A stretch of DNA of 64,000 bases from a virus (IMGVR_UViG_3300029442_000001:62001-126000), one strand, 5' to 3'; positions 1 through 64,000 are shown, counted from the first letter of the stretch. Numbers and translations are program-made. Notes: generated by a model not told the origin, from the letters alone.

Positions 1-145
1 TTTTTCGGACAAGTGATAGTAAATTTTCCCCTGTATGAATTCCATGTGATGTCAAAAACCAAACTATAGCTGCTGTGACTAACATTGATAAAAGTATAAC
101 TACTGTTAAATCATTTATTAGCCAAAATAAATTTTCAGATTTCAT
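1..145 (-). CDS. Small single-pass membrane protein (partial)
   Basis: The frame opens at ATG 143-145 (MKSENLFWLINDL) and runs off the window edge. A charged start is followed by a hydrophobic helix (residues 13-31) and a polar tail. It resembles the 26-residue peptide at 215-295 (FWLI.DL..ILLS), so the two are probably tandem duplicates. There is no Shine-Dalgarno sequence; GATAAATA lies exactly five bases before the ATG. Function unknown; a membrane-acting phage peptide is an inference. Confidence 0.5.
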   Translation of the reverse strand, partial: MKSENLFWLINDLTVVILLSMLVTAAIVWFLTSHGIHTGENLLSLVRK

Positions 146-150
146 AATAT

Positions 151-158
151 TATTTATC
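151..158 (-). promoter_or_regulatory. Late-promoter octamer GATAAATA
   Basis: GATAAATA read on the minus strand, five bases (ATATT) before ATG 145. It is close to the T4 late consensus TATAAATA; with T4 spacing the transcript would begin at the A of the ATG, giving a leaderless mRNA. Confidence 0.5.
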
Positions 159-214
159 ATTTAATACTGAAAATATTTACACCACTTTGGTTTTATAAAT
201 ACATTCTTTGAAAA

Positions 215-295
215 TTATAACACTATTGCGACTAATAGTAATAATGATAAAAGTATAATCATAGACAAATCACTAATAAGCCAAAACAATTTCAT
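215..295 (-). CDS. 26-residue hydrophobic peptide
   Basis: ATG 293-295 to TAA 215-217. The peptide starts MKLFWLISDL and is otherwise one hydrophobic helix. It is a shortened paralog of the protein at 1-145. No ribosome-binding site is visible, but the late octamer lies five bases upstream of the ATG. Too short for homology; support is the paralogy and the shared promoter layout. Confidence 0.45.
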   Translation of the reverse strand: MKLFWLISDLSMIILLSLLLLVAIVL

Positions 296-300
296 AATCT

Positions 301-308
301 TATTTATC
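301..308 (-). promoter_or_regulatory. Late-promoter octamer GATAAATA
   Basis: Same octamer, again exactly five bases (AGATT) before an ATG (295). It touches the stop codon of the upstream radical-SAM gene (307-309). Confidence 0.5.
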
Positions 309-1275
309 AAATTTCTGTATATTCGACTTGTGGTAACGTACCAGAGAGAATTGCATTACCACAAGTGATGCGTCCTAGATCTTCTTCTGCAGATGCGATA
401 AATGTTAGCACTTCATATCCTGCTGATTTCAGAGCCTCTTCATGATGTAAGTACGGACGAAAGTCCGTATAGTCTCCATCAGTTTGGATATTGTTGTCCA
501 ATGCTGTTGTCGTCTTATGCATAGGAGTCAACTTGACTATGTAATAGTCTGGATCAAAGTATTTCAAAAGGACACTCGGATCAATCTCATATCCAGCCAC
601 AGCAAAATTTAATGTAATTTTTCTTCCAACAGGATTAGGTAGTCGATCCATGATACGTGCAATGCCAGCTAACTCATGTGAGTTACCAGAAAACATTTGA
701 TCACGTTCGTAATCACTAGTGGAGTTAATAGACAACTGTAACCCTGCATTCCCGCCATACATATCATTCTTAATGTGCATCCACTCTTTAAGAAAACCAT
801 GAAGTCTATTATTCTTCCACGGCATCATAGTTGACACAACTGGATGAACATTGAATTCAGGATTGAGCGAGTAATTGAATTGCTGAGCAGCTAGAATAAC
901 AGCCGGATTCCAAGTTGGCTCACCCATACGAGCAAAATGGATATTAAGACGATCTGTCTGCTTGATTCCTGGATGAAGATCTTCTAGTGCTACAAATACT
1001 TGATTTACTAAATCATTAAATGTCGCATTCTTTCCGGGTCCAACTTTAGGTACATCACAAAATGTACAACCCATAGAACAACCATATTGAGTTGAAACAG
1101 TGACCACCCATTTTTTAGTTAGTGGTAAAATCTCACAATGTTTAACTGGCTTGTGTTGATTAAGATTTATATCTTGACCATAATCTCCCAACGAAAGGAA
1201 CTCTAATTGTCCGAGATCTCCTTTAACTATGCAAATATCTCCAGTGGGTACAGTTAATCGTCTTAAAATTTCCAT
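307..1275 (-). CDS. Radical SAM protein, RlmN/Cfr-like
   Basis: 322 residues. Residues 66-73 read CSMGCTFC, the CxxxCxxC motif that ligates the 4Fe-4S cluster of radical-SAM enzymes. MGEP at 117-120 is the RlmN/Cfr glycine-rich motif, and a late cysteine in TCGNA (about 305) matches the methyl-carrying cysteine of that family. RlmN methylates A2503 of 23S rRNA and A37 of some tRNAs. With a large tRNA set on the same phage, a role in tRNA or rRNA methylation is plausible (inference). The usual N-terminal HhH-like region looks short or divergent. Last full gene of the minus-strand run that starts near 4.1 kb. Confidence 0.8.
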   Translation of the reverse strand: MEILRRLTVPTGDICIVKGDLGQLEFLSLGDYGQDINLNQHKPVKHCEILPLTKKWVVTVSTQYGCSMGCTFCDVPKVGPGKNATFNDLVNQVFVALEDLHPGIKQTDRLNIHFARMGEPTWNPAVILAAQQFNYSLNPEFNVHPVVSTMMPWKNNRLHGFLKEWMHIKNDMYGGNAGLQLSINSTSDYERDQMFSGNSHELAGIARIMDRLPNPVGRKITLNFAVAGYEIDPSVLLKYFDPDYYIVKLTPMHKTTTALDNNIQTDGDYTDFRPYLHHEEALKSAGYEVLTFIASAEEDLGRITCGNAILSGTLPQVEYTEI

Positions 1276-1280
1276 AATAA

Positions 1281-1493
1281 TTAATGCTTCAAAAACATAG
1301 ATGTATATTCAGTCTTAGAAAGTAGCAAGCAACGTTCTGCAATAGCGGATATATTATCTTGTATTGTTGGATCTACATTATCCCAACTTTCATGCACCCA
1401 AGGATAATTCCCTAGATGAAATTTAATACAACGTTCTCGCGGGGTTAACGAATCCCATAATTCAACAACAGTTGTTGCCTTAGTCGATTTCAT
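1281..1493 (-). CDS. Hypothetical protein, 70 aa
   Basis: Start taken at ATG 1493 (MKSTKATTVVELW) because AAAGGAAAGAA lies directly before it. The frame is open further upstream to 1553. Contains a short ELWDSLTPRERCIKF stretch. Overlaps the end of the 49-aa gene upstream by 14 bases. Family not recognised. Confidence 0.6.
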   Translation of the reverse strand: MKSTKATTVVELWDSLTPRERCIKFHLGNYPWVHESWDNVDPTIQDNISAIAERCLLLSKTEYTSMFLKH

Positions 1494-1629
1494 TTCTTTC
1501 CTTTTGTAACTGTAACTTCTCTTTAATAAATTTTCGATTAAGCAGAATTTCATGTGCCATTACTTTTATTTCTGCTTCAGTTGCGAAGCCATTGAATCCA
1601 ATGGCTTGCAAAGTAAAATTTGTGATCAT
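1480..1629 (-). CDS. Hypothetical protein, 49 aa
   Basis: Start ATG 1629 overlaps the TGA of the prs-like gene (ATGA), a sign of translational coupling; another ATG lies two codons upstream. The product is helical and charged, with a KEKLQLQKERNEID tail. No function recognised; it fills what would otherwise be a gap between two genes. Confidence 0.55.
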   Translation of the reverse strand: MITNFTLQAIGFNGFATEAEIKVMAHEILLNRKFIKEKLQLQKERNEID

Positions 1630-2558
1630 TTGCATTTGCAGGCCTCAAAGGAATCAAACACTGTTACATTCTTGCAGTTTTCTTTTGCCATAAATTTCAT
1701 GTCAGCAGATGATCGAATTGAATCAGTAGTAAAAATTTGATTAAAATACTTAAAAATAATCTCCATACCCTTAGAGAAAATTCCATGCGTTACATATAAC
1801 CCCATGTATAAATTCCTCTGTCGCTTCCTAATAATATCTGCGATACCAATAAAAGTACCGCCGCCATCACAAATATCATCAATGATCAAAACATTATCGT
1901 ATAAGAATTCATTTGCTTCTGGAACATTGAAACCTTCAAACAATCCAGTTTCAGGATTTCTCTTCTTTGTTGCAAACAAGACCTGTACTGGCCACTGTCC
2001 ACTATTGTAACCAATAGTCTCAGGAACTTCATATCGGCCCGCTGCGCCCTTGTCAGGAAACAATACAGTCAAACCTTTATTACCATAACCATTGTCCCAA
2101 GCCATTGAAACAAAATGTTTCATTGCACGTTTGATTAGTGGTTCTGCAGAAACATTAATAATGTTATCTTGGAAGATCAATGATGGATTATGAACATCAA
2201 GTGTAATAATATTATGGAAACCTGTTTCGCGCAACATACTGCAAACTACATCCAGTCCGCATGTATCGCCTTTTTTGAATCTCCTGTCAGCTCTGCTATA
2301 AGGCAAATAAGGAATATATAGTTTGTAATCTGTGTTGAATTCAATAACAGAATAAATTGCAGAATCTAAATGTAGTAATGTTACTAGTTCATCTGCTGTT
2401 CTTGCTTTTGATAACACATCAACTTGATCTGAACTTTCTAGTTCCTTAACTCCAGCGTCTGTGAAACGAACTTGCATTTCGCCAGCTGGATAATAAAACT
2501 TTTCAAACCACCCACCAGGCACACAATCTGTTGTAATCGACATTGCCTTGTTATACAT
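1626..2558 (-). CDS. prs: Ribose-phosphate pyrophosphokinase-like (candidate ADPR-PP synthetase)
   Basis: 310 residues of the PRPP-synthetase fold. YLPYSRADRRF (about 103-113) is the nucleotide-binding flexible-loop region, LDVHNP matches the metal-binding histidine segment, and VLIIDDICDGGGT (about 246-258) is the PRPP motif. Prs makes PRPP from ribose-5-phosphate and ATP. Phage homologs paired with a NAMPT homolog have been shown to act instead as ADPR-PP synthetases (Adps) in NAD+ reconstitution pathway 1 (NARP1). Here the next gene upstream is a NAMPT homolog, one base away, and no NMN adenylyltransferase is seen in the window. I therefore favour Adps over a housekeeping Prs; sequence alone cannot settle it. 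Confidence 0.88.
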   Translation of the reverse strand: MYNKAMSITTDCVPGGWFEKFYYPAGEMQVRFTDAGVKELESSDQVDVLSKARTADELVTLLHLDSAIYSVIEFNTDYKLYIPYLPYSRADRRFKKGDTCGLDVVCSMLRETGFHNIITLDVHNPSLIFQDNIINVSAEPLIKRAMKHFVSMAWDNGYGNKGLTVLFPDKGAAGRYEVPETIGYNSGQWPVQVLFATKKRNPETGLFEGFNVPEANEFLYDNVLIIDDICDGGGTFIGIADIIRKRQRNLYMGLYVTHGIFSKGMEIIFKYFNQIFTTDSIRSSADMKFMAKENCKNVTVFDSFEACKCK

Positions 2559-2559
2559 A

Positions 2560-4095
2560 TTAAAGTCCTTTCCTTACGCGATCCCGAATAACATCAAATG
2601 TTGGATCAATTTTTAAATTGCTGTCAATGAACACTTGCTCATACGCACAATTTCGAAATTCTTCTTCAGTAACATTCTGGAGAAGCTCATAAGTTGGATT
2701 GTCGTCTGTAGACAGTGTAGTTCTGTATACAGCAAGAAGTCCACGATGTGAAAACTTTCCGCCGGAGTCAGTAACGGGCTTCTTAAAGATTGGAATAATC
2801 TTGCCGTCTTTTTCAATTGCGGTCGCCTTCATCGCATTACCAAATGTATCACGTGTTACATATTCATATGTATATGATCCAACGCCTAATACTTGATTAT
2901 ATGGAGACAATCCTTGTTTAACAATACCACCTAAAATATTGTCTGCGCGTTCTTCTGTAATTGCATCACCATAAATCAAACCGCCCTTGTTGATTAATGG
3001 AAGTCTTCCAGTTGGATTAGGCACTGTTCCTAGAGCCCTTCGTAAACATTCCATGGCACCTAAATAAGCAGGATGTTCAAAAGATTTATATTGATGATTC
3101 ATTCCTTTGTAATCATCATTGCCTAGAATAATTTTTTCAGGATCTCCTGAGTCAGGACGGATAACAAGCTTACCGTCACGTGCAATAATTCGTTCTTTCA
3201 ACTTGCAAATAATATCTGTCAGTACACTCCAGAGATCCCATGTATCAGACACAACTGATAAAATTCCTTTTGGATATACTTTGAACAATAAACGTTCAAA
3301 TGTTTCTAGTTCTCCTTCTTCGCCGCCTGCACACATAACAGAGTGTTCAGTTGCATTAACAGATCCACCACAATTAAGATTTGCACGATAATATTTTACT
3401 GCAGAAAGGATTGCAGGAAGTGTATCTGTACCTGAGAATGAAAGCAAATGGCCCATCCCAGATAAACATGCATCTTCTACACCAGACATTCCACGAAAGC
3501 TAAAATCGTGACATTGCCAATCTACAAAACCAAAATCTAATTCTCCTGCTGCCCTGGCATGCTTCATACAAATCTCTCTGTATCGGCGTGCCTTTGTTGC
3601 AGACGTTGATGGCTTCCAAAGAATTGATGACATCAAAGATTCAATATAGTTTGTGACCCATGCAAAATCTTTGTGAGTGTTAACTACAATAATAGGAGGA
3701 ATATTTAGTGGAACTTGGAATCCTTCTGGTAGAGACCAAATTTCAACTGGAAGATATTGCAATTGATGTAGTGCCCTGATATGGGAAGATTCTGTGAGAC
3801 CAATTGTAGCACCCATTACCATTTCGTATTCAGCAATAACTTCTTCTTCAGGACGAGAAAAGAAATGTTTGTTGAATGCTTCAATCAAATACTTTTTTGC
3901 AAAGTACGTGAAACCAAAATTAACTACTTTTGTTACACCTGGAATTCGTGTAGAACGCGGAGTCCAGTTGCTAAACACTCTTGTAATACCATCTGGGTAT
4001 TGAAAGATGTGACCTGCCTTATAAAAATCAATTAAAAACATCGGATTTTCGATGTCAAGTGTAAGTAGTAATTTTTCTAAATCTGTCGTAATCAT
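2560..4095 (-). CDS. nadV: Nicotinamide phosphoribosyltransferase-like (candidate Namat)
   Basis: 511 residues, typical NAMPT length. Diagnostic stretches are FYKAGHIFQYP near the start, DFGFVDWQCHDFSFRGM in the middle, VSDTWDLW and the VIRPDSGDP phosphate-binding loop. NAMPT couples nicotinamide to PRPP; the NARP1 homolog Namat joins nicotinamide to ADPR-PP and gives NAD+ directly. With the Prs-like gene it would rebuild NAD+ from ADP-ribose and nicotinamide, the products of NAD+-destroying defences (Thoeris, DSR and similar). Start ATG 4095 has AAGGAAAAA upstream. NadV in a classical salvage pathway is the alternative. Confidence 0.92.
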   Translation of the reverse strand: MITTDLEKLLLTLDIENPMFLIDFYKAGHIFQYPDGITRVFSNWTPRSTRIPGVTKVVNFGFTYFAKKYLIEAFNKHFFSRPEEEVIAEYEMVMGATIGLTESSHIRALHQLQYLPVEIWSLPEGFQVPLNIPPIIVVNTHKDFAWVTNYIESLMSSILWKPSTSATKARRYREICMKHARAAGELDFGFVDWQCHDFSFRGMSGVEDACLSGMGHLLSFSGTDTLPAILSAVKYYRANLNCGGSVNATEHSVMCAGGEEGELETFERLLFKVYPKGILSVVSDTWDLWSVLTDIICKLKERIIARDGKLVIRPDSGDPEKIILGNDDYKGMNHQYKSFEHPAYLGAMECLRRALGTVPNPTGRLPLINKGGLIYGDAITEERADNILGGIVKQGLSPYNQVLGVGSYTYEYVTRDTFGNAMKATAIEKDGKIIPIFKKPVTDSGGKFSHRGLLAVYRTTLSTDDNPTYELLQNVTEEEFRNCAYEQVFIDSNLKIDPTFDVIRDRVRKGL

Positions 4096-4102
4096 TTTTT
4101 CC

Positions 4103-4192
4103 TTAAATTATGTGACTAACAGTTACATATATTCGATAATACACGAACCCAAATACAAACAAAGTAATGCAAATAGCTATGATATAATCCAT
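4103..4192 (-). CDS. 29-residue membrane peptide
   Basis: ATG 4190-4192 to TAA 4103-4105. MDYIIAICITLFVFGFVYY forms one membrane helix, followed by a short tail. The stop lies just before the ribosome-binding site of the NAMPT-like gene, so the two may be coupled. One of five short ORFs packed between 4.1 and 4.7 kb, at least four of them membrane-like. Confidence 0.4.
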   Translation of the reverse strand: MDYIIAICITLFVFGFVYYRIYVTVSHII

Positions 4193-4282
4193 TATTTGTT
4201 GTGTCTTGATAAAATTTTACATAATATCAATGCTGAAATTATTTATTAGTATACCAAAAATATTTCCCATATTTTCCGTTAC

Positions 4283-4375
4283 TCAATCGCTAAAATAGTG
4301 ATTCCATACTATGGCGGCAACAAGAACAAAAATTACACCCATTAAAAACATCTCGCGTGGACTGAAATCAAACAT
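4283..4375 (-). CDS. 30-residue single-pass membrane peptide
   Basis: Strong AAGGAGAAGT precedes ATG 4373-4375. The product has an acidic N-terminus and a hydrophobic helix (FLMGVIFVLVAAIVW). The good ribosome-binding site makes it one of the best supported small genes here. Function unknown. Confidence 0.55.
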   Translation of the reverse strand: MFDFSPREMFLMGVIFVLVAAIVWNHYFSD

Positions 4376-4383
4376 ACTTCTCC

Positions 4384-4452
4384 TTAGCTAATAATACTAA
4401 TAATCCTATTAATCGAAAGTAATACCATTCCTACTGTAAACAAGTCGCTCAT
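4384..4452 (-). CDS. 22-residue peptide
   Basis: ATG 4450-4452 to TAA 4384-4386 (MSDLFTVGMVLLSI). Mildly hydrophobic. No clear ribosome-binding site; included because it lies between two better supported membrane peptides in the same direction. Confidence 0.25.
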   Translation of the reverse strand: MSDLFTVGMVLLSINRIISIIS

Positions 4453-4463
4453 TTTAGCATCTT

Positions 4464-4568
4464 TTACAGGAAGCGACCAAATCTGGGATTCATAAATTGT
4501 AGAAACTCCAAACAAAAAAGTATCACAACTAATAGGACAAATCCGTATGCTATATATTTAGAATTCAT
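4464..4568 (-). CDS. 34-residue single-pass membrane peptide
   Basis: The ATG overlaps the TGA of the preceding gene by one base (TGATG), with AAGG upstream. MNSKYIAYGFVLLVVILFCL gives one membrane helix, then a short basic end. Function unknown. Confidence 0.5.
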   Translation of the reverse strand: MNSKYIAYGFVLLVVILFCLEFLQFMNPRFGRFL

Positions 4569-4708
4569 CACTTAACCTTTTTGTATTCCTCATTAACAAT
4601 ATTCATAACAATCTTGTATACTTTATACAACACTGGAATCATGATTATAATTGAAATTGTTGCGCCAATTGCAGCACCAAAGATCATATTTCTCAGTAGA
4701 TTTTCCAT
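4568..4708 (-). CDS. 46-residue membrane peptide
   Basis: AAGGATAATAAATT precedes ATG 4706-4708. The hydrophobic segment is FGAAIGATISIIIMIPVLY (about 9-28), followed by a lysine-rich tail. First gene after the hairpin at 4722-4748. Function unknown. Confidence 0.5.
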   Translation of the reverse strand: MENLLRNMIFGAAIGATISIIIMIPVLYKVYKIVMNIVNEEYKKVK

Positions 4709-4721
4709 AATTTATTATCCT

Positions 4722-4748
4722 TAGGGGCTGTTAAATTAACAGCCCCTT
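4722..4748 (-). terminator. Hairpin after the lysine-rich repeat gene
   Basis: GGGGCTGTT pairs with AACAGCCCC around an AAATT loop, between the stop at 4761 and the next small gene. There is no long T run, so it may be a processing or mRNA-stability hairpin rather than a strong intrinsic terminator. Confidence 0.5.
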
Positions 4749-4760
4749 GGAACAAATTTA

Positions 4761-5381
4761 CTATACAGTTGGTTCAACTACAGCTGGAGCCTCAGCAACT
4801 GCCTGCTTCTTGCTGCGAGCAGCCATCGCCACATTCTTGTTGTCAAGTGCCACGCCGTTAATACCAAGCTCAGGATGATTGGTAAAATACGCAACAATCT
4901 CTGCCTTGGTCATCGGATTCGGAAGCTCAACAAGGTTAATGTCAGTGTGCTTGTCCTTCTCTAGAATCTTCACACGAGATACAAGATCGTTTGCGAACCG
5001 CATCTTCATTTCGCCCTTGCGCACACTGGATCCAGCAACAGTAAACGTCCGTTCATCTGTGTCTGTAACAACCTTCGGTGCCTTTACCTTCGGAACCTTT
5101 ACAGCCTTGACCTTAACTTCCTTAACTGCCTTTACCTTCGGAACCTTTACAGCCTTGACCTTAACTTCCTTAACTGCCTTTACCTTCGGAACCTTTACAT
5201 CTGTAACAGTCTCCGGAACGCCAGCAGCCTTAACCTTCGCCTTAAGCTCAGCAAGCTTTTGGCTAACAATGTTTGCCTTACTCGGTGCCTTTACAACGGG
5301 CGTCTGTGCTACAACTTCAGGCATCGGATCTGCAATTGCAGCGAAAGCCATCGTCATTTTCTTCAAGTTCATCTTCGACAT
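4761..5381 (-). CDS. Lysine/valine-rich repeat protein
   Basis: 206 residues. Residues about 60-100 are built from repeats of the type KVPKVKAVKEVKVKAV, strongly basic and resembling histone-H1-like or other nucleic-acid-binding tails. The C-terminal ~95 residues (from DERTFTVAGSS) look folded and include LPNPMTKAEIVAYFTNHPEL. G+C is higher than in the neighbours. An early promoter (5425-5453) lies just upstream. DNA or RNA binding is inferred from charge only. Confidence 0.7.
   Translation of the reverse strand: MSKMNLKKMTMAFAAIADPMPEVVAQTPVVKAPSKANIVSQKLAELKAKVKAAGVPETVTDVKVPKVKAVKEVKVKAVKVPKVKAVKEVKVKAVKVPKVKAPKVVTDTDERTFTVAGSSVRKGEMKMRFANDLVSRVKILEKDKHTDINLVELPNPMTKAEIVAYFTNHPELGINGVALDNKNVAMAARSKKQAVAEAPAVVEPTV
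5086..5197. repeat. 48-bp in-frame tandem repeat
   Basis: A 48-bp unit starts at 5086, repeats at 5134 and begins a third partial copy at 5182. It codes 16 residues of the basic repeat region, so copy-number changes would keep the frame. Confidence 0.8.
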
Positions 5382-5424
5382 AGTGTATTTTTATTTTCCT
5401 TTTTGTGTATTCTACTACTCTTTA

Positions 5425-5453
5425 AGTATAGCAAATCTAATTCAATTTGTCTA
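5425..5453 (-). promoter_or_regulatory. Early promoter for the 206-aa gene
   Basis: Minus strand: TAGACA, 17 bases, TATACT preceded by TGC (extended -10), then TTAAAGAGTA as in its sister promoters. Confidence 0.7.
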
Positions 5454-5636
5454 CCAATTCCATAAATTTATTTCTGTTGTGTCAACTCGTGTTCCTGTAA
5501 TTTCCATCACTTCAACATTATTGCAATCAACTTTGTTCTTCCATGCCCAATCACCAATTGCTGACAAGCACGAAAAAAGCTTAATTTGCTGTTCTCCTTG
5601 CTGTGGATCGTACATTACTAGATATCGTTTAATCAT
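5451..5636 (-). CDS. Hypothetical protein, 61 aa
   Basis: MIKRYLVMYDPQQGEQQ start, then a compact domain ending EITGTRVDTTEINLWNW. It has its own early promoter (5655-5684). Possibly a small beta-rich fold; no family recognised. Confidence 0.55.
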   Translation of the reverse strand: MIKRYLVMYDPQQGEQQIKLFSCLSAIGDWAWKNKVDCNNVEVMEITGTRVDTTEINLWNW

Positions 5637-5654
5637 TGTATTGTTTACTCTTTA

Positions 5655-5684
5655 ATTATAGCAGTTTGAATGAGCTGATGTCAA
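5655..5684 (-). promoter_or_regulatory. Early promoter for the 61-aa gene
   Basis: TTGACA, 18 bases, TATAAT with TGC before the -10. About 30 bases including the whole promoter are repeated almost exactly at 5882-5911, so promoter and small gene were probably duplicated together. Confidence 0.75.
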
Positions 5685-5875
5685 CCAATATCTTCTTTGT
5701 TTTCACCAAATTTGTACATTCCATATTCTGATAATTGATCCCAAGTGGTAATATCACCGTTTTCGATCAAACATATAAGGCAATCGAATTCGCGTTGGGA
5801 ACTTCGGGTCTTTTCAAAATATTCAATTCGATATTGATAACAAAAATCAACAAGCTCGTCTTCAGTTGGATTCAT
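5681..5875 (-). CDS. Hypothetical acidic protein, 64 aa
   Basis: Acidic helical product (MNPTEDELVDFCYQYRIEYF). Own early promoter directly upstream; its end overlaps the -35 box of the next promoter. No family recognised. Confidence 0.55.
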   Translation of the reverse strand: MNPTEDELVDFCYQYRIEYFEKTRSSQREFDCLICLIENGDITTWDQLSEYGMYKFGENKEDIG

Positions 5876-5881
5876 ATTTTA

Positions 5882-5911
5882 ATTATAGCAGTTTGAATGA
5901 GCTGATGTCAA
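5882..5911 (-). promoter_or_regulatory. Early promoter for the 64-aa gene
   Basis: TTGACA, 18 bases, TATAAT with extended TGC; near-identical copy of the promoter at 5655-5684. Confidence 0.75.
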
Positions 5912-5913
5912 CA

Positions 5914-6129
5914 TTATATCTTCTTTGTTTTCACAGAGTTCACACATGATAAATCCTGCATTTCAACATATCCATCTACTTTTATTGACGGATTTGTAAT
6001 GCATGTCAACCACACATGATTGGCATCATCTGAATGGGTATGATCAATAACAAAGAGGTGTCCTTTGTACGCATCATAATATGGAGCAAATGCGGGACCA
6101 AATACATGTGATTTAAATTTATATTTCAT
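5914..6129 (-). CDS. Hypothetical protein, 71 aa
   Basis: MKYKFKSHVFGPAFAPYYDAY start and several histidines (FVIDHTHSDDANHVW). Possibly a small beta-barrel that handles a ligand or metal; not recognised. The early promoter at 6139-6168 fits this start. Confidence 0.55.
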   Translation of the reverse strand: MKYKFKSHVFGPAFAPYYDAYKGHLFVIDHTHSDDANHVWLTCITNPSIKVDGYVEMQDLSCVNSVKTKKI

Positions 6130-6138
6130 TACTCTTTA

Positions 6139-6168
6139 AGTATAGCAGTTTGAGCAACAAAATGTCAA
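6139..6168 (-). promoter_or_regulatory. Early promoter for the 71-aa gene
   Basis: TTGACA, 18 bases, TATACT with extended TGC. The 82-bp element starts eight bases beyond its -35 box. Confidence 0.75.
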
Positions 6169-6175
6169 CCAAAAC

Positions 6176-6257
6176 AAAACGTCGTTTAAGCAATTTTTAG
6201 AGCAGATCTAGTGCTATGACCCCAACTCGCCCCTAATAATGCGTTGTACGACGTTTT
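6176..6257. repeat. 82-bp inverted-repeat element, copy 1
   Basis: One end is AAAACGTCGTTTAAGCAATT, the other the related inverted sequence AATGCGTTGTACGACGTTTT. It lies between the end of one gene (6300) and the promoter of the next (6139-6168), followed by TGTTGAAAACAAA. Copies of equal length sit at 19078, 20719 and 24338. Confidence 0.8.
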
Positions 6258-6299
6258 ACTTAGATTTACGTGTTGAAAACAAAAGACTTATGCCAGCAA

Positions 6300-6662
6300 T
6301 TAATACTCTTCAACAGTTATCTTCCCAGTTTTCAAATCGTCTTCGATCATTTTGTCAACCCGCAGTTTGATTTCGTCAACCGTTTCTGGAATCTTTTTAT
6401 TCATCAATTTTGCGCACTCTAATTTATGCCAGGCTTTGAATTCTTTTGTTTCAGCTAGGTGTTTCAATGCATCCTGTCGATTTTTTGTATTGCTACGATG
6501 TTCTCGACCTTCTCCAACTGCACCAGATTTAGAATGGATTAATCTCACTCCACTGTTTGAGGTGTCCTTGCCTCCGCCGCCACAACCACCAACTGAAAAT
6601 GTTTGCATTTCCAAATCCTTCATGGTGATTGAAAATAATAATCGTTTTGTTTTAGTACTCAT
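6300..6662 (-). CDS. Release-factor-like protein lacking GGQ
   Basis: 120 residues. Residues about 38-70 (GVRLIHSKSGAVGEGREHRS, then NTKNRQDAL) match the RF-1/ArfB domain core. Where release factors carry the catalytic GGQ this protein reads GGCGGGGKD (25-33): the catalytic glutamine is missing. The C-terminal half is helical and acidic. RF-domain proteins hydrolyse peptidyl-tRNA at the ribosome. Without Gln this one may bind ribosomes without release activity, or act on another bond. The glycine-rich stretch is clear in the bases and does not look like a frameshift. Confidence 0.75.
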   Translation of the reverse strand: MSTKTKRLLFSITMKDLEMQTFSVGGCGGGGKDTSNSGVRLIHSKSGAVGEGREHRSNTKNRQDALKHLAETKEFKAWHKLECAKLMNKKIPETVDEIKLRVDKMIEDDLKTGKITVEEY

Positions 6663-7071
6663 AAAATTTAAGTCCTCTTAATGCCAAATATACTAATTGT
6701 CCTTGATCTAACTTGGTCGATTCGTCAACTATTGTCCATTCATTTATTACAACGTCTTCGAGATTTGAATCTGTGAAATCAGCTCCACGCAAATCGGCGC
6801 CACACAAATTAGCACCAGTTAAATTTGCATTTCGTATATATGAATAACTTAAATCCGAATAACTTAAATTTGAGTTATTAAAACTTGTTCCATGTAAATC
6901 TGAAGTAGATAAATCTGATTCACTTAAATTTGTATATCCAAAATCTGATCCATACATATTTAAATTAGATAACTTTGCACGAGGCAAAATCAAATTACGC
7001 AAGTCTTCTTCAACTAGATTATTGCCTCGAGTTGTATGTAATAATGTACCACTTTTTGATTTAATCTTCAT
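6652..7071 (-). CDS. Pentapeptide-repeat protein, 139 aa
   Basis: From about residue 25 to 105 the sequ­ence runs in A(D/N)LxX repeats (LSYSDLSYSYIRNANLTGAN), the right-handed quadrilateral beta-helix fold. The C-terminus WTIVDESTKLDQGQLVYLALRGLK is shared with the two pentapeptide proteins at 19.2-19.9 kb. Some family members mimic DNA and inhibit gyrase; that is only a possibility here. Confidence 0.85.
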   Translation of the reverse strand: MKIKSKSGTLLHTTRGNNLVEEDLRNLILPRAKLSNLNMYGSDFGYTNLSESDLSTSDLHGTSFNNSNLSYSDLSYSYIRNANLTGANLCGADLRGADFTDSNLEDVVINEWTIVDESTKLDQGQLVYLALRGLKFYEY

Positions 7072-7349
7072 ACAAATCTTTAAGATATTTTAAAACCCAT
7101 ATCAAAAATTGTTCTTCTGTTAAGATAAAATACCATTCAATTTCAACAAAATCTGTATATGGAAAACACTCAACATCAAATGTTTTCTTAATCCATTTTT
7201 TAGCATCATTGAAATATTTTTTTAATAGTAGGCCGAAGTAATATTGCTGTATTTTTATCAGTTGATGTGATAATATAATTACCATCAATTAATTTACCAT
7301 ATATCCAAATTTTGGTAATTTTTACATCTGTTGGATTATGTGGAAGCAT
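7061..7349 (-). CDS. Hypothetical protein split by a frameshift
   Basis: The frame from ATG 7347-7349 (MLPHNPTDVKITKIWIYGKL) stops at 7206. A second frame continues to 7061 (WIKKTFDVECFPYTDFVEIE). They join smoothly if the A7 run at 7217-7223 (minus strand) is shortened by one base, giving about 95 residues. The start overlaps the end of the 50-aa CxC protein. A sequencing indel, a true mutation or +1 frameshifting would all fit. Function unknown. Confidence 0.5.
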
Positions 7350-7488
7350 TTTTTAAAAGATCAACAGGAACATCACAAATCCACGATTTTCCACTACTCA
7401 AACTATAAAATGAAACTGGTTTATTCTTTAAACAATAATCGCAAGTAAACTTGCCTACTTCGCATTTGCATTCAATACTTGGTGACAT
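7336..7488 (-). CDS. Small cysteine-rich protein, 50 aa
   Basis: TAGGAGAATGAA precedes ATG 7486-7488. MSPSIECKCEVGKFTCDYCL shows CxC and CxxC pairs, suggesting a small zinc ribbon. Tight overlap with the next gene. Role unknown. Confidence 0.6.
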   Translation of the reverse strand: MSPSIECKCEVGKFTCDYCLKNKPVSFYSLSSGKSWICDVPVDLLKNAST

Positions 7489-7502
7489 TTCATTCTCCTA
7501 AT

Positions 7503-7898
7503 CTACAATCTAGCAAGCCCTTCTTCTGAACTGTATATAACTTTCTTAATGCCAAATTCCAATATAGCACGTTGACATCCACTACATGGCTTCGCCATTC
7601 CCCAACCAGTATCTTTTACTCTGCAAACATAGAGAGACGATTTTTTGAGTTGTGACAAACTCAGATGCCTCATAGCATTTTTTATTGCAGAAATTTCTGC
7701 ATGTAGATGAATTTTATGTTCGTCAGCTGCATACTTTTTTTGGAATGGCGAAGTTTTATAGGAAGGAACGCCATATGAAACTATTCGATTTTTATATACA
7801 ATAATTGCAGCCAGTCTATAATTTGCAACTTTTTCAGACGCTATAGCGACTTCTGTCAAATTATTAAACATACGTTTCATTCGCGTATCTGTATCCAT
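7503..7898 (-). CDS. Cytidine/deoxycytidylate deaminase family protein
   Basis: 131 residues. HAE at 66-68 and PCSGC at 104-108 give the zinc ligands and catalytic glutamate of the CDA/dCMP deaminase fold. It is shorter than T4 Cd (about 190 aa). Deamination of dCMP to dUMP for dTTP supply is the usual phage role; free cytidine or a tRNA base are alternatives. Own early promoter at 7904-7933. Confidence 0.8.
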   Translation of the reverse strand: MDTDTRMKRMFNNLTEVAIASEKVANYRLAAIIVYKNRIVSYGVPSYKTSPFQKKYAADEHKIHLHAEISAIKNAMRHLSLSQLKKSSLYVCRVKDTGWGMAKPCSGCQRAILEFGIKKVIYSSEEGLARL

Positions 7899-7903
7899 AA
7901 CTA

Positions 7904-7933
7904 ATTATAGCAGAAATTAAATTTGGTTGTCAA
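7904..7933 (-). promoter_or_regulatory. Early promoter for the deaminase gene
   Basis: TTGACA, 18 bases, TATAAT with TGC before the -10. Confidence 0.7.
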
Positions 7934-8282
7934 TATTGATTTTAGTCGGACACTTGCAACGTTTGGTTTGGTCTACTCCAACTGAAATTTTAACTTGGTC
8001 AACTACAAATTTTCCAATTTCTAATTTGATATTTTTAGCAATTTCTTCTTTAATCAAATCTTCAAAAGTTGTTCTGGTATATCGTTTCGCATTCCACGCT
8101 TCTTGTACCTTGCTTGCAACATAATGTTCAAACGAAAAACCTTTTAGATATTCATCAAACTTTTCTTTAACTACTTCCTTAAAAATAGATGTAATGTAAT
8201 CTTTATCAATATGAAGATCATTAAACATTACGTTTCTTACTGCTTTGTGAATTTCTTTTCTTGAACTTTCTTCTTTGTTCAT
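7917..8282 (-). CDS. Hypothetical protein, 121 aa
   Basis: Charged, helical protein (KEIHKAVRNVMFNDLHIDKD) with RCKCP near the C-terminus. Its end overlaps the early promoter of the deaminase gene. No family recognised. Confidence 0.55.
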   Translation of the reverse strand: MNKEESSRKEIHKAVRNVMFNDLHIDKDYITSIFKEVVKEKFDEYLKGFSFEHYVASKVQEAWNAKRYTRTTFEDLIKEEIAKNIKLEIGKFVVDQVKISVGVDQTKRCKCPTKINIDNQI

Positions 8283-8290
8283 AATTAACT

Positions 8291-8473
8291 TTACCGTTGC
8301 TGTAATAACCTTACCATCAAAATATGTTCTAATTCTCTACCAAATTCTTCTTGCTGGGTCACAAATAGTTTATTGTTATATCTATCAGTTTTTGTATCGT
8401 ATTCAGTTAACTCAATAACTATACCACCAGAAGCAATATACACATCAAATGTGAATCCATCTGATCGAATCAT
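8291..8473 (-). CDS. Conserved small phage protein; frame open upstream
   Basis: From ATG 8473 the product is 60 residues (MIRSDGFTFDVYIASGGIVI). The same frame stays open to about 8578 and adds a plausible segment, KKLLHRFCRWVLSDGDDCYI, without an ATG. The true start may be a non-ATG codon or lie beyond an indel in the T7 run at 8561-8567. It resembles small 'FxVYxASGGxVIE' proteins common in cyanophage-like myoviruses (from memory). Confidence 0.6.
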   Translation of the reverse strand: MIRSDGFTFDVYIASGGIVIELTEYDTKTDRYNNKLFVTQQEEFGRELEHILMVRLLQQR

Positions 8474-8579
8474 TTCTCGTGATTTATTTGGATTCGAATT
8501 TGAATCTATATAACAATCGTCGCCATCAGATAATACCCATCTACAAAATCTATGTAATAATTTTTTTATAATAATGAAC

Positions 8580-8795
8580 TAGCTATACTAAAAATATCAT
8601 ATCAAAAACAATTAGCAACCCGCAATAAACAATTAGCAACAAATTCAGTGATATTATTCTAGTGTGACAATAAGAACAACTAAACACCATTTACATATCA
8701 CCTAGTTTTTCTGTCTAATGACAGAGCCATGAGTATTGGATGATAATCAATCTTTAGTATAGTCTAGTTTTGTGACAAACTACATCACAAAATCG
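8580..8795. other. Non-coding stretch with a paired direct repeat
   Basis: No convincing gene. AACAATTAGCAAC occurs twice (8607-8619, 8628-8640), 21 bases apart, two helical turns, as an operator or binding site might. The rest is AT-rich with TATACT-like boxes that have no good partner. Confidence 0.4.
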
Positions 8796-9392
8796 TTAAA
8801 CGATTCCTTCTCCTTCTAGAGTTTCCCAATCTGTACTTAAAATATCAATCTCTAAATTTGTATTCAAAAACAATAATGCATCAGACAGCTTATTGATACT
8901 TCGCTTTAGTGAAATAACACTTTGTTTTAGTATTACCTTAAATGTTGGAGTCATTAAGGATAATGTTAAATTTTCTGTACCATAATCTACATACGTAGCA
9001 GATTTTCTCTTATCTACATTTGCAAGATATATACTTGACCATTCTAAATCTTCTGGTGTAGTATTTTCAGATGCTAATAGCTTGGTAAAAATTAATAATT
9101 GTGCTTTAGCAGCATTGATGTCTGACAATACTTGATTTATAGAACAAGTATTTGAATTCATCTTAACTGAATTGGCCATTCCAATATCTTGCCTGATGCT
9201 ATGTAAGATTCTAGTAAGACTAATTATTCGCTCTACACTTGCTTCAAATTTGCCAATTTCTGTGTTCTTAATAGCAACTGGATCCGCAACCTGGTTTGAC
9301 ACAATACGCTTTTCTGAATCAATATTGATTCTTGAAATTTCAGTTTGAATATCGCCTGCAATTTTTGCAGCACGACGTAAATTAATCTTCAT
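8796..9392 (-). CDS. Hypothetical phage protein, 198 aa
   Basis: N-terminus MKINLRRAAKIAGDIQTEI is followed by long helices and a heptad-like pattern; the C-terminal third is helical too. The layout resembles conserved cyanophage-type proteins of unknown function. AAGAGGATAAAAAT gives a good start at 9392. No catalytic motif. Confidence 0.6.
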   Translation of the reverse strand: MKINLRRAAKIAGDIQTEISRINIDSEKRIVSNQVADPVAIKNTEIGKFEASVERIISLTRILHSIRQDIGMANSVKMNSNTCSINQVLSDINAAKAQLLIFTKLLASENTTPEDLEWSSIYLANVDKRKSATYVDYGTENLTLSLMTPTFKVILKQSVISLKRSINKLSDALLFLNTNLEIDILSTDWETLEGEGIV

Positions 9393-9404
9393 ATTTTTAT
9401 CCTC

Positions 9405-9479
9405 TTATCTTTTAGCAGCAAATGACAACGTAGAAATAAATAGCAAACAAAACGCAAATCCCGAAAAAAATGTTAACAT
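9405..9479 (-). CDS. 24-residue hydrophobic peptide
   Basis: ATG 9477-9479 overlaps the stop of the phosphoesterase gene (TAATG). MLTFFSGFAFCLLFISTLSF resembles a signal peptide or a single membrane helix. Supported only by the coupling. Confidence 0.35.
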   Translation of the reverse strand: MLTFFSGFAFCLLFISTLSFAAKR

Positions 9480-10006
9480 TAAATTTCCCCTAGTCCTGGA
9501 CAGTCAATCATTACATCACTTAACAGTTGTGGTGTATAATTCATTACTTCAACTGAGCAATTTCTATACCACTTATTATCTTTACCAATCCAACCTTGTT
9601 CTCTATCATGAACATGTCCATATAAGCACATATCATATTTAACATTTGGCGCACCACATGAATATGCACTTCGATAAATTGGATTGTGAATCAATAAAAT
9701 ATTCAAATGCTCAATTTGCAAAACCAAATATTTTTGAACACTTGCAAAATTAAATGTTCTACTAGTTACTGGCTTGTCATGATTTCCTTTAATTAAATGA
9801 ATAATCCCATTCAACCTTCCATTTATGTTTGACACATCACCAAATCCAAAATCACCAATTACATAAACAGTATCATCATTTGATACAACAGAATTCCAAT
9901 TTGCAATCAATATTTCCTTCATATGATCTGCATCAACGAAAGGTCGATTGCAATACTTAATTATATTGCTATGATTAAAATGTAGATCAGAAATAACAAA
10001 AATCAT
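9479..10006 (-). CDS. Calcineurin-like phosphoesterase
   Basis: Start placed at ATG 10006 (MIFVISDLHFNHSN), which overlaps the upstream stop (ATGA). Metal motifs in order: DLH near the start, GDFGFGD, GNHDK, LLIHNP and GHVHD. About 175 residues. Related phage enzymes cleave phosphodiesters or phosphoproteins; the substrate cannot be read from sequence. Two more phosphoesterases occur at 30.7 and 35.2 kb. Confidence 0.88.
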   Translation of the reverse strand: MIFVISDLHFNHSNIIKYCNRPFVDADHMKEILIANWNSVVSNDDTVYVIGDFGFGDVSNINGRLNGIIHLIKGNHDKPVTSRTFNFASVQKYLVLQIEHLNILLIHNPIYRSAYSCGAPNVKYDMCLYGHVHDREQGWIGKDNKWYRNCSVEVMNYTPQLLSDVMIDCPGLGEI

Positions 10007-10326
10007 ACAGCAATCCAAGAAGTAGCAATACAATTAAATAAAACAACCCGTTTAAATTTAAAACCCATTGGCCTCCGAATCAACGTTTTACTAGTTATAG
10101 CCCACTTTGGTAAAATTTTACATTCATTTGAAAAATAATAATCAATAGATTTTTCAAGATACTCGTTTGCAGTTTCATTAGAGTCAGTAATCTTTTCTAA
10201 TGTTTTAAAATTATATCCTGGAAGAACAGTCAATATCGAAGTTAATCCATCTAGTGTTTCGAAATGAATATCAGTAACCCAATCGTCAACTTCAATGTAT
10301 TCTAATCGTATAATATAATTCATCAT
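10003..10326 (-). CDS. Hypothetical protein, 107 aa
   Basis: MMNYIIRLEYIEVDDWVTDI start and a basic C-terminal third. Overlaps the phosphoesterase start by four bases. No family recognised. Confidence 0.55.
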   Translation of the reverse strand: MMNYIIRLEYIEVDDWVTDIHFETLDGLTSILTVLPGYNFKTLEKITDSNETANEYLEKSIDYYFSNECKILPKWAITSKTLIRRPMGFKFKRVVLFNCIATSWIAV

Positions 10327-10340
10327 AATTTAAAATCTTA

Positions 10341-10395
10341 GTCCCAGCTTCTGGACTCGAACCAGCTTCAAGGCAATAATCTGTTGCGACCGGGA
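10341..10395 (-). tRNA. tRNA-like sequence without D-arm
   Basis: TCCCGGT pairs with GCTGGGA (7 bp with wobbles), GCAA/TTGC closes a 7-base loop CAGATTA, and CTGG-TTCGAGT-CCAG is a normal T-arm. No D-arm fits in the single base available, and loop position 33 is A instead of T. Either a decayed tRNA or a truncated tRNA-like RNA. It lies just after the stop of the 134-aa gene. Confidence 0.4.
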
Positions 10396-10399
10396 AATA

Positions 10400-10804
10400 C
10401 TACTTTTCACCAATATATCTTAACGTAAATGCATGTCCATCTTTAACAATTTTCCATTTACCAGTTATTTCGCCTTTGTTAATAACAACCAAATTAGACA
10501 TATTAAAAAATTCTCTGTATAACATAAAATATGCCGATCCAGTTTCTTTATTTTTTAGAATAAACCCTTCGATGCCATAACTATAATTAATGCGATTTGA
10601 AATAATCAGTGTAGCAGTAATTTCATAAGTTTTATGGAAGTCATAAAATTCTGGATAGTCTTTAGAACTTCCAAGAGATTTACTTGCTGGAACTGACCCG
10701 CCACTTCTAAAGAGTTTATTGACGTAATAATTTAATTTACTCTTTGGGTCCATTAAATCAAACAAGAAATCATTTTTAAGTACAGGTATTAAATCTTTTG
10801 CCAT
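10400..10804 (-). CDS. Hypothetical protein, 134 aa
   Basis: MAKDLIPVLKNDFLFDLMDP start; the C-terminus is beta-rich (GEITGKWKIVKDGHAFTLRY). Own early promoter at 10817-10846. Not recognised. Confidence 0.6.
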   Translation of the reverse strand: MAKDLIPVLKNDFLFDLMDPKSKLNYYVNKLFRSGGSVPASKSLGSSKDYPEFYDFHKTYEITATLIISNRINYSYGIEGFILKNKETGSAYFMLYREFFNMSNLVVINKGEITGKWKIVKDGHAFTLRYIGEK

Positions 10805-10816
10805 AATTACTATTTA

Positions 10817-10846
10817 AGTATAACAGGTTTCCTATCTAGTTGTCAA
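10817..10846 (-). promoter_or_regulatory. Early promoter for the 134-aa gene
   Basis: TTGACA, 18 bases, TATACT. Confidence 0.7.
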
Positions 10847-10854
10847 ATACTGTT

Positions 10855-10929
10855 GGGAGCATAATTGGGTTCGAACCAATGACCTTCGGTTTCACAGGCC
10901 GACGTTCTTCCAACTGAACTATATGCTCC
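10855..10929 (-). tRNA. tRNA-His (GTG)
   Basis: Acceptor GGAGCAT/ATGCTCC, anticodon loop CTGTGAA, T-arm ATTGG-TTCGAAC-CCAAT. The last anticodon-stem pair is a C-A mismatch. CCA is not encoded. Confidence 0.85.
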
Positions 10930-11134
10930 GTAATAAAATTTCTTCATTCAAAATATTGTGAGAATGAAGATTAAAAGCAGCATCACTAGCATCTTCTCCA
11001 CTTTCGAAATATTTTTCAATATCAGAATTATATCTAGTCATCAACTCATTTCGAAGTTGTGGAGGAAGTTTCCAATAATCTTCAAGCAAATTATCAATTT
11101 CTTCCCAATATCGAACTCTATTAGCAATACTCAT
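10919..11134 (-). CDS. Hypothetical protein, 71 aa
   Basis: MSIANRVRYWEEIDNLLEDY start, acidic and helical. It sits inside the tRNA block and its end overlaps the 5' end of tRNA-His by 11 bases. No family recognised. Confidence 0.5.
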   Translation of the reverse strand: MSIANRVRYWEEIDNLLEDYWKLPPQLRNELMTRYNSDIEKYFESGEDASDAAFNLHSHNILNEEILLRSI

Positions 11135-11144
11135 TTAATATATA

Positions 11145-11220
11145 GTAGGCCTAAATGGATTTGAACCATTGATCCCTGCCTTATCAAGACAGTGCTTTAA
11201 CCAACTAAGCTATAGACCTA
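11145..11220 (-). tRNA. tRNA-Ile (GAT)
   Basis: Anticodon loop TTGATAA, stem CTGTC/GGCAG, T-arm AATGG-TTCAAAT-CCATT, acceptor TAGGTCT/AGGCCTA. CCA not encoded. Confidence 0.9.
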
Positions 11221-11230
11221 AAATTTTTTG

Positions 11231-11305
11231 CCTTCGGGGATGGATTCGAACCACCGACGCCAGCTGTTTCAAAGCTGCGCTCTACCAAACTGAGCTACCT
11301 CGAAG
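11231..11305 (-). tRNA. tRNA-Phe (GAA)
   Basis: Anticodon loop TTGAAAC, stem CAGCT/AGCTG, acceptor CTTCGAG/CCCGAAG with one A-C mismatch. CCA not encoded. Confidence 0.88.
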
Positions 11306-11316
11306 AAAACTTATAG

Positions 11317-11390
11317 TCCTGGGAGATTGATTTGAACAATCGACTTCTATCTTATGAGGATAGCACTCTACCAAGCTGAGCTATCCCAGG
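11317..11390 (-). tRNA. tRNA-Met (CAT)
   Basis: Anticodon loop CTCATAA, stem CTATC/GATAG, acceptor CCTGGGA/TCCCAGG with A73. C1-G72 is paired, so not a typical initiator. Lysidine-modified Ile(CAT) cannot be excluded. CCA not encoded. Confidence 0.85.
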
Positions 11391-11401
11391 AAAAATTGTG
11401 G

Positions 11402-11488
11402 TGATAGGTTAGAGATTCGAACTCTAAAGGGCCCTAAGGACCGCTAGTTTTACAGACTAGTGCGACCAACCGTATTCGCGTACCTATC
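11402..11488 (-). tRNA. tRNA-Tyr (GTA)
   Basis: Anticodon loop CTGTAAA, stem CTAGT/ACTAG, long variable arm as expected for bacterial Tyr, acceptor GATAGGT/ACCTATC, A73. CCA is encoded just outside the given span. Confidence 0.92.
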
Positions 11489-11496
11489 AAAACTGG

Positions 11497-11569
11497 AGCC
11501 GGAGAAAGGACTTGAACCTTCAATATCCGCATTACAGGTGCGGCGCTTCGCCAATTAAGCTACCCCGGC
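11497..11569 (-). tRNA. tRNA-Thr (TGT) with unusual C33
   Basis: Stem CCGCA/TGCGG closes the loop CCTGTAA, giving anticodon TGT and C at position 33, where T is almost universal. Acceptor GCCGGGG/CTCCGGC, T73, CCA encoded. Confidence 0.82.
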
Positions 11570-11692
11570 AAAAACTTTATATTAATCTTTTAACATATAA
11601 TTATATTTCAACTACATACAATATAAAAATTATACGAATTTCTCATAAAGAATATCTTTCAAAAGAAAAATTACCGATTATAATATCTAATC
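11570..11692. other. AT-rich spacer in the tRNA block
   Basis: No gene or stable structure seen; several TATAAT-like strings occur by composition. Confidence 0.3.
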
Positions 11693-11695
11693 TGG

Positions 11696-11780
11696 AGCGG
11701 CATACGTGAATTGAACACGTTTTTAATCTTTTCAGAAGCTGGGGTGGAAACCCAGTGATCACCCAATGACCCAATGCCGC
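11696..11780 (-). tRNA. tRNA-Gly (TCC) with long variable arm
   Basis: Acceptor GCGGCAT/ATGCCGC, T73 and encoded CCA (Gly identity features), D-stem GGTC/GATC, anticodon loop TTTCCAC in stem CTGGG/CCCAG, T-arm ACGTG-TTCAATT-CACGT. The variable region is 18 bases with a small hairpin; Gly tRNAs normally have 4-5. Confidence 0.8.
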
Positions 11781-11791
11781 TCAAATTTTGG

Positions 11792-11862
11792 CGGGACCGG
11801 AGAGAATCAAACTCTCGACTTATGGGAGACAACCAAATGGTTTATCACTAACCTACGGTCCC
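11792..11862 (-). tRNA. tRNA-Asp (GTC)
   Basis: Acceptor GGGACCG/CGGTCCC, G73 and encoded CCA (G73 is an Asp identity base), anticodon loop TTGTCTC. The anticodon stem has a T-T mismatch and position 37 is T, so the isotype is somewhat less certain. Confidence 0.72.
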
Positions 11863-11873
11863 AAACTTATTAC

Positions 11874-12149
11874 TTATTTATTAAATCCGTTTAACTGCTT
11901 ATACTTTTCTAACAATATCAATACATCTTCTTTAGTTTGATTAGCACATGCTAAATCAACTAAATGTTGAATAATTTTTACAGCACCTATATGACTTAAA
12001 TCATATTCTTGAACTGCATCAACATATTCCCAATCTGAAGAACCTGCAGCATCTAGCTGGCTATGTTTAACTCTAACTTTAGCTGAAACTGTCATAACTT
12101 CTAAGTCAGAATTTCCCATTACATCACATACTCTTTTAATAATCTGCAT
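11874..12149 (-). CDS. Hypothetical protein inside the tRNA block, 91 aa
   Basis: Start placed at ATG 12149 (MQIIKRVCDVMG); the longer frame begins with GTG inside the CCA end of tRNA-Trp. Mixed alpha/beta with EVMTVSAKVRVKHSQLD. No family recognised. Confidence 0.6.
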   Translation of the reverse strand: MQIIKRVCDVMGNSDLEVMTVSAKVRVKHSQLDAAGSSDWEYVDAVQEYDLSHIGAVKIIQHLVDLACANQTKEDVLILLEKYKQLNGFNK

Positions 12150-12158
12150 ATACTTTGG

Positions 12159-12243
12159 CACCCCCTGTCAGATTCGAACTGACTTGATTTTTACATCACT
12201 GGGTTTGGAGTCCAGCGCGGCACACCATCTCCGCCGAAAGGGC
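12159..12243 (-). tRNA. tRNA-Trp (CCA) with long variable arm
   Basis: Anticodon loop CTCCAAA, D-stem GCGG/CCGC, T-arm GTCAG-TTCGAAT-CTGAC, acceptor GCCCTTT/AGGGGGT with wobble pairs, G73, encoded CCA. The variable region is about 15 bases and forms TGAT/ATCA, atypical for Trp. Confidence 0.78.
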
Positions 12244-12258
12244 GATAATAAACTTTAG

Positions 12259-12331
12259 CTCTCGGAGCAGGACTCGAACCTGAAACATCCTGGTTAACAG
12301 CCAGGCGCTCTACCAATTGAGCTATCCGAGA
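12259..12331 (-). tRNA. tRNA-Asn (GTT)
   Basis: Acceptor TCTCGGA/TCCGAGA, G73, anticodon loop CTGTTAA in stem CCTGG/CCAGG, T-arm CAGG-TTCGAGT-CCTG. CCA not encoded. Confidence 0.93.
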
Positions 12332-12494
12332 ATAGCAAACTTTAATGTTGTCCCAGCAAGTCGATATATTTCTATACCACAACAACCCGGCCTTCGCGAA
12401 GTTGACGGCTTTTCAGCATCTGATCTCAAAGCCGAAGCTCTGACGTTTTTCCAGGTTCTTCACTCTGGTCCACGCGGATCAACAAAATTTTTAG
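12332..12494. other. GC-richer structured spacer between tRNA-Asn and tRNA-Pro
   Basis: Around half G+C, clearly above the flanks. Holds the palindrome CTTCGCGAAG (12392-12401), a hairpin CGGCTTT/AAAGCCG (12406-12412, 12428-12434) and CCAG/CTGG further on. No tRNA fold fits and no coding frame is convincing. It would be transcribed with the tRNA operon; possible structured RNA. Confidence 0.4.
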
Positions 12495-12568
12495 TCGGAG
12501 AAGCAGGATTCGGACCTGCGATATTCTGTTCCCAAAACAGACGGATTACCAGACTTTCCCATTCTCCG
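12495..12568 (-). tRNA. tRNA-Pro (TGG)
   Basis: Acceptor CGGAGAA/TTCTCCG with A73 (C1-G72 as in bacterial Pro), anticodon loop TTTGGGA in stem TCTGT/ACAGA. The T-loop reads TCCGAAT, so T55 is replaced by C. CCA not encoded. Confidence 0.87.
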
Positions 12569-12603
12569 ATAACATTATTATTTATCTTTTCTATTTCTCT
12601 TTA

Positions 12604-12632
12604 ATTATAGCAGTTTTTTCATTTCCTGTCAA
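12604..12632 (-). promoter_or_regulatory. Early promoter for the first tRNA operon
   Basis: TTGACA, 17 bases, TATAAT with extended TGC, 36 bases upstream of tRNA-Pro. GATAAATA also occurs at 12579-12586, closer to the tRNA. Confidence 0.75.
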
Positions 12633-12795
12633 ATATTTCTTCCTCAATTAAAATCATTTCATATTTTCTCTTTATCACAGTTAGTGGAGGACGTTCAATC
12701 AATGTCAGACCGTCGCAATTACATTCAAATGAACACAGGCCTGATTCACCAATAACAGAATTACATTTTATACAATAATAATTAGTTACGAACAA
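12619..12795 (-). CDS. Small cysteine-rich protein (TTG start), 58 aa
   Basis: Best start is TTG 12793-12795, inside the exonuclease gene's end. Cysteine pairs YYCIKCNS and CSFECNC suggest a zinc ribbon; the tail is basic then acidic. Its end overlaps the tRNA operon promoter. No ATG is available, so moderate support. Confidence 0.45.
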   Translation of the reverse strand: MFVTNYYCIKCNSVIGESGLCSFECNCDGLTLIERPPLTVIKRKYEMILIEEEIFDRK

Positions 12796-13339
12796 ATTTT
12801 TGTACTCCTAAAGTTCTCAAAACCTTCTGTACTGCAATTAATTGCCTAAAACAGTCGTCCATTGCATCATGCGTTACTTTTGGCTGCTTTACTGATACCA
12901 AATCGATAATAGTTCGCGAATCTCTAACCTGCCAATATGGCCAAGGTCGAGGCATATTATATTGTGCATAAGCATGTTCGAGCATTGAGATATCAAAAGT
13001 TGTTCCTTGTGCCCAAATTCGATCAGCTTTATTCCAAATAAATTTATGCAGTTGACTCAACGCTTCTTGCAACGAAACACGTACCAAACCTTCACCAAAA
13101 ATACTATCTTGGACTGCTTGATCTTGTTGGCTCCACCATTTAATAGTATCTGGATTAATAGTCCTTGTTGGTTGAGATTCAATATCAATTAATAGATGTA
13201 GTTGGGTAAGATCATATAGCTTTACACTCGAATTTTCATAATCCTGAAATGGATCAAAACATACCGCTGCCATTGATACGATAGTTGCATTAACACTCGT
13301 ATCTAATGTTTCTAAATCTATCATTATTGAATTGCTCAT
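12782..13339 (-). CDS. 3'-5' exonuclease, DEDDh type
   Basis: 185 residues. DLETLDT at the start (Exo I), WAQGTTFDISMLE (about 109-121, Exo II) and HDAMDDC (Exo III) are the DEDDh motifs. Similar in size and layout to T4 DexA and to RNase-T-like exonucleases. Likely degrades host DNA or trims 3' ends; tRNA 3' trimming is possible given the adjacent tRNA operon (inference). Confidence 0.85.
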   Translation of the reverse strand: MSNSIMIDLETLDTSVNATIVSMAAVCFDPFQDYENSSVKLYDLTQLHLLIDIESQPTRTINPDTIKWWSQQDQAVQDSIFGEGLVRVSLQEALSQLHKFIWNKADRIWAQGTTFDISMLEHAYAQYNMPRPWPYWQVRDSRTIIDLVSVKQPKVTHDAMDDCFRQLIAVQKVLRTLGVQKFVRN

Positions 13340-13345
13340 GTATTA

Positions 13346-13374
13346 AGTATAGCAGTTCATTATAGAATTGTCAA
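13346..13374 (-). promoter_or_regulatory. Early promoter for the exonuclease gene
   Basis: TTGACA, 17 bases, TATACT with extended TGC. Confidence 0.72.
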
Positions 13375-13383
13375 ACTTAAATT

Positions 13384-13391
13384 GATAAATA
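13384..13391 (+). promoter_or_regulatory. Late-promoter octamer, plus strand
   Basis: GATAAATA, eight bases before ATG 13400; no ribosome-binding site lies between. Confidence 0.4.
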
Positions 13392-13399
13392 CTTGTACT

Positions 13400-13654
13400 A
13401 TGGCAGCCAACGGAATTTCAACATTATCAACGAAAGAACTTAAACAGATTGCGAAACTGAATCTAGCACAAACCAAACGACAAGCTGGTGGTAATACTTC
13501 TCAACCATTTTATCGACCACTTAATACGTACGATATTAATTTATTACCTACGCACTATATTGGAGATACAGTTGTAAATAATGTCCACGCAGGTGATCCA
13601 ACTCCAGGGAGGCCCTGGACTAATAATTTATCACTACAGAATATGATAAATTAA
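13400..13654 (+). CDS. Small conserved phage protein, 84 aa
   Basis: MAANGISTLSTKELKQIAKL start and GRPWTNNLSLQNMIN end. It resembles small 'MAANGISTL' proteins found beside virion genes of cyanophage-type myoviruses (from memory). One of few plus-strand genes, with a late octamer upstream; a virion-related role is inferred. Confidence 0.65.
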   Translation: MAANGISTLSTKELKQIAKLNLAQTKRQAGGNTSQPFYRPLNTYDINLLPTHYIGDTVVNNVHAGDPTPGRPWTNNLSLQNMIN

Positions 13655-13685
13655 ATAATGTTTATCAAAAGGAAAAAAGGAAAAT

Positions 13686-14081
13686 ATGAAACTAATTTTA
13701 TTTCTAGCGCTGGCAGGCCTGGCTCACGGACAGACGCTCAACAGTGGATCATCGGTTCTGAATGATGCTGTGAACTCGAAAGCGCCGATTGCGAACCCGA
13801 CGTTTACGGGCAACGTAACGATTGGGGCTACAGTACCCAGTAACGCACCTCCGGCAAGCCTCTCTGTAAGCGGGAACGTGTATGCCGGGACACTCCCAGT
13901 CGCAACCTTCCGCAGCGGCTGGGGCGCGCCAACGGGCAACACCGACGCGCAACTCTACCTGGATCAAGCCAGCGGAACGATTTATTTCCAGTCCAGCGGG
14001 TTGTGGGCTCCGATGTCTACTGCGACACCCGTTTACGGCTGGTATGTGGACCCTCACTGGCGCACCCGCCTGGGCTGCTAA
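13686..14081 (+). CDS. Secreted/fibre-like protein in a GC-rich island
   Basis: 131 residues: signal peptide MKLILFLALAGLAHGQ, then a region with APIANPTFTGNVTIG, a motif very common in phage tail-fibre stalks. After TAA 14079-14081 the same frame is open for another 38 codons to 14198, so the gene may be truncated. G+C is far above the phage average, with AAAAGGAAAAAAGGAAAAT upstream. Looks recently acquired; a signal peptide is unexpected on a fibre. Confidence 0.65.
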   Translation: MKLILFLALAGLAHGQTLNSGSSVLNDAVNSKAPIANPTFTGNVTIGATVPSNAPPASLSVSGNVYAGTLPVATFRSGWGAPTGNTDAQLYLDQASGTIYFQSSGLWAPMSTATPVYGWYVDPHWRTRLGC

Positions 14082-14232
14082 CAGACTTTACAAGGGTTCA
14101 ATCTCCCGCGCTTCCGCTGGCATTTGGGACTGCTGGTACACGGGATCGACGCCAGCAATAACTACCGGATTGGCTATACGACGATCACTGGGCTATAGGT
14201 AACGTAAATACGCGAAAGCGTTACGAGGAATT

Positions 14233-14382
14233 ATGAAACTTCTAATCTTCTTCTTGATCGCATCGACGGCATGGGCGCAGACCATTGCCTCAACGTCAAT
14301 CGGAACCTCATGCACGTTGGCGCAGGAGGCCACAGCAAATCCGACGCAGCAGACCGTCCAGTGGACCATCCCGGCGACGTAG
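14233..14382 (+). CDS. Short secreted protein, 49 aa
   Basis: Signal peptide MKLLIFFLIASTAWAQ followed by a 33-residue Thr/Ala/Gln-rich tail. TTACGAGGAATT precedes the ATG. Same GC-rich island as the gene before it; both look like bacterial exported proteins. Confidence 0.5.
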   Translation: MKLLIFFLIASTAWAQTIASTSIGTSCTLAQEATANPTQQTVQWTIPAT

Positions 14383-14399
14383 ACGGCATTGCCGTCTAC
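14379..14399 (+). terminator. Hairpin at the end of the GC-rich island
   Basis: GTAGACGGC, loop ATT, GCCGTCTAC; it overlaps the stop codon of the 49-aa gene. No T run follows directly. Confidence 0.5.
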
Positions 14400-14472
14400 G
14401 ATCTCCATAAATCCAAGAGTATCCGCGATCTCCTCCACACGCACTTAAATATTTTCCGATGTTCTTCTGTCA

Positions 14473-14676
14473 TTATCTGTCCTTGTCGGTTATGGCGTAA
14501 TACAAACCAAGCGTGGAGATAAATAAACTAGAAACCATAGTGAATAGCGGAGCGTAAGACACGCTCCTCCATATCGGATCTGCCCACAAGTCGGAATGTA
14601 AAACATCAATAATCATCGCAGAGTCCAACAAGATAATCACGGACCAGAAAACTACCAAAATTTTACCCTTTGTCAT
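14473..14676 (-). CDS. Two-helix membrane protein, 67 aa
   Basis: Hydrophobic segments ILVVFWSVIILLDSAMI (about 6-22) and MVSSLFISTLGLYYAI (about 47-62). ATG overlaps the upstream stop (ATGA). Function unknown. Confidence 0.55.
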   Translation of the reverse strand: MTKGKILVVFWSVIILLDSAMIIDVLHSDLWADPIWRSVSYAPLFTMVSSLFISTLGLYYAITDKDR

Positions 14677-14750
14677 GCTCCACCTTCACATTCATTCATA
14701 AAGGTTGGCAACGCCTTAACTAATTTTGATCTGTGTTCTACATTTTCCAT
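14673..14750 (-). CDS. 25-residue peptide
   Basis: MENVEHRSKLVKALPTFMNE; its TGA overlaps the ATG of the membrane protein gene. Supported mainly by the coupling; GGTGGAG near its end may serve as the ribosome-binding site of the next gene. Confidence 0.35.
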   Translation of the reverse strand: MENVEHRSKLVKALPTFMNECEGGA

Positions 14751-15035
14751 TTAGATTCCCCACCCTCTTTTATTGATTGATCCTTCACCAGATGATGTTC
14801 GTTCACCTTCGCGAACACGTCTTAGTGTTTCAATTAATAGATGTATTGTGCATTCTTGGCATAAATCAGCGTTGTCAATTTCATAATTATTATGGTGTTC
14901 TATTTTGATTTTTAATCTATCCCAATATGTACCAAATGACTCTTGTTCAAATGTTATTGCTAACGAACGACAATTCGTTAGCAATATTTTACCACAATAA
15001 TCACAATTTATTTCTGTGTTTGTGTGCCTAGACAT
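14751..15035 (-). CDS. Zinc-ribbon-like protein, 94 aa
   Basis: CDYCGK (about 11-16) and CQEC (about 59-62) form two CxxC pairs of a likely zinc-binding domain. The C-terminus is basic. Its first 28 bases overlap the end of the PEP-CTERM gene. Partner unknown. Confidence 0.6.
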   Translation of the reverse strand: MSRHTNTEINCDYCGKILLTNCRSLAITFEQESFGTYWDRLKIKIEHHNNYEIDNADLCQECTIHLLIETLRRVREGERTSSGEGSINKRGWGI

Positions 15036-15646
15036 GTATACTTCCTAATTGACAGAGAAATTAAACCAACACCAATTAAAAATAATGTGTTTGGTTCAGG
15101 AATAGCTGTACTATAAGACAATTTTCCAAACTCAGCAGCAGGAGAAGTACTTGCAACTACTAATTGATTTACTGAACCTTTGGTAATATTAAATCTTACA
15201 TATGATACCACACTTTGATCTCCTGTACCTGGTGGGACTAATTGAGCTCCAGTGTATTGAGCAACCAATGCAGCACCATCCCAAAGTTGAAATACATTAT
15301 ATGCATCGGGCGATCCTAGTAAAAATTCAATATATGTTGCTGGTGTTGTGAAAGTAATTGAAATTAAATCTGGAACTCCACATCCTCCAACCCCAATATA
15401 TGTATGTGCGTAACCAGCTAATGCAGCATTACAGTTCACTTGACTTCCAGAAAAGAATGGGGCATTACCAGCAGACCAATTTCCAATTACCACATTATTA
15501 ATTGTATAGGGAGATGGAGTATTATGATCTAATCCATCGAATGAAATAGTAGTTGCTCCTGGTTGACTAGTAGAATTGTTGGTAAAAGAAACTGTGGTTG
15601 CGCTAGCCAAAACTAGCGAAAATAAACTAAGCAAAAGTATTTTCAT
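15008..15646 (-). CDS. Exported PEP-CTERM protein
   Basis: Start ATG 15646 with GGAGATAATA. Signal peptide MKILLLSLFSLVLASATT, a beta-rich middle of about 165 residues with two cysteines, then IPEPNTLFLIGVGLISLSIR: the PEP motif, a membrane helix and a basic stretch that define the PEP-CTERM sorting signal cut by exosortase. Such proteins are bacterial surface or matrix proteins and are unexpected on a phage. A moron altering the host surface, possibly against superinfection, is an inference. GATAAATA lies 25 bases before the ATG. Confidence 0.85.
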   Translation of the reverse strand: MKILLLSLFSLVLASATTVSFTNNSTSQPGATTISFDGLDHNTPSPYTINNVVIGNWSAGNAPFFSGSQVNCNAALAGYAHTYIGVGGCGVPDLISITFTTPATYIEFLLGSPDAYNVFQLWDGAALVAQYTGAQLVPPGTGDQSVVSYVRFNITKGSVNQLVVASTSPAAEFGKLSYSTAIPEPNTLFLIGVGLISLSIRKYTCLGTQTQK

Positions 15647-15670
15647 TATTATCTCCAAATATTACATCGA

Positions 15671-15678
15671 TATTTATC
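15671..15678 (-). promoter_or_regulatory. Late-promoter octamer before the PEP-CTERM gene
   Basis: GATAAATA on the minus strand at a distance that leaves room for a normal leader with its ribosome-binding site. Confidence 0.4.
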
Positions 15679-15692
15679 AAACCCAGACAAGT

Positions 15693-15938
15693 TTAAATGG
15701 TGTTGATTTCGAACTCTTTACGAATAGTATCAATAAGATTATCAATAGCCATTCGTCCACGATGATCTCCTACTTCATCACAAGCATCCCACGAGATTTC
15801 AGCTAAATTCAAAACTCGTTCTATTGATGTTAATTCAACTTGTTGTAGTAGATCAAGTACATTAGATGCTTTTATGCCATCTGGTTTCAATCCAATAATA
15901 ATATCAACCACATCGGGCATATACTTATTTCTATCCAT
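15693..15938 (-). CDS. Hypothetical protein, 81 aa
   Basis: Start at ATG 15938 (MDRNKYMPDVVDIIIGLKPD), five bases after the upstream stop. Helical, acidic. No family recognised. Confidence 0.55.
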   Translation of the reverse strand: MDRNKYMPDVVDIIIGLKPDGIKASNVLDLLQQVELTSIERVLNLAEISWDACDEVGDHRGRMAIDNLIDTIRKEFEINTI

Positions 15939-15942
15939 AATT

Positions 15943-16332
15943 TTATGCAAGTTTGAGTGGTTCAATCCAAGCTGCTAGATCGCCTTCTAGAGTTGCTGGC
16001 CATTCTTCTTCTTTAATTAGACAATAAATATTATCTGGAAGAATAATTCCAACAGCAGTCAATGCACCATTTAGTGACATTTCGTCTTCTCTAAATGCAG
16101 CCCAACAATAATTATTATTAACATCTGTTTTGCAGAATGTTTCAAACTGAGCTAGTTGAGCACTATTCCCTCCATTCAAGATGATAATAGTTTTGTCATC
16201 AGTTGCCCATTGCTTGAAATGCTTATGTTTCTTCATCGCCATCTCAGAAATAACATGAGCAGACTGAAGACCACATTGAAGTTGAGACAAATAATAATTT
16301 GTCAAAATGTAAGCTCTGTAATTTTTATTCAT
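15943..16332 (-). CDS. Possible Pth2-like protein, 129 aa
   Basis: YILTNYYLSQLQCGLQSAHV (about 8-27), then TIIILNGGNSAQLAQFE and ALTAVGIILPDNIY. The order of a first strand, a 'GxQxAH' helix and a late strand resembles the Pth2 peptidyl-tRNA hydrolase fold. The match is weak and rests on pattern recall. It sits just downstream of the second tRNA operon. Otherwise unknown. Confidence 0.5.
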   Translation of the reverse strand: MNKNYRAYILTNYYLSQLQCGLQSAHVISEMAMKKHKHFKQWATDDKTIIILNGGNSAQLAQFETFCKTDVNNNYCWAAFREDEMSLNGALTAVGIILPDNIYCLIKEEEWPATLEGDLAAWIEPLKLA

Positions 16333-16342
16333 ATAAATTTAG

Positions 16343-16416
16343 TACCCAAAATAGGACTTGAACCTACAACATCTTGCTTGTAAAGCAAGCGCTCTAACCA
16401 ATTGAGCTATTCGGGT
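16343..16416 (-). tRNA. tRNA-Val (TAC)
   Basis: Acceptor ACCCGAA/TTTGGGT, A73, anticodon loop TTTACAA in stem CTTGC/GCAAG. CCA not encoded. Confidence 0.93.
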
Positions 16417-16424
16417 AATTTAGT

Positions 16425-16503
16425 AGCCCCGGGAGAAGTTGAATCTCATACCGTCCGCCCAACTTTAAGGATCAGTTTAGAAGACTGATGTCGGGTTCGG
16501 GGC
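16425..16503 (-). tRNA. tRNA-Arg-like (TCT), no D-arm
   Basis: Acceptor GCCCCGA/CCGGGGC (6 pairs plus a mismatch), anticodon stem ATCAGT/ACTGAT (6 pairs) closing CTTCTAA (anticodon TCT), T-arm GAGA-TTCAACT-TCTC. Only eight bases separate acceptor and anticodon stem, too few for a D-arm, and the variable region is about 22 bases. CCCGAC on the 5' side can pair with GTTGGG in that region. An open frame of the upstream broken gene runs 32 bases into it. Atypical tRNA or tRNA mimic. Confidence 0.5.
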
Positions 16504-16641
16504 CATAATTTCTAAAACGATTTAACTGTGATTCTTTGCCATTTCTTAAAACTATTCCTAAAGAATGTAATATTTTTGCAAAATTAACAGGACTTGGATG
16601 ATTATATTTTTTTGCTAATTCACTAAGTGAAAACCCATCAT
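16472..16641 (-). pseudogene. HTH-like small gene broken near its start
   Basis: A frame reading FSLSELAKKYNHPSPVNFAK, then a HSLGIVLRNG helix, is open to TGA 16472-16474 but has no start. ATG ATG GGT TTT (from 16641, after AAGGTGATA) is one base out of frame; adding one T to the T4 run joins them. The pattern resembles a short helix-turn-helix DNA-binding unit. Its end overlaps the Arg-like tRNA. Confidence 0.4.
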
Positions 16642-16664
16642 TATCACCTTGTTTTTAAATTTAG

Positions 16665-16737
16665 TTGGCCCAGACGGAATTGAACCGTCAACATCTTCAT
16701 TAAAAGTGAAGCACTCTGCCAATTGAGTTATGGGCCA
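16665..16737 (-). tRNA. tRNA-Lys (TTT)
   Basis: Acceptor TGGCCCA/TGGGCCA, A73, anticodon loop CTTTTAA in stem CTTCA/TGAAG. CCA not encoded. Confidence 0.93.
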
Positions 16738-16749
16738 ATATACTAATGG

Positions 16750-16821
16750 TAGGGAGTATTGGATTCGAACCAATAATGTCGGAGCCAAAGTCCAAAGGTT
16801 TGCCAATTAGCCTAACTCCCT
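16750..16821 (-). tRNA. tRNA-Gln (TTG)
   Basis: Acceptor AGGGAGT/ACTCCCT, A73, encoded CCA, anticodon loop CTTTGGC in stem TTGGA/TCCGA. Confidence 0.9.
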
Positions 16822-16843
16822 ATTTATTATTCTATACTATTTA

Positions 16844-16872
16844 AGTATAGCAGTATTTATCTAATAAGTCAA
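16844..16872 (-). promoter_or_regulatory. Early promoter for the second tRNA operon
   Basis: TTGACT, 17 bases, TATACT, 23 bases upstream of tRNA-Gln. Confidence 0.72.
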
Positions 16873-17250
16873 TCTTAAAATTTCTTTATCTTTCTTTTCT
16901 GCATACCGTATTGTTGCCCACGTTCCACTTCTAATTTCTTCTATGTTTGTTCTTGGTGCAGCAATTAATACATCAGTGCAATCAACAATGACATGATTTC
17001 GCTTTATATAATCAAGTGGTTTTAAAATTTTATCATTTTGGTCAAAATATCCACGCTTTGACATTATAATTGGTGGATGACAAACTACATAATACCCAAG
17101 TTCTTTTGCAATTAATGCTGCTTGGATATCTGAACCAATACAATCACCATGATGAAATTCACCATCTTTGAAAAAAGTCAAAATATTAAATATCTCTTCA
17201 ATTTGAAGATCTGACATTCCTTTTTGTGTTCCAGTGAACCCAATTTTCAT
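16861..17250 (-). CDS. SLOG-family nucleotide-binding protein
   Basis: 129 residues with the SLOG/LOG-type Rossmann pattern: GFTGTQKGM at the start, FHHGDCIGSD (about 32-41), CHPP, RNHVIVDCTDVLIAAP and RSGTWATIRYA. SLOG domains bind nucleotides or nucleotide-derived signals and occur in NAD+- and second-messenger-based defence systems as well as in DprA and LOG proteins. On a phage it might sense or sequester such a signal (inference). Confidence 0.75.
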   Translation of the reverse strand: MKIGFTGTQKGMSDLQIEEIFNILTFFKDGEFHHGDCIGSDIQAALIAKELGYYVVCHPPIIMSKRGYFDQNDKILKPLDYIKRNHVIVDCTDVLIAAPRTNIEEIRSGTWATIRYAEKKDKEILRLTY

Positions 17251-17254
17251 TAAT

Positions 17255-17446
17255 TTATGACCACTTTGCTACTTGAATTGTGTTTAACGTGATTAGATCT
17301 TTGAAATCTTTGAATGCTTTTGTAATTCGCTTATCATAAAAATATAAAGTGTCTCCATTTTCAAAGAAAAATTGAGCATCTTTTTTACCAACGCGCTCAA
17401 TTTTGAACAACTTAATATTCAACTTTTTATATTCTTTAGCAGTCAT
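17255..17446 (-). CDS. Hypothetical protein, 63 aa
   Basis: MTAKEYKKLNIKLFKIERVG start; basic, mixed alpha/beta, with AQFFFENGDTLYFYDKR. Four bases before the SLOG gene, so probably co-transcribed. Not recognised. Confidence 0.55.
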   Translation of the reverse strand: MTAKEYKKLNIKLFKIERVGKKDAQFFFENGDTLYFYDKRITKAFKDFKDLITLNTIQVAKWS

Positions 17447-17454
17447 TTAAAAAA

Positions 17455-18228
17455 TCAACCACCCACTGATTCTAAAATTATTTGATCTGTAATGATACTT
17501 TGACAAAGATCATTTATGGTATCAAAATCTGGATATTCTGGTAGCATCTTGAGATTAGCTGCTTTTTGAGCATTATCTAATTCATTATCTACTAATAATA
17601 TCCAATCACTTAGAGAAAGTCCGCCATTTCGAATATAAAGCAATTCATCAGCATCATTTCTAAAAATATTCATCTTTCCACTTAGGAAGAATTCAGTTGC
17701 CATCCTTAAAATTCGAATAGTATGCATGGCATATTTCACATCATACCCATATTTTTCAACTAATAGCTTTCGTTTTGTACCTAGTTTTCCAGTAATGCAA
17801 TTAACAACAGCATTTCTTTGACTTTGTGAATATCCAATAAGTGTGTTGTATGCTTGTTGACTTTCAAATGCTTGTCGATTTTTGATTAAACTTTTTCCTT
17901 CGGGAGTAATAATAGTATATTCATGATCTCTCAAATATAGCAAAGGAATAACATTTGGATTAAACTTAATACACAATTTCAAAAATTTTCGTAGTTCAAA
18001 AATAGTTGATTCTGCATTGATAGTTTCCTTTTTGTCTAGGACAAAAGTATCTTCACCAGCAACAAGTCCAGTATAATACGAATTGGGTTTTAGAATAATA
18101 CCCAAGAAGTCTACATCAGAATCTTCTGTGGCTGCTCCGTAAGATTGTGAACCAACTTGTCCAACAAGGATATACTTTCCCGACTCCTTAGGAAGGTTAA
18201 AATTTACATTATATTCTTCTGTGGTCAT
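17455..18228 (-). CDS. Nucleotidyltransferase, RlaP/COG3541-like
   Basis: 257 residues. VGQVGSQSYGAATEDSDVDF (about 22-41) is the GSxxxG...DxD motif of DNA-polymerase-beta-type nucleotidyltransferases. The rest is helical with KLLVEKYGYDVKYAMHTIRI, typical of the COG3541 group, some of which accompany RNA-repair ligases. Possibly modifies or repairs tRNA ends cut by host anticodon nucleases (inference). Start overlaps the upstream stop (ATGA). Confidence 0.75.
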   Translation of the reverse strand: MTTEEYNVNFNLPKESGKYILVGQVGSQSYGAATEDSDVDFLGIILKPNSYYTGLVAGEDTFVLDKKETINAESTIFELRKFLKLCIKFNPNVIPLLYLRDHEYTIITPEGKSLIKNRQAFESQQAYNTLIGYSQSQRNAVVNCITGKLGTKRKLLVEKYGYDVKYAMHTIRILRMATEFFLSGKMNIFRNDADELLYIRNGGLSLSDWILLVDNELDNAQKAANLKMLPEYPDFDTINDLCQSIITDQIILESVGG

Positions 18229-18299
18229 AATTTTTCTACTTTAACTACTATAGTTTCAGGCTGCCCACCACAGTATAGTTCAATTTTTATTTTGACCAT
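18225..18299 (-). CDS. 24-residue peptide
   Basis: MVKIKIELYCGGQPETIVVK, coupled on both sides: TGATG with the gene before it, ATGA with the next. Looks like one beta hairpin. Supported by the overlaps only. Confidence 0.4.
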   Translation of the reverse strand: MVKIKIELYCGGQPETIVVKVEKL

Positions 18300-18643
18300 C
18301 ACATACTCCAATATGTTTCTGAGGACGGATCACAACATAGAGGTGTATTGCTTTTAATGGTTACATTTTTTCCAGACATCAAATTTTTTACAATCTTGTT
18401 TTTTACAATTTTTGAATCATAATATTCAGCTAAAGCCACAGCATACGGGGCAATTGCATATTCTGTTTCTCCATTGACAACGTGTTCGCAGTATTCACAA
18501 TCAACAAAGCCATGTTGGACACGATGAATCCTTTCGTAACCAACTCTGCGATTAGCAACTCTCATTGACTTTCGAGCAGAACCTTGTGAATTATGTGTTG
18601 ATACGTGCATAGTAGATTTTATGTGGTACACAACAAAAGACAT
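18299..18643 (-). CDS. Hypothetical protein, 114 aa
   Basis: Basic N-terminal half (ARKSMRVANRRVGYERIHRV) and cysteines DCEYCEHV that may bind zinc. One base after the upstream gene. No family recognised. Confidence 0.6.
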   Translation of the reverse strand: MSFVVYHIKSTMHVSTHNSQGSARKSMRVANRRVGYERIHRVQHGFVDCEYCEHVVNGETEYAIAPYAVALAEYYDSKIVKNKIVKNLMSGKNVTIKSNTPLCCDPSSETYWSM

Positions 18644-18644
18644 A

Positions 18645-19022
18645 TTATTTCCTCAATCCTTCAAGCATCGCAGTCAACGTTGCATGTTCTTCGTCACTCA
18701 ACCATCTTGCGCTATAATCGTTCTGCTCAAGATATAGTGTAACGACCTTTGAAAAGTCGGACCATTTACTTCTTACTTCGTTCATTTCATTTCGTTCCTG
18801 GAGTCGCTCTCGTAATGTTTCGGGTTTATACAAGTATGTTGCACTGTATGGGGACTTTCGTTCGGTACCATGCTTATCGTATGAGGTTCCATTTTCTAAC
18901 ATAATATGCCCAAACTTGTTGATCTTAACAATGTTGCTAAAACCATAGTTCATGAGCGTACTGTTATAATACCTTGCAAACCCAACTTCATCTCCAACTT
19001 TGAGTGCTCCAATATCAAACAT
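18645..19022 (-). CDS. Hypothetical protein, 125 aa
   Basis: First part looks like a small beta-barrel (LKVGDEVGFARYYNSTLMNY, then MLENGTSYDKHGTERK), followed by helices. First gene of an operon behind the early promoter at 19042-19070. Not recognised. Confidence 0.6.
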   Translation of the reverse strand: MFDIGALKVGDEVGFARYYNSTLMNYGFSNIVKINKFGHIMLENGTSYDKHGTERKSPYSATYLYKPETLRERLQERNEMNEVRSKWSDFSKVVTLYLEQNDYSARWLSDEEHATLTAMLEGLRK

Positions 19023-19041
19023 TCTTTTCTCCTACTCTTTA

Positions 19042-19070
19042 AGTATAGCAATTTAGGTAAATGATGTCAA
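19042..19070 (-). promoter_or_regulatory. Early promoter for the 18.6-19.0 kb genes
   Basis: TTGACA, 17 bases, TATACT with extended TGC; the 82-bp element follows eight bases beyond the -35 box. Confidence 0.75.
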
Positions 19071-19077
19071 CCAAAAT

Positions 19078-19159
19078 AAAACGTCGTTTAAGCAATTCTT
19101 AGGGCACACTTGGTACAATTACCCTAACTCTGGCTTTAAAATGCGTTATACGGCGTTTT
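19078..19159. repeat. 82-bp inverted-repeat element, copy 2
   Basis: Starts AAAACGTCGTTTAAGCAATT, ends AATGCGTTATACGGCGTTTT. Same orientation as copy 1. TGTTGAAAACAAATGACTTA lies between it and the stop of the pentapeptide gene at 19190. Confidence 0.8.
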
Positions 19160-19189
19160 GTGCCAATTTAGGTGTTGAAAACAAATGAC

Positions 19190-19627
19190 TTAATTTCCAT
19201 ATCTAATACCTTTCATAATTAAATATGTTAGCTGTTCTGGATCTAAATTAGTAGTTGAATTAAATCTTGTATATCGATCTATTTTCACATTATCTAACTT
19301 TGCACCACGTAAATCTGCTCCACTTAAATCTGCACCACACAACTCAGCCATATTTAAATCTGCGCCACACAACTCAGCCATATTTAAATCTGCGCCACAC
19401 AAATCAGCCATATTTAAATTTGCACCACTTAAATCTGCGCCACACAAATCAGCCATATTTAAATTTGCGCCACTTAAATCTGCGCCAATTAATATTGACC
19501 TAAATAAATTTGCTCCACTTAAATCAGAATCGTATAAATCTGCTCCACTTAAATCAGAATCACGAAGATCTGCGTGACGAAGGTCAGCTCCCCATAATTT
19601 TTCACCAACTCTAGTTTTAATTTCCAT
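19190..19627 (-). CDS. Pentapeptide-repeat protein, 145 aa
   Basis: Almost the whole chain is A(D/N)LxX repeats ([20 protein letters not shown]), including near-perfect internal copies of CGADLNMA. The C-terminus [20 protein letters not shown] is shared with its neighbour. Expected fold: right-handed square beta-helix. It overlaps its paralog by 11 bases, clearly a tandem duplication. Gyrase-mimic activity is only a possibility. Confidence 0.88.
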
Positions 19628-19943
19628 ATTTAACCCCTTTGAGTATCAGGTAGGTAAGCTGTTCTGGATCTAAATTAGTAGTTGAATTAATTCTTGTATA
19701 TCGATCTACTGTCACATTTTCTAAATTTGCTCCACTTAAATCAGAATCGTATAAATCTGCTCCACTTAAATCAGAATCACGCAAATCTGCTCCACTTAAT
19801 ATTGACCTAAATAAATTTACTCCACGTAAATTTACTCCACGTAGATCTGCATCTCTTAAATTAGCCCAAGATAAATCTGATCCATCTAATGTGAAACGTC
19901 CTGATGTTAATAATATTTTGCCTAATTTAGATTTAATTTGCAT
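19617..19943 (-). CDS. Pentapeptide-repeat protein, 108 aa
   Basis: Shorter paralog of the 145-aa protein, same C-terminal tail, repeats from about residue 20 ([20 protein letters not shown]). The N-terminus [12 protein letters not shown] matches the 6.7-kb paralog (MKIKSKSGTLLH). Confidence 0.88.
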
Positions 19944-19952
19944 GAAGATAAA

Positions 19953-20654
19953 TTACTTGATAACTTTAATTCTGGTAAGCTTGGTCACATTGTCATCACA
20001 ATGTTGTTTGATTTGAGCAGACAAAAATTTCTTTGTGCCAGTTCCCAAATCCTCTTTAAAGAAGAAAAAGAAAATATCGTTGCCCATCTTAGCATTGATA
20101 ATCCACGTCTGCCATTTCATGCTAAAAGTAGATTTCAAAATCTCAAACTCACCCATAATCTTTGAGCCAACAGTTCCAACATGAGCGCTGTTTTTTACAA
20201 GTTCGTCAATGTTTTCTTTATTAAGGTCGCGGGCGTAACAACTAGGCAGTGATGAAACTACCGCCAAATCATATGTGTCTACATCAGTAAACATTTCTTT
20301 AGATGCGACGCGCAACGTAGTGGACAAGAAATCATTTAACTGTCCGCCAACCAACTTAAACAACAGGCCCTGATAATGAGTGCGAATTGCTTTGCCTTGT
20401 TCGATATGCTCAGGAGTCATTGTCTTGTTCATAAGAATATTGCGCACTTCTTCTTTGTTTGGACGATTTACAATTTTGTAATTACCATCTATCGGGTGGC
20501 CATACGTTGGTTCCTTAATGTAACCCTTGTTTAGCTCTTGGGCAGCAACAGCCGCACCAAATACTTCATCGGGTGTAAATTCTTTTGATGGAGTTCGCTT
20601 GGGGTAAGATCCTTTTCCGTACGGTTTACGATATCTTGTGGAATTATAATACAT
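19953..20654 (-). CDS. Hypothetical protein, 233 aa
   Basis: Basic tyrosine-rich N-terminus (MYYNSTRYRKPYGKGSYPKR), a helical middle and a C-terminal region with NDIFFFFFKEDLGTGTK. The early promoter at 20682-20711 fits this start. A nucleic-acid-binding role would fit the charge; no family recognised. Confidence 0.6.
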   Translation of the reverse strand: MYYNSTRYRKPYGKGSYPKRTPSKEFTPDEVFGAAVAAQELNKGYIKEPTYGHPIDGNYKIVNRPNKEEVRNILMNKTMTPEHIEQGKAIRTHYQGLLFKLVGGQLNDFLSTTLRVASKEMFTDVDTYDLAVVSSLPSCYARDLNKENIDELVKNSAHVGTVGSKIMGEFEILKSTFSMKWQTWIINAKMGNDIFFFFFKEDLGTGTKKFLSAQIKQHCDDNVTKLTRIKVIK

Positions 20655-20681
20655 AATGTCTCCTGTTTCTGCTACTCTTTA

Positions 20682-20711
20682 AGTATAGCAGTTTGATTAA
20701 AGAAATGTCAA
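20682..20711 (-). promoter_or_regulatory. Early promoter for the 233-aa gene
   Basis: TTGACA, 18 bases, TATACT with extended TGC; the 82-bp element follows eight bases beyond the -35 box. Confidence 0.75.
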
Positions 20712-20718
20712 CCAAAAT

Positions 20719-20800
20719 AAAACGTCGTTTAAGCAATTGTTAAGGGCTACTTGGGGCTAATGTACCAAATATGCTCTAAAAATTGCTTAAACGACGTTTT
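20719..20800. repeat. 82-bp inverted-repeat element, copy 3 (perfect ends)
   Basis: The two 20-base ends, AAAACGTCGTTTAAGCAATT and AATTGCTTAAACGACGTTTT, are perfect inverted repeats. The middle holds GGGGCTAATGTAC, also in copy 4. TGTTGAAAATAAAGGACTTA separates it from the gene stop at 20831. Confidence 0.85.
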
Positions 20801-20830
20801 GGGAGGAAATGACTGTTGAAAATAAAGGAC

Positions 20831-21442
20831 TTACTTTATTAATCTGGGTCGACCACGCGGTTTCTTGACTTCAACATTAACGCCAGCTTCTAGTTCTAGC
20901 CGTTTAGCTTCAGCAAGCAACACGTTTGCTTCGTTTTTCATCCTTGCGGCTTGTTCCAACAGGTTTTGAGAAATATTACTTTCAGTTAAAACTTCTGCCA
21001 CTGTTTCAATTTGATGCTTTGGCTTTTTGGAATTTATTAAATTGGCTTGAACAGTTTGTTTGTCAATTTCCGACATACGTTTAACTGCACCTTCACCAGC
21101 TTCCATTTCTTTAAGAATTTTATTTAGCTCGTCTAACCTAACATTGTTTTTCATATCAGGTGTGACAATAATTTGACCAGTCTGAACTTTTTTGATCAAA
21201 CCTTCTTTGTGGAGTGTTGTTAAAATATTTCGACCATCTGGTAACAAATTACGAAATAATGCTTCAGCAAATTCTTTTGCTTGTTGTCCAACATCTGATT
21301 CTAATACCTTCATAACAGCATCGTGGTATGTTCTTGGTAATAAATCACTATAACAGACCAGACACATATGCTCTTCATCTGGTACTGTTTTATACATAAT
21401 AACTATTTTTTTATCGCCGTGTCGTCCGATATGTTTTGTCAT
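20831..21442 (-). CDS. Hypothetical protein with AT-hook-like tail, 203 aa
   Basis: Start placed at ATG 21442 (MTKHIGRHGDKKIVIMYKTV), two codons outside the end of the upstream gene. An N-terminal globular part with CLVC is followed by long helices (EQAARMKNEANVLLAEAKRL) and a C-terminal KKPRGRPRLIK, an AT-hook-type DNA minor-groove motif. DNA-associated role inferred. Confidence 0.65.
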   Translation of the reverse strand: MTKHIGRHGDKKIVIMYKTVPDEEHMCLVCYSDLLPRTYHDAVMKVLESDVGQQAKEFAEALFRNLLPDGRNILTTLHKEGLIKKVQTGQIIVTPDMKNNVRLDELNKILKEMEAGEGAVKRMSEIDKQTVQANLINSKKPKHQIETVAEVLTESNISQNLLEQAARMKNEANVLLAEAKRLELEAGVNVEVKKPRGRPRLIK

Positions 21443-21443
21443 A

Positions 21444-21632
21444 TTATCCTTTTGGTTGTGGTTCAGTTTGAGGTGGCATTGAAGATGTAATGAAGCTAGA
21501 TAATTTATCATACAATTTTCCAACTACGGTAAGTTCTTCAGCCCTAAATGCTCCACGTACTGAACAAGTAGATATAATCTCTTGAAGCATTTGTAGATCA
21601 TTTAATGTGATAGGAGTTTCAATGTTTTCCAT
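21444..21632 (-). CDS. Hypothetical protein, 62 aa
   Basis: MENIETPITLNDLQMLQEII; helical, Pro/Gln tail. CATAAATA sits exactly five bases before ATG 21632, the spacing seen for the late octamer elsewhere. One base before the AT-hook gene region. Confidence 0.6.
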   Translation of the reverse strand: MENIETPITLNDLQMLQEIISTCSVRGAFRAEELTVVGKLYDKLSSFITSSMPPQTEPQPKG

Positions 21633-21640
21633 AATAATAT

Positions 21641-21922
21641 TTATGGCGTATTAATTTCGCCTAAAATTTTCGAAAACACCAAAGACAAAAATGTTATGTC
21701 GCTATCCATTTCAAATCCCAAAAAAACTTTATCTTTTTTAAACTCATAAAAAAATCTACCACAGGTATTTGATAATATTTTATTAATCAATAACATTTCA
21801 AACGGAAAATTACCATCAAAGAAAATATCTGAATGCGAACTTATATTGAATTGTACAGTAGTAAAATGGTTTGGTAATCGATTTACAATTCGAGAATGTG
21901 TTATTTCTTCTTGGATTGCCAT
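21641..21922 (-). CDS. Hypothetical protein, 93 aa
   Basis: Start at ATG 21922 (MAIQEEITHSRIVNRLPNHF), inside the end of the upstream gene. Alternating hydrophobic strands. Not recognised. Confidence 0.55.
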   Translation of the reverse strand: MAIQEEITHSRIVNRLPNHFTTVQFNISSHSDIFFDGNFPFEMLLINKILSNTCGRFFYEFKKDKVFLGFEMDSDITFLSLVFSKILGEINTP

Positions 21923-22107
21923 TTTTTCAAAATCAAATATGAAGCTCCACCACAATTGCAAACTTTCTCTGTTAGTTCAACATGAGTCTCTGCAATAAAT
22001 TCAATCATATCGCTAACACAATCAGGATCACCATCTAAAAATGTCCAGATTTTATCTGCAACTGGATCGGGCAATGTCCTTAAAAATTCATATAGTTCAA
22101 TTGGCAT
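21901..22107 (-). CDS. Hypothetical protein, 68 aa
   Basis: MPIELYEFLRTLPDPVADKI; acidic helical domain, one CNC pair, lysine-rich end. Overlaps the next gene by 22 bases. Not recognised. Confidence 0.55.
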   Translation of the reverse strand: MPIELYEFLRTLPDPVADKIWTFLDGDPDCVSDMIEFIAETHVELTEKVCNCGGASYLILKKWQSKKK

Positions 22108-22151
22108 ATTATTTATTTCCTGTATATCAGACCACTCTTCATATAATTCAG

Positions 22152-22225
22152 AGCCACGAGTCGGATTTGAACCGACGAATACGAGTTTTGCAGACTCGCG
22201 CCTTACCAGACTTGGCCATCGTGGC
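22152..22225 (-). tRNA. tRNA-Cys (GCA)
   Basis: Acceptor GCCACGA/TCGTGGC with T73 (Cys identity), anticodon loop CTGCAAA in stem CGAGT/ACTCG, T-arm GTCGG-TTCAAAT-CCGAC. Isolated from the other tRNAs. CCA not encoded. Confidence 0.93.
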
Positions 22226-22231
22226 TTATTA

Positions 22232-22375
22232 CTACTTTAACTTATTATCAATAATTATGTTATCAGCTATTTGTCGAACACTTTCATTATATCCATTTCC
22301 ACCACAGTATTTTGCTAGAAAATCATATTCACCTGTGATGCCTGCCCACACTTCTGTGGTTTCAAGAGCATCCAT
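22232..22375 (-). CDS. Hypothetical protein, 47 aa
   Basis: ATG 22375 (MDALETTEVWAGITGEYDFL). The frame also extends upstream to a TTG at 22429, but AAAGATAGA before this ATG favours the shorter form. Not recognised. Confidence 0.45.
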   Translation of the reverse strand: MDALETTEVWAGITGEYDFLAKYCGGNGYNESVRQIADNIIIDNKLK

Positions 22376-22425
22376 TCTATCTTTATCTGTAAGTAGAAAT
22401 GTATAAAACAATATCACGCAAATCT

Positions 22426-22566
22426 TCAACGGTTATTATATTTAATCCGATCGTACCAACCTACTATACAGTCTGGATTATTCCCTTTTGGTTTCTGATC
22501 TAAATATAATTTAAGTTTATCGGTTGCGTTCTGCCCTGACATAATTATATCGGGTATTAATGCCAT
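22426..22566 (-). CDS. Hypothetical protein, 46 aa, possibly frameshifted
   Basis: MALIPDIIMSGQNATDKLKL to TGA 22426. Another frame starting near the stop reads ITVEDLRDIVLYISTYR and would extend the protein if one base near 22440 were removed. Small unknown protein, perhaps an indel. Confidence 0.4.
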   Translation of the reverse strand: MALIPDIIMSGQNATDKLKLYLDQKPKGNNPDCIVGWYDRIKYNNR

Positions 22567-22579
22567 AGTATTCACCCAT

Positions 22580-22786
22580 TCAATTTGACAGCATCACTAC
22601 CTGAAGAAAATAATCGACATCCCAAACAGTTAATCGCGTTTTGTCATAACATTTAGCATAGTGTATAGGAGCGACAATATCACATGCTTCATGAAATGTG
22701 GCGGCTTCAGCTGAACCTAAATATTCTGCTTGGGCACTACATCCGTTTGTAACGAATCCTTCCATCCAAACTTCCCATACTTTCAT
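22580..22786 (-). CDS. Hypothetical protein, 68 aa
   Basis: Start at ATG 22786 (MKVWEVWMEGFVTNGCSAQA). The pattern 'MEGFVxNG...AxxLG..EA.TF.EAC' resembles small phage proteins of unknown role (from memory). Confidence 0.55.
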   Translation of the reverse strand: MKVWEVWMEGFVTNGCSAQAEYLGSAEAATFHEACDIVAPIHYAKCYDKTRLTVWDVDYFLQVVMLSN

Positions 22787-22787
22787 A

Positions 22788-22876
22788 CTAGATTCCAATA
22801 AGCCAATTTTTAACAATATACCATGCTATTGCTAATCCAATAAAAACTCCAAGTAATATTAACAAAAACTTATCAT
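22788..22876 (-). pseudogene. Membrane peptide broken in a T run
   Basis: AGAGGAAATAT precedes ATG 22874-22876, but this frame stops after five codons. The next frame codes a clear membrane helix (LLILLGVFIGLAIAWYIVKN) to TAG 22788-22790. One extra T in the T5 run would join them into 29 residues. Likely indel in a real gene. Confidence 0.45.
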
Positions 22877-22889
22877 ATATTTCCTCTCA

Positions 22890-22926
22890 AATTAGTTGAG
22901 CACCCTAATTGAGTGCTCAACTAATT
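22890..22926 (-). terminator. Hairpin after the VWA gene
   Basis: Perfect 14-base arms AATTAGTTGAGCAC and GTGCTCAACTAATT around a nine-base loop, directly after the stop at 22932. The T-run is weak. Confidence 0.65.
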
Positions 22927-22931
22927 ATTAT

Positions 22932-24248
22932 TTATTTTGAATCGTACTCTACAGTAATTCCATGTGGAGCAACAAACCCAGGATTGCTATGGACAACGAA
23001 AACTGTTTCACAATATTCTTCTGGTCCAAAGCCATCAAAGGAATAACCATCTGTCATCATAATGAAACGCTTAGGCTCAACACCATTTGCAATCATCCAA
23101 TCCCAATTGCATTGAAAACTAGTGCCGCCACCGCCTTGTGGTTGATAATCACCAATGTCATCTAAATTGTCACTAGTGAATACTTGTGGATTATAAACCT
23201 GGGTATCAAAGCACCAAATGTGGAGTTTATATGATGTGAACTGAGTCATAATGCCTTTGACTTCACCCAAAAAATCCCTAATCATTGATTCAGAAATTGA
23301 TCCGCTTAAATCAAGCGCAACAGCCACATCAACTTCTTGTTCAACTGTCATACCAGGAAGAATAGCATCAACGTCCCAACCTTTTCTTGAAAGGACCATA
23401 AAGCTATAATCGCTCAATATTGTTGAATTCAAACTCTGTTGCAAAATTTCGCGCCAGTTCATTTTCGGTTCAGTGAGATCTTTAATCAAACGCTGAACAC
23501 CAAGCGGAACATCACCTGCCTTGCATTGCTTGGCAGCATTCAACACTGCGTCGCGAATTTCATTTTTGATTTCTTTTAGTTCTTCTTTCGACAAGTAAGG
23601 CCGACCACTGCCGTCCTTTTTTCCATCACCTTTGTCATTGCCATCAGCATCGCTGTCGCCTGAACCTTCATCTTCGCCCTTCATGTGTTCGTCTAAAAGC
23701 TGTCCAAACAAATCTGAAATGTCAATCTTTTGTGCATTTTTATAAAGATCGTCGTACACTTCTTCTGCGCACATACCAACATACTTTTTGTCCAGCAAGC
23801 ACGGAACCGAAGTGACCAACTCACCAATTTTGTTGTCAACCAAATCTTGATTCACAACATAATCAGCAGCCACGTTGAATAACCGATGGTCGCGAAAATC
23901 AACACGTCCCATATGATCGTAGATGCAATGTAGGATTTCATGACCAAAAAGGAATTCAACTTCAGCTTGCCGAAGCTTCATGATAAATTCGTGATTGTAA
24001 TAAAAATTTCGCCCGTCCGTTGCTGCGGTACTGCACCACGCATCAGCGGGTACCATCTTCAACCTGCATACTACGTTTCCAAAAAATGGCTTGTTGAACA
24101 ACAACGAAACCCTTGACGAAATAAGCCTGTCTTTAACTTGACTTGCAATGTTAGCTGGAATGGGCTTATCTGTAAGCTTTGCTTCTTGGTAAGCCTTGCC
24201 AGCTTTAGTTGTTTTTCCTACTGCGGTCGTTTTATTTGTTGTGCTCAT
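22932..24248 (-). CDS. Metallopeptidase-like / VWA protein
   Basis: 438 residues. HEILH at 103-107 in a helix (HExxH zinc motif), a metallopeptidase-like N-terminal half, an acidic Asp/Gly-rich linker (about 190-215), then a VWA-like domain with DLSGS (about 313) and MMTDG. Layout of the DUF2201/VWA-like proteins that work with MoxR ATPases. The MoxR partner lies upstream at 24507. Such pairs remodel or load metals and cofactors into other proteins; the phage target is unknown. Confidence 0.82.
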   Translation of the reverse strand: MSTTNKTTAVGKTTKAGKAYQEAKLTDKPIPANIASQVKDRLISSRVSLLFNKPFFGNVVCRLKMVPADAWCSTAATDGRNFYYNHEFIMKLRQAEVEFLFGHEILHCIYDHMGRVDFRDHRLFNVAADYVVNQDLVDNKIGELVTSVPCLLDKKYVGMCAEEVYDDLYKNAQKIDISDLFGQLLDEHMKGEDEGSGDSDADGNDKGDGKKDGSGRPYLSKEELKEIKNEIRDAVLNAAKQCKAGDVPLGVQRLIKDLTEPKMNWREILQQSLNSTILSDYSFMVLSRKGWDVDAILPGMTVEQEVDVAVALDLSGSISESMIRDFLGEVKGIMTQFTSYKLHIWCFDTQVYNPQVFTSDNLDDIGDYQPQGGGGTSFQCNWDWMIANGVEPKRFIMMTDGYSFDGFGPEEYCETVFVVHSNPGFVAPHGITVEYDSK

Positions 24249-24267
24249 TATGTTCCCTTACTTAACT

Positions 24268-24297
24268 AGTATAGCAAACCCACCCCACAAACGTCAA
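24268..24297 (-). promoter_or_regulatory. Early promoter for the VWA gene
   Basis: TTGACG, 18 bases, TATACT with extended TGC. Confidence 0.68.
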
Positions 24298-24337
24298 CCT
24301 GTTCTAAACTCTTTGTTTTCAACAGCAAATTTGCTGT

Positions 24338-24419
24338 AAAACGCCGTATAATGCATTCTTTGCCCGTACCTGGGGCTAATGTACTACTTGGGCCCAAAGA
24401 ATTGCTTAAACGACGTCTG
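24338..24419. repeat. 82-bp inverted-repeat element, copy 4 (inverted)
   Basis: Starts AAAACGCCGTATAATGCATT and ends with AATTGCTTAAACGACGT (24400-24416): opposite orientation to copies 1 and 2. Preceded by the 16-base palindrome ACAGCAAATTTGCTGT (24322-24337) and inverted TTTGTTTTCAACA. A separate terminator lies on its other side, so the element is not simply the terminator. Confidence 0.8.
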
Positions 24420-24434
24420 TTGTGTCTAAAATCA

Positions 24435-24468
24435 AAAATGGACAGCTAAATTAATAGCTGTCCATTTT
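24435..24468 (-). terminator. Intrinsic terminator of the MoxR gene
   Basis: AAAATGGACAGCTA and TAGCTGTCCATTTT pair perfectly around a six-base loop; the minus-strand transcript then reads TTTTTGATTTT. Confidence 0.8.
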
Positions 24469-24506
24469 AGGTAGCAGGGCCCGCACAACCAGGCCCCACA
24501 GGAGAC

Positions 24507-25625
24507 CTACTTATTGCTCACTGCCGCCAAAATATACTTGCCATACCGTGTATGGAACTCGGTGTACGACTTCATTTTCGAATACTTGAAAGGCAAGCTG
24601 TAATTCACAAGTGCCAACCGCGCACCCATAATCACCAACTCAGTATCAAAGTTATTCATCAGGAAGCTCAGGAAATTTTCGGACATTTCGTTGAACACCT
24701 TCTCAGCAACTTTATTTGTGACCGACGTCTTGAGTTCGTAGCAGAGCGAAATGATCAGCGAATACTTAGCTGAAATTTCTTTAGTTGCAAGCGTGGTCAC
24801 CTTACCAGACAAAATATCTGTTGGGTTAGGAAGATCTTTTGCAAACTTGCGGTGCGCCATGAACTTTGACGAAATGCCTTCACCAACTGTACCAGTGACC
24901 AAATCGCGGAGCTCGTCATCCTGGATGTCGTTGTCGCCAATGAGCTCGCTAACGAAGCACCATGAGCGGGGGGTTGCAAATGCGTGACCTGAAGACTTAG
25001 GATCAAAATCAAACAAGTCATTCTTTGCGAATGTCAAGTATCCAATAACATCAGTGTTGATGTCGTTGTTTACAGCCCATGCAAACCACGCATCAAAATC
25101 ATGCCGTACTTCCAAGTGTACAAACCTGTTTGCAAGCGGAGTGGGCATACGATAAGTAACACCACGGTCACTTTCACGATTGCCAGCCGCAACAATCAAC
25201 ACGTTGTCAGGCAAAATATACTTGTTGACGCGTCGGCTCAGAACCAGCTGATATGCTGCCGCTTGAACAGCTGGTGCAGCTGATGTCAGCTCATCTAAAA
25301 ACAAAACAACATACTTGTATTGCGCCGCAAACTCTGCGGTAGGAAGATCTACTGGCGGAGCCCAATCCATTTGGCCGGTTTCCTTATTGTAAAACGGAAT
25401 ACCAATGATGTCTGTTGGTTGGCGCGTACCAAGCCGGAAGTCAAGCATAACGCTATCGCCCAATGCTTCAGTAATCTGTGCAATTGAATCAGACTTGCCA
25501 ATTCCTGGTGCTCCCCAAAGGAAAATTGGTCGTTTCTTGCGCAGGCAGCGTAGAACTCGTGTCTTCGCTTCTGCAATCGTTACCGTCAAGTGCTCAGTCT
25601 GTTGTGTTGAATTTTTTACAGCCAT
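24507..25625 (-). CDS. MoxR-type AAA+ ATPase
   Basis: 372 residues. GAPGIGKS at 38-45 (Walker A), VVLFLDELTSA (Walker B), AAGNRESDRGV (sensor 1) and MPTPLANRFVHLE (arginine-finger region) define the MoxR group. The C-terminal ~130 residues are a helical lid plus extension. It should form a ring and act with the VWA/metallopeptidase partner. Two early promoters stand in tandem upstream, suggesting strong early expression. Confidence 0.9.
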   Translation of the reverse strand: MAVKNSTQQTEHLTVTIAEAKTRVLRCLRKKRPIFLWGAPGIGKSDSIAQITEALGDSVMLDFRLGTRQPTDIIGIPFYNKETGQMDWAPPVDLPTAEFAAQYKYVVLFLDELTSAAPAVQAAAYQLVLSRRVNKYILPDNVLIVAAGNRESDRGVTYRMPTPLANRFVHLEVRHDFDAWFAWAVNNDINTDVIGYLTFAKNDLFDFDPKSSGHAFATPRSWCFVSELIGDNDIQDDELRDLVTGTVGEGISSKFMAHRKFAKDLPNPTDILSGKVTTLATKEISAKYSLIISLCYELKTSVTNKVAEKVFNEMSENFLSFLMNNFDTELVIMGARLALVNYSLPFKYSKMKSYTEFHTRYGKYILAAVSNK

Positions 25626-25663
25626 TTGTGTTTTTAATCTCCTGTTTATTTTGCTACTCTTTA

Positions 25664-25692
25664 AGTATAGCAGTTAAGCGGTTAAGTGTCAA
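25664..25692 (-). promoter_or_regulatory. Early promoter P1 of the MoxR gene
   Basis: TTGACA, 17 bases, TATACT with extended TGC. Confidence 0.75.
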
Positions 25693-25734
25693 CCAGTTCG
25701 TTTTTTCTTCTGTTGCGCTTTCTACTACTCTTTA

Positions 25735-25764
25735 AGTATAGCAGTTTGAGCAACAAAATGTCAA
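25735..25764 (-). promoter_or_regulatory. Early promoter P2 of the MoxR gene
   Basis: TTGACA, 18 bases, TATACT with extended TGC. Between P1 and P2 no gene was found; beyond P2 a TTTGTTTTCAACA motif resembles the flank of the 82-bp elements. Confidence 0.72.
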
Positions 25765-25852
25765 CAAACTAGTAAAATAAAAATCTGTTTGTTTTCAACA
25801 ACTTGCAAATTATCTAAAATTTTAAATAATTTTATCAAAAATGCTTGACATT

Positions 25853-26041
25853 TTAGATTTTCAACGATTCTGGAAAACGCATTTTCATTCCTTCTCCAGG
25901 AAGTGTACGACCATCATAATCCAAATCAATAACTATTGCCCCACACTTGGTGCACCATCGCGTAACATAATCTCCATTACGAGTGTGGTCAAAGCTGATT
26001 TCTTCTAAACATTCATCATCACAAAATTCAGTGTGGGTCAT
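25853..26041 (-). CDS. Small zinc-ribbon-like protein, 62 aa
   Basis: Start at ATG 26041 (MTHTEFCDDECLEEISFDHT), two bases after the upstream stop. Cysteine pairs CDDEC and CTKC suggest zinc binding. The longer reading back to 26188 overlaps another gene and is not used. Partner unknown. Confidence 0.6.
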   Translation of the reverse strand: MTHTEFCDDECLEEISFDHTRNGDYVTRWCTKCGAIVIDLDYDGRTLPGEGMKMRFPESLKI

Positions 26042-26043
26042 AA

Positions 26044-26205
26044 TTATTTCACCCAAATCCAAGATGCTACATACCATAATAATATTAGAAAAAAATCCAT
26101 CAATTCTGAGATCATGACATGATGAGAATTTAAAATATGAATAGTAGTAAAATACCCCATAAGCGAAAGTAATGTAACGCCAATACATCGTTTAAAACTA
26201 ATCAT
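26044..26205 (-). CDS. Two-helix membrane protein, 53 aa
   Basis: MISFKRCIGVTLLSLMGYFT and a second hydrophobic segment LMDFFLILLWYVASWIW. Start overlaps the end of the 125-aa gene by eight bases; stop lies two bases before the next ATG. Unknown. Confidence 0.55.
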   Translation of the reverse strand: MISFKRCIGVTLLSLMGYFTTIHILNSHHVMISELMDFFLILLWYVASWIWVK

Positions 26206-26575
26206 CAATTAAATCCTCTCCTTTCAAATTATGTAGGAATATTTTCCTAGAGCATCTACCTGTTTCTCGGATTGATTTCCAATCTCTGTCGAAGAAATAC
26301 AAATCCTTCATTTTCCTGTCTGCAATTTTATTTTTAACAAGAATAGTTAACGCAAGTTCTTCTTTTTTGGTTAACGGCTTGTGGTTAAACAATGCAAGAG
26401 AATAGTCAAATGATCTGATTTCATAATTTCTTGCTACGCCATTGTACTCAAACCAACATTGTTTGTTGAGTCGATAATAACCGTCTCGATTAAATATTGG
26501 TGTTCTAATCTCTGGAGCACATTCGTGTCCATCATACTTCATCCAATTTTCTAATGGCAATACTTTAATGTTCAT
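26198..26575 (-). CDS. Hypothetical protein, 125 aa
   Basis: MNIKVLPLENWMKYDGHECA; mixed alpha/beta, basic C-terminal half with CSRKIFLHNLKGEDLIDD. Not recognised. Confidence 0.55.
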   Translation of the reverse strand: MNIKVLPLENWMKYDGHECAPEIRTPIFNRDGYYRLNKQCWFEYNGVARNYEIRSFDYSLALFNHKPLTKKEELALTILVKNKIADRKMKDLYFFDRDWKSIRETGRCSRKIFLHNLKGEDLIDD

Positions 26576-26699
26576 AAAAATAAATAAGAACTAATAACCC
26601 AACTGCAACTATACTAATACCAATAATCAATTCAAAAAGATGTTTTTTATTGATATTAAAAAATGTTAGTATATTCTTCTTCAAAGTTTCACTATTCAT
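26565..26699 (-). CDS. 44-residue single-pass membrane protein
   Basis: MNSETLKKNILTFFNINKKH, then IIGISIVAVGLLVLIYFY. Overlaps the next gene by 11 bases. Unknown. Confidence 0.5.
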   Translation of the reverse strand: MNSETLKKNILTFFNINKKHLFELIIGISIVAVGLLVLIYFYEH

Positions 26700-27019
26700 G
26701 GTAATTTTATTGCGCCCAATGCAATATCAATACGAAACGAAGTAATATCTCCTTCATACTTTGGTAAAACTACTTCATCTTCGCGATATACTGTACAAAA
26801 AGATGAAGATACCTTGTCTGACGAACACAATCTGATAAACGCTCTAACCCGATATATTTTTTCATTTGTAAAAACAAGATACCCATTTTCTCCAGGATTA
26901 GTAGGAACAGATCTAAGGAGGGCTTCTTCTTCATCTTCTAACTTTATAATTTCATCAGTTAGATTACGCTGGAGTTCTACAATTTTATTCTTGCGTGATT
27001 TGTACTCGTCAAGTGTCAT
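26696..27019 (-). CDS. Hypothetical coiled-coil protein, 107 aa
   Basis: MTLDEYKSRKNKIVELQRNL with heptads to about residue 35, then a beta-rich domain (GYLVFTNEKIYRVRAFIRL). Two bases after the upstream 56-aa gene. Not recognised. Confidence 0.6.
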   Translation of the reverse strand: MTLDEYKSRKNKIVELQRNLTDEIIKLEDEEEALLRSVPTNPGENGYLVFTNEKIYRVRAFIRLCSSDKVSSSFCTVYREDEVVLPKYEGDITSFRIDIALGAIKLP

Positions 27020-27020
27020 T

Positions 27021-27191
27021 TTATGCTAGAGTTACTTCCTCATTGAAATCGTCAACAATTCCATTGAACCACAGCCGATTATTTTCAAGCATGGATTCCG
27101 AAAAACGAGAATCGTCAGAATCAAGCTTATTAAGCAGGTTCAAATATTCGTCAGTATCAAATTCTTCAACTTTAAGTCGTTCAACAGTCAT
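27021..27191 (-). CDS. Hypothetical acidic protein, 56 aa
   Basis: ATG 27189-27191 (MTVERLKVEEFDTDEYLNLL) to TAA 27021-27023. Acidic and helical. Directly behind the promoter at 27220-27249, which supports it as a real gene. Confidence 0.6.
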   Translation of the reverse strand: MTVERLKVEEFDTDEYLNLLNKLDSDDSRFSESMLENNRLWFNGIVDDFNEEVTLA

Positions 27192-27219
27192 TGTATTATT
27201 CCTTATTTGCTACTCTTTA

Positions 27220-27249
27220 AGTATAGCAGTTTGGTTGGTAAGAAGTCAA
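27220..27249 (-). promoter_or_regulatory. Early promoter for the 56-aa gene
   Basis: TTGACT, 18 bases, TATACT with extended TGC; overlaps the end of the frameshifted gene upstream. Confidence 0.72.
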
Positions 27250-27492
27250 CCAATTGTTATTGGAACCAAACACTTATATGAGCCTTCTTCACCTACAGGC
27301 CGGCCGAGCGCAACATATGCCCAAGATGCTGCGAGTTGAGCGTGCATTGCAGCATATCTGCTCACGTCTTGCCAGGGGGTCTGTTTTTCCGAGCGTCTTC
27401 AATTCCATAATTGCAGTTTCGCCATATGCTTCTGCATATTTAGCAGCAAACGGAATATCTTTAATATTGCAAACTTTTTTTGGTTTCTTCAC
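27246..27492 (-). pseudogene. Small gene interrupted by a frameshift
   Basis: ATG 27492 opens MKKPKKVCNIKDIPFAAKYA. In this frame the product ends at 27289 with an unnatural Cys/Arg-rich tail. The next frame reads PWQDVSRYAAMHAQLAASWA and continues to TGA 27246. Removing one A from the A5 run near 27385 joins them into about 81 residues. The 3' half is GC-rich. Indel or assembly error; family unknown. Confidence 0.5.
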
Positions 27493-27498
27493 TCTTTA

Positions 27499-27527
27499 AG
27501 TATAGCAGTTTGATTGCTAGGTGTCAA
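27499..27527 (-). promoter_or_regulatory. Early promoter for the frameshifted gene
   Basis: TTGACA, 17 bases, TATACT with extended TGC. Confidence 0.72.
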
Positions 27528-27531
27528 CCAA

Positions 27532-27819
27532 CTATTTAATTTTGGATAATGTTCCCATAATGAACCAATTTCCTTGGGAGTTTAGACACACAATTTTCTG
27601 CTCATTTTCAATTTTGATAATCTTGCAAGAATCAACAATTGGTTGATTATCCACAATAATTACAGGTTGAGGTGATCTAACTATCTCAACACCATAATAT
27701 GGCCAGTAATAAATGTTTACTCTGGGAGTGGGATAATATCTTGAATGCCAACCATTGTGCCTAGGACTAGCAAATGCAAATGTAGCACTAACTAATAGTA
27801 ATAAAATTGCTTTTTTCAT
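27532..27819 (-). CDS. Exported small protein, 95 aa
   Basis: Signal peptide MKKAILLLLVSATFAFASPR, then a Tyr/Pro-rich mature part (YYPTPRVNIYYWPYYGVEIV) with two cysteines late in the chain. AAGGAGAATATAC precedes the ATG. Periplasmic or surface protein; possibly modifies the envelope (inference). Confidence 0.65.
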   Translation of the reverse strand: MKKAILLLLVSATFAFASPRHNGWHSRYYPTPRVNIYYWPYYGVEIVRSPQPVIIVDNQPIVDSCKIIKIENEQKIVCLNSQGNWFIMGTLSKIK

Positions 27820-27837
27820 GTATATTCTCCTTGAAAA

Positions 27838-27999
27838 TTATTTATCATCTTGAATATGTTTATGAGGTAATCGATATCCACTGCAATAGTTGCACCATGC
27901 AGCTCCAACAATTTGATATTTTGCAAACATCACAGTCGCTTGAGCATAATCCATCCAAGAAAGCATCCATAAAAAATCATTTTCAGTAATCGTAATCAT
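27838..27999 (-). CDS. Hypothetical protein, 53 aa
   Basis: ATG 27997-27999 (MITITENDFLWMLSWMDYAQ) to TAA 27838-27840. Contains CNYC and a His-rich tail. Behind the promoter at 28005-28034, which supports it. Confidence 0.6.
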   Translation of the reverse strand: MITITENDFLWMLSWMDYAQATVMFAKYQIVGAAWCNYCSGYRLPHKHIQDDK

Positions 28000-28004
28000 G
28001 TTTA

Positions 28005-28034
28005 AGTATAGCAGATTGATTAAACGAATGTCAA
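28005..28034 (-). promoter_or_regulatory. Early promoter for the 53-aa gene
   Basis: TTGACA, 18 bases, TATACT with extended TGC. Confidence 0.72.
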
Positions 28035-28041
28035 ATATAAT

Positions 28042-28404
28042 TTACATATGTCCTAAGCCAGCGTTTTTATAGGCATTTAAGAAGATTTTTTTAGTATTAT
28101 TGAATTCAATTGGTTTCAATTCTTTTGGAACAGTTTCCCCTGCAATTCTCCATGCATCGCGTTCAGTATGATTATGTAATCCTACTCTGTACGTTGCAAT
28201 GTAATGACCAAACTCATGCAATAAAACAGATGCAACTTCACTTGCTTGAGAATCAGTATTGGTACAATAAATTACAATATTATTACCATCACACCAACCA
28301 TTTGATAGTGGGTCTTTTCGATTTGGCTTCCTAATTATTTTAACTGAAATTTTCAAGCCACGAATAAATTTAATAATTTCTTGCAATTTTTGTTGTTCAG
28401 ACAT
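28042..28404 (-). CDS. Zinc metallopeptidase-like protein, 120 aa
   Basis: Start at ATG 28404 (MSEQQKLQEIIKFIRGLKIS), which lies exactly five bases after GATAAATA. VLLHEFGHYIAT is an HExxH zinc motif, and the downstream HTERDAWR supplies a possible third ligand. Like the small M78/IrrE-type or SprT-like peptidases. A phage version might cleave a host repressor or a scaffold (inference). Confidence 0.75.
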   Translation of the reverse strand: MSEQQKLQEIIKFIRGLKISVKIIRKPNRKDPLSNGWCDGNNIVIYCTNTDSQASEVASVLLHEFGHYIATYRVGLHNHTERDAWRIAGETVPKELKPIEFNNTKKIFLNAYKNAGLGHM

Positions 28405-28409
28405 ATACA

Positions 28410-28417
28410 TATTTATC
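28410..28417 (-). promoter_or_regulatory. Late-promoter octamer before the metallopeptidase gene
   Basis: GATAAATA, then TGTAT, then the ATG; no ribosome-binding site. Confidence 0.5.
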
Positions 28418-28646
28418 AACACCATCTCAATACAAACGCTAACTTATCTTGTTCATTTTCAAAAGTTAATTCAGCATGACCTAATGCATCCCATTTAAAT
28501 TTAAAATCACACACTATACTATTCTCATTTAGCCACGCTTTAACTTCTTTGGTTAATACAGCTTTTAATATGAATTTACCAATATTAGGTTCGATGTCTA
28601 TAATACCATCATAATATTCAATTTCTAAATTAGACATTACATCCAT
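28416..28646 (-). CDS. Tandem paralog E (last), 76 aa
   Basis: Last of five tandem copies of a family ending HAELTFENEQDKLAFVLRWC. N-terminal strand (LEIEYYDGIIDI), one helix (LTKEVKAWLNEN), then strands FKFKW. The junction ATGGATGTAATG lets the next start overlap the stop of the copy before. Function unknown. Confidence 0.65.
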   Translation of the reverse strand: MDVMSNLEIEYYDGIIDIEPNIGKFILKAVLTKEVKAWLNENSIVCDFKFKWDALGHAELTFENEQDKLAFVLRWC

Positions 28647-28891
28647 CTTAAAATAAACAATATTTTATCTTGTTCATTTTCAAAAGTTAATTCAGCGTTT
28701 CCAACGCTTGTCTCTTGATTAGCATGTGCCCAATTAAATTGAAAATGACATTTTATTTTATGTTGAGATAACCAATCTTTAACTTCTTTTGTTAAACCAG
28801 CTTCTAATATATCAGTATTGAAGTTAAGATTGATGGTTATAATATCTTCTGAATAGTCAATTTCTAAAACATTATCTAGCATTATATCCAC
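28637..28891 (-). CDS. Tandem paralog D, 84 aa
   Basis: Same family: VLEIDYSEDIITINLN, LTKEVKDWLSQHKI, AELTFENEQDKILFILRW. Overlaps its neighbours by ten bases on each side. Confidence 0.65.
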   Translation of the reverse strand: MDIMLDNVLEIDYSEDIITINLNFNTDILEAGLTKEVKDWLSQHKIKCHFQFNWAHANQETSVGNAELTFENEQDKILFILRWM

Positions 28892-29139
28892 CTCAACACA
28901 AATGTTGATATATCTTGTTCATTTTCAAACGTTAGTTCTGAATGAAAAGGACCAAATTCAAATTGATTGCTTTTTGGATGCCAGATGGTTATAAATTTGT
29001 AATTAATATTTTCATCAACTAGCCAATCCTTAACTGAAGAAGTTAAGGAAATATCTAACTTATCTCTATCACCAGCTGGAATACATAATGCTAATAAATC
29101 ACTGCTATAGTTGAGTACTAATATATTCATTACATCCAT
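28882..29139 (-). CDS. Tandem paralog C, 85 aa
   Basis: Same family: ILVLNYSSDLLALCIP, LTSSVKDWLVDENI, SELTFENEQDISTFVLRW. Slightly longer insert before the ELTFENEQD block (QFEFGPFHS). Confidence 0.65.
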   Translation of the reverse strand: MDVMNILVLNYSSDLLALCIPAGDRDKLDISLTSSVKDWLVDENINYKFITIWHPKSNQFEFGPFHSELTFENEQDISTFVLRWI

Positions 29140-29405
29140 CGCAATATAAACGCAGACATATCTTGATTATTTTCAAAAGTTAATTCAGCATGGCCAGGAC
29201 CAGGACCAAGTCTGTATGGAAAATTTTCTCTGTGCCAAGTAAATTGATATTCATACATAATATTATTTTCAACTAACCATTCTTCGACTTCATCAGATAA
29301 AATAACATCTGTGTTTTCATTTACGAAATTGTAGGGAACAGCTATGAGATCTAACAAGTTACTATCATAATTAATTTCTAATGTGTTATTTTCCATTACA
29401 TCCAT
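29130..29405 (-). CDS. Tandem paralog B, 91 aa
   Basis: Start chosen at ATG 29405 (MDVMENNTLEINYD) by analogy with the other copies; the longer frame runs through the previous gene. Ends AELTFENNQDMSAFILRW. Confidence 0.65.
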   Translation of the reverse strand: MDVMENNTLEINYDSNLLDLIAVPYNFVNENTDVILSDEVEEWLVENNIMYEYQFTWHRENFPYRLGPGPGHAELTFENNQDMSAFILRWM

Positions 29406-29707
29406 CGCAATATAAACGCAGACATATCTTGGTTGTTTTCGAAAACCAACTCGCCGTGTCCTGGCCAAAGTTCGTATGGAGAACTATTTGGATTATATAT
29501 CATTTTAAAATTACAGTCAGTTAACCAATTTCTTATAGCACAATTTAATTTGATTACATATGCATTTTCATTTTTTAAATCTATATGTATATCAAATAAA
29601 TCAATATTAAAAAAAATTTCTAAAGTGTTATTATGTACCGTGCGGAGAACTTTCTTTAAAACCACTGTTTGATACCTGAACAAAATCTGCGTTTCGTCTG
29701 AGTTCAC
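29396..29707 (-). CDS. Tandem paralog A (first), 103 aa
   Basis: The core is the same (NNTLEIFFNIDLF ... GELVFENNQDMSAFILRW). No ATG lies at the expected place; the annotated ATG at 29707 is inside the 3' end of the IMP dehydrogenase gene (76-base overlap), so the true start may be non-ATG. 29396-29410 repeat the family's junction sequence. Confidence 0.55.
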   Translation of the reverse strand: MNSDETQILFRYQTVVLKKVLRTVHNNTLEIFFNIDLFDIHIDLKNENAYVIKLNCAIRNWLTDCNFKMIYNPNSSPYELWPGHGELVFENNQDMSAFILRWM

Positions 29708-30656
29708 TTAAATTCTTAGCCCCACAATATGATAATCCCGATCTAACTCCTTCAACTAGTTGTCCAACAATTGTTTTAACATGTCCTTTATATGGAACTA
29801 GTGTTTCTTCACCTTCAACATATCTTGCTCTGCCAACTACTTCAAATTTTTGTCCGTATGATGCTGACCCACGATATACTTTGTATAAAGATCCTTTGTG
29901 CTTGATTACATTACCGGGGGCTTCTTTTGTTCCAGCTAACAAACTACCAAGCATAACAGCATCGGCGCCTGCTGCTAAAGCTTTAACAATGTCACCAGAA
30001 TTTTTAATTCCACCATCAGCTATGATATTTATATCGTCACATCTACCTTTAATATCTACAATACTTTGGAAAGTCGGAAGACCACAACCAGTAACTACTC
30101 TTGTAGTACAAGCCGATCCGCCACCAATTCCGACTTTAAATGCTATATGAGAAGTATTACAATTTATCTTCTCATACAATCTCCATACTGCATCAGCAGT
30201 TGCATAATTTCCAATTATTAATGGAATATCTCCAAACTGATCTCTAATTTGTAATACAGCGTCAATAACTGTTGGTGAATCAGCATGAGCAACGTCAATA
30301 CAAACTCCTGAAATATTGTTACCGACAACACTATTAAAAAGATATTTCAATCTTGTAATGCCAAGAGAAGATCCTTCTATTGAGATCCAAACATCATATA
30401 GGCTTTTATTTAGAATAGACTCTTGTTCTTCAGGATTCATCATACGATGTAATATTCCAAATCCTCCTAATTCATACATTGCATTTAACATATCAGATTC
30501 TGTTACTGCTGACATATTAGCAGAAATAATTGGAATCTTATATGTCAAGCCACAAATTTGTGTACTTAAATCTGCTTCGTCTCTACTTCCACCAAATGTT
30601 TGTTTTGGAGTAAGTAACACATCGTCAAAACACAATGCCTGCTTAATAATTTTCAT
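29631..30656 (-). CDS. guaB: IMP dehydrogenase-like protein without CBS domains
   Basis: 341 residues. GGFGILHRMM, GIGGGSACTTRVVTG (catalytic Cys loop), DGGIKNSGDIVKALAAGADA and GLSYCGAKNLSEL are IMPDH/GMP-reductase landmarks; the EAPG and YCGAKN blocks fit IMPDH better. The CBS pair (about 120 residues) that mediates regulation in host GuaB is absent. It would raise GMP supply for dGTP; the 7-deazaguanine pathway also starts from GTP (connection inferred). Confidence 0.85.
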   Translation of the reverse strand: MKIIKQALCFDDVLLTPKQTFGGSRDEADLSTQICGLTYKIPIISANMSAVTESDMLNAMYELGGFGILHRMMNPEEQESILNKSLYDVWISIEGSSLGITRLKYLFNSVVGNNISGVCIDVAHADSPTVIDAVLQIRDQFGDIPLIIGNYATADAVWRLYEKINCNTSHIAFKVGIGGGSACTTRVVTGCGLPTFQSIVDIKGRCDDINIIADGGIKNSGDIVKALAAGADAVMLGSLLAGTKEAPGNVIKHKGSLYKVYRGSASYGQKFEVVGRARYVEGEETLVPYKGHVKTIVGQLVEGVRSGLSYCGAKNLSELRRNADFVQVSNSGFKESSPHGT

Positions 30657-31366
30657 ACTTTTTCTATTATTATATCTCCTGTTGTAGTTTCAAGTAAAGC
30701 TACATGCTTCAGATTTGTATCGAGATTTAAATTCTTCCCATTATACATAGGCTCATCGATAATTGTGTGACCAACCACTTGATTAATTCCTTTTACATCT
30801 TTGAATTCTTCACGCCAATCTTGCCAAGTAATTCCACCATGCTTGTTAAATCCCCATCTTGCCTGGCCTGCCATTAACAATGGATCTTTTACGTTGTTTG
30901 TAAATTTGAATGAAATATCTCTATTCAACGTTTCAAAATATGTTGGACTTAATTTTGCATATGGCTGTATAAAAGATGGATGAATTCCAGCATGAGAAAA
31001 TACTATTAACTTATCATCAAATTTTTCAGCATGAACAAATTTAAGATTTTCATCTAACCAAGTAGATCCAAGAATTTTTGTTACTATGTGATGTTTATTT
31101 CTATCATACCCACTGCAACCATATCTATTGAATAAATCAAAATATTGTACATCATGATTGCCAGTTAACATAATATTTTTAGGATCAGTTGCTAGTTCCT
31201 TTAGATAATAACAAAACTTTTCGTGATGTTCATACATTTGATTATATTCAAAACTATCAAGATAATCACCTAAAAAAATTCGCTTATCTACATGAGGATA
31301 CTTATCAATAATATCTTGAACTTCATATAGTTTTTCGTGTATATCTGGTATAATTAAATATTCCAT
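30653..31366 (-). CDS. Calcineurin-like phosphoesterase
   Basis: Start at ATG 31366 (MEYLIIPDIHEKLYEVQDII), overlapping the upstream gene by 13 bases. DIH, GDYLDSF, GNHD, FSHAGIHP and VVGHT follow in order, as in PPP-type protein phosphatases (lambda phosphatase). About 237 residues. Ser/Thr phosphatase or diadenosine-polyphosphate hydrolase activity is likely. Confidence 0.87.
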   Translation of the reverse strand: MEYLIIPDIHEKLYEVQDIIDKYPHVDKRIFLGDYLDSFEYNQMYEHHEKFCYYLKELATDPKNIMLTGNHDVQYFDLFNRYGCSGYDRNKHHIVTKILGSTWLDENLKFVHAEKFDDKLIVFSHAGIHPSFIQPYAKLSPTYFETLNRDISFKFTNNVKDPLLMAGQARWGFNKHGGITWQDWREEFKDVKGINQVVGHTIIDEPMYNGKNLNLDTNLKHVALLETTTGDIIIEKV

Positions 31367-31749
31367 ATTGATAACTCCCATGCATCTAAAAATTTATTTA
31401 GCTTCCCACCACACATTGCCATACAAACAGATTCTTCTTGACCTAATACCCAAAATTCATCAATGAAATCATATACAACATTACAATACCAAGGACTTTT
31501 TAATTTGTCTAAAGATAATATCACTCGGCCTGTATATAACGTGTTAACTTGAAATGGTTTCACCCTAAGTTCATCTGGGGTATTTTTAAAAAACTGTTCA
31601 TACCCCAAACTAGTTAATCTAAACGATTTAGTTGATGAGTGCTTCCACCATAATTTATTAGCTTCTTTAAGTGTTTTTGGTGAATAAGCAACTACAACAG
31701 TTGTATTTTTTATATCAAAATACTGTTTAGTAATTTCATCGCGGTTCAT
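31354..31749 (-). CDS. Hypothetical protein, 131 aa
   Basis: Start at ATG 31749 (MNRDEITKQYFDIKNTTVVV), overlapping the previous gene by 14 bases. NTLYTGRVILSLDKLKSPWY forms strands; cysteines late. No family recognised. Confidence 0.6.
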   Translation of the reverse strand: MNRDEITKQYFDIKNTTVVVAYSPKTLKEANKLWWKHSSTKSFRLTSLGYEQFFKNTPDELRVKPFQVNTLYTGRVILSLDKLKSPWYCNVVYDFIDEFWVLGQEESVCMAMCGGKLNKFLDAWELSIWNI

Positions 31750-32203
31750 ATTTAGACACTTGTTCGATAGTTGGACAATTTTTCTTTTCCATATATGGAC
31801 CAACATATCCATACTTATCTAGTGTTATCCGTTTTGGGCAGAACATATAAATCCAACCCTTCTTGCCATAATTTACAACATAGAATCCAGCTGCCCGCTT
31901 TGATTTAGAATTGGTTTCTGTTGTGTATAGTGGTAATCGCCTACAAACATCAAACTCTCTATTGTATGGAAAAGTTTTTGTTGGATAACCAAATACATCA
32001 TTCTTATTATCAATATTAATTTTAAATCTCTGCCAGTCTATTTCGTATGTTTTTTCAACAGACGATAAATCCTTAAATTTTTCAAGTAATTTACCTCTGT
32101 TAAACTCAACTCCATGTTGCTTAACATTTATATTTCCAATCTTCTTTTCATTTTGTAAAATAATCCAAAAATCGTCTGAAATATTTTTAGCTGTTAATTT
32201 CAT
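31736..32203 (-). CDS. Hypothetical protein, 155 aa
   Basis: MKLTAKNISDDFWIILQNEK with a beta-rich body (GKLLEKFKDLSSVEKTYEID); resembles conserved phage proteins of unknown function (from memory). Confidence 0.6.
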   Translation of the reverse strand: MKLTAKNISDDFWIILQNEKKIGNINVKQHGVEFNRGKLLEKFKDLSSVEKTYEIDWQRFKINIDNKNDVFGYPTKTFPYNREFDVCRRLPLYTTETNSKSKRAAGFYVVNYGKKGWIYMFCPKRITLDKYGYVGPYMEKKNCPTIEQVSKYEPR

Positions 32204-32435
32204 CTATAACCCTTTTATCATTAAAGACAACAACTTCTTCAATCTGTTCTAATATAGCTTTATCTACGATTCCAACTTTCACATTATTTAGCACAATAAT
32301 AACTGCTAGATACTTAGCATACAACTCAAGATAATTATTGTATTCTATTTCATTCCTAATAGATTTTCCAGCAAAAAATGATAGCGTCATTAATATTATC
32401 AATGGGACCGCAATAACAAAATATGTATATGTCAA
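32187..32435 (-). CDS. Membrane-anchored protein (TTG start), 82 aa
   Basis: TTG 32435 follows AAGGAGATTTAT at ideal spacing and is the best start; no suitable ATG exists. One helix (YFVIAVPLIILMTLSFF) then a soluble tail of about 55 residues. Lies between RNase H and the 155-aa gene. Confidence 0.55.
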   Translation of the reverse strand: MTYTYFVIAVPLIILMTLSFFAGKSIRNEIEYNNYLELYAKYLAVIIVLNNVKVGIVDKAILEQIEEVVVFNDKRVIDEINS

Positions 32436-32445
32436 ATAAATCTCC

Positions 32446-33432
32446 TTACTTGCATTGACCTGAAAGGATCCGACCAAATTCAGATGCCTGGTCACTTAAC
32501 TTAACTAAATTGTGTTTGCCACAGAATTTTAAAAAATGTGTACCAATCATTGCACGATCCAGAACTGAAATTTTTTCAATCGTTTCGTTTATTAATTGTC
32601 TAATTTCGGGAGGTTGAGCAGTTAGATCAATTAATGTCTTATTACGATTATAATCATCTAAAACTTTGTGCTCAATATTATTGTGATCAACCCAACGTTG
32701 CATCATCAAATTAGTCCAAGCAAAACCTTGCTTGACATCATTAAATGCTTCCCGTAATCCAATTTTATTTTTAGAACTCTTTTCCCTTACTCCTGGATAA
32801 GCACTGAAAACGTGATCTGTTGAATCACCTCTAACAATTTTTTCAAACAATGCAAACTTTGGATCGGGAATTTCTTTTGGCTGTTTCGTTTTCTTATCTA
32901 AAATCCTATTACCACGATAATCAAAGATGCCATCAACTGTAATTAATTCGCCAGTAATACCATTATACTGTTTTACATTTGATGCTAATAACTGAATAAA
33001 ATCAGTATCGCTACTAATGATTACGTGATCATCATCTGGGTGAGTTTGAACCCAGCCAGCAATTAAATCGTCTCCTTCCAATTGTTTATGCTGCAAAATA
33101 GTGCAGTTTGTTTTTTCATTCAAAAAATTTGTAAGTTGATCAAATCCTTCGAAAAATTGTTTAGATGTATCAACTTCTTCTTGCGTCTGAGCAGCCCTAG
33201 CTTCGATACGATGACGTTTATATGGAGGATAAAACTCTCTTCTCCAACTACGACCTTCAAGACAAAATACAACATGATCGGCATTCTGTTCCCGCCAACA
33301 TTTTGCAATGCTCGCTAAACTTGTATGAATAGAAAGACCTACTTGTTCTTCAATCGAGCTATTTTTATTACTGGCATGCATCATTCTAAAATACAGATTT
33401 GCCAAGTCCATTACAAGGTATGTCTTCTTCAT
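32446..33432 (-). CDS. rnh: 5'-3' exonuclease / RNase H, T4 rnh-like
   Basis: 328 residues. MDLANLYFRMMHA near the N-terminus, CLEGRSWRREFYPPYKRHR (helical arch region), LEGDDLIAGWV and SSDTDFIQL carry the acidic metal ligands of the FEN/T4 RNase H family. T4 RNase H removes lagging-strand RNA primers, acting with gp32 and the clamp. Size matches T4 Rnh (305 aa). Confidence 0.87.
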   Translation of the reverse strand: MKKTYLVMDLANLYFRMMHASNKNSSIEEQVGLSIHTSLASIAKCWREQNADHVVFCLEGRSWRREFYPPYKRHRIEARAAQTQEEVDTSKQFFEGFDQLTNFLNEKTNCTILQHKQLEGDDLIAGWVQTHPDDDHVIISSDTDFIQLLASNVKQYNGITGELITVDGIFDYRGNRILDKKTKQPKEIPDPKFALFEKIVRGDSTDHVFSAYPGVREKSSKNKIGLREAFNDVKQGFAWTNLMMQRWVDHNNIEHKVLDDYNRNKTLIDLTAQPPEIRQLINETIEKISVLDRAMIGTHFLKFCGKHNLVKLSDQASEFGRILSGQCK

Positions 33433-33452
33433 ATATATAATAAGTATAACAT

Positions 33453-34082
33453 CTATTCTACAGAAAACCTACCATCACCCAAATGTGTTTTGTTTCCAGG
33501 AAGTCTCAATCGTTTTTCTGGATCAGCAATATCTTGCTCATAATTTTCTGCAATAATATTACGACAAATATTTTGAAACCACTGATCCACAATTTTTTCT
33601 TCGGAATCACCTTTGTATCCAGCTGCTTTTAATTGTGCTAGAAAAATATCGTTCCAGTCTAGTTCAAATGATCCAATATCAGTATTATCTGTGTTTAGTG
33701 AAAAACCTAAAACATTGACCCAAGGCTTGCCTTCCTTAGTTGCTAGTTCTTTTTCTGATAATGGTACAATATAATTTACTACAATAAATTTTTCAATTTT
33801 GTTACTTTTTGAATCAATTGCTGAAAAAACAATGGTATTTGTACCTTCAACTAATGGAACTTCTATATTCCAACTAATCTTACTAATTTCTTCTAATTTA
33901 TTAACTTGTACTAAACCACTGAATTTTTCAGTATTATAAGTCATTGCTACAATATCATACTTACTATTTATGACACCACTACAACGAACTGGTTGTTCTG
34001 ATGTTTGCTGCAATACCGGACCATCAAATACTATTTCAGATGGAGTTGATGATAAACCTAATAGATTTCTAATAAAGCTCAT
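33453..34082 (-). CDS. Hypothetical phage protein, 209 aa
   Basis: Start at ATG 34082 (MSFIRNLLGLSSTPSEIVFD), inside the end of the next gene upstream. The middle looks like an Ig-type beta domain (SWNIEVPLVEGTNTIVFSAI), the C-terminal part is helical with EQDIADPEKRLRLPGN. Might be a small virion component. Not recognised. Confidence 0.6.
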   Translation of the reverse strand: MSFIRNLLGLSSTPSEIVFDGPVLQQTSEQPVRCSGVINSKYDIVAMTYNTEKFSGLVQVNKLEEISKISWNIEVPLVEGTNTIVFSAIDSKSNKIEKFIVVNYIVPLSEKELATKEGKPWVNVLGFSLNTDNTDIGSFELDWNDIFLAQLKAAGYKGDSEEKIVDQWFQNICRNIIAENYEQDIADPEKRLRLPGNKTHLGDGRFSVE

Positions 34083-34350
34083 TGTTTCTCCTTTGTAACT
34101 CGTCGACCTGTTTAGATAATTTTTCAATTTCTCTATTTTTTGTGTGAATAATATCTAACCTAGTCAATGCTGTATCACGCCACAATAAACCAACAGCTGA
34201 ATGAGTTAATGTATTTAGATAATTATTGTTAGATTCTAATAGACTTACTGTGCGCTTTAATTCATATAATTCTTTATTGCTAGTCTGTATAGTTTCAAAT
34301 AATTCTTCTATCTTATCTTGTAACAAAACTAATCTTTCAATGTTGTTCAC
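34069..34350 (-). CDS. Coiled-coil protein (GTG start), 93 aa
   Basis: Start at GTG 34350 (VNNIERLVLLQDKIEELFET), right after the QueE stop; frames further upstream overlap queE. Heptads run along most of the chain. Function unknown. Confidence 0.55.
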   Translation of the reverse strand: MNNIERLVLLQDKIEELFETIQTSNKELYELKRTVSLLESNNNYLNTLTHSAVGLLWRDTALTRLDIIHTKNREIEKLSKQVDELQRRNNELY

Positions 34351-34351
34351 T

Positions 34352-35209
34352 TTAGGTTCCCCACTTGTTTCCAAATAATGATAATTGTAGCCTTGGACTA
34401 AAATGATAGCCACGTTTCATAGCTTCTGTAGCTACATTGAATTCGTTACTTTCATAAACATTTGTTACGCCACCAACTGGCATTACATATACTGGTCCAT
34501 TAAAGTCATGATGTCGATATTCTTTAACAGCTTCATCAACTTCATCAAAGTGAGCAGGACAATCAACTACAAACTTAAGATAAGTAAATCCATACTGTTC
34601 ATAACTGCTAACAATACTTGGTTGGATCGCAGCTTCCTTTGTTTCGCCACTTGCACTTAACTTTGGACTTACTGAAAAGGTAAAATTAAGATGTCTGGTA
34701 AATATGAAACGCGACAAATCATTTGAGATCCATTTTGTTCCGTTCGTTTCAAACGTAACATTTCTAAGCCCTTTACTTTGCAAAATATCTAATAGCTCTG
34801 GATAAGCATCTTGCCACCCTAGTAATGGTTCTCCACCAGTAATTACTAGATGGATGTCATTTCCATTAGGTTGAATCCACTTTTTATTTGGACAAAGGTC
34901 AGTAAGTTGATCTGCTAATTTATCTACACTAATAGTTGGGCTCAAATGTTTAAACTCAGAATAGACTGCTGGGTACGAATCACATCCTGTTTTAACAAGT
35001 GGCAAATCTTCTAAAACTTTGAATTGATCAATATTCTTAATAACTTCAGCTACTTCAGCATTATATTTGCCAACTGTTGGTACTGTAAGTCCAAAATCTT
35101 TACATCTAAAATTACATCCAAATGTTCGAAGAAAAATTGATAAATAACCAACAAAACGTCCCTCTGATTGATAAGAGGTGAATGTCTCACTTACTTTAAT
35201 TTTATGCAT
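34352..35209 (-). CDS. queE: 7-carboxy-7-deazaguanine synthase QueE
   Basis: Start at ATG 35209 (MHKIKVSETFTSYQSEGRFV). QSEG, FLRTFGCNFRC and TGGEPLLGWQ are QueE/radical-SAM features. QueE rearranges carboxytetrahydropterin to 7-carboxy-7-deazaguanine (CDG). The usual third cluster cysteine after CNFRC is missing (KDFG follows); a cysteine about 40 residues later (TGCDSYPA) may replace it, as I recall for other phage QueE proteins. With folE, queD and dpdA it forms a DNA-modification pathway. Confidence 0.85.
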   Translation of the reverse strand: MHKIKVSETFTSYQSEGRFVGYLSIFLRTFGCNFRCKDFGLTVPTVGKYNAEVAEVIKNIDQFKVLEDLPLVKTGCDSYPAVYSEFKHLSPTISVDKLADQLTDLCPNKKWIQPNGNDIHLVITGGEPLLGWQDAYPELLDILQSKGLRNVTFETNGTKWISNDLSRFIFTRHLNFTFSVSPKLSASGETKEAAIQPSIVSSYEQYGFTYLKFVVDCPAHFDEVDEAVKEYRHHDFNGPVYVMPVGGVTNVYESNEFNVATEAMKRGYHFSPRLQLSLFGNKWGT

Positions 35210-35215
35210 ACTTAT

Positions 35216-35244
35216 ATTATATAATATTTTTTGATTTATATCAA
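35216..35244 (-). promoter_or_regulatory. Promoter for queE
   Basis: TTGATA, 17 bases, TATAAT, inside the end of the upstream phosphoesterase gene; the -10 is six bases from the queE ATG. Confidence 0.55.
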
Positions 35245-35982
35245 GTGAATAATATCCCACAATCCAGTATCATGCTCAACCAAAACTGTACAACTTTCAA
35301 CAAAGTCTCCACTATTTAAATAATCTATTCCATTAATAGATTTAATTTCTGGTGAGTGAACATGACCAACTATAATTCCTGCATATCCCTTACTTTTGCA
35401 ATATTCTGATAAGCAACTTTCAAACTTAACCAAGTGATTAGCTGCCCGCTTAATATTTTTTTTGACAAACTTGCTAAAGCTCCAATGTTTAAGTCCAATT
35501 TTGTGACGTGCAATATTCAACGCACTATTACATTCGATTAAGACATCATATCCAATTGAACCAAATTTTGATAACCAAGGAGCCACTCTTGTTATTCCAT
35601 CAAACAAATCACCGTGTGTTACAATATAACTGTGACCGTCAACGCAAATGTGTTCAACTTCATTACAAATTGTTATTCCACCAAAATTTACAGAATCTTT
35701 AATAATTGGTCTCAAAAATTCATCATGATTACCAGTTATATAAAAAACTTTTGTTCCTTGCTTACTTTTTTTAAGAATTTGTTTGATAACATCATTATAT
35801 GATTCTTTCCAACGCCATTTACGTTTTAAAGCCCAACCATCTAATATATCACCATTAAGATAAAGAAACTCACACGTACTATGTTTCAAAAAATCAGCAG
35901 CTTCATTTGGATGACAATGTTTTGAGCCCAAATGTAAGTCACTCATAACTACAGTTTTATAATGTGTTTTTTCTTTGTGCAT
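35236..35982 (-). CDS. LpxH-like metallophosphoesterase
   Basis: 248 residues. MSDLHLGSKH, NGDILDGW, TGNHDEF, THGDLFDG and GHVHSPE follow the UDP-2,3-diacylglucosamine hydrolase (LpxH/YbbF-like) pattern. LpxH acts in lipid A synthesis; a phage copy might alter the outer membrane, or act on nucleotides. GATAAATA lies five bases before the ATG. Confidence 0.85.
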   Translation of the reverse strand: MHKEKTHYKTVVMSDLHLGSKHCHPNEAADFLKHSTCEFLYLNGDILDGWALKRKWRWKESYNDVIKQILKKSKQGTKVFYITGNHDEFLRPIIKDSVNFGGITICNEVEHICVDGHSYIVTHGDLFDGITRVAPWLSKFGSIGYDVLIECNSALNIARHKIGLKHWSFSKFVKKNIKRAANHLVKFESCLSEYCKSKGYAGIIVGHVHSPEIKSINGIDYLNSGDFVESCTVLVEHDTGLWDIIHLI

Positions 35983-35987
35983 TATGT

Positions 35988-35995
35988 TATTTATC
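35988..35995 (-). promoter_or_regulatory. Late-promoter octamer before the LpxH-like gene
   Basis: GATAAATA, then ACATA, then ATG 35982. It overlaps the stop of the upstream membrane protein, so coincidence is possible for this copy alone. Confidence 0.45.
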
Positions 35996-36218
35996 AGACT
36001 ATTTTGAATAACAATCCAATTACGTAAATGACAACGAAAAAACTGTTCAATAAAACCAGGCTACTTTGTCTCCATCTATAGCCAATCCAAGCCCAGCCAA
36101 TGGAACCAAACAAGCCAATTATAATGTTCGCTGGAAAAACATTAAATGCATTCAATACTACACTGACGGCAGTCATCAAACTTGCTGACCATTTAACAAA
36201 GTTTTCTAATTTATTCAT
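35994..36218 (-). CDS. Membrane protein, 74 aa
   Basis: Two to three hydrophobic helices (LMTAVSVVLNAFNVFPANII and SLVLLNSFFVVIYVIGLLF). Start overlaps the stop of the preceding small gene. Unknown. Confidence 0.6.
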   Translation of the reverse strand: MNKLENFVKWSASLMTAVSVVLNAFNVFPANIIIGLFGSIGWAWIGYRWRQSSLVLLNSFFVVIYVIGLLFKIV

Positions 36219-36339
36219 TTATATAGTACCATAACATTAAGATACACAAAAATACTACTAACAATGGAATATCAACCAAACAACAAATTGCTATTGTTAG
36301 CAATATGCTTATCAATATTTTATTTCTTAATTGTTTCAA
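36211..36339 (-). CDS. 42-residue membrane peptide (TTG start)
   Basis: TTG 36337-36339 after GATGAAGAG; KQLRNKILISILLTIAICCL and a second hydrophobic stretch. Its stop overlaps the next ATG. Non-ATG start makes it tentative. Confidence 0.4.
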   Translation of the reverse strand: MKQLRNKILISILLTIAICCLVDIPLLVVFLCILMLWYYINE

Positions 36340-36342
36340 AAT

Positions 36343-36519
36343 TTACTCTTCATCAGTCTGATCAACTACTTTGTATACAACCGAAAATAATAACAATATA
36401 GTCAATACTATAGCCAATATTCCAGCTGTCATGGTTTCAAAGAATGTTGTGGACAATATCATAAAGAATAAAATCCAAATTATCCAACTTCGATATTTTA
36501 CTATAACATGTTCTAGCAT
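36343..36519 (-). CDS. Two-helix membrane protein, 58 aa
   Basis: ATG 36517-36519 overlaps the QueD stop. Hydrophobic WIIWILFFMILSTTFF and AGILAIVLTILLLFSVVY, acidic C-terminus. Part of a run of three small membrane proteins after queD. Confidence 0.55.
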   Translation of the reverse strand: MLEHVIVKYRSWIIWILFFMILSTTFFETMTAGILAIVLTILLLFSVVYKVVDQTDEE

Positions 36520-37064
36520 GAAAATTCACTTCGACTCTTAGTTGATTCCCACCAAGTAATATTTGATACCTTTACATTGAGGTCTTTCATCTTTTCTTGA
36601 ACAATATCAGCTAGCCACTTGCTCAAATTTTCACTCGTTGGAACAAAGTCTACAATAAAGAAACTATCAAGTAATTCCTTTTCTTCTGTAGTATTTACAG
36701 TAGCCATATCTAAATATAACGTATCTGGTACACGACCAGCAGTCATTAATCTACCTGGCACAATAACTGGCATAGTTGAAACTGATCCAACTAATCTATT
36801 ATACAAAGGATCGTGACTATCGATAATAAACTTATGGTCAATATATGTGTTTAAGAATTCCTTTAACCAATTTAAATTATTAAAATCAACAACCATACCA
36901 TTTGTTAAAGTATCTGATGTCATAGTGACTGTTACCTTAACTTCATGACCGTGAATATGTCTACATTTACATACTGTAGTCTTAGCATATTCGGAAGATA
37001 GTGATTGACTCCAGACTCTATGCCCCATACAAAAATCAAAATCTTTAGAAATTGTATATCCCAT
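36513..37064 (-). CDS. queD: 6-carboxytetrahydropterin synthase QueD
   Basis: 183 residues. FDFCMGHRVW, CKCRHIHGHEVKV (catalytic Cys and zinc-binding HxHGH) and GMVVDFNNLNWL are QueD/PTPS signatures; STKSRSEFSC closes the T-fold. It converts dihydroneopterin triphosphate to carboxytetrahydropterin, the QueE substrate. An insert of about 35 residues (SVSTMPVIVPGRLMTAGRVP) is unusual. Confidence 0.87.
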   Translation of the reverse strand: MGYTISKDFDFCMGHRVWSQSLSSEYAKTTVCKCRHIHGHEVKVTVTMTSDTLTNGMVVDFNNLNWLKEFLNTYIDHKFIIDSHDPLYNRLVGSVSTMPVIVPGRLMTAGRVPDTLYLDMATVNTTEEKELLDSFFIVDFVPTSENLSKWLADIVQEKMKDLNVKVSNITWWESTKSRSEFSC

Positions 37065-37067
37065 TAT

Positions 37068-37286
37068 TTATCGAATCACCATAGCAAGTTTTGCTTCGCT
37101 TAATACCTTTTTTGGATTAACACCTAATACATATTTTATGCTAAATCCTGCACCACCAATATAGCTTGCTTTAATATCAGATACTTCGTTCCCTTCAGAA
37201 TCTACATCAGCTATAGAAGCAAAAGGCAATAATGCTTGCTCCAATTCTTGAATTCGCTTTCTTAAAGTAAATACTTCGTTAGTCAT
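37068..37286 (-). CDS. Hypothetical protein, 72 aa
   Basis: A coiled-coil start (TLRKRIQELEQALLPFASIA) and a short C-terminal domain; such short 'ELEQALLPFA' proteins are common on phages. Own early-type promoter at 37292-37320. Confidence 0.6.
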   Translation of the reverse strand: MTNEVFTLRKRIQELEQALLPFASIADVDSEGNEVSDIKASYIGGAGFSIKYVLGVNPKKVLSEAKLAMVIR

Positions 37287-37291
37287 AATTA

Positions 37292-37320
37292 ATTATAGCA
37301 CGTCCTACTAAAAAACTCAA
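37292..37320 (-). promoter_or_regulatory. Early promoter for the 72-aa gene and queD
   Basis: TTGAGT, 17 bases, TATAAT with extended TGC. Confidence 0.68.
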
Positions 37321-37358
37321 ACTTGATTCAAATGTCATCTAACATTTTCTCTATATAA

Positions 37359-37751
37359 CTACTTTTTTGCCCAACCTATACCTTTTCCACTTGCAGCAGC
37401 ACGTCTTAAAATTGAAGTTGGATAACATTGATAGTAGTTCGAAATCACATCAGCCATCCGTTTTGCACCTACTGGATTGTGGCTATGAACAATTGGAACT
37501 TCTTCGGGCCAAATATCATTTTCTTCCATCCATAAAACTATGTCGTAGCCTGTTTTTTCAGTAAATGGATCATACATATTTCTATATTGTAAAAATGATA
37601 AATCATGATCAATAGAACATTGTCTAACTTTATTAGTCTTTAAAATTTCTATTGCTTCATCATAATTCTTTGCCCATACCCAACCAATGTATGGGCACTC
37701 TCTTACATCATCAATCCACAAGTCAACATAATTTTTTTCGTTATCCATTTT
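37359..37751 (-). CDS. Receiver-like domain protein (cPPRec-like)
   Basis: Start at ATG 37751 (MDNEKNYVDLWIDDVRECPY). DLWIDDVRECP, ARNYDEAIEIL-type helix, CSIDHDLSF, TGYDIVLWMEEN and PIVHSHNPVGAKRM fit the receiver-like domain predicted to process cyclic phosphates in RNA repair or signalling. Possible roles: RNA end repair or degradation of cyclic-nucleotide defence signals (inference). Confidence 0.75.
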   Translation of the reverse strand, partial: KMDNEKNYVDLWIDDVRECPYIGWVWAKNYDEAIEILKTNKVRQCSIDHDLSFLQYRNMYDPFTEKTGYDIVLWMEENDIWPEEVPIVHSHNPVGAKRMADVISNYYQCYPTSILRRAAASGKGIGWAKK

Positions 37752-38088
37752 GCTCGTATAGTTCAACATTGTTAATACCCGTAATTATTTCAGGTTCAAC
37801 AGGTTGATCACTTAACAATCTATCTGCATGAGTTTTTAATACTTTAGATAATCTGATAGTTTCTTTTGGAGACAATAAAATTTCATCAAACGCACCATAA
37901 CGACATTGATGTCCAAAAATATATTTGAGTGAAATCCAAAGTCTCTCATATATCGTTCGACTTTTTGTCAGATGAATACTTAAATAAACATATCTATCAT
38001 CAACCAAATCTTCGTTATCATCAAAACTTTGAATAATAAATTGATGTTCAGTACAGCTACAATCACAAACAAATAAATCTCTACTCAT
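37741..38088 (-). CDS. Hypothetical protein, 115 aa
   Basis: MSRDLFVCDCSCTEHQFIIQ; CxC pair near the N-terminus, then beta-rich with YVYLSIHLTKSRTIYERLW. Resembles small phage proteins of unknown role. Overlaps both neighbours. Confidence 0.6.
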   Translation of the reverse strand: MSRDLFVCDCSCTEHQFIIQSFDDNEDLVDDRYVYLSIHLTKSRTIYERLWISLKYIFGHQCRYGAFDEILLSPKETIRLSKVLKTHADRLLSDQPVEPEIITGINNVELYEQNG

Positions 38089-38527
38089 TTTCGTCAGTAT
38101 CCTTTACTTCTTGCCATCCTAAATTTTTGAGATCTTCTCTGATCTCATCTGTAACTGTTCCTTCGCCAACATATTCTGATACATGTGAGGAATTAATATG
38201 ATCATAAGATGTTTTGAACATATCTGCACAATCATCTAGCATATCTGCATCTACTGCCATTCCACTACAATACCAATCAATATATGTTTCATCTGCTGCA
38301 CCAGGAGTTACTCCATTTCTAATTTGTGCAACTATTGATCCAGAATGTCTCCAAGAACATCCCCAGGTTTCACTTTTTAAGATGGATATAACTTCTATTG
38401 CTTGCCAAGTTGTATTGCACAATGCAGCATATAAATTCTGAGCATAAGAATCAGAAACACATTTACCACATATTACCAAACTCGTTAGTAAATCTTTTTC
38501 TAAATCCTTGATTTGATCTACGTCCAT
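38081..38527 (-). CDS. Hypothetical acidic protein, 148 aa
   Basis: MDVDQIKDLEKDLLTSLVIC; helical, with CSWRHSGSIVAQIRNG. The pattern resembles small conserved phage proteins; not recognised. Confidence 0.6.
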   Translation of the reverse strand: MDVDQIKDLEKDLLTSLVICGKCVSDSYAQNLYAALCNTTWQAIEVISILKSETWGCSWRHSGSIVAQIRNGVTPGAADETYIDWYCSGMAVDADMLDDCADMFKTSYDHINSSHVSEYVGEGTVTDEIREDLKNLGWQEVKDTDENE

Positions 38528-39354
38528 AGTTCACTCCGATGATCTATTACTTCTTTAAGCCACTTAGTATCTTCATCAAAATATTGCTTTTCAATCTCGT
38601 TGACAAGTTCGTATAAAGCATGTTGCTCTTCTTTTTCTTCTTGGGTAATCTTACTATTGAATTGCCACATACCATCGCCATATTTTTCTGTCAATCTTTT
38701 CGAAAAAGCAGTAATTCCAGATTTATCATAAGGATCAACACGAGATGGGCGTTCGATAGTCCACCACTTATATGCTGACAATAACCAAATAGCTGATTCA
38801 GCTTGTGGAGTTAGTTTTCCTAACAATGGATCGCTTTCTTCTATTCCACAATCAGTATTATATACTAATCCTATTTCCAAATTTAAGTGATCAATGCCAG
38901 CTTCTGCACAACGCCATTCGCTCCACCGCAATGGCCAAAACTTATGCCAAAATGGATTAGAGTACTTTTTATTATCTTTACCACCACACCATACTTGCAT
39001 ATGAGCCTTTTCAATCTCAATAAAATCAACTAGCTCATTAAATACACCATGAAGTAACTTAGTATCATATTCATGAAATTTACCTTTAGGTAAACCTGTT
39101 TTAAGCATATGCGAAGAAATAAACCTATTTCTTAAATAGTACTTAACTTCATATAATGGATCAATCAAAAGTTCAGCTGGCTTTTCTAAAAGATCAGGCA
39201 ATGTTTCTGTTACCCAATATGCAAATGGTTTATTAACTTTGGCTGCGGCATGATAAGTTTCCCATTCATCCCACGGTAATGCTTCAGGCTTATCAACACA
39301 AAGCTTTTTACGTAACCAAAGAAAAAACTTACTCTCAGAATAATATCTATTCAC
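38518..39354 (-). CDS. Hypothetical protein, 278 aa
   Basis: Tryptophan-rich with HVxxGLPKGKFHEYDTKLLH, FVDFIEIEKAHM-type helix and FWPLRWSEWRCAEAGIDHL. A conserved protein of T4-type phages of unknown role (from memory). Overlaps its neighbours by 8-10 bases. Confidence 0.6.
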   Translation of the reverse strand: MNRYYSESKFFLWLRKKLCVDKPEALPWDEWETYHAAAKVNKPFAYWVTETLPDLLEKPAELLIDPLYEVKYYLRNRFISSHMLKTGLPKGKFHEYDTKLLHGVFNELVDFIEIEKAHMQVWCGGKDNKKYSNPFWHKFWPLRWSEWRCAEAGIDHLNLEIGLVYNTDCGIEESDPLLGKLTPQAESAIWLLSAYKWWTIERPSRVDPYDKSGITAFSKRLTEKYGDGMWQFNSKITQEEKEEQHALYELVNEIEKQYFDEDTKWLKEVIDHRSELWT

Positions 39355-39811
39355 TTGATTTCTCCCACGGAAAATGCGTATTTATTTTATTACAGTCTTT
39401 ATTAATATAGTGAGCACAGAAGTCAATTTCTTTCCATTCACTTCGTTCATTGTTGACAAGAACTGCAAACTTCACATTGTTATGCCAAACATTTTCCCAT
39501 TCTTTACTATTTGGAGAACAAGATGATTTCCAATCTGAAACAATCCAATTGAAAAAGTCACCTCTATTATTTAAATCCAGCATAACTAAAATGTTTGTTC
39601 GCTTTTCATATGCATCTTCTGCAAGCCAACAAACCGAAGCGTCCATTTTAATAACTTCAAGCTCGACATCTAATAGCTCACTCAACATTGTAGCTGGAAT
39701 AACTCCTGTTGGAGACAATCCAACAATGTATTCTGGCATCCACCCACTCAGCGCAATATTAAGCGCCAATCCATGTACATCTTTCTCAACATCTGACCAT
39801 GTATATTTCAT
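39347..39811 (-). CDS. Phosphoribosyltransferase-like protein
   Basis: 154 residues. PEYIVGLSPTGVIPATMLSE (about 26-45) matches the first loop of type I PRTases. The PRPP motif, normally acidic DDxxxTG, is degenerate (NILVMLDLNNRGDFF). It may bind a phosphoribosyl ligand without being a classical PRTase. One base before folE, so it may act in the deazaguanine pathway. Confidence 0.65.
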   Translation of the reverse strand: MKYTWSDVEKDVHGLALNIALSGWMPEYIVGLSPTGVIPATMLSELLDVELEVIKMDASVCWLAEDAYEKRTNILVMLDLNNRGDFFNWIVSDWKSSCSPNSKEWENVWHNNVKFAVLVNNERSEWKEIDFCAHYINKDCNKINTHFPWEKSSE

Positions 39812-40489
39812 TTACGGCATCCTACTTATAATTGACATAAATTCTTGTTTCAAAGAATTATCTTCGCGTTTAAATACGCCTCTCATAACACTTGTTGTCA
39901 TGGCTGAATCATGTTCCTTGACCCCCCGAGCTGTCATACAACCATGTTCAGCTTGAATTAATATTGCAACGCCTTCTGCTTTTGTTTCTGTTTCAATTGC
40001 ATCAGCAATTTGAATAGTCATCTCTTCTTGAATCTGCGGCCTGCTTGCAACCCAATTTACAATTCGATTAAACTTACTTAGCCCAATAACAGTTTTACCA
40101 GGAAAAATGCCAATATAGGCCTTACCAGTAATATTTTGCATATGATGAGCGCAAGTTGATCTAATAGATACAGGCCCTGCAACCATAATTCCTTCATATG
40201 AATTTATATTAGGAAAAGATGTTACTGCTGGCATTGGTTGATATCTACCAGAAAAGATTTCATTAACCATCATCTTTGCAACACGTCTAGCAGTATCTTG
40301 GGTATTATGATCCTTTTCGGTATCAATAACTAAACTCTTCAATACTTCTTCATACTTCTGAGTAACTTCACTAATTAGTAATTCTATTTCATCTTGATTA
40401 ACATATTTACTAATGTTATGATTTGCAAGGTAAGAATCACCGCTTTCAATAATTCTTCGTCTAATTACGTCGCTTATATTATCCATCAT
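39812..40489 (-). CDS. folE: GTP cyclohydrolase I
   Basis: 225 residues. CAHHMQNITGKAYIGIFPG (zinc Cys/His), GLSKFNRIVNWVASRPQIQE and AEHGCMTARGV (second zinc Cys) are FolE signatures. Converts GTP to dihydroneopterin triphosphate, the first step to 7-deazaguanine. Own promoter at 40493-40521. Confidence 0.93.
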   Translation of the reverse strand: MMDNISDVIRRRIIESGDSYLANHNISKYVNQDEIELLISEVTQKYEEVLKSLVIDTEKDHNTQDTARRVAKMMVNEIFSGRYQPMPAVTSFPNINSYEGIMVAGPVSIRSTCAHHMQNITGKAYIGIFPGKTVIGLSKFNRIVNWVASRPQIQEEMTIQIADAIETETKAEGVAILIQAEHGCMTARGVKEHDSAMTTSVMRGVFKREDNSLKQEFMSIISRMP

Positions 40490-40492
40490 ATT

Positions 40493-40521
40493 ATTGTAAC
40501 ATACTCCTTACCTTAAGTCAA
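40493..40521 (-). promoter_or_regulatory. Promoter for folE
   Basis: TTGACT, 17 bases, TACAAT on the minus strand. Confidence 0.6.
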
Positions 40522-40848
40522 ATGAGACTTTCCAGATATTACATCATTAGTGCATGAAACTTGCAATGCTAATACAATTGGAATCATCCAACCACCCATG
40601 CACACAAAATATATCAACATGGCTATCCAATAGCAATTACTAAACCACACATACGGAATCTGTTGAATAGATGAACATGCTGTGCCAAATGATACTATAC
40701 AAATAGGAATATTACATAGCCAAATAAATAAATTTCCGCACCACATAAGTGCAAATGGCATGAAAGCCGCTAATGCTAATACAACTACTGTTAACCCGCA
40801 GTTAACGCTAAACAATATTCTGTTTGCTGTATTCAAAAATTCTTTCAT
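40513..40848 (-). CDS. Membrane protein, 111 aa
   Basis: Three hydrophobic segments (CGLTVVVLALAAFMPFALMW, IWLCNIPICIVSFGTAC, WIAMLIYFVCMGGWMIPIV). Start overlaps the glycosyltransferase stop (ATGA). Unknown. Confidence 0.65.
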   Translation of the reverse strand: MKEFLNTANRILFSVNCGLTVVVLALAAFMPFALMWCGNLFIWLCNIPICIVSFGTACSSIQQIPYVWFSNCYWIAMLIYFVCMGGWMIPIVLALQVSCTNDVISGKSHLT

Positions 40849-41921
40849 TTTAGATTCTCCAATAATTTAAATGCGTGGAAAAACTTTTTATATGACGAAT
40901 TCATATAACTACTAACATATGGTAAAAATGTGTCATAATATACAATACGTTCACGTATCATGCATTTGATAATTTCTCTGTTTTCCATATAAGATTCCCA
41001 GTTTGTTGTCCAATTTGATGGATACAAAAATTTAGGATGATTCTTAAAAATTTCTGTATAGCTCAATCTATTTGGAGCAAAAGGAATTGCTTTAACAATT
41101 GGTCCTTCAGCACAAGTTGTGATACCTAGTGTTTCTTGCAGATTGGCACTAAACAATACTTTCGATTCTCCAAGAATTTTATGATATTCTTTCTTAGACA
41201 ATTGCTTATCTTGACAAATAACAAATTCATATTCTGGTAATTCTTTCGCTAGATCCCTAAAAATTTCTGGCTGTTTTTCTACTGAGACACGATGTGGAAA
41301 TACAACTAAATTTCGTTTTGTAACTCCTTCAATATCATTCGAAATATCACGTTTCAAATTTTCAAAAGGCCAACCAGTCTGGATAATCTTTTTAGTTTTT
41401 AGTACATGCTGTAATGTTGCTCCAGATCCGTACAATAGATTATCCCAAAACATATTAATATGAAATTCTGTTGCAAAATAATTATGATCAATTGCATTAT
41501 ATAAACTTATTTCGAAGTTTGTTAACCAATCTTGTTTACCTAATCTACCCAACCCATCATTTTTATCGTAATTTCCGGCATGCCAAAGTCCATGGATCTT
41601 AACTGGGGTGTTTAAAAGGGAACTCATATACTTTAAACTAATGATTGTTGGATTCCAAGCATCAGTAAATAAGAATTGGTCGCCTTCTTTAATAATTTTA
41701 TCAGAAAATAATTTTGCTATTTTTTTACATTGTTCGGCTTTAAAAGTGTTTGTTCCAGCAAAATCTAAGAACATTCCTGGTGTAGGAATAGTTCCAGTTA
41801 ACAATTCTCCTTTGATTATCATATTCTCAATACCATTTTCTTTTAAAAGTTTAGGAATATGTGTTGCCCACTGACAAGTATAACGTGTTGGTATATTTTC
41901 AAGTTCTACAATATAAAGCAT
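40845..41921 (-). CDS. Glycosyltransferase-like protein, GT-B type
   Basis: 358 residues with two Rossmann-like halves. LVVFPHRVSVEKQPEIFRDL (about 205-224), YEFVICQD, YHKILGESKVLFSANLQETLGI and AEGPIVKAIPFAPNRLSYTE match the donor-binding half of GT4-type glycosyltransferases. Candidate acceptors: modified DNA bases (as in T4) or host polysaccharide; the deazaguanine context makes DNA attractive but unproven. Confidence 0.75.
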   Translation of the reverse strand: MLYIVELENIPTRYTCQWATHIPKLLKENGIENMIIKGELLTGTIPTPGMFLDFAGTNTFKAEQCKKIAKLFSDKIIKEGDQFLFTDAWNPTIISLKYMSSLLNTPVKIHGLWHAGNYDKNDGLGRLGKQDWLTNFEISLYNAIDHNYFATEFHINMFWDNLLYGSGATLQHVLKTKKIIQTGWPFENLKRDISNDIEGVTKRNLVVFPHRVSVEKQPEIFRDLAKELPEYEFVICQDKQLSKKEYHKILGESKVLFSANLQETLGITTCAEGPIVKAIPFAPNRLSYTEIFKNHPKFLYPSNWTTNWESYMENREIIKCMIRERIVYYDTFLPYVSSYMNSSYKKFFHAFKLLENLK

Positions 41922-41926
41922 AATTA

Positions 41927-41955
41927 ATTATAACAAACTCTTATATTAAAGTCAA
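41927..41955 (-). promoter_or_regulatory. Early promoter for the glycosyltransferase gene
   Basis: TTGACT, 17 bases, TATAAT. Confidence 0.7.
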
Positions 41956-41960
41956 ATTTA

Positions 41961-41968
41961 GATAAATA
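41961..41968 (+). promoter_or_regulatory. Late-promoter octamer, plus strand
   Basis: GATAAATA upstream of the hairpin and GIY-YIG gene. Confidence 0.4.
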
Positions 41969-41975
41969 AAAATGC

Positions 41976-42008
41976 GTGATAAGACAGACCATTAATCTGT
42001 CTTATCAC
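41976..42008 (+). other. Strong hairpin before the homing-endonuclease gene
   Basis: GTGATAAGACAGA and TCTGTCTTATCAC (13 perfect pairs) around CCATTAA, ending about 20 bases before the ribosome-binding site AAAGGAGAT. Position and form recall the T4 I-TevI leader, where a hairpin limits early translation; a terminator is the alternative. Confidence 0.6.
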
Positions 42009-42038
42009 TAAACAGTTCAATCTACAAAGGAGATCGAC

Positions 42039-42965
42039 ATGTCTACTCGTATTTATTATACAGTATATAAAACTACAAATTTATTAAATGGAAAATATTA
42101 TATTGGAAAACACAAAACAACCACCCCTAATGATTATTATTTAGGATCCGGTCTTGCATTAAAGAATGCAGTTAAAAAATATGGAAAGGATCAATTTGTT
42201 AAAAAAGTTATATGTATTTGTGAAACAGACGAATATGCTTATCTAATTGAAAGCAAATTAGTTACTAAATTAATAATAAAAGATGAAAATTGTTATAATA
42301 TAGTATGTGGCGGGGGAGGGTTATATAATTCAGAAAAAGCGCACCAAACTAGAATAGAAAAATATAACGGTAAATATTTTTCTGAAGACGGAACAAAATC
42401 AATGAAAAGCTTTACAAGTGCATATACTAAAGCTAATAACCCAATGCATAAATTAATAGTACAGAAAAAATATTACGATTCAATAGCACAAAAGATTGGA
42501 TATTCTGATCATCAAGAATATGTTATGGCAGTGAAACAAGCATTTGAACAATGCAAAACTATAAAAACAACATCTGACTTTACTGGGCACCCACAACAAA
42601 CCATTTTACATTTATTATTAAAACATTTTGGAAAAGACTATATTGATGATATCAGAAAAGAAGGATTTAAAGAAGCTAGGCAAAGACAAACAAACAATTT
42701 TATATTGTCACAATTTTGTAGATCTAAAAAAGATGGAAAACTTAATCATAATGCGTATATTTGGTTAGGAAAATCTCCCGAAAATAATATTTTTATTATA
42801 TTTGGAAAACGTATTCAATTCTGCAGAGATAACAAAGTTAACACTTCGCTGGACCCAACTAAAGACCATTTAAGAAAAGGATGGACTTTTCAAAAAATAT
42901 GCAAAGTGAAAGATTATTCACAACAACTTATCAGTAAATACGAGAATATAACAATTTATGATTAA
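42039..42965 (+). CDS. GIY-YIG homing endonuclease
   Basis: 308 residues. YYTVYKTTNLLNGKYYIGKH (about 6-25) is the GIY-YIG start; KYGKDQFVKKVIC and the glutamate in LIESKLVT complete the domain. The C-terminal part should bind DNA. AAAGGAGATCGAC gives a strong start. Inserted on the opposite strand between two minus-strand genes, as free-standing Seg-type endonucleases are. Confidence 0.88.
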   Translation: MSTRIYYTVYKTTNLLNGKYYIGKHKTTTPNDYYLGSGLALKNAVKKYGKDQFVKKVICICETDEYAYLIESKLVTKLIIKDENCYNIVCGGGGLYNSEKAHQTRIEKYNGKYFSEDGTKSMKSFTSAYTKANNPMHKLIVQKKYYDSIAQKIGYSDHQEYVMAVKQAFEQCKTIKTTSDFTGHPQQTILHLLLKHFGKDYIDDIRKEGFKEARQRQTNNFILSQFCRSKKDGKLNHNAYIWLGKSPENNIFIIFGKRIQFCRDNKVNTSLDPTKDHLRKGWTFQKICKVKDYSQQLISKYENITIYD

Positions 42966-43366
42966 TACCATTTGTAAATAACCTCACACCCATTTTCATC
43001 ATCCTCACTTACGTTAATGTGAACTTCTCGCTGTGGGTATCTTCCAGCTATATTTAAGTATAGCATATCAGCAATCATTTCACAACTACTGTTATTTAGA
43101 TTTAATATTCCTGTGGTATATAATTTTTCACACCACCGTTTAAATTGGATAAATTCGATATCTCTATTGTCATGAAATACTTCAATCTTTACTTTAAAAT
43201 GAAAAATATGTCTGTGCGGATGTTGTAAAAAACTTACGTCATCAAGATTTGGATCAAAACCAGCAGCTGGATAACAATGGATTCCTTCTTTTTGAAAAGT
43301 AATCCAAATGAATTTCTTAGAATTACAAATATTACTTTCTACTTTGATACGTTCATCCATTGTCAT
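42962..43366 (-). CDS. Possible T-fold protein, 134 aa
   Basis: HRHIFHFKVKIEVFHDNRDI, SCEMIADMLYLNIAGRY and REVHINVSEDDENG have the strand-helix-strand order of T-fold enzymes such as QueD/FolE, but no clear catalytic cluster. Could be a pathway-associated T-fold, or unrelated. Its stop overlaps the plus-strand endonuclease end. Confidence 0.5.
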   Translation of the reverse strand: MTMDERIKVESNICNSKKFIWITFQKEGIHCYPAAGFDPNLDDVSFLQHPHRHIFHFKVKIEVFHDNRDIEFIQFKRWCEKLYTTGILNLNNSSCEMIADMLYLNIAGRYPQREVHINVSEDDENGCEVIYKWY

Positions 43367-43872
43367 TAAATTTTAGAGTCTCCCTTGTACATTTCCCAAT
43401 GGGTGAAATTTGAGTATGATTTAAGATCACTTAATTGATGTACCCAAACTCCAGCGTTCGTTGCTCCCCAAGAGGTATCATCTAATTTAATTGTTGTATT
43501 ATAATTGAAATTTTTAATATTTGGCAACTTAACACTTAACATAAGTACAAACTTATCATGTCCAATTATTCCTTGATAAGCAGTGGAAAGTTCAGTTGCA
43601 TATTTAACATCTGAGTCTAGTGTTACCCAAAAATTATTATCAAGAAGTACTTTGATAGTATCAAGCCAGTCTAAAAATGAATTATTTACAGCCATGAAAC
43701 TTTGATTTGCTCCAAGATAAATATGCTTGCACTTGTGCTTTTTTGCAGCATCAATCATCTCTACGCTATCAATTAATCCAGTTACAAATAATGTCTTTTT
43801 TCCTAAACAAATTGTCCGCTCAACTTCTTCACCAATAAAAAATTTTGAAACTTGCCGTTGATCTTTGTCCAT
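43366..43872 (-). CDS. Hypothetical protein, 168 aa
   Basis: TLFVTGLIDSVEMIDAAKKH, KHIYLGANQSF and WVTLDSDVKYATELSTAY suggest a short alpha/beta fold. One base from the T-fold-like gene and behind its own promoter, in the deazaguanine region. Function unknown. Confidence 0.6.
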   Translation of the reverse strand: MDKDQRQVSKFFIGEEVERTICLGKKTLFVTGLIDSVEMIDAAKKHKCKHIYLGANQSFMAVNNSFLDWLDTIKVLLDNNFWVTLDSDVKYATELSTAYQGIIGHDKFVLMLSVKLPNIKNFNYNTTIKLDDTSWGATNAGVWVHQLSDLKSYSNFTHWEMYKGDSKI

Positions 43873-43877
43873 AACTA

Positions 43878-43906
43878 ATTATAACAAATATAGTTATTAA
43901 AGTCAA
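43878..43906 (-). promoter_or_regulatory. Early promoter for the 168-aa gene
   Basis: TTGACT, 17 bases, TATAAT. Confidence 0.7.
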
Positions 43907-43907
43907 A

Positions 43908-44804
43908 TCACTCTGACCAAGTAATATATCCCCTATTGTAATTTGGTTGGCGATTCTTTCCGTCTTCAAATGCTAATTCCCATTCTGTATTACGATCATA
44001 ACTTCTTGTCCAAAAAGCATTAACATTCAATCTACCTGATTCAATATATTTTACTGCTTTGAGCATACAAGAATGAAATTTGCTAGATCTTGGACTTGGA
44101 AAAACAATTGTAGCTGCTTTCCATAATAAATTGCTAAAGTCAGTAGTTACTTGCTTTTGAGATCCCATTACAACTAATGCATTGTCATTAAGAATATCTT
44201 TAGAAAATACATCGTCTCTTCCACTCAAATCAATAACAATATCGTACTTTCCTCTAGGATCTGACAATAATTTATTTCCCCAAAGTTGTTTATTTGACGT
44301 TCCAACTACATCAATCAATCCTCTAATATTGTCAAGAATAGTAGCATGAGCAACCCGTGCTAAAAATCCACTTCCAAGAATTAAAATTCTAGTTGTTAAT
44401 TTATCACGTTTAATAAATTCATGATGGGATTGTAAAATTAAATTTATTCCACATGCAACTGGTTCAATAATATATTTTGGTTCAGCAGCAGGAACTTTAA
44501 CAAAATTATCAACATTAACATTATAAAAATCTGCATATGCTGGCTCGCCTCTTGTAGCAACATAATCGCCAATTTTATACATGGATGGAATATTTACGCC
44601 AACTTCTATAATTTGTCCTAGACCTTCATGTCCTTGCATTGTTAATGGAAGTGTTTTGAATTTTCCAGTCATCATGTCGATATCACTTCTACAGACACCA
44701 GTCATGATGGACTTTACTTTTATCTCATCATATTTAATTTCTGGACAACTCCAATCGGTTTTCTCAAAAAACTTGCCTGATCCATCAGTGTGCAATAATC
44801 TCAT
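43908..44804 (-). CDS. Zinc-type medium-chain dehydrogenase/reductase
   Basis: 298 residues. GVCRSDIDMM (zinc Cys), MQGHEGLGQIIEVG (GHE motif) and RILILGSGFLARVAHATI (NAD(P)-binding) are MDR landmarks. Shorter than usual (about 340). Adjacent to a Gfo/Idh/MocA-like oxidoreductase, an arrangement typical of sugar or cofactor chemistry. Substrate unknown. Confidence 0.8.
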   Translation of the reverse strand: MRLLHTDGSGKFFEKTDWSCPEIKYDEIKVKSIMTGVCRSDIDMMTGKFKTLPLTMQGHEGLGQIIEVGVNIPSMYKIGDYVATRGEPAYADFYNVNVDNFVKVPAAEPKYIIEPVACGINLILQSHHEFIKRDKLTTRILILGSGFLARVAHATILDNIRGLIDVVGTSNKQLWGNKLLSDPRGKYDIVIDLSGRDDVFSKDILNDNALVVMGSQKQVTTDFSNLLWKAATIVFPSPRSSKFHSCMLKAVKYIESGRLNVNAFWTRSYDRNTEWELAFEDGKNRQPNYNRGYITWSE

Positions 44805-45709
44805 TAGTTATCCCCTAACTGTATTTGGTCATGAATCCAAAGATCTTCAATCAGATTATAATTCCAATATCTTTCTATATCTTTCAAACAATAGGTATGA
44901 TTCACCATAGTTAAGTAGGCAGATTCTGGACACAAGCCAAACTCATACTTTATGACTTCGCCATTATCAAAAGTGAATACAATATTTAATTCAGATGGCT
45001 TTAATGTTCTCCAATTTGCAGTAAGTTTTATACTTTTATTAGCCCATGTATAATGTAATACAGCTTCATCATCTACATCATACACTCCATCCTTTTTAAC
45101 TGTACCATAATTTGTATTTGTAACATCAGATAATTGCCAATTTTGTTTAGTTCGTTTATATGATAAATCAGCATTACCAAAATGTGTCTTAGTTAAATTA
45201 GTAAACCAACTCAGTAAGTGAGGCATTAAATCTCTACTAACTCCACCCCACGCCAACGAATTAGTTGTAAACCAAGATCCTGGGTTTGGAACTCTATCTG
45301 TATTACACCAATTAAATTCTACCCTGATTGCATTTGTAAATAAATGTTTGAGTAAATTTTTATCATTAATTACAATGTCTCGAAATTGATTATTCTTTAC
45401 CATTGACCATCTAGTATTTGGAAAGTTAGTCACTAGTGAAGACCATTCTGTAGATGTTTTGAGACCAGGTTTTTCAATAAAAACAACATCAGGTTCATAT
45501 TTTGCTACAGTTTTAGCAATATCACCATGAGTGTAATTTGGTGTACAAATGTTTACAGTATCAAAATGATTAGATTCTAAAGCTTTTTCTAGATCATCAA
45601 AATCAGCTTTAACACATGGATCCACAGTTACAACAGTGTGTCCATATTCTGATAATACTTTTTTGTATAATTGACCAAATCCCATTCCAATAACTAAACA
45701 ATTTAACAT
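44804..45709 (-). CDS. Gfo/Idh/MocA-like oxidoreductase
   Basis: 301 residues. CLVIGMGFGQLYKKVLSEYG (Rossmann loop), VNICTPNYTHGDIAK and VVFIEKPGL are the family's marks; EKPG carries the conserved lysine. Acts on NAD(P)-linked sugar-type substrates. Overlaps the MDR gene by one base, so the two are probably coupled. Confidence 0.8.
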   Translation of the reverse strand: MLNCLVIGMGFGQLYKKVLSEYGHTVVTVDPCVKADFDDLEKALESNHFDTVNICTPNYTHGDIAKTVAKYEPDVVFIEKPGLKTSTEWSSLVTNFPNTRWSMVKNNQFRDIVINDKNLLKHLFTNAIRVEFNWCNTDRVPNPGSWFTTNSLAWGGVSRDLMPHLLSWFTNLTKTHFGNADLSYKRTKQNWQLSDVTNTNYGTVKKDGVYDVDDEAVLHYTWANKSIKLTANWRTLKPSELNIVFTFDNGEVIKYEFGLCPESAYLTMVNHTYCLKDIERYWNYNLIEDLWIHDQIQLGDN

Positions 45710-45745
45710 AGCGGTTGTTCCTTATCCATATTTAATTATAACACA

Positions 45746-47197
45746 TTATTTGAAAAATTTGTTGAATTGTGTAGTCGCGTTAAATGTTTTTTTTCCTATG
45801 TGACCAGACGGACCCATAATCTGTAAATAAAATTTGTCGTACTTATCGATTATTGCTAACGCTGAAGTAAGCGATTTTGCTTCAAATGCTTTATTTACAA
45901 TATCTCTCCATTTAATAATTTGATGTGATTCTTCCACTAACATCTTTGGAATAAACCCTTGATCATACATTTCGTTGGCTCGTTGCACTGCCGAAATATG
46001 AAGATAAACATTATGAGACATTAACAATGTGTATGCAAATGAATCCCAACTTGTTTTACCTTCCTTACCATTCTTATTTAGGTCGCCTTTTGCATAGTAA
46101 CAAATATCACTTATTTTTAATTTTGAACTAATGGGTGTTTCTTCAAAATGCTTATAGATTTTATCTTGTAATACAGCATCTCTAAAACTTCTATTGTCAG
46201 TTGAATATTTTTTGTCGTCTGCGCTTGGTCCCATTTTATACGACCACTTGCCTCTATCTTTGAGACTAATTTCATAATATACTTGTCCATTAGCAGTAGC
46301 AAGAAATGGACTTGCACAATCATAACTTATAGTCAAATTTGGATTATGATTTCTTCTAATTGCCCGTTGTAAGTCTGTAAACATTACAGAAAATTCAAGT
46401 TTAGAAGTACCAAGGAAATGAATCCAATCATGTATTCCTGGTTCAAGCAATCCTTCCCATTTTAAATACATTAGTCTACGCAAAATTAGATGTGGATCAG
46501 CTCTATTCTGACCACCAAATGCATACCCATTAAAATGACCTGGATACTTAGATGGATTACAATAATCTTTTACTTCATCATACCAACTATCTGCTTCTGT
46601 ATGATTTTCACCTTGTAAAACATTTAAAAATTTACAGTTACCATTTCTATTATTTATGAAATAGTCGTTGTTAATTTTAGTTGCCGCTAATGCTCCAGCA
46701 TAAGAAGTGATGCCGGTATTTTTCTTTCCTTCTTCGTTACGACATACCCACGCTGGAATATCTAACGTAATAGAGTAATCAGCATTAGTATCCATCCAAG
46801 ACAATACTTGGCTACGTTTCTTTTGCGCGATAGGACAATTAGGATTTGACCAATCTGCTGGCCACTTACCACCTGCAATTTGGAATCCGCCTGAATCTGT
46901 TAAAATAAATGAATTCTGCCTGTCGCGGCGAGTAATCATTCTTTCTTTTGGATCATTTGCTGTAATATCGATATTAGCATGACCCGCTGAATATAATGAC
47001 CACTTATATTGAAAATATCCTAATGCTGCATTTAGATAGTTCATACCTTCTACACCATTAAAAAATCCATTAGGAATTCTCGACTTTTCCACATACTCTT
47101 CAACTTGTTGTTTGCCAACGTAAGTTGAAAAGAATGTGGAAAGAGCTGGTGTAAAGATAGCAAAATCTTTTTGACTAGCTGTTAAGTTTGTGTTCAT
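45746..47197 (-). CDS. dpdA: DNA 7-deazaguanine transglycosylase DpdA
   Basis: 483 residues, tRNA-guanine-transglycosylase fold. LTDSGGFQIAGG (D101 region), NVLQGEN, FNGYAFGGQN and SYDCASPFLATANGQVYY (nucleophile Asp about 293) are TGT/DpdA motifs; the TGT zinc site is not apparent. Phage DpdA exchanges guanine in DNA for a 7-deazaguanine, protecting from restriction. With FolE, QueD and QueE but no QueC here, the predicted base is CDG. Overlaps the clamp gene by one base. Confidence 0.85.
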   Translation of the reverse strand: MNTNLTASQKDFAIFTPALSTFFSTYVGKQQVEEYVEKSRIPNGFFNGVEGMNYLNAALGYFQYKWSLYSAGHANIDITANDPKERMITRRDRQNSFILTDSGGFQIAGGKWPADWSNPNCPIAQKKRSQVLSWMDTNADYSITLDIPAWVCRNEEGKKNTGITSYAGALAATKINNDYFINNRNGNCKFLNVLQGENHTEADSWYDEVKDYCNPSKYPGHFNGYAFGGQNRADPHLILRRLMYLKWEGLLEPGIHDWIHFLGTSKLEFSVMFTDLQRAIRRNHNPNLTISYDCASPFLATANGQVYYEISLKDRGKWSYKMGPSADDKKYSTDNRSFRDAVLQDKIYKHFEETPISSKLKISDICYYAKGDLNKNGKEGKTSWDSFAYTLLMSHNVYLHISAVQRANEMYDQGFIPKMLVEESHQIIKWRDIVNKAFEAKSLTSALAIIDKYDKFYLQIMGPSGHIGKKTFNATTQFNKFFK

Positions 47198-47913
47198 TAT
47201 TTGCTCAATGCCGGAATACGATAAATGTATGCTGCTTGGCCGCTATCAACTTCAATTTCCATCATACCATCATTACTTAGACGTACAGTCTTGTCACCAC
47301 TCAATGATAAAATAGATGAAATACGTTGAACTGGATAAGACCAAGCCGTGCGAAGTTTATCACTAGCAGGTTCATGAAAAATATATCGTCCAGTATGTGA
47401 ACTTGGATCGCCAAATGTAACAACTAACTTACCCTTTTCAGTAACAAACTGACAATTGTCAACGTCACTATTGGCACTGCTTTGGTACTTAAATCTCGTT
47501 GTAGAACTAGCTGAAGGTTCGAATTCTACTTCAAACTTTGCTCCAACAAATTCAAGATCTGGAATTAATTGATTAGCAGTATCAGGCGACATCAAGCGAT
47601 ATGAATTATTATAATCACCAGATTCATTATTGAAAGAAATACTTTCAGCTTGATTCTTGCTGTTGTTAACTACTTTAATATTTGCATTTTCTTGATACTC
47701 AGGGCAGTTTAAAATTGTATTTAAACTATCAAGATTTGGAAATCCAATAGTTCCAGGAAGATCTGTAAGTTCAGTATGATACGTTCCTGATAAAACTACA
47801 GTCTTGTCATCTGAAATACCACTTACCTTGGTAACTCCATCTGTTGTTGAAATCTTGGTTCTCTTCATAAAACCAGATGTAAATTGAATAATCTCTTTTA
47901 GAGTGTTTTTCAT
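47197..47913 (-). CDS. 45: DNA polymerase sliding clamp, gp45-like
   Basis: 238 residues with repeated beta-alpha-beta units (TKISTTDGVTKVSGISDDKT, LTDLPGTIGFPNLDSLNTIL, LVVTFGDPSSHTGRYIF) and the gp45-like end. T4 gp45 is 228 aa. As a trimeric clamp it holds the polymerase and, in T4, activates late transcription at TATAAATA promoters. Next to the split polymerase. Confidence 0.8.
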   Translation of the reverse strand: MKNTLKEIIQFTSGFMKRTKISTTDGVTKVSGISDDKTVVLSGTYHTELTDLPGTIGFPNLDSLNTILNCPEYQENANIKVVNNSKNQAESISFNNESGDYNNSYRLMSPDTANQLIPDLEFVGAKFEVEFEPSASSTTRFKYQSSANSDVDNCQFVTEKGKLVVTFGDPSSHTGRYIFHEPASDKLRTAWSYPVQRISSILSLSGDKTVRLSNDGMMEIEVDSGQAAYIYRIPALSK

Positions 47914-47921
47914 TGTTGCTC

Positions 47922-49133
47922 CTATTTAAAAAATTTTGAAAAATTACTTTTTGTCTGTCTACTTGTTTCTATATTTAGATTTAAAATACCAACTAAATTT
48001 TCAATCTTGTTATCAATTGCAGATGAAGACATTGCATCATCATCAAATGGCAATTCCTTAAACCATTGTGGAAGTCTGTGTTCGTCTATTGGATATGCAA
48101 CACTTGTATAACCCATTGGATTATTTCTAAGTTTACATACAATAACTTTCATACCATCAAATATTTCTAATGCCATATTATCGTGATTGAGTTGCCGTAA
48201 TACATTCCAATTCAATGAAGCCCTAACATGACCAGGTAAATTAGATTTCTTCTTTGCCTCAAGCTCTCTAAACTTTGTTAAATTATTAACACGTTTTGGC
48301 ATACCTTTTTCCCAAGCTGGCAAATTTTGAAATACTTCTTTGAAGTTTAAAATCTTTTCTCGAACTAATGAAAAATCTACTTCAGTTAAGATATCCATTA
48401 AAATATCACGTAAGAAGTCTTGAACAATCTTTGGTGTATCTGCTCGCTTGAGATCTAATCCCATAGCTTTCATTTTACCAGGCGACCCATCTATATCAAG
48501 ACGTTTGCCATCTTTATAATACATCAAAATAGCATAACGTTTCTTAGTGATAAATAATCCAGTTTTGCCAACTAACTCAAGCCCACATCGAATTATTTTA
48601 CCATTTTGTTCTGGAGAATGAAATGCATCAAAGCAAGCTTCTGGAAAAGTTTCATTAACCTGATTAGCTAATTCTTCGTATAACTTAATACAAGTCTCTT
48701 TATCCCATTCCATTTTATCATTTTCAACATCATCTTTTATTAATGGCCAAATTGAAAAAATATCTGAATCTGTATCTCCGTATATTACACCATCTCCAAC
48801 ATAGTCAAACTTTCCCGTCAAACAATTATTAATATAAGAAGCCATATGTCTAACAATAACACGTCCAGACAATGTCGTACTTTGTCCAACACGCTTATCA
48901 TAAAATCGACAGCCAGGATTTAAAAAAGAACCATAAGCTGAATTTAAACTATTCTTAGATACTAATTGTTTCTGATCATAACTAAAAATAGTTTGTTTAA
49001 CTTCGTCTAGATTCTTATGAAAAATTTTGCCATCACGAATTTCAAGATCATTTTCTAAAATAAACAACTTTAACTCTTCAACATTACCAGAGTCTATCAA
49101 ATTTTGTAATTTCTGAAAGTCAATATTAATCAT
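47922..49133 (-). CDS. DNA polymerase, C-terminal part (family B)
   Basis: 403 residues. KNSLNSAYGSFLNPGCRFYD (motif B), YGDTDSDIFSIWP (motif C, catalytic Asp pair), GLFITKKRYAI and the thumb follow; the C-terminus IETSRQTKSNFSKFF is a possible clamp-binding tail. The N-terminal half is the separate gene 49159-50811. New N-terminal residues 1-60 have no counterpart in standard pol B. Has its own TATAAT. Confidence 0.88.
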   Translation of the reverse strand: MINIDFQKLQNLIDSGNVEELKLFILENDLEIRDGKIFHKNLDEVKQTIFSYDQKQLVSKNSLNSAYGSFLNPGCRFYDKRVGQSTTLSGRVIVRHMASYINNCLTGKFDYVGDGVIYGDTDSDIFSIWPLIKDDVENDKMEWDKETCIKLYEELANQVNETFPEACFDAFHSPEQNGKIIRCGLELVGKTGLFITKKRYAILMYYKDGKRLDIDGSPGKMKAMGLDLKRADTPKIVQDFLRDILMDILTEVDFSLVREKILNFKEVFQNLPAWEKGMPKRVNNLTKFRELEAKKKSNLPGHVRASLNWNVLRQLNHDNMALEIFDGMKVIVCKLRNNPMGYTSVAYPIDEHRLPQWFKELPFDDDAMSSSAIDNKIENLVGILNLNIETSRQTKSNFSKFFK

Positions 49134-49147
49134 TAAGTCTTATTACT

Positions 49148-49176
49148 ATTATAGCAGGTCATACTAATTTATTCAA
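49148..49176 (-). promoter_or_regulatory. Promoter between the two polymerase genes
   Basis: TTGAAT, 17 bases, TATAAT with extended TGC. Confidence 0.6.
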
Positions 49177-50811
49177 CAGTTCCTTAGGAATTTTAATTCC
49201 ATATTGTAAGTCGGAATATTGTCCCTTATATTTTTGATGTTCTTTTCTACTTGTATACCATTTTCTAAATAACCCAGGAATAATTCCTTCTGCTGCTGTT
49301 GAAAAAATTGTTCCATTAGCACTTAACGTCCATGGTTTATTATTTGTCCATATTAAGTTATACAGTTGGGCAGGTGACATTTCATCACTTTTACCAGTTT
49401 CCCAATCTACAATAATAACAGAACCAATATCTTGCTTCATCACTAATTGATATTCTAGTGATCCAAACTGACCTTCCCAAGCATTGGCAAAAGTTAAACC
49501 TTCCTTCATTTTTTGTTTTATAAATGCATCTGTCATAACTGGTCTAATCTGTCCAATAATAGTTTCAGGACTCATATTTAACATTCTAAATGAGCTAGGA
49601 TACAGACTATTAATATCAGTTACTCCTACATATTTATGAAACCCTTTCTTTGGATATGCAACATATGCACCTGCAACGCCATCGTGTTTTTCTACGCCAT
49701 CTTCGTCTTCATCTTCAAGATCTTTGGGTTCATGTTTTCTGTTTGGAACAACTAATTGTTTATCGTGACATTCATTAATTGCAGCTTGTTCTGTTTGTAA
49801 AACTGTTCCTTTAACTGTAGGAAGTAATACTGTATTAGTATGAGCAAGATTGTTTGCTAATCCAATATAATGTAATTTTCTATCTAATAGGTCAAGAAGA
49901 TTAACATCTTGTCTGTTATATTCAATAAACTTTTTGAAATCATTATTATATAACTGAGCCAATGTTCCATCATATTCAGTCTTAGATCCTAATTTTTCAA
50001 ACTCTGCAATCGCATTTAAACTATAACTATGATGTTCACCAGGAGTAAACTTTTTGTACAGTGCCATATAATCTAAATGAATTCGTCCTATTAGATCATA
50101 TGATTCTTTTTCAACACCATATCTAGTATAAGAAAACTTCTTTGGATACTGATTCCATAAACACAATCTACTTGTATCATTTTTTGATAATATCTTGCAT
50201 ATCCTATTCACTATATAGGGAATATCGTATCCCTCGCTGTTCCACCCGCTTAGAATATCACAATCATCTATCAAAGTTAAAAAAGTATTTAACAGATCAA
50301 CTTCAGTCTCAAAAACAAAAGTATTACTAAACTGATTAGCGATTTCTTGACCTTGCTCAAATGTTAAAGTTTTTGGAGGTAAAGCTAGAGTAACAAGTTC
50401 ATCTAACCAATTCAAATAAACTGTAACCGCAGTTATTGGCATAAAAGCATCTTCAGGACTGCTAAATCCACCTTTTGGGTCTGAGTCGACTTCTATATCA
50501 AAAAATCCAATATTCAACTTAGGAGAAGGTAAGTGCCTATAATTCTCGTATAGGCACTGGAATGTCCAATTTAGATCACTTTCCCAAATAACTTTATTGC
50601 TGTGGATCCTAAGTTCTTTTTGAAACTCTTTAAAATTGTTGGTTTTAAATTTACTTACAGAAGTATTATATATTGTTCTATACTTACCTTTATTATCAGT
50701 AAAATAAAATTCGTAATTAGCCAAATAATCTTTATAGATCCGCTGGCCATTTACCCTCTCAACAACATATACTTTATTATCCTGCTTTGAAAATAATGCG
50801 TCCACATACAT
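49159..50811 (-). CDS. DNA polymerase, N-terminal part (family B)
   Basis: 550 residues. FFDIEVDS (Exo I), LSGWNSEGYDIPYI (Exo II) and YNRQDVNLL (Exo III) form the 3'-5' exonuclease; DINSLYPSSFRMLNMSPETI is polymerase motif A. It ends soon after the fingers' start, before motif B. Split family-B polymerases are known in some T4-like phages. Both halves would have to assemble for activity. Confidence 0.9.
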   Translation of the reverse strand: MYVDALFSKQDNKVYVVERVNGQRIYKDYLANYEFYFTDNKGKYRTIYNTSVSKFKTNNFKEFQKELRIHSNKVIWESDLNWTFQCLYENYRHLPSPKLNIGFFDIEVDSDPKGGFSSPEDAFMPITAVTVYLNWLDELVTLALPPKTLTFEQGQEIANQFSNTFVFETEVDLLNTFLTLIDDCDILSGWNSEGYDIPYIVNRICKILSKNDTSRLCLWNQYPKKFSYTRYGVEKESYDLIGRIHLDYMALYKKFTPGEHHSYSLNAIAEFEKLGSKTEYDGTLAQLYNNDFKKFIEYNRQDVNLLDLLDRKLHYIGLANNLAHTNTVLLPTVKGTVLQTEQAAINECHDKQLVVPNRKHEPKDLEDEDEDGVEKHDGVAGAYVAYPKKGFHKYVGVTDINSLYPSSFRMLNMSPETIIGQIRPVMTDAFIKQKMKEGLTFANAWEGQFGSLEYQLVMKQDIGSVIIVDWETGKSDEMSPAQLYNLIWTNNKPWTLSANGTIFSTAAEGIIPGLFRKWYTSRKEHQKYKGQYSDLQYGIKIPKELLNKLV

Positions 50812-50843
50812 AGTTAATTTTACATCTCCTTTAGATGTGGGAA

Positions 50844-51119
50844 TTACTTCATTTTTACTGTGTCAAGAATGTTTGAAATTTGAGTATTATCCATTTCATT
50901 AACATCCCATGAATTCTTATATGCCATTTTTAATGCACGTTTCAAAACTGAAGGCTTAATTTCCCATTCTTTAGCTAGGTTATTAAGTGTATCTGCTAAA
51001 CCCTCATTAAGTGTTTCAACTTCGTGCATCACACTTAATCCTTCCTTAAAAACTTGTTCTAATTTTACTTTTTCTTCACCATTAAAAATCTTTAACGTCT
51101 GAGTACTTGTATTTTCCAT
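50844..51119 (-). CDS. DsbA-like double-strand DNA-binding protein
   Basis: Start at ATG 51119 (MENTSTQTLKIFNGEEKVKL). 91 residues, helical, with WEIKPSVLKRALKMAYKNSW and QISNILDTVKMK, resembling in size and layout T4 DsbA (89 aa), which binds late-promoter regions. Identification is from pattern recall. Promoter at 51142-51170. Confidence 0.55.
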   Translation of the reverse strand: MENTSTQTLKIFNGEEKVKLEQVFKEGLSVMHEVETLNEGLADTLNNLAKEWEIKPSVLKRALKMAYKNSWDVNEMDNTQISNILDTVKMK

Positions 51120-51141
51120 ATTTACATTGTCCTTAGTATTA

Positions 51142-51170
51142 AGTTTAACATAACGTTCGGTACATGTCAA
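51142..51170 (-). promoter_or_regulatory. Early promoter for the DsbA-like gene
   Basis: TTGACA, 17 bases, TAAACT. Confidence 0.55.
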
Positions 51171-51228
51171 CTGTCGTATTTAGTGGTGTTAAATTTGTAC
51201 AAAATTTCTGTCACTAATATTTGTAGAT

Positions 51229-51236
51229 GATAAATA
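51229..51236 (+). promoter_or_regulatory. Late-promoter octamer, plus strand
   Basis: GATAAATA; a small hairpin GAAGTA-gaaaa-TACTTC (51242-51258) follows, then the leader of the 95-aa gene. Confidence 0.5.
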
Positions 51237-51287
51237 TTTGTGAAGTAGAAAATACTTCAATCAAACTAGTTTATGGAGAAGTAAAAT

Positions 51288-51575
51288 ATGAATATGGCAC
51301 AATTTAGCACAGAAGAACAAGCTAAGGCAATGTTAGCTCTAATCGGTCCTATGGGCGGTGGTGGATCTTACTATGTACCTGAGTATGCTGGTCCGTTCAG
51401 TGTTGACTTAGGTCCGGATAGTGCAGTAAAGTTTTGGCATCTACGCCTTTTCAATGGCTTTGAATGCAACGTAGGCTTAAATCAAGCTAACGTAGACAAG
51501 TACGGCGTAGAACAAGCCAAGGCTCAGTCAAAGGCTGAAATGCAGGCTGCTGGACGTTGGACAATTAACGCTTAA
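51288..51575 (+). CDS. Hypothetical protein, 95 aa, plus strand
   Basis: MNMAQFSTEEQAKAMLALIG, a Gly-rich turn (MGGGGSYYVPEYAGPF), then mixed alpha/beta with VKFWHLRLFNGFECNVGLNQ. TATGGAGAAGTAAAAT before the ATG, late octamer upstream, terminator downstream: a monocistronic late gene, perhaps highly expressed. G+C above the neighbours. No family recognised. Confidence 0.65.
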   Translation: MNMAQFSTEEQAKAMLALIGPMGGGGSYYVPEYAGPFSVDLGPDSAVKFWHLRLFNGFECNVGLNQANVDKYGVEQAKAQSKAEMQAAGRWTINA

Positions 51576-51610
51576 CTAAAAGGGTAGGTGATCTTTAATT
51601 CTTGGAAATT

Positions 51611-51631
51611 GGAGCGTATAAATTACGCTCC
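51611..51631. terminator. Bidirectional terminator
   Basis: GGAGCGTA, loop TAAAT, TACGCTCC, followed by ATTTT on the plus strand. Serves the 95-aa gene and overlaps the end of the NUDIX gene on the minus strand. Confidence 0.7.
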
Positions 51632-52402
51632 ATTTTCATGAGTGAGGAAATATTTAAATATTTCTTGTTGATCTTTTCTTATTTTCAATAAATCGTCTGG
51701 TAAAGTAAACCACTTAGTATTACCAGTTTCAAAGTCTGTATTAGAAAAGTTATTAGGATCAAATATTTCACAAGCAAATACATGCAAATCGTATTGTTTA
51801 TACTTAAAAATATTTATTGGCTCAACTTGTTTGACATTTGAAAGAACTAATCCAACTTCTTCTTGTGCTTCTTTCAATGCATTATTTATTGGGCTGTAAC
51901 TTGGTTCAATTCCACCTTTTGCTAATTGAAATTTTGTTCCACCAAATGAAGGATCAGACGGTTTCATTAGTAATACTTTTAATTTACCATTATCATAGTA
52001 ATATGGAATCATCCCCGACTTATCTCTTTGTTTAGTTGAAATATCATGTAAAAACTTTATAGCTTGTAGCTTATTAGGAAATTCATGAAATAAATTAGTC
52101 TTTTCGTCTGTCAGATTGAAAGCATACCCACCACTAAGTGGATGCGAAGCAATATGTTTAATAATATTAAGAATATTTTTAGTAGTAGATTTAAATTCGT
52201 ATTCAATTCTGGTTCCTGGAGTAAAGTTAACTCCACCCAAATAAGTAGCAAATCGTACCGCACCATTGTTCATTTCTAGATCAATATCTGGAACTAGATC
52301 TCTGTGTGCTGCTGGATAGTATCCTGAAAATCTTTCAATTAGTTTGCCGCTGGCTGTTATTAATCCAAAATATGTTTGATGTTCAACTTCATTTAATCTC
52401 AT
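51623..52402 (-). CDS. NUDIX hydrolase
   Basis: 259 residues. An unknown N-terminal domain (1-115) is followed by a NUDIX domain: the box reads GGIEP ... ALKEAQEEVGL (about 170-190), with K for the usual R and a variant spacing, preceded by KLKVLLMKPSD. Could cleave NDP-X, RNA caps or NAD-type compounds. ATGA overlap with the CCA enzyme gene; last gene of the coupled operon. N-terminus MRLNEVEHQ only weakly fits the shared tag. Confidence 0.8.
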   Translation of the reverse strand: MRLNEVEHQTYFGLITASGKLIERFSGYYPAAHRDLVPDIDLEMNNGAVRFATYLGGVNFTPGTRIEYEFKSTTKNILNIIKHIASHPLSGGYAFNLTDEKTNLFHEFPNKLQAIKFLHDISTKQRDKSGMIPYYYDNGKLKVLLMKPSDPSFGGTKFQLAKGGIEPSYSPINNALKEAQEEVGLVLSNVKQVEPINIFKYKQYDLHVFACEIFDPNNFSNTDFETGNTKWFTLPDDLLKIRKDQQEIFKYFLTHENGA

Positions 52403-53847
52403 TGTTTTAGGTTCCTAATCATATTTTTAGCCAATACTTCTGCATCATGTCTTGTAAAATTTGGATTCTTAAGAGTAGCATCAAGTATTTTATTTTTGAT
52501 ATCGCCAACTAGTCTACCTTTTGCACCCAACGCCATAATTTCATTACCATCCAATATACTCTTAGTATTAAGGATTTGATTGATATCCATTTGTTGGATA
52601 CGCTTTCTGATCATATTGATTTGTTCTGGCAATCCGTGACCTACAGCATGAGAATTATTGTCTGCATTGATTACGTCCAACACATCCTCAAGATTGTGAC
52701 TAACTCTGTAGATAAACTTTCTAAGAGTTGAATCCTTCATAAGTGTTCCATCTGGACCAGCGCTCTTCAATCCCATATGATTACTGATAATAATACAAAC
52801 TTTATCAATAACTTCAGTTGGGTATTTTAGTCTACGCAAAGCAACTTTTGCAATGTCTGCTCCAATACTTTCGTGACCAATAAATTGCACTTTTCCATCT
52901 TTTTCTGTTCTCGTTGAAGATTTTCCACAATCGTGAAATAGTGCCGCTAGTCTCTTAATAAGGTCTGGTGAACTATTGTCTAGAACTGTTAGAGTGTGTC
53001 CAAGTGCATCTTGGTTATGAAACTTGTTTTGCTTTAGCTTATCTAGTGCTTTAAGCTCAGGCAAAATTACGTCCATAATGCCAGTAATTCTAAATAGTTC
53101 AAATGCTTTACCAGGCTTATTAAGAACAAGAATTTTACTGATCTCATCATTGATTCGTTCTGCACTGATACTCTTAAGAGAGGGAGCAGCTTTTTTAATT
53201 GATTTAATGACATTAAGTGGAAGAGTAAATCCATACTTAATTGCAAATCGAACAGCACGAAGAATACGAAGAGGATCTTCTGAAAATATTAGTTCTGGCT
53301 TTCCGGTTGTATTGAGTACTCCATTTTTAAGATCTTTCAAACCACGTCCACTCAAATCAAGTATCTCACCAGTTTGTAGATTTTGAATTAGAGAATTTAT
53401 TGTGAAATCTCTGCGTAGTACATCATCCTTCAACGTTCCAGCCACTACAGCTGGCTTACGACTTCCTGGAGTATATTTTTCTGTCCTGGGTGCTACAAAC
53501 TCGACATCCATTGGTCCCGAATTTGTTTTGATTGCAAGTTTTGCAGTAAAATATGTTGGGAACAATACAGGATTGCTATCTTGCTTAAAAATACCAAGCT
53601 TTTTAGCAATAAATGTGGCTGCATCAAGCCCAGCAGTAGGTCCACCATCAACAACAATATCGATATCTTTTGAATTTTTACCCAAAAGTGTATCACGCAC
53701 AAATCCTCCAGCAATAAATAGCCTTCCGTCGAATTCAGATCCTTCGATTGCATTTTTCAGAAGTTCAATTGTTTCGTCGGTTTGTGATGATTCCATTATC
53801 ATACTACTATTATACACTCTTTGGTTGATAATTTCAAATATTTTCAT
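52399..53847 (-). CDS. cca: CCA-adding tRNA nucleotidyltransferase with HD domain
   Basis: 482 residues. LFIAGGFVRDTLLGKNSKDI with DIDIV (catalytic Asp pair), RRDFTINSL, EDPLRILRAVRFA and the HD motif ALFHDCGKSS fit class II CCA-adding enzymes with an HD domain. It would add CCA to the phage tRNAs that lack it (about ten here). N-terminus MKIFEIINQ resembles the shared tag of this operon. Confidence 0.9.
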   Translation of the reverse strand: MKIFEIINQRVYNSSMIMESSQTDETIELLKNAIEGSEFDGRLFIAGGFVRDTLLGKNSKDIDIVVDGGPTAGLDAATFIAKKLGIFKQDSNPVLFPTYFTAKLAIKTNSGPMDVEFVAPRTEKYTPGSRKPAVVAGTLKDDVLRRDFTINSLIQNLQTGEILDLSGRGLKDLKNGVLNTTGKPELIFSEDPLRILRAVRFAIKYGFTLPLNVIKSIKKAAPSLKSISAERINDEISKILVLNKPGKAFELFRITGIMDVILPELKALDKLKQNKFHNQDALGHTLTVLDNSSPDLIKRLAALFHDCGKSSTRTEKDGKVQFIGHESIGADIAKVALRRLKYPTEVIDKVCIIISNHMGLKSAGPDGTLMKDSTLRKFIYRVSHNLEDVLDVINADNNSHAVGHGLPEQINMIRKRIQQMDINQILNTKSILDGNEIMALGAKGRLVGDIKNKILDATLKNPNFTRHDAEVLAKNMIRNLKQ

Positions 53848-53856
53848 TACTTTCCT

Positions 53857-54333
53857 TTATCCAATATACTTTTCTAATTTATTGCCGTCTGCTTGTTTTT
53901 TATATCCTAATCGTTCATAAAATGATTTGGCTGTTGAAGTTAACACTATTTTCTTAACTCCTTTTATTTTAGCTTCTTTTTCTAACGCATTTATAACTTG
54001 TGATCCAGCGCCCCTTTCAATGGATCCAACATTCATAATTTCCGCTTCAGTTGATTTTCGTGGGATCCACATTGATCCAGCTGCTACAATCTTATTATTT
54101 AAAATAACAAATGCTGTCCTAATGTTAGCTCGCTGTGATAAAGGTGCATTGATTTGTATTTCTAATACTGTACTAATATGACATAATGCAGCATATTCAT
54201 GATTTTCTTCGCCGTTTTCTTCCAATTCAGCTATTCGTTCATCAACTTGTTTAATTGATTGACGTGCAATATTATCAGACAGATTAATGCCAGTTTGTAC
54301 ATTTTCTTTTAATATCATTTCTGTTATTTTCAT
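53857..54333 (-). CDS. GNAT-like acetyltransferase with capsid-targeting-like N-terminus
   Basis: 158 residues. MKITEMILKEN fits the operon tag. VILNNKIVAAGSMW, VGSIERGAGSQVINALEKEA (acetyl-CoA loop) and KSFYERLGYK match the GNAT fold. Substrate unknown; if injected it could acetylate host proteins. Confidence 0.72.
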   Translation of the reverse strand: MKITEMILKENVQTGINLSDNIARQSIKQVDERIAELEENGEENHEYAALCHISTVLEIQINAPLSQRANIRTAFVILNNKIVAAGSMWIPRKSTEAEIMNVGSIERGAGSQVINALEKEAKIKGVKKIVLTSTAKSFYERLGYKKQADGNKLEKYIG

Positions 54334-54713
54334 TGCTTTTCTTTTTTCACAAACGAATTTACAGGACTTCGTTTGTTTACTGTTGTCGATTCTTCACTTT
54401 TGGTTGTACTAATTTGCTTAATTGCACTTTTACCTGGCATCATTTTCAAAGCTAGTTTAATTGTTTCTTCATCTTCTGGACATTGTGTTGAGATAAACAT
54501 ATTCTCACCAAATATTGAGTCTTCTACATTAGTTTTTGGTAAAACTCCTGCTTGCAGAGCCCTTGCACGAGCAATAGCCATTCCCATCCTATATTGAAAA
54601 TATGGGTCTTGATTGGTTAACTCAGGCAGAATAAATGCAGCAGGCAAAGCTCTTGCTACATCAATTTGAATACTACCTTCTCCACTTTCGTTTAATATTT
54701 CCTTAATAGTCAT
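54330..54713 (-). CDS. Hypothetical protein with tag, 127 aa
   Basis: MTIKEILNESGEG start, then a helical core (YRMGMAIARARALQAGVLPK) and a basic, disordered C-terminus. Resembles small proteins of cyanophage-type virions (from memory). ATGA overlaps on both sides. Confidence 0.65.
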   Translation of the reverse strand: MTIKEILNESGEGSIQIDVARALPAAFILPELTNQDPYFQYRMGMAIARARALQAGVLPKTNVEDSIFGENMFISTQCPEDEETIKLALKMMPGKSAIKQISTTKSEESTTVNKRSPVNSFVKKEKQ

Positions 54714-55066
54714 TTAAAGTTTCCTGGATTCTTAGATTTATTGAAAAAGTCAGCAGTAACTTTATCACTTACATTAACTGGCTTATTCTCTTTTTTGTGA
54801 ACTACATATGTTGGGTGTGGCAAATTTAATTGATGTGCTAATATTTTACTTGGATTACCATAATATGATTGTTGTCCAATTCTAACGCTTATATCATTTA
54901 TCCTTTGTATTGGAATATAAACTGATAGATTTCCTTTTGTATAAACATGCTCGTTATTTTGAACTCCATCATACATATATCCGTTGTCAACAAGCATATT
55001 ATTCGAAATGACCTGATTGGCTGTCATCTTTCCAATTTTTTTGACACTAACTTCACAAATTTGCAT
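54710..55066 (-). CDS. Hypothetical protein, 118 aa
   Basis: MQICEVSVKKIGKMTANQVI; beta-rich middle (LSVYIPIQRINDISVRIGQQ), lysine/asparagine-rich end. GATAAATA lies six bases before the ATG. Resembles neighbouring small phage proteins with a shared fold; not recognised. Confidence 0.6.
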   Translation of the reverse strand: MQICEVSVKKIGKMTANQVISNNMLVDNGYMYDGVQNNEHVYTKGNLSVYIPIQRINDISVRIGQQSYYGNPSKILAHQLNLPHPTYVVHKKENKPVNVSDKVTADFFNKSKNPGNFK

Positions 55067-55072
55067 ATACTA

Positions 55073-55080
55073 TATTTATC
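55073..55080 (-). promoter_or_regulatory. Late-promoter octamer before the 118-aa gene
   Basis: GATAAATA, then six bases (TAGTAT), then ATG 55066. Confidence 0.45.
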
Positions 55081-55735
55081 TTATTTCTCGTTTTGCTTTT
55101 CGGGTTTCAGTTCGTTTTCTTATAGATTCGGCAGATTTTGGTTTGCCTTTAGATGCTTTTGATAAATTAGCTTTATGCTCATCAGATTTTGGTTTTGACA
55201 TATTGGCTCTTGTTTCAGCAGATCGATTACTTTGCGCTTTTGACATATTGGCTCTTGTTTCAGCAGATCGATTACTTTGCGCTTTTGACATATTGGCTTT
55301 TGCTTCAGCAGATCTTGGTTTTGACATATTGGTTTTGACTTCATCTGTATATTTTCTGCCTTTTTGTGCTTTTGACATAGCAACCGAATGTAAAATTCTA
55401 GCAGATTCATATTCTTCTGGAGTTGGAATATATCGACCCGTTTGATTTGGTCTTATAAAGCACATATTAAAAAATGCATGTGACATTTTATAATAATCAG
55501 GACCAATATATAACATCTGAGTTAATAACTGATGACATATAAAATGTTCTCGTCCAGTTAATACAACTAGATTATCGGGGTCATTTGGGTTGCCAGGTAC
55601 CCATCCTGCTTTATAAAAACACCTTGGTATTATATGGTGCTTTTCGGTATAAGTATCTGATGGAAGTGGAAACACTCTCGCCATCTCAATTATTTCATAA
55701 TATCTTTTTGTTTGCGTGTTATTGATAAATATCAT
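55076..55735 (-). CDS. HNH homing endonuclease with NUMOD3 repeats
   Basis: 219 residues. EKHHIIPRCF and DNLVVLTGREHFICHQLL form the HNH-type core; from residue 135 on, repeats of SAExxANMSK type are NUMOD3 DNA-binding modules. AAAGGAGTAACAGCA precedes the ATG. Inserted in the tagged-protein operon. Confidence 0.88.
   Translation of the reverse strand: MIFINNTQTKRYYEIIEMARVFPLPSDTYTEKHHIIPRCFYKAGWVPGNPNDPDNLVVLTGREHFICHQLLTQMLYIGPDYYKMSHAFFNMCFIRPNQTGRYIPTPEEYESARILHSVAMSKAQKGRKYTDEVKTNMSKPRSAEAKANMSKAQSNRSAETRANMSKAQSNRSAETRANMSKPKSDEHKANLSKASKGKPKSAESIRKRTETRKAKREIR
55202..55291. repeat. Two exact 45-bp tandem repeats
   Basis: 55202-55246 and 55247-55291 are identical and code for two NUMOD3 modules, a recent in-frame duplication. 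Confidence 0.85.
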
Positions 55736-55811
55736 TGCTGTTACTCCTTTTCAGTAATAGAGTAGTTGGGTGATTTCAACACCGCGAACTACATTATTAT
55801 TTAGCAAAAAT

Positions 55812-55840
55812 TTGACTTTAATACTGTAATTTGTTATAAT
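55812..55840 (+). promoter_or_regulatory. Promoter for the plus-strand sugar operon
   Basis: TTGACT, 17 bases, TATAAT, seven bases before the ATG at 55847. Confidence 0.7.
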
Positions 55841-55846
55841 AAATAT

Positions 55847-56647
55847 ATGAACGTCATCAACATTTCAGTTTTACTTCCAACCCGCGGGCGCAAAGAACCG
55901 TTGTTAAAATGTTTAGATAGCTTACTTGAAAATGCTAAAGATAATACCAATATTGAGGTATTATTAGGCGTAGACACTGATGATACTGAAGTAATAGAAT
56001 ACGTTGAAACTGTGATAATACCAAAATATTATCAAGTAACAATGTATTTGTTCAAGCAACTAGGCTATGAAAAATTAAATATGTATTATAATACTCTAGC
56101 TAATTTAGCTTACGGTAAGTGGCTATTTGTATTCAATGACGATGTTATATTAGAAACACAAGACTGGGACAATGTTATTTACAAGTATGAATCTCATCCA
56201 ATGCCACTGCTTCGTGTCAACGTTAGAAATATGGACCATCCATTTGCACTATTTCCAATTATTAAAAAAGAAATGATTGAAGTTATGGGACAACTTAGCC
56301 CATATAGCCACATTGATCGATTTTTATATAACTGTGCAACAAATATTTGTAATGGAATTGTAATCGATATCCCTGTAGATGTAATCCACGATAGATTTGA
56401 TATAACTGGTGCAAATAACGACGAAACATTTAAAAATAGTATTTCAACATATGCTAAGACTGAAGGTAATCCGCTTGATCCAGCAAATGATGACTATCCA
56501 ACTCAACACCAATATATGCTAATGTTAGTCAATCGTCTACGCCAGCATATAAACAACAAATATAACTATGCTATCCCGCTTATTGATTTGAGTAAGCCAG
56601 TACAAGTGATTAAAAAAACTACTGCAAGTCACGGTTGTGCAAAATAA
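55847..56647 (+). CDS. Family 2-type glycosyltransferase
   Basis: 266 residues. ISVLLPTRGRKEPLLKCLDS at the start, GVDTDD, and GKWLFVFNDDVILETQDWDN (DxD-like nucleotide-sugar motif) are GT-A features. First gene of a four-gene plus-strand operon with sugar-nucleotide enzymes. Target unknown: phage DNA, virion or host surface. Confidence 0.8.
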   Translation: MNVINISVLLPTRGRKEPLLKCLDSLLENAKDNTNIEVLLGVDTDDTEVIEYVETVIIPKYYQVTMYLFKQLGYEKLNMYYNTLANLAYGKWLFVFNDDVILETQDWDNVIYKYESHPMPLLRVNVRNMDHPFALFPIIKKEMIEVMGQLSPYSHIDRFLYNCATNICNGIVIDIPVDVIHDRFDITGANNDETFKNSISTYAKTEGNPLDPANDDYPTQHQYMLMLVNRLRQHINNKYNYAIPLIDLSKPVQVIKKTTASHGCAK

Positions 56648-56650
56648 TTG

Positions 56651-56659
56651 TGCTATAAT
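56651..56659 (+). promoter_or_regulatory. Extended -10 before the dehydrogenase gene
   Basis: TGCTATAAT without a good -35; AAGGAAGT serves as the ribosome-binding site of 56681. Confidence 0.4.
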
Positions 56660-56680
56660 AGTAGTATAAGGAAGTAATAA

Positions 56681-57448
56681 ATGAATATAGGCATTATAGG
56701 TAAGGGCGTTGTTGGGCAAGCTGTTTATACAGGCTTAGAGATGTTAGGGCACACGATGTCATATTATGATATCAAAGAAAAGAATACTTCGTTACTTGAT
56801 GTAATAAATACCGATATTGTGTTTATATGTGTTCCCACATTGAATACGATATTCAATGAATGTAACATAAGTATAGTTGATAAATGTTGTTACGATTTAG
56901 CAGTAAAAAATTATCGTGGGATCGTCGCAATTAAGAGTACTGTTATTCCAGGCACAACTGAAGCATTAGGCAAAAAGTATTCTAATTTACATATTTGCTT
57001 TGTTCCAGAATTTCTTCATGCAGCAAACGCATTAGGTGATTTCTGTAACATGGATGTATTAGTAATTGGATCAAATGATTTAACACATTTTACAACTATA
57101 AGTCAGTTACATGGACAATATCCTCAGTTAGTTAGATTTGTAAATCCAACTGAAGCTGAATTAATAAAGTATTTTAACAATGTTCACAATGCAATGAATT
57201 GTACATTTGCTAATATTTTTCATGAAGTATGCAAAAAATTTGGTGTTAACTATGATAATATATTACATGCAATTGCTGAACGTCCGAATATTAGTCCATT
57301 GTATCTAAAATCAGATTCTGAATATGGAGCATTTGGTGGTGAATGTTTACCAAAAGATACTATTGCTTTTAACACTCTACTAAGTAAGTTGAAACTAAAT
57401 TACAGTTTAATTGATTCAATCTTAATGGATAACGAGAAATTTAAATGA
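56681..57448 (+). CDS. UDP-glucose/GDP-mannose dehydrogenase-like protein, short
   Basis: 255 residues. MNIGIIGKGVVGQAVYTGLE (Rossmann), IKSTVIPGTTE, FVPEFLHAANA, ELIKYFNNVHNAMNCTFANI and GAFGGECLPKDT (catalytic Cys) are family motifs. The C-terminal UDP-binding domain (about 130 residues) is absent, so substrate range may differ. Would oxidise a nucleotide sugar to a uronic acid. Confidence 0.82.
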   Translation: MNIGIIGKGVVGQAVYTGLEMLGHTMSYYDIKEKNTSLLDVINTDIVFICVPTLNTIFNECNISIVDKCCYDLAVKNYRGIVAIKSTVIPGTTEALGKKYSNLHICFVPEFLHAANALGDFCNMDVLVIGSNDLTHFTTISQLHGQYPQLVRFVNPTEAELIKYFNNVHNAMNCTFANIFHEVCKKFGVNYDNILHAIAERPNISPLYLKSDSEYGAFGGECLPKDTIAFNTLLSKLKLNYSLIDSILMDNEKFK

Positions 57449-57693
57449 GACAAAAGTTAATTAATACACTAAAACTATTAGAAAAGAAGGTTCCTCCTCC
57501 TAGAAAATGTCATCATTCATTGACGTATAATACATATGGTCCTGACAGAGATGAACTAGGATTACATGTTAATATAGATGGGTGTTTTGTTACATTATTT
57601 TTGCAAGATGATGATTTTGATAAAACTCCTGAAACGTTAGTAGATGATATCATATTAGAGTTAGACAAATATTTTAAGAGATTATCAGAATGA
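57445..57693 (+). CDS. Hypothetical protein, 82 aa
   Basis: MRQKLINTLKLLEKKVPPPR, then a beta strand pair (LGLHVNIDGCFVTLFLQDDD) and a helix. ATGA overlaps on both sides tie it to the sugar operon. Unknown. Confidence 0.6.
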   Translation: MRQKLINTLKLLEKKVPPPRKCHHSLTYNTYGPDRDELGLHVNIDGCFVTLFLQDDDFDKTPETLVDDIILELDKYFKRLSE

Positions 57694-58583
57694 GACAGAA
57701 AATATTAGTAACTGGTGCTAGTGGATTGCTTGGAACAGAATTATGTCTCCAGTTATCCACTCTAGGCGTTGAAGTTTGGGCGGTTGATAACCACAGTAGA
57801 AGTTCTAGTATTCCAGTATGCGATAAATTTATCAAATGTGATGTAAGTGATCCAAATCAATACTATCATTTTGATTTTGATTTCGACTATATTTTTCATT
57901 ATGCTGCTGTTAATGGAACTACTAACTTCTATTCAAATCCAAACAAAGTATTATATAATAATACAATGGGCGATCTACTAATGTTTGAGTTTGCCAAGAA
58001 ATGCAAAAATCTTAAAAAACTTATTTATGCTAGTAGTAGTGAAATAGTATCTGATGATATAACTCCAACTGCTGAAGTATCAAATTCATCTATAGATGAT
58101 ATTCATAACCCACGTTGGTCTTATAGATTGTCTAAGATGAGTGCAGAAAATTATCTAAGTAATAGTGATCTTCCATATTTAATTATTAGATATTTTAATG
58201 TATATGGTAACGAAACTTTCCCGGGACACTTTGTATTTGATCAAATTACTAAAATTAAAAAAGGTATTTTTGAATTAATTGGTGCTTATGAAACACGTTC
58301 TTTTTGTCATGTTAGTGATGCCATAAAAGTTACAATTTGTGCAATACCTAGTTTTCCAACTAATGAAATTGTTAATATTGGTTCTGATGAAGAGATACTA
58401 ATTATTGATGCAGCAAATGCATTGGCTAGTATGTTAGGCCACAACTGTCCAAATTGGAGACTATTAGATGGTATGGAAGGCAGTACTAAAACACGTAGGC
58501 CTGATTTATATAAACTATTAAGAGCTGTCCCAAGTTATAAGCCAATGAAGTTCATTGATGGAATAAAGCTTTTATCTTGTTGA
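57690..58583 (+). CDS. NAD-dependent epimerase/dehydratase (SDR)
   Basis: 297 residues. VTGASGLLGTELCLQL (NAD-binding), FHYAAVNGTTNFYSNP, LIYASSSEIV and YRLSK (YxxxK catalytic pair) mark the extended SDR family of nucleotide-sugar epimerases/dehydratases. Its 3' end overlaps the convergent minus-strand gene by 12 bases. Confidence 0.85.
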   Translation: MRQKILVTGASGLLGTELCLQLSTLGVEVWAVDNHSRSSSIPVCDKFIKCDVSDPNQYYHFDFDFDYIFHYAAVNGTTNFYSNPNKVLYNNTMGDLLMFEFAKKCKNLKKLIYASSSEIVSDDITPTAEVSNSSIDDIHNPRWSYRLSKMSAENYLSNSDLPYLIIRYFNVYGNETFPGHFVFDQITKIKKGIFELIGAYETRSFCHVSDAIKVTICAIPSFPTNEIVNIGSDEEILIIDAANALASMLGHNCPNWRLLDGMEGSTKTRRPDLYKLLRAVPSYKPMKFIDGIKLLSC

Positions 58584-59405
58584 CTGCCAACTCGGCTTAA
58601 ATTCTTTTACTGAATCAGGTTCAACATCATTATAATGTGTTGTATTAAAAACTGTATCTGCTCTAGGACTTGTCATTGCGTCAGCTGAGGGTCTAGTAAG
58701 TCTACCTTTTTCAGGTTTCTTTTTAAACATGTCTAACAAGCTTTCATTGATATCATATTGCTGGTAAAGATTTTCTAACTCTTTAGCATATAGTCTGTCA
58801 GAACTAAATTTCTTCATCTTTTCTGGAATCTTCTTAAATAATTTAACCCACATATCAACAAATTTTACTGGAAGAGTTCGTTCACTCCAGTTAATTCCAA
58901 TACCATCTGAATCAATACCGGGTCCATAAATTCTAAACCAAAATGTTTTATTGTCAGGTTCAGACTCTGTCCATGCCTTAACTGTATATTGTCCATCTGA
59001 AGATTTAATGTCTGGTAAGTCTGATACTCCACCACCCATTGGCTTACTTCCTTGTGCTGTTGGTTCTGGCGCGTCAAAACTATCTTCTTGAACAGTTGTT
59101 TCGCTTACTTTATTATAGTCAGTTACTTCTAACCAACCATCATAATGTAATGCTGCTCTAAGCTTATCTTCAAATGCTCTTATTGGTAACTTTTTTGTAT
59201 TAGATGCAGCAATATTCCACATTGTGGATCCATCGCTATAACCACTATCAAAAATTGAAGATTTTCCTAATAACTGTCTAACTGCCTTAGTTATTGAGTC
59301 ACGACCACCTTGAGGAATTTTAACTTTAAACGTTTCAGGAGCTTTAGTAACTCCAGCTTCTTGCATACGGGTCATTGTTTCTAACAGTGTTCGAATATTA
59401 CTCAT
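58572..59405 (-). CDS. Hypothetical protein with tag, 277 aa
   Basis: Start at ATG 59405 (MSNIRTLLETMTRM). Two repeated-type domains: residues about 15-95 (KVKIPQGGRDSITKAVRQLL) and a longer C-terminal part with DKTFWFRIYGPGIDSDGIGI. The N-terminal helix with Leu-Leu-Glu resembles the tags in this operon; possibly a packaged protein. Confidence 0.65.
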   Translation of the reverse strand: MSNIRTLLETMTRMQEAGVTKAPETFKVKIPQGGRDSITKAVRQLLGKSSIFDSGYSDGSTMWNIAASNTKKLPIRAFEDKLRAALHYDGWLEVTDYNKVSETTVQEDSFDAPEPTAQGSKPMGGGVSDLPDIKSSDGQYTVKAWTESEPDNKTFWFRIYGPGIDSDGIGINWSERTLPVKFVDMWVKLFKKIPEKMKKFSSDRLYAKELENLYQQYDINESLLDMFKKKPEKGRLTRPSADAMTSPRADTVFNTTHYNDVEPDSVKEFKPSWQSTR

Positions 59406-59854
59406 TTCTTTTTTCCTTTTGATTCCATACATCCACCACCAACTGCTTTTGATGTTTGTTTCTTTGGTTTTCCACCTAGTACTGGTGATTGATTAGGTAT
59501 CTTTTCTTCTGCATCTAAATATTCTTTAAAAGAATAACTATCAATGGGTTTGTTTAATAATGCTTCTTCATCTGTTTGCTTTTTCTTATTTTTTGTCATA
59601 GCAAAGAAGCTCTTAGTACTTGACCCTGACTTTTTAATATCGCCTTTAGTGTATGTCCAACCATAATCATTAAGTGTCACTTTAGAATTCCCATAAGTAT
59701 ATATAGATTCGTCTTCTATACGGCCAGCATAGTGCCAATTTAAATTTTCAAGATATGATCCAATGGTGTCTGGACTCATTCCATATTCGTCATCGCCAGA
59801 CCATTCTTTAATCATTTTGTCCATTGATTCTAATATTTTTTTAATGTTAGCCAT
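59402..59854 (-). CDS. Hypothetical protein with tag, 150 aa
   Basis: MANIKKILESMDKM start; a small domain with LENLNWHYAGRIEDESIYTY, then a lysine-rich tail ending MESKGKKK. ATGA overlap with the next gene. Not recognised. Confidence 0.62.
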   Translation of the reverse strand: MANIKKILESMDKMIKEWSGDDEYGMSPDTIGSYLENLNWHYAGRIEDESIYTYGNSKVTLNDYGWTYTKGDIKKSGSSTKSFFAMTKNKKKQTDEEALLNKPIDSYSFKEYLDAEEKIPNQSPVLGGKPKKQTSKAVGGGCMESKGKKK

Positions 59855-59855
59855 A

Positions 59856-60020
59856 TTATTTTCCTGTAATCTGCTTCACTAAATTTGAAAACATACTTCC
59901 AATGGCAGAAAATATCTGTTTAAAATTTGCTTTGTTGCTTTGAAAGAAAATAACAATTTGCTTTGATACAGCCACAATTGCATTTTTAATACCTACTAAA
60001 ATCTTTTTAACTATTGTCAT
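59856..60020 (-). CDS. Hypothetical protein, 54 aa
   Basis: ATG 60018-60020 overlaps the upstream TGA (ATGA); TAA 59856-59858. MTIVKKILVGIKNAIVAVSK suggests an amphipathic, basic helix. Closes what looked like a gap in the operon. Confidence 0.55.
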   Translation of the reverse strand: MTIVKKILVGIKNAIVAVSKQIVIFFQSNKANFKQIFSAIGSMFSNLVKQITGK

Positions 60021-60673
60021 TGTATATTCCTTGCAAAATCAGCAAATTGTTTTGTGATTTTCGCTACTTCATCTTCTTTGGGTGCTTCTTTAACTACTTT
60101 CTTTCGAGTAAGTTGTCTAGTAACTGTGCCTGGTCCGCCGTTTAAAAATCCATTGCCTCCACCCATACTGCCAGCAATTCCACCGCTTGATGTTCCACCA
60201 CTCCCTGCGTCTTCACTTAAAAATTTAGCATCTAAGAGTGATAATAAACCACTTATAGTATTAGATACTACAGTCTTAGATAACATTCTAACTGGATCAA
60301 CAACATCCATATAATACTTATTAATAATAATTTGCTCTTGCTCTGCTCCGTTTGCACCAGCTTTAGGTGAATAAAAGTGTCTAAAATTCTTACTATTAGT
60401 ACATAACTTTTCGATTTGCTTTACACCTTTATAGATATATTTACGTGAATCCGTTGTATACATACCTTCTAACCAAAGTTCGCTTTTAGCAATGTAAAAT
60501 CTAATATCACCATGTTCTATACTAATTCCAAATTTTTGACTTATATCTTCATGAAATATTACATCGTTTGATCTAGAATCACTTAGTGAAGGAAGTTTAA
60601 CTGCGCCAGATTTGGTAATCCAACCAAACATTGTATAGTTTAAATTTCTAGAAAATACTTCTTTAATTAGCAT
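60017..60673 (-). CDS. Hypothetical protein with tag, 218 aa
   Basis: Start at ATG 60673 (MLIKEVFSRN), five bases after GATAAATA; the longer frame overlaps the truncated ADP-ribosyltransferase gene. A folded part to about residue 155 (VVDPVRMLSKTVVSNTISGL), a Gly/Ser-rich linker and a basic tail. Possibly a virion or internal head protein. Confidence 0.65.
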   Translation of the reverse strand: MLIKEVFSRNLNYTMFGWITKSGAVKLPSLSDSRSNDVIFHEDISQKFGISIEHGDIRFYIAKSELWLEGMYTTDSRKYIYKGVKQIEKLCTNSKNFRHFYSPKAGANGAEQEQIIINKYYMDVVDPVRMLSKTVVSNTISGLLSLLDAKFLSEDAGSGGTSSGGIAGSMGGGNGFLNGGPGTVTRQLTRKKVVKEAPKEDEVAKITKQFADFARNIQ

Positions 60674-60677
60674 AATA

Positions 60678-61172
60678 TTATTTATCCAATTCTCCATATC
60701 CTTGTGCTTGCCCTTCATCACTGGTTGTAAAAATACTATTACTTCTTCTAGCTTCAATTCCAAGTAGTTTCAAATTCTTATCATAAGCAATTGTATTATC
60801 AATATCACTATCGACGGTCCGTCTTTTTTCAATACTAGCTGATTCAAAAATTACTCCAGATGGTCTTGTGCCACGAAATAATACTTTTTTTATTGTATCA
60901 AAAATATTAAGATAGTTACTAGCTTCTTTTTGTATTTTCTTTATTACATCTACTTCTTTCTTTATAACTTGTTTAACCTGAGATAATTCTTTCAAATAAT
61001 GTCCTTTTGCAGTCTGATGAATGTTTTTAACGGCATCGTTTGTTGTTTGTTTAATGTTATAATCAGAATCTTTAATCCAATAATTCAGTTTTTCCAGATG
61101 TGATTCGTCTTCCCACTTGTTTATTAAAACAGTACGATGGCTCTTTGCTTCCATTAAGTCAATTATTTTCAT
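60678..61172 (-). CDS. Truncated ADP-ribosyltransferase-like protein
   Basis: 164 residues: tag MKIIDLMEAK, KVLFRGTRPSGVIFE (R100), RRTVDSD and RSNSIFTTS, matching the first half of the three full-length paralogs upstream. It ends before the C-terminal block with the catalytic Glu, so probably inactive alone, or an N-terminal regulatory remnant. The late octamer of the next gene lies at its stop. Confidence 0.7.
   Translation of the reverse strand: MKIIDLMEAKSHRTVLINKWEDESHLEKLNYWIKDSDYNIKQTTNDAVKNIHQTAKGHYLKELSQVKQVIKKEVDVIKKIQKEASNYLNIFDTIKKVLFRGTRPSGVIFESASIEKRRTVDSDIDNTIAYDKNLKLLGIEARRSNSIFTTSDEGQAQGYGELDK
60679..60686 (-). promoter_or_regulatory. Late-promoter octamer before the 218-aa gene
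   Basis: GATAAATA, then ATATT, then ATG 60673; identical through the ATG to the arrangement at 145-158. Overlaps the stop codon of the preceding gene. Confidence 0.5.
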
Positions 61173-62017
61173 TTAGTGTATCCTAATTTTCTTCTAATTG
61201 TTTGAAATTCAAAAAAGTACTTTTCTAATATAGCAAAATATGCTCCATGTATTAGTACTTCATTTTCTGATTTTAAGGCGGCTGGAAAATTCTTATTAGT
61301 AACTCTAAATTTTTTCTGAAAGCTATCTAAATCTGGTTCTCTATTTAATAATTCTCTAGTATATTTAAGTACTGGAGATTCGGGGAATTTCAATGATATC
61401 CATTTTAAATTATCTACTATAGTACTTTTTTCTGTAAAACCTAATATTTCATATAGTTTAAATTTATAGTCAATCAAAGTAGATTTTAATTTCCAAACAA
61501 GATTATTATATTCTTTATCAGCCCTTTCAATCTCGCTGTCAATTACATTTGTTATTTCTTTTGGATAATCTTTTACATAACTACCCATATGATCTAAAAT
61601 CAAATCATTGTGTATTCTGCTCCAACTAAATACTGCTGTATTTTTTGGAATGATGACATATGATATTTGTCCGTAGTCTGAAGAAGAATCCAAACTAGAT
61701 GTGGTAAAAATACTATTACTTCTAAGAGCTTTAATACCAAGTAACGTCATCAAATTATCATATCTTAGAGTATCCGATTTGCTACTATCCATTGGACGTC
61801 TATTTTCAATACTTTCACCTTCAAAAATTACTCCAGTTTTTTTAGTTCCTCTATATAATACTCTATGTGTTGCATCAAATACTTTAAGATATTTACTGCA
61901 TTCTTTCTGTATTTTAATAGTAATGTCAGTATTTATTTGTGCGCCGTCTTCCCACTTGTTTATTAAAATTACACGGGTTGAATGTTTCTTTGCTTCCATT
62001 AAGTCAGTTATTTTCAT
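61169..62017 (-). CDS. Candidate injected ADP-ribosyltransferase 3
   Basis: 282 residues. Tag MKITDLMEAK; RVLYRGTKK (R56), RRPMDSS, RSNSIFTTSS (about 99-108, the STS-type motif), YVIIPKNTAVFSWS and SENEVLIHG (E253 in ExE) give the R-STS-E order of arginine-type ADP-ribosyltransferases. T4 Alt, ModA and ModB modify host RNA polymerase and ribosomal proteins; Alt is packaged and injected. ATGA overlap with both neighbours. Confidence 0.75.
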   Translation of the reverse strand: MKITDLMEAKKHSTRVILINKWEDGAQINTDITIKIQKECSKYLKVFDATHRVLYRGTKKTGVIFEGESIENRRPMDSSKSDTLRYDNLMTLLGIKALRSNSIFTTSSLDSSSDYGQISYVIIPKNTAVFSWSRIHNDLILDHMGSYVKDYPKEITNVIDSEIERADKEYNNLVWKLKSTLIDYKFKLYEILGFTEKSTIVDNLKWISLKFPESPVLKYTRELLNREPDLDSFQKKFRVTNKNFPAALKSENEVLIHGAYFAILEKYFFEFQTIRRKLGYTK

Positions 62018-63003
62018 TTAAGTAATCCTAACTTAGTTCTGAGTGGTTGAAGGTGTACGAAGAAGTCCTCTTCAGCTACAGCAAAATATTCTCCGTGTAT
62101 TAATACTTCATGCTTGGATCTGATTGCTGCTGAAAAATAAGAATCATAAACTCCATACTTTTTTTGAAATTCTTTAAGATTATATGTTGGATTTATTAGT
62201 TCTTCTGAATATTTAAGTATTGGAGATTTTGGTTTATTTTTAGAGATCCAACTAACTAACCCTTTGGCATCTTCGATAGTTTCTTGATACAACAAATCTC
62301 TCAATGAATTATTATATTCTGTCATTTCTTCAATTTTATTTTCGTCTTTTAGTTTCGATATAATAGCGTCACTTTTATCAAGCTCTTTTTTAATCACATC
62401 TTTTAATTTACTAGAATACCTAGGGCCTAATAATGCTCTTCTATGTGTAGAATCTAACACCAAATCAGAATATATAAAGCTCCAACTAAACACTGCTGTA
62501 TTCTTAGGTATAATTACATATACTTTGCTTCCATAATCACTTGCCTGATTTGAACTTCCTGTTGTAAATGTACTATTACAACGTAAGGCTTCAATACCAA
62601 GTAACTTCAATTTTTCATCATATTCTTTTGACAAAAGATTACTACTGTCCTTAGGATGACGATTTATTGGACTCGTTGCTTCAAATATAGATCCTCCGTT
62701 AGTAGTACCTCTGAATAAAAAATTGTTGATTTGATCATATACTTTAATGTAATTACTACATTCTTTTTGTATTCTCTTAGCAATAGCAGTCTCTGAATTA
62801 ATAATTGGTTTTATTTTGGATAACTCTTTCTCACAATCTTTTAGTAGTTTTTTAAACTTTGTCTTTTCTTTTGGATCTTTTTCTTGTTTAATAAGAGATG
62901 TGATATCGACGATATCTTTATTTACATCTAATCCATCTACCCATTTAGTCAGTAAAGTTTTTCGTTTACTAACAGATTCTAATAGTAAGTCATTTATTTT
63001 CAT
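62014..63003 (-). CDS. Candidate injected ADP-ribosyltransferase 2
   Basis: 329 residues. Tag MKINDLLLES; a helical insert (about 35-85), FLFRGTTNG (R98), RHPKDSS, STFTTGS, YVIIPKNTAVFSWSFIYSDL and HEVLIHGEY (E299). Same domain order as its neighbours, so a tandem duplication with diverged inserts. Confidence 0.75.
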   Translation of the reverse strand: MKINDLLLESVSKRKTLLTKWVDGLDVNKDIVDITSLIKQEKDPKEKTKFKKLLKDCEKELSKIKPIINSETAIAKRIQKECSNYIKVYDQINNFLFRGTTNGGSIFEATSPINRHPKDSSNLLSKEYDEKLKLLGIEALRCNSTFTTGSSNQASDYGSKVYVIIPKNTAVFSWSFIYSDLVLDSTHRRALLGPRYSSKLKDVIKKELDKSDAIISKLKDENKIEEMTEYNNSLRDLLYQETIEDAKGLVSWISKNKPKSPILKYSEELINPTYNLKEFQKKYGVYDSYFSAAIRSKHEVLIHGEYFAVAEEDFFVHLQPLRTKLGLLK

Positions 63004-63983
63004 AATAATTTTTTAACCATTGGCCAAAATAGATGATTAATGGCAATATATTTTCCGTGTATTAATACTTCGTTACGAGACTGTAATGCCGCTGGCATAT
63101 CACTATTAGTGATCTGATATTTCTTTTGAAATTTATCTAAATTAATTGTAATTGTATATTCAATGAGATCATGAAGTATTGTCGAGTTTGGAAAGTTTTT
63201 CTCTATAAAATCTAAAGTGTAAAATCGTGTATCAACTTGTTTAAACTTAATAATATCTTTTAAAATTAGAATATATCTATACATGACTCTGTGTTTGTCG
63301 GGGAGATAGTAATCATCGTCATTTATCAGGTGTTGATATTTTGATAATTCTAGTCTAGATTTGTTAATTAACTCAATTGGTAAATCATACAAATCATCAA
63401 ACGAATTACTTGTTAGTACTATATCGTCGGACGTCAATGAGCATGAAAAGTCTGCTGAATCTTCAGGAATAATTATATATGTATTCCCATATATTTGTAC
63501 AGCCTGTTTCGAACTACTAGTAAAAATACTATTCAATCGAAGCGCTTTAATACCTAATTGTGTTGCACATCCATCAAACAACTTACTCATTATAGCACTA
63601 CTATCAAGTGGTCTTCTTTCTGACAGAGATTCTGATTCAAATGCAGTTAAGTTTCCATTGATGCCACGATATAACCATCTTTGTTCTTGTTTAAAAATAT
63701 TTACATACTTATTGCAACTAGATTTAACTATCTGTTGAACATTATTTATAACATCCCTATAGTTAGTCATGTCATTAATTATTTTTTCTTCCTCATCAAT
63801 GACATTCTCATAATATCCAATACTCTCTGTATCAATGGGTTCACTAGACTTAATTAAATCTATTTTATTTCTGAGGCGGTCAATACGCTCTATACAAGAT
63901 GTATAAACAATAATATCAAAATTACCAGTCAATGAGACTTTCTTAGGAGCTCCATCTTCATTGATAATCTCTGAGAAACGCAT
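63000..63983 (-). CDS. Candidate injected ADP-ribosyltransferase 1
   Basis: 327 residues. Tag MRFSEIINEDG; RWLYRGING (R106), RRPLDSS, NSIFTSSS, YIIIPEDSADFSCS and NEVLIHGKY (E305). First of the array in the direction of transcription; its upstream region lies beyond the window end. Most diverged copy. Confidence 0.75.
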   Translation of the reverse strand: MRFSEIINEDGAPKKVSLTGNFDIIVYTSCIERIDRLRNKIDLIKSSEPIDTESIGYYENVIDEEEKIINDMTNYRDVINNVQQIVKSSCNKYVNIFKQEQRWLYRGINGNLTAFESESLSERRPLDSSAIMSKLFDGCATQLGIKALRLNSIFTSSSKQAVQIYGNTYIIIPEDSADFSCSLTSDDIVLTSNSFDDLYDLPIELINKSRLELSKYQHLINDDDYYLPDKHRVMYRYILILKDIIKFKQVDTRFYTLDFIEKNFPNSTILHDLIEYTITINLDKFQKKYQITNSDMPAALQSRNEVLIHGKYIAINHLFWPMVKKLL

Positions 63984-64000
63984 TAGTTAGGCCCTTGCTT

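Follow-up and report, generated by a model that had tools for sequence, protein, structure and literature searches.

The window analysed here, a stretch of 64,000 nucleotides, comes from a 171,695-bp virus record of the same phage as the 242,080-bp record IMGVR_UViG_3300022555_000003 (G001), in which it corresponds to positions 131552-195551. The phage is a distant jumbo phage. Its split family-B DNA polymerase shares 43-44% identity with the enzymes of Sinorhizobium phage Phosso and Pseudomonas phage PA5oct. Genes recognized in the window include a nicotinamide phosphoribosyltransferase gene (2560-4095, minus strand; PHROG 448, E 4e-161), a gene of NAD+ salvage that possibly counters NAD-depleting host defence, and a gene for a small RF-1 domain protein (PF00472; 6300-6662, minus strand) that may be a peptidyl-tRNA hydrolase acting on its own or a factor of ribosome rescue; this second gene precedes one of the repeat units described below (c137). 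Fourteen tRNA genes lie within 10855-22225, one of which, for Cys, falls in the interval from unit c152 to unit c155. Diverged gene copies form tandem families at 28400-29470 and 60700-63980 (direct repeats D4, D11, and D12-D19). Pentapeptide-repeat genes are numerous and are repeatedly found beside the units (6652-7071 and 19190-19943 in the window; loci L001, L006, and L025), and some of them are broken by stops, such as the gene before c120 (L001).

Distribution and anatomy of the units

Four 82-bp inverted-repeat copies had been predicted in the window, all of which were confirmed with their length and coordinates; the phage, however, contains ten (Table 1). Copy 2 (c150) with its flanks was used as the query, followed by a consensus, and the query with flanks recovered the family at E values of 1e-75 to 1e-11, far beyond chance. 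An internal 22-mer of the element is expected 0.00 times in shuffled sequence, and the arm motif AACGNCGTWT is confined to the elements within the 212 kb examined. The proposed search of the genome and related phages yielded ten dispersed copies in G001, each in a composite cassette of approximately 150 bases, and three further copies (r385, r14601, and g6), all at orthologous sites, in a relative represented by two collinear contigs (IMGVR 3300045993_001005 and _000941) of about 70-80% DNA identity. Three more contigs represent the same phage at practically 100% identity. No copy of the element was found in the bacterial genomes, Rfam, or more distant phages searched. A host or bacterial origin was rejected, as none of 24 genome-collection matches resembled the element over its full length; the 12 inspected were mostly coding-like sequence. 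A match to an RNA model in locus L081 proved to be an ordinary terminator.

Table 1. Element copies in G001 and unit features in the window
Feature	Window position	Strand	Element start in G001	Description
c43 element			43107	Ortholog g6 in the relative
c50 element			50798	
c51 element			51413	
c92 element			92386	
c120 element			120177	
c137 early promoter	6139..6168	-		TTGACA-18-TATACT, directly after element
c137 element	6176..6257	-	137727	82-bp quasi-palindrome, arms A/B; ortholog r14601 in the relative
c137 unit, left part	6258..6290	-		TAAGTCTTTTGTTTTCA motif and linker, begins 33 bp before element
c150 early promoter	19042..19070	-		TTGACA-17-TATACT, for gene 18645-19022
c150 element	19078..19159	-	150629	82 bp, arms A/B; ortholog r385 in the relative
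c150 unit, left part	19160..19192	-		TAA is the stop of pentapeptide-repeat gene 19190-19627
c152 early promoter	20682..20711	-		TTGACA-18-TATACT, for gene 19953-20654
c152 element	20719..20800	.	152270	Arms B/B, near-perfect palindrome; interior on +, flank and promoter on -
c152 unit, left part	20801..20833	-		TAA is the stop of ORF 20831-21523
Early promoter near c155	24268..24297	-		TTGACG-18-TATACT, gene 22932-24248; c155 upstream of it
c155 unit, left part	24305..24337	+		TAAACTCTTTGTTTTCA
c155 element	24338..24419	+	155889	82 bp; entire unit reversed with respect to the genes around it; no own promoter
Conventional terminator, separate	24435..24468	-		14-bp stem, behind ATPase gene 24507-25625
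c231 element			231116	

The elements are parts of a composite unit, in which a TAAGTCNTTTGTTTTCA motif 33 bp before the element is followed by the 82-bp quasi-palindrome and then by an early promoter. In 11 of 13 copies the motif, or a close variant of it, starts at -33, and in six tandem copies (c43, c120, c150, c152, r385, and g6) the preceding gene uses the TAA of the motif as its stop codon. A promoter of the form TTGAC...TATA[AC]T follows the element in 12 of 13 copies (11 at the same place; c155 is without one), with the -35 box at position 89-91 from the element start in 11 of these 12; in c51, 10 bp have been lost from the side facing the promoter. The element itself measures 81 bp in c231 and r385. 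The flank TGTTGAAAACAAA noted in the original prediction is real and lies at a fixed distance, but it is reversed relative to the element in c50 and c51. Likewise, placement between the end of one gene and the promoter of the next applies to seven of the ten phage copies, but not to c92 and c231, which sit between two divergent promoters, nor to the inverted c155. Each of the ten phage elements directly precedes one or more early-type promoters. Within the stretches examined, 12 of 52 early promoter matches have an element within 130 bp upstream and 40 have none, which indicates that such promoters do not require the element. Tested neighbours of the units are mainly small ORFs without a Pfam match or pentapeptide-repeat genes.

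The TAAGTCNTTTGTTTTCA motif is not restricted to this phage and is carried by at least 119 viral stretches (loci L208-L326 among them); some occurrences form the palindrome GTAAGTCCTTTG-NNNN-CAACGACTTAC, and some are near promoters or tRNA genes. A set of 199 Planctomycetota genomes contained it seven times (against 0 for the control pattern) and a set of 398 Pseudomonadota genomes not at all, the phylum names being taken from the titles of the centre genomes. We did not find the motif printed in the literature searched.

Arms, interior, and folding of the element

Two versions of the outer arms exist: A is AAAACGYCGTATAACGCA and B is AAAACGTCGTTTAAGCA. Usually the left arm is A and the right arm B, and they pair with one mismatch and one bulge. 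The right arm of r14601 is of the A type, and c152 (B/B) and g6 (A/A) are both nearly perfect palindromes with folding z of about -8 to -11. On one strand or both, the majority of copies fold better than their shuffled versions, and the arms are at least partly paired in every element, most weakly in c231. The covariance check proposed for the fold gave no signal, the covariation of the arms not exceeding that of column shuffles. Four pairs are invariant, and most other pairs vary on one side only or break; together with the covariation result, this indicates that the arms are conserved as sequence. Absence of both covariation and further copies had been named as grounds for abandoning the family; the first was found, in that covariation is not significant, yet many further copies exist.

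While the arms are nearly invariant, the interior is variable, and its core is only partly conserved, as had been described, with TGGGG and TGTAC retained. The common ends reported for the four copies do not extend to copy 4 (24338-24419), which ends in ...ACGACGTCTG rather than ...ACGACGTTTT. This copy is indeed inverted together with its flank. The original prediction missed, however, that copy 3 (20719-20800, c152) has an inverted interior between a flank and a promoter that are not inverted. The c152 interior agrees with the other copies at 0.62 when inverted and 0.47 when uninverted (core, 0.80 versus 0.46), and its core reads GGGGCTAATGTAC on the plus strand while its flank and promoter read on the minus strand, the pattern that an in-place flip of the sequence enclosed by the inverted arms would leave.

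Strict terminator scans do not call the hairpin on either strand, and its loop part exceeds 40 nt. A T-rich stretch (TTTTATTTTGG) follows the hairpin and is absent in c51. The separate terminator predicted at 24.4 kb is present beside c155 (Table 1). No Rfam family matched the element at threshold. A short ORF (KTSYNA....SWG..TR.ALRIA*), apparent in the element frame of c120 and c50, was rejected because most copies have stops or frameshifts and the variation shows no clear excess at third codon positions. An attenuator-like switch pairing the flank GTCNTTT with the right arm AAACGAC was also rejected, since by inspection the flank varies where the arm is constant.

Copying and gene exchange at the units

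The c92 and c120 units are separated by 27.8 kb and share a 127-bp block, from the motif start to the -35 box, with 97% identity. Outside this block identity drops at once (27% on the left and 39% on the right), with the -10 region still alike. Because DNA shared between the related species differs by about 25%, the copying is recent. Neighbouring genes have been exchanged right at the upstream border of the unit in two of the three orthologous sites that make up the comparison. At c137/r14601 the break falls at the TAA of the unit, the relative having approximately 830 bp of extra genes between the stop of the RF-1 gene and the unit; downstream of the promoter, the two species again have different genes. 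At c43/g6 the pentapeptide-repeat gene of G001 is missing in the relative, where the TAA of the unit directly ends the preceding gene. The c150/r385 site is unchanged.

Paralogous elements are up to 98% identical and orthologous ones 62-76%, and these identities suggest concerted evolution or gene conversion among the units, with a non-significant tree test (likelihood test on 82 columns; plain orthology not rejected, AU p 0.15). A RecA-family protein is encoded in the 242-kb record, and among the families searched there no tyrosine recombinase/integrase, Y1 transposase, or IS110 transposase was detected. Block copying, exchange at unit borders, the RecA homologue, and the lack of a tested transposase favour homologous recombination over transposition. 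In the proposed search for loci lacking the element, an IMG/VR scan found no relatives of the genes beside c120, c152, and c231.

Interpretation and comparison with known systems

We consider it probable that the units are cassettes resembling promoter-early stem-loops (PeSLs), in which a stem-loop and an early promoter provide insulation and homologous shuffling of genes. Each unit begins with the TAA-containing motif, which often supplies the stop codon of the preceding gene; the hairpin-forming quasi-palindrome comes next, and a strong early promoter of the sigma70 type, serving the following gene, closes the unit. The hairpin RNA and the T-rich stretch may reduce read-through from the preceding gene, so that each acquired gene would keep its own early expression. 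As many similar units are present in plastic early-gene regions, RecA-like machinery might recombine between them, and the genes in between would be swapped, inserted, or deleted; alternatively, one unit would be overwritten by another. Among the four options originally offered, an insulator fits best, although it has to be widened to a stem-loop/early-promoter cassette at gene-exchange borders. A replication site is unsupported because the ten dispersed copies occur in both orientations and are all tied to promoters.

A simple terminator cassette would not explain all features of the unit. The hairpin is not a compact intrinsic terminator, considering its long loop part and the lack of the T-rich stretch in c51; between the divergent promoters of c92 and c231 there is no upstream sense transcript to stop; and a pure terminator would not need sequence-conserved arms without covariation. 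Strict arm conservation and divergent-promoter placement go beyond what termination alone explains and keep alive the alternative of an upstream regulatory site, in which the arms (AAACGNCGTTT/AAACGYCGTAT) would bind a phage or host protein acting on adjacent or divergent promoters and the fixed 82-bp length would place two sites about 69 bp apart. Near-invariant arms around a variable interior, a promoter downstream of every copy including the divergent pairs, the rigid distance to the -35 box, and the restriction of AACGNCGTWT to the elements are consistent with such a site. We nevertheless regard it as rather unlikely, since most early-type promoter matches (40 of 52) have no element, c155 is reversed and farther from its promoter, and border exchange with block copying accounts for the sequence identity without a binding protein. 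It is less probable again that a phage protein recognizes the paired palindromic arms and both controls the early promoters and promotes in-place inversion or exchange at the hairpin; if true, the units would form a dedicated gene-swapping platform instead of offering passive homology.

The small RNA of the original prediction survives in a broader form, as a structured or processed RNA from the preceding gene whose hairpin, with its conserved UGGGG...UGUAC loop, would be an RNase III-type signal, a stability element, or a small RNA. Such a role would suit the better-than-shuffled folding of most copies (c152 and g6 strongest) and the block-wise arm switching that leaves A/A and B/B copies almost perfectly paired, but it is improbable given the covariation and Rfam results, the inverted interior of c152, and the fact that no gene is transcribed into c92 and c231 from upstream. 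We give even less credence to a MITE-like or REP/RAYT-like mobile element with terminal inverted repeats, which the fixed length, the conserved inverted ends, and the dispersal of copies in both orientations would otherwise recommend. This reading is largely refuted, as the unit exceeds its inverted repeats, conservation continuing into the flank and promoter at fixed distances; the 242-kb record has no tyrosine recombinase, Y1, or IS110 transposase; the positions are orthologous in the relative; and no empty site with a target duplication was seen.

Among known repeats, REP/BIME/REPIN palindromes and MITEs share with the elements a dispersed intergenic location, inverted repeats, and a fixed size; the phage units differ in containing a promoter, in keeping orthologous positions, and in that no Y1 (RAYT-type) transposase was found. 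Integron attC sites are imperfect inverted repeats of 60-140 bp that follow gene stop codons and contain bulged bases. The elements are likewise imperfect inverted repeats after gene stops, but each unit has its own promoter and the attC core GTTRRRY is absent from the ends; identity with attC was rejected, there being no tyrosine recombinase in the 242-kb record.

In T4-type phages, PeSLs are composite cassettes of a stem-loop and an early promoter through which genes are shuffled in hyperplastic regions, and terminator activity is one of their defining features. They have reportedly been recognized in RB49/phi1, T4/PST, and KVP40/nt-1 by Arbiol et al. 2010 and Comeau et al. 2014. PMC4503421 describes the PeSLs of T4-type phages and cites the primary work. 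In the RB49 genome, which we inspected, many intergenic gaps contain a TTGACA promoter and a compact hairpin, and in some of them, for example at 159695-159807 and 60611-60727, gene end, terminator hairpin, T run, and TTGACA promoter follow one another. The phage units have the same order. Like PeSLs, they combine a stem-loop with a sigma70-like early promoter between small early genes in many similar copies per genome, and exchange borders coincide with the cassettes at two of three orthologous sites. RB49 hairpins, however, are compact, with GC-rich stems and short loops, and some overlap the promoter itself, whereas in the phage units the hairpin is 82 bp long, its large interior is conserved in part, its arms come in two versions, and it follows a conserved motif; nor do the scans call this hairpin as an intrinsic terminator. 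Judged by sequence, the units appear PeSL-like rather than proven members; as a variant, they have a far longer hairpin and lack a canonical compact terminator. The orthologous sites, the fresh 127-bp block copy, and the inverted interior make exchange visible, so that the way in which large phages acquire new early genes and express them immediately becomes testable. The idea of cassette-mediated gene shuffling, developed for T4-type phages that infect enterobacteria and vibrios, would be extended to an uncultured lineage of jumbo phages, here with a markedly longer and sequence-conserved stem-loop.
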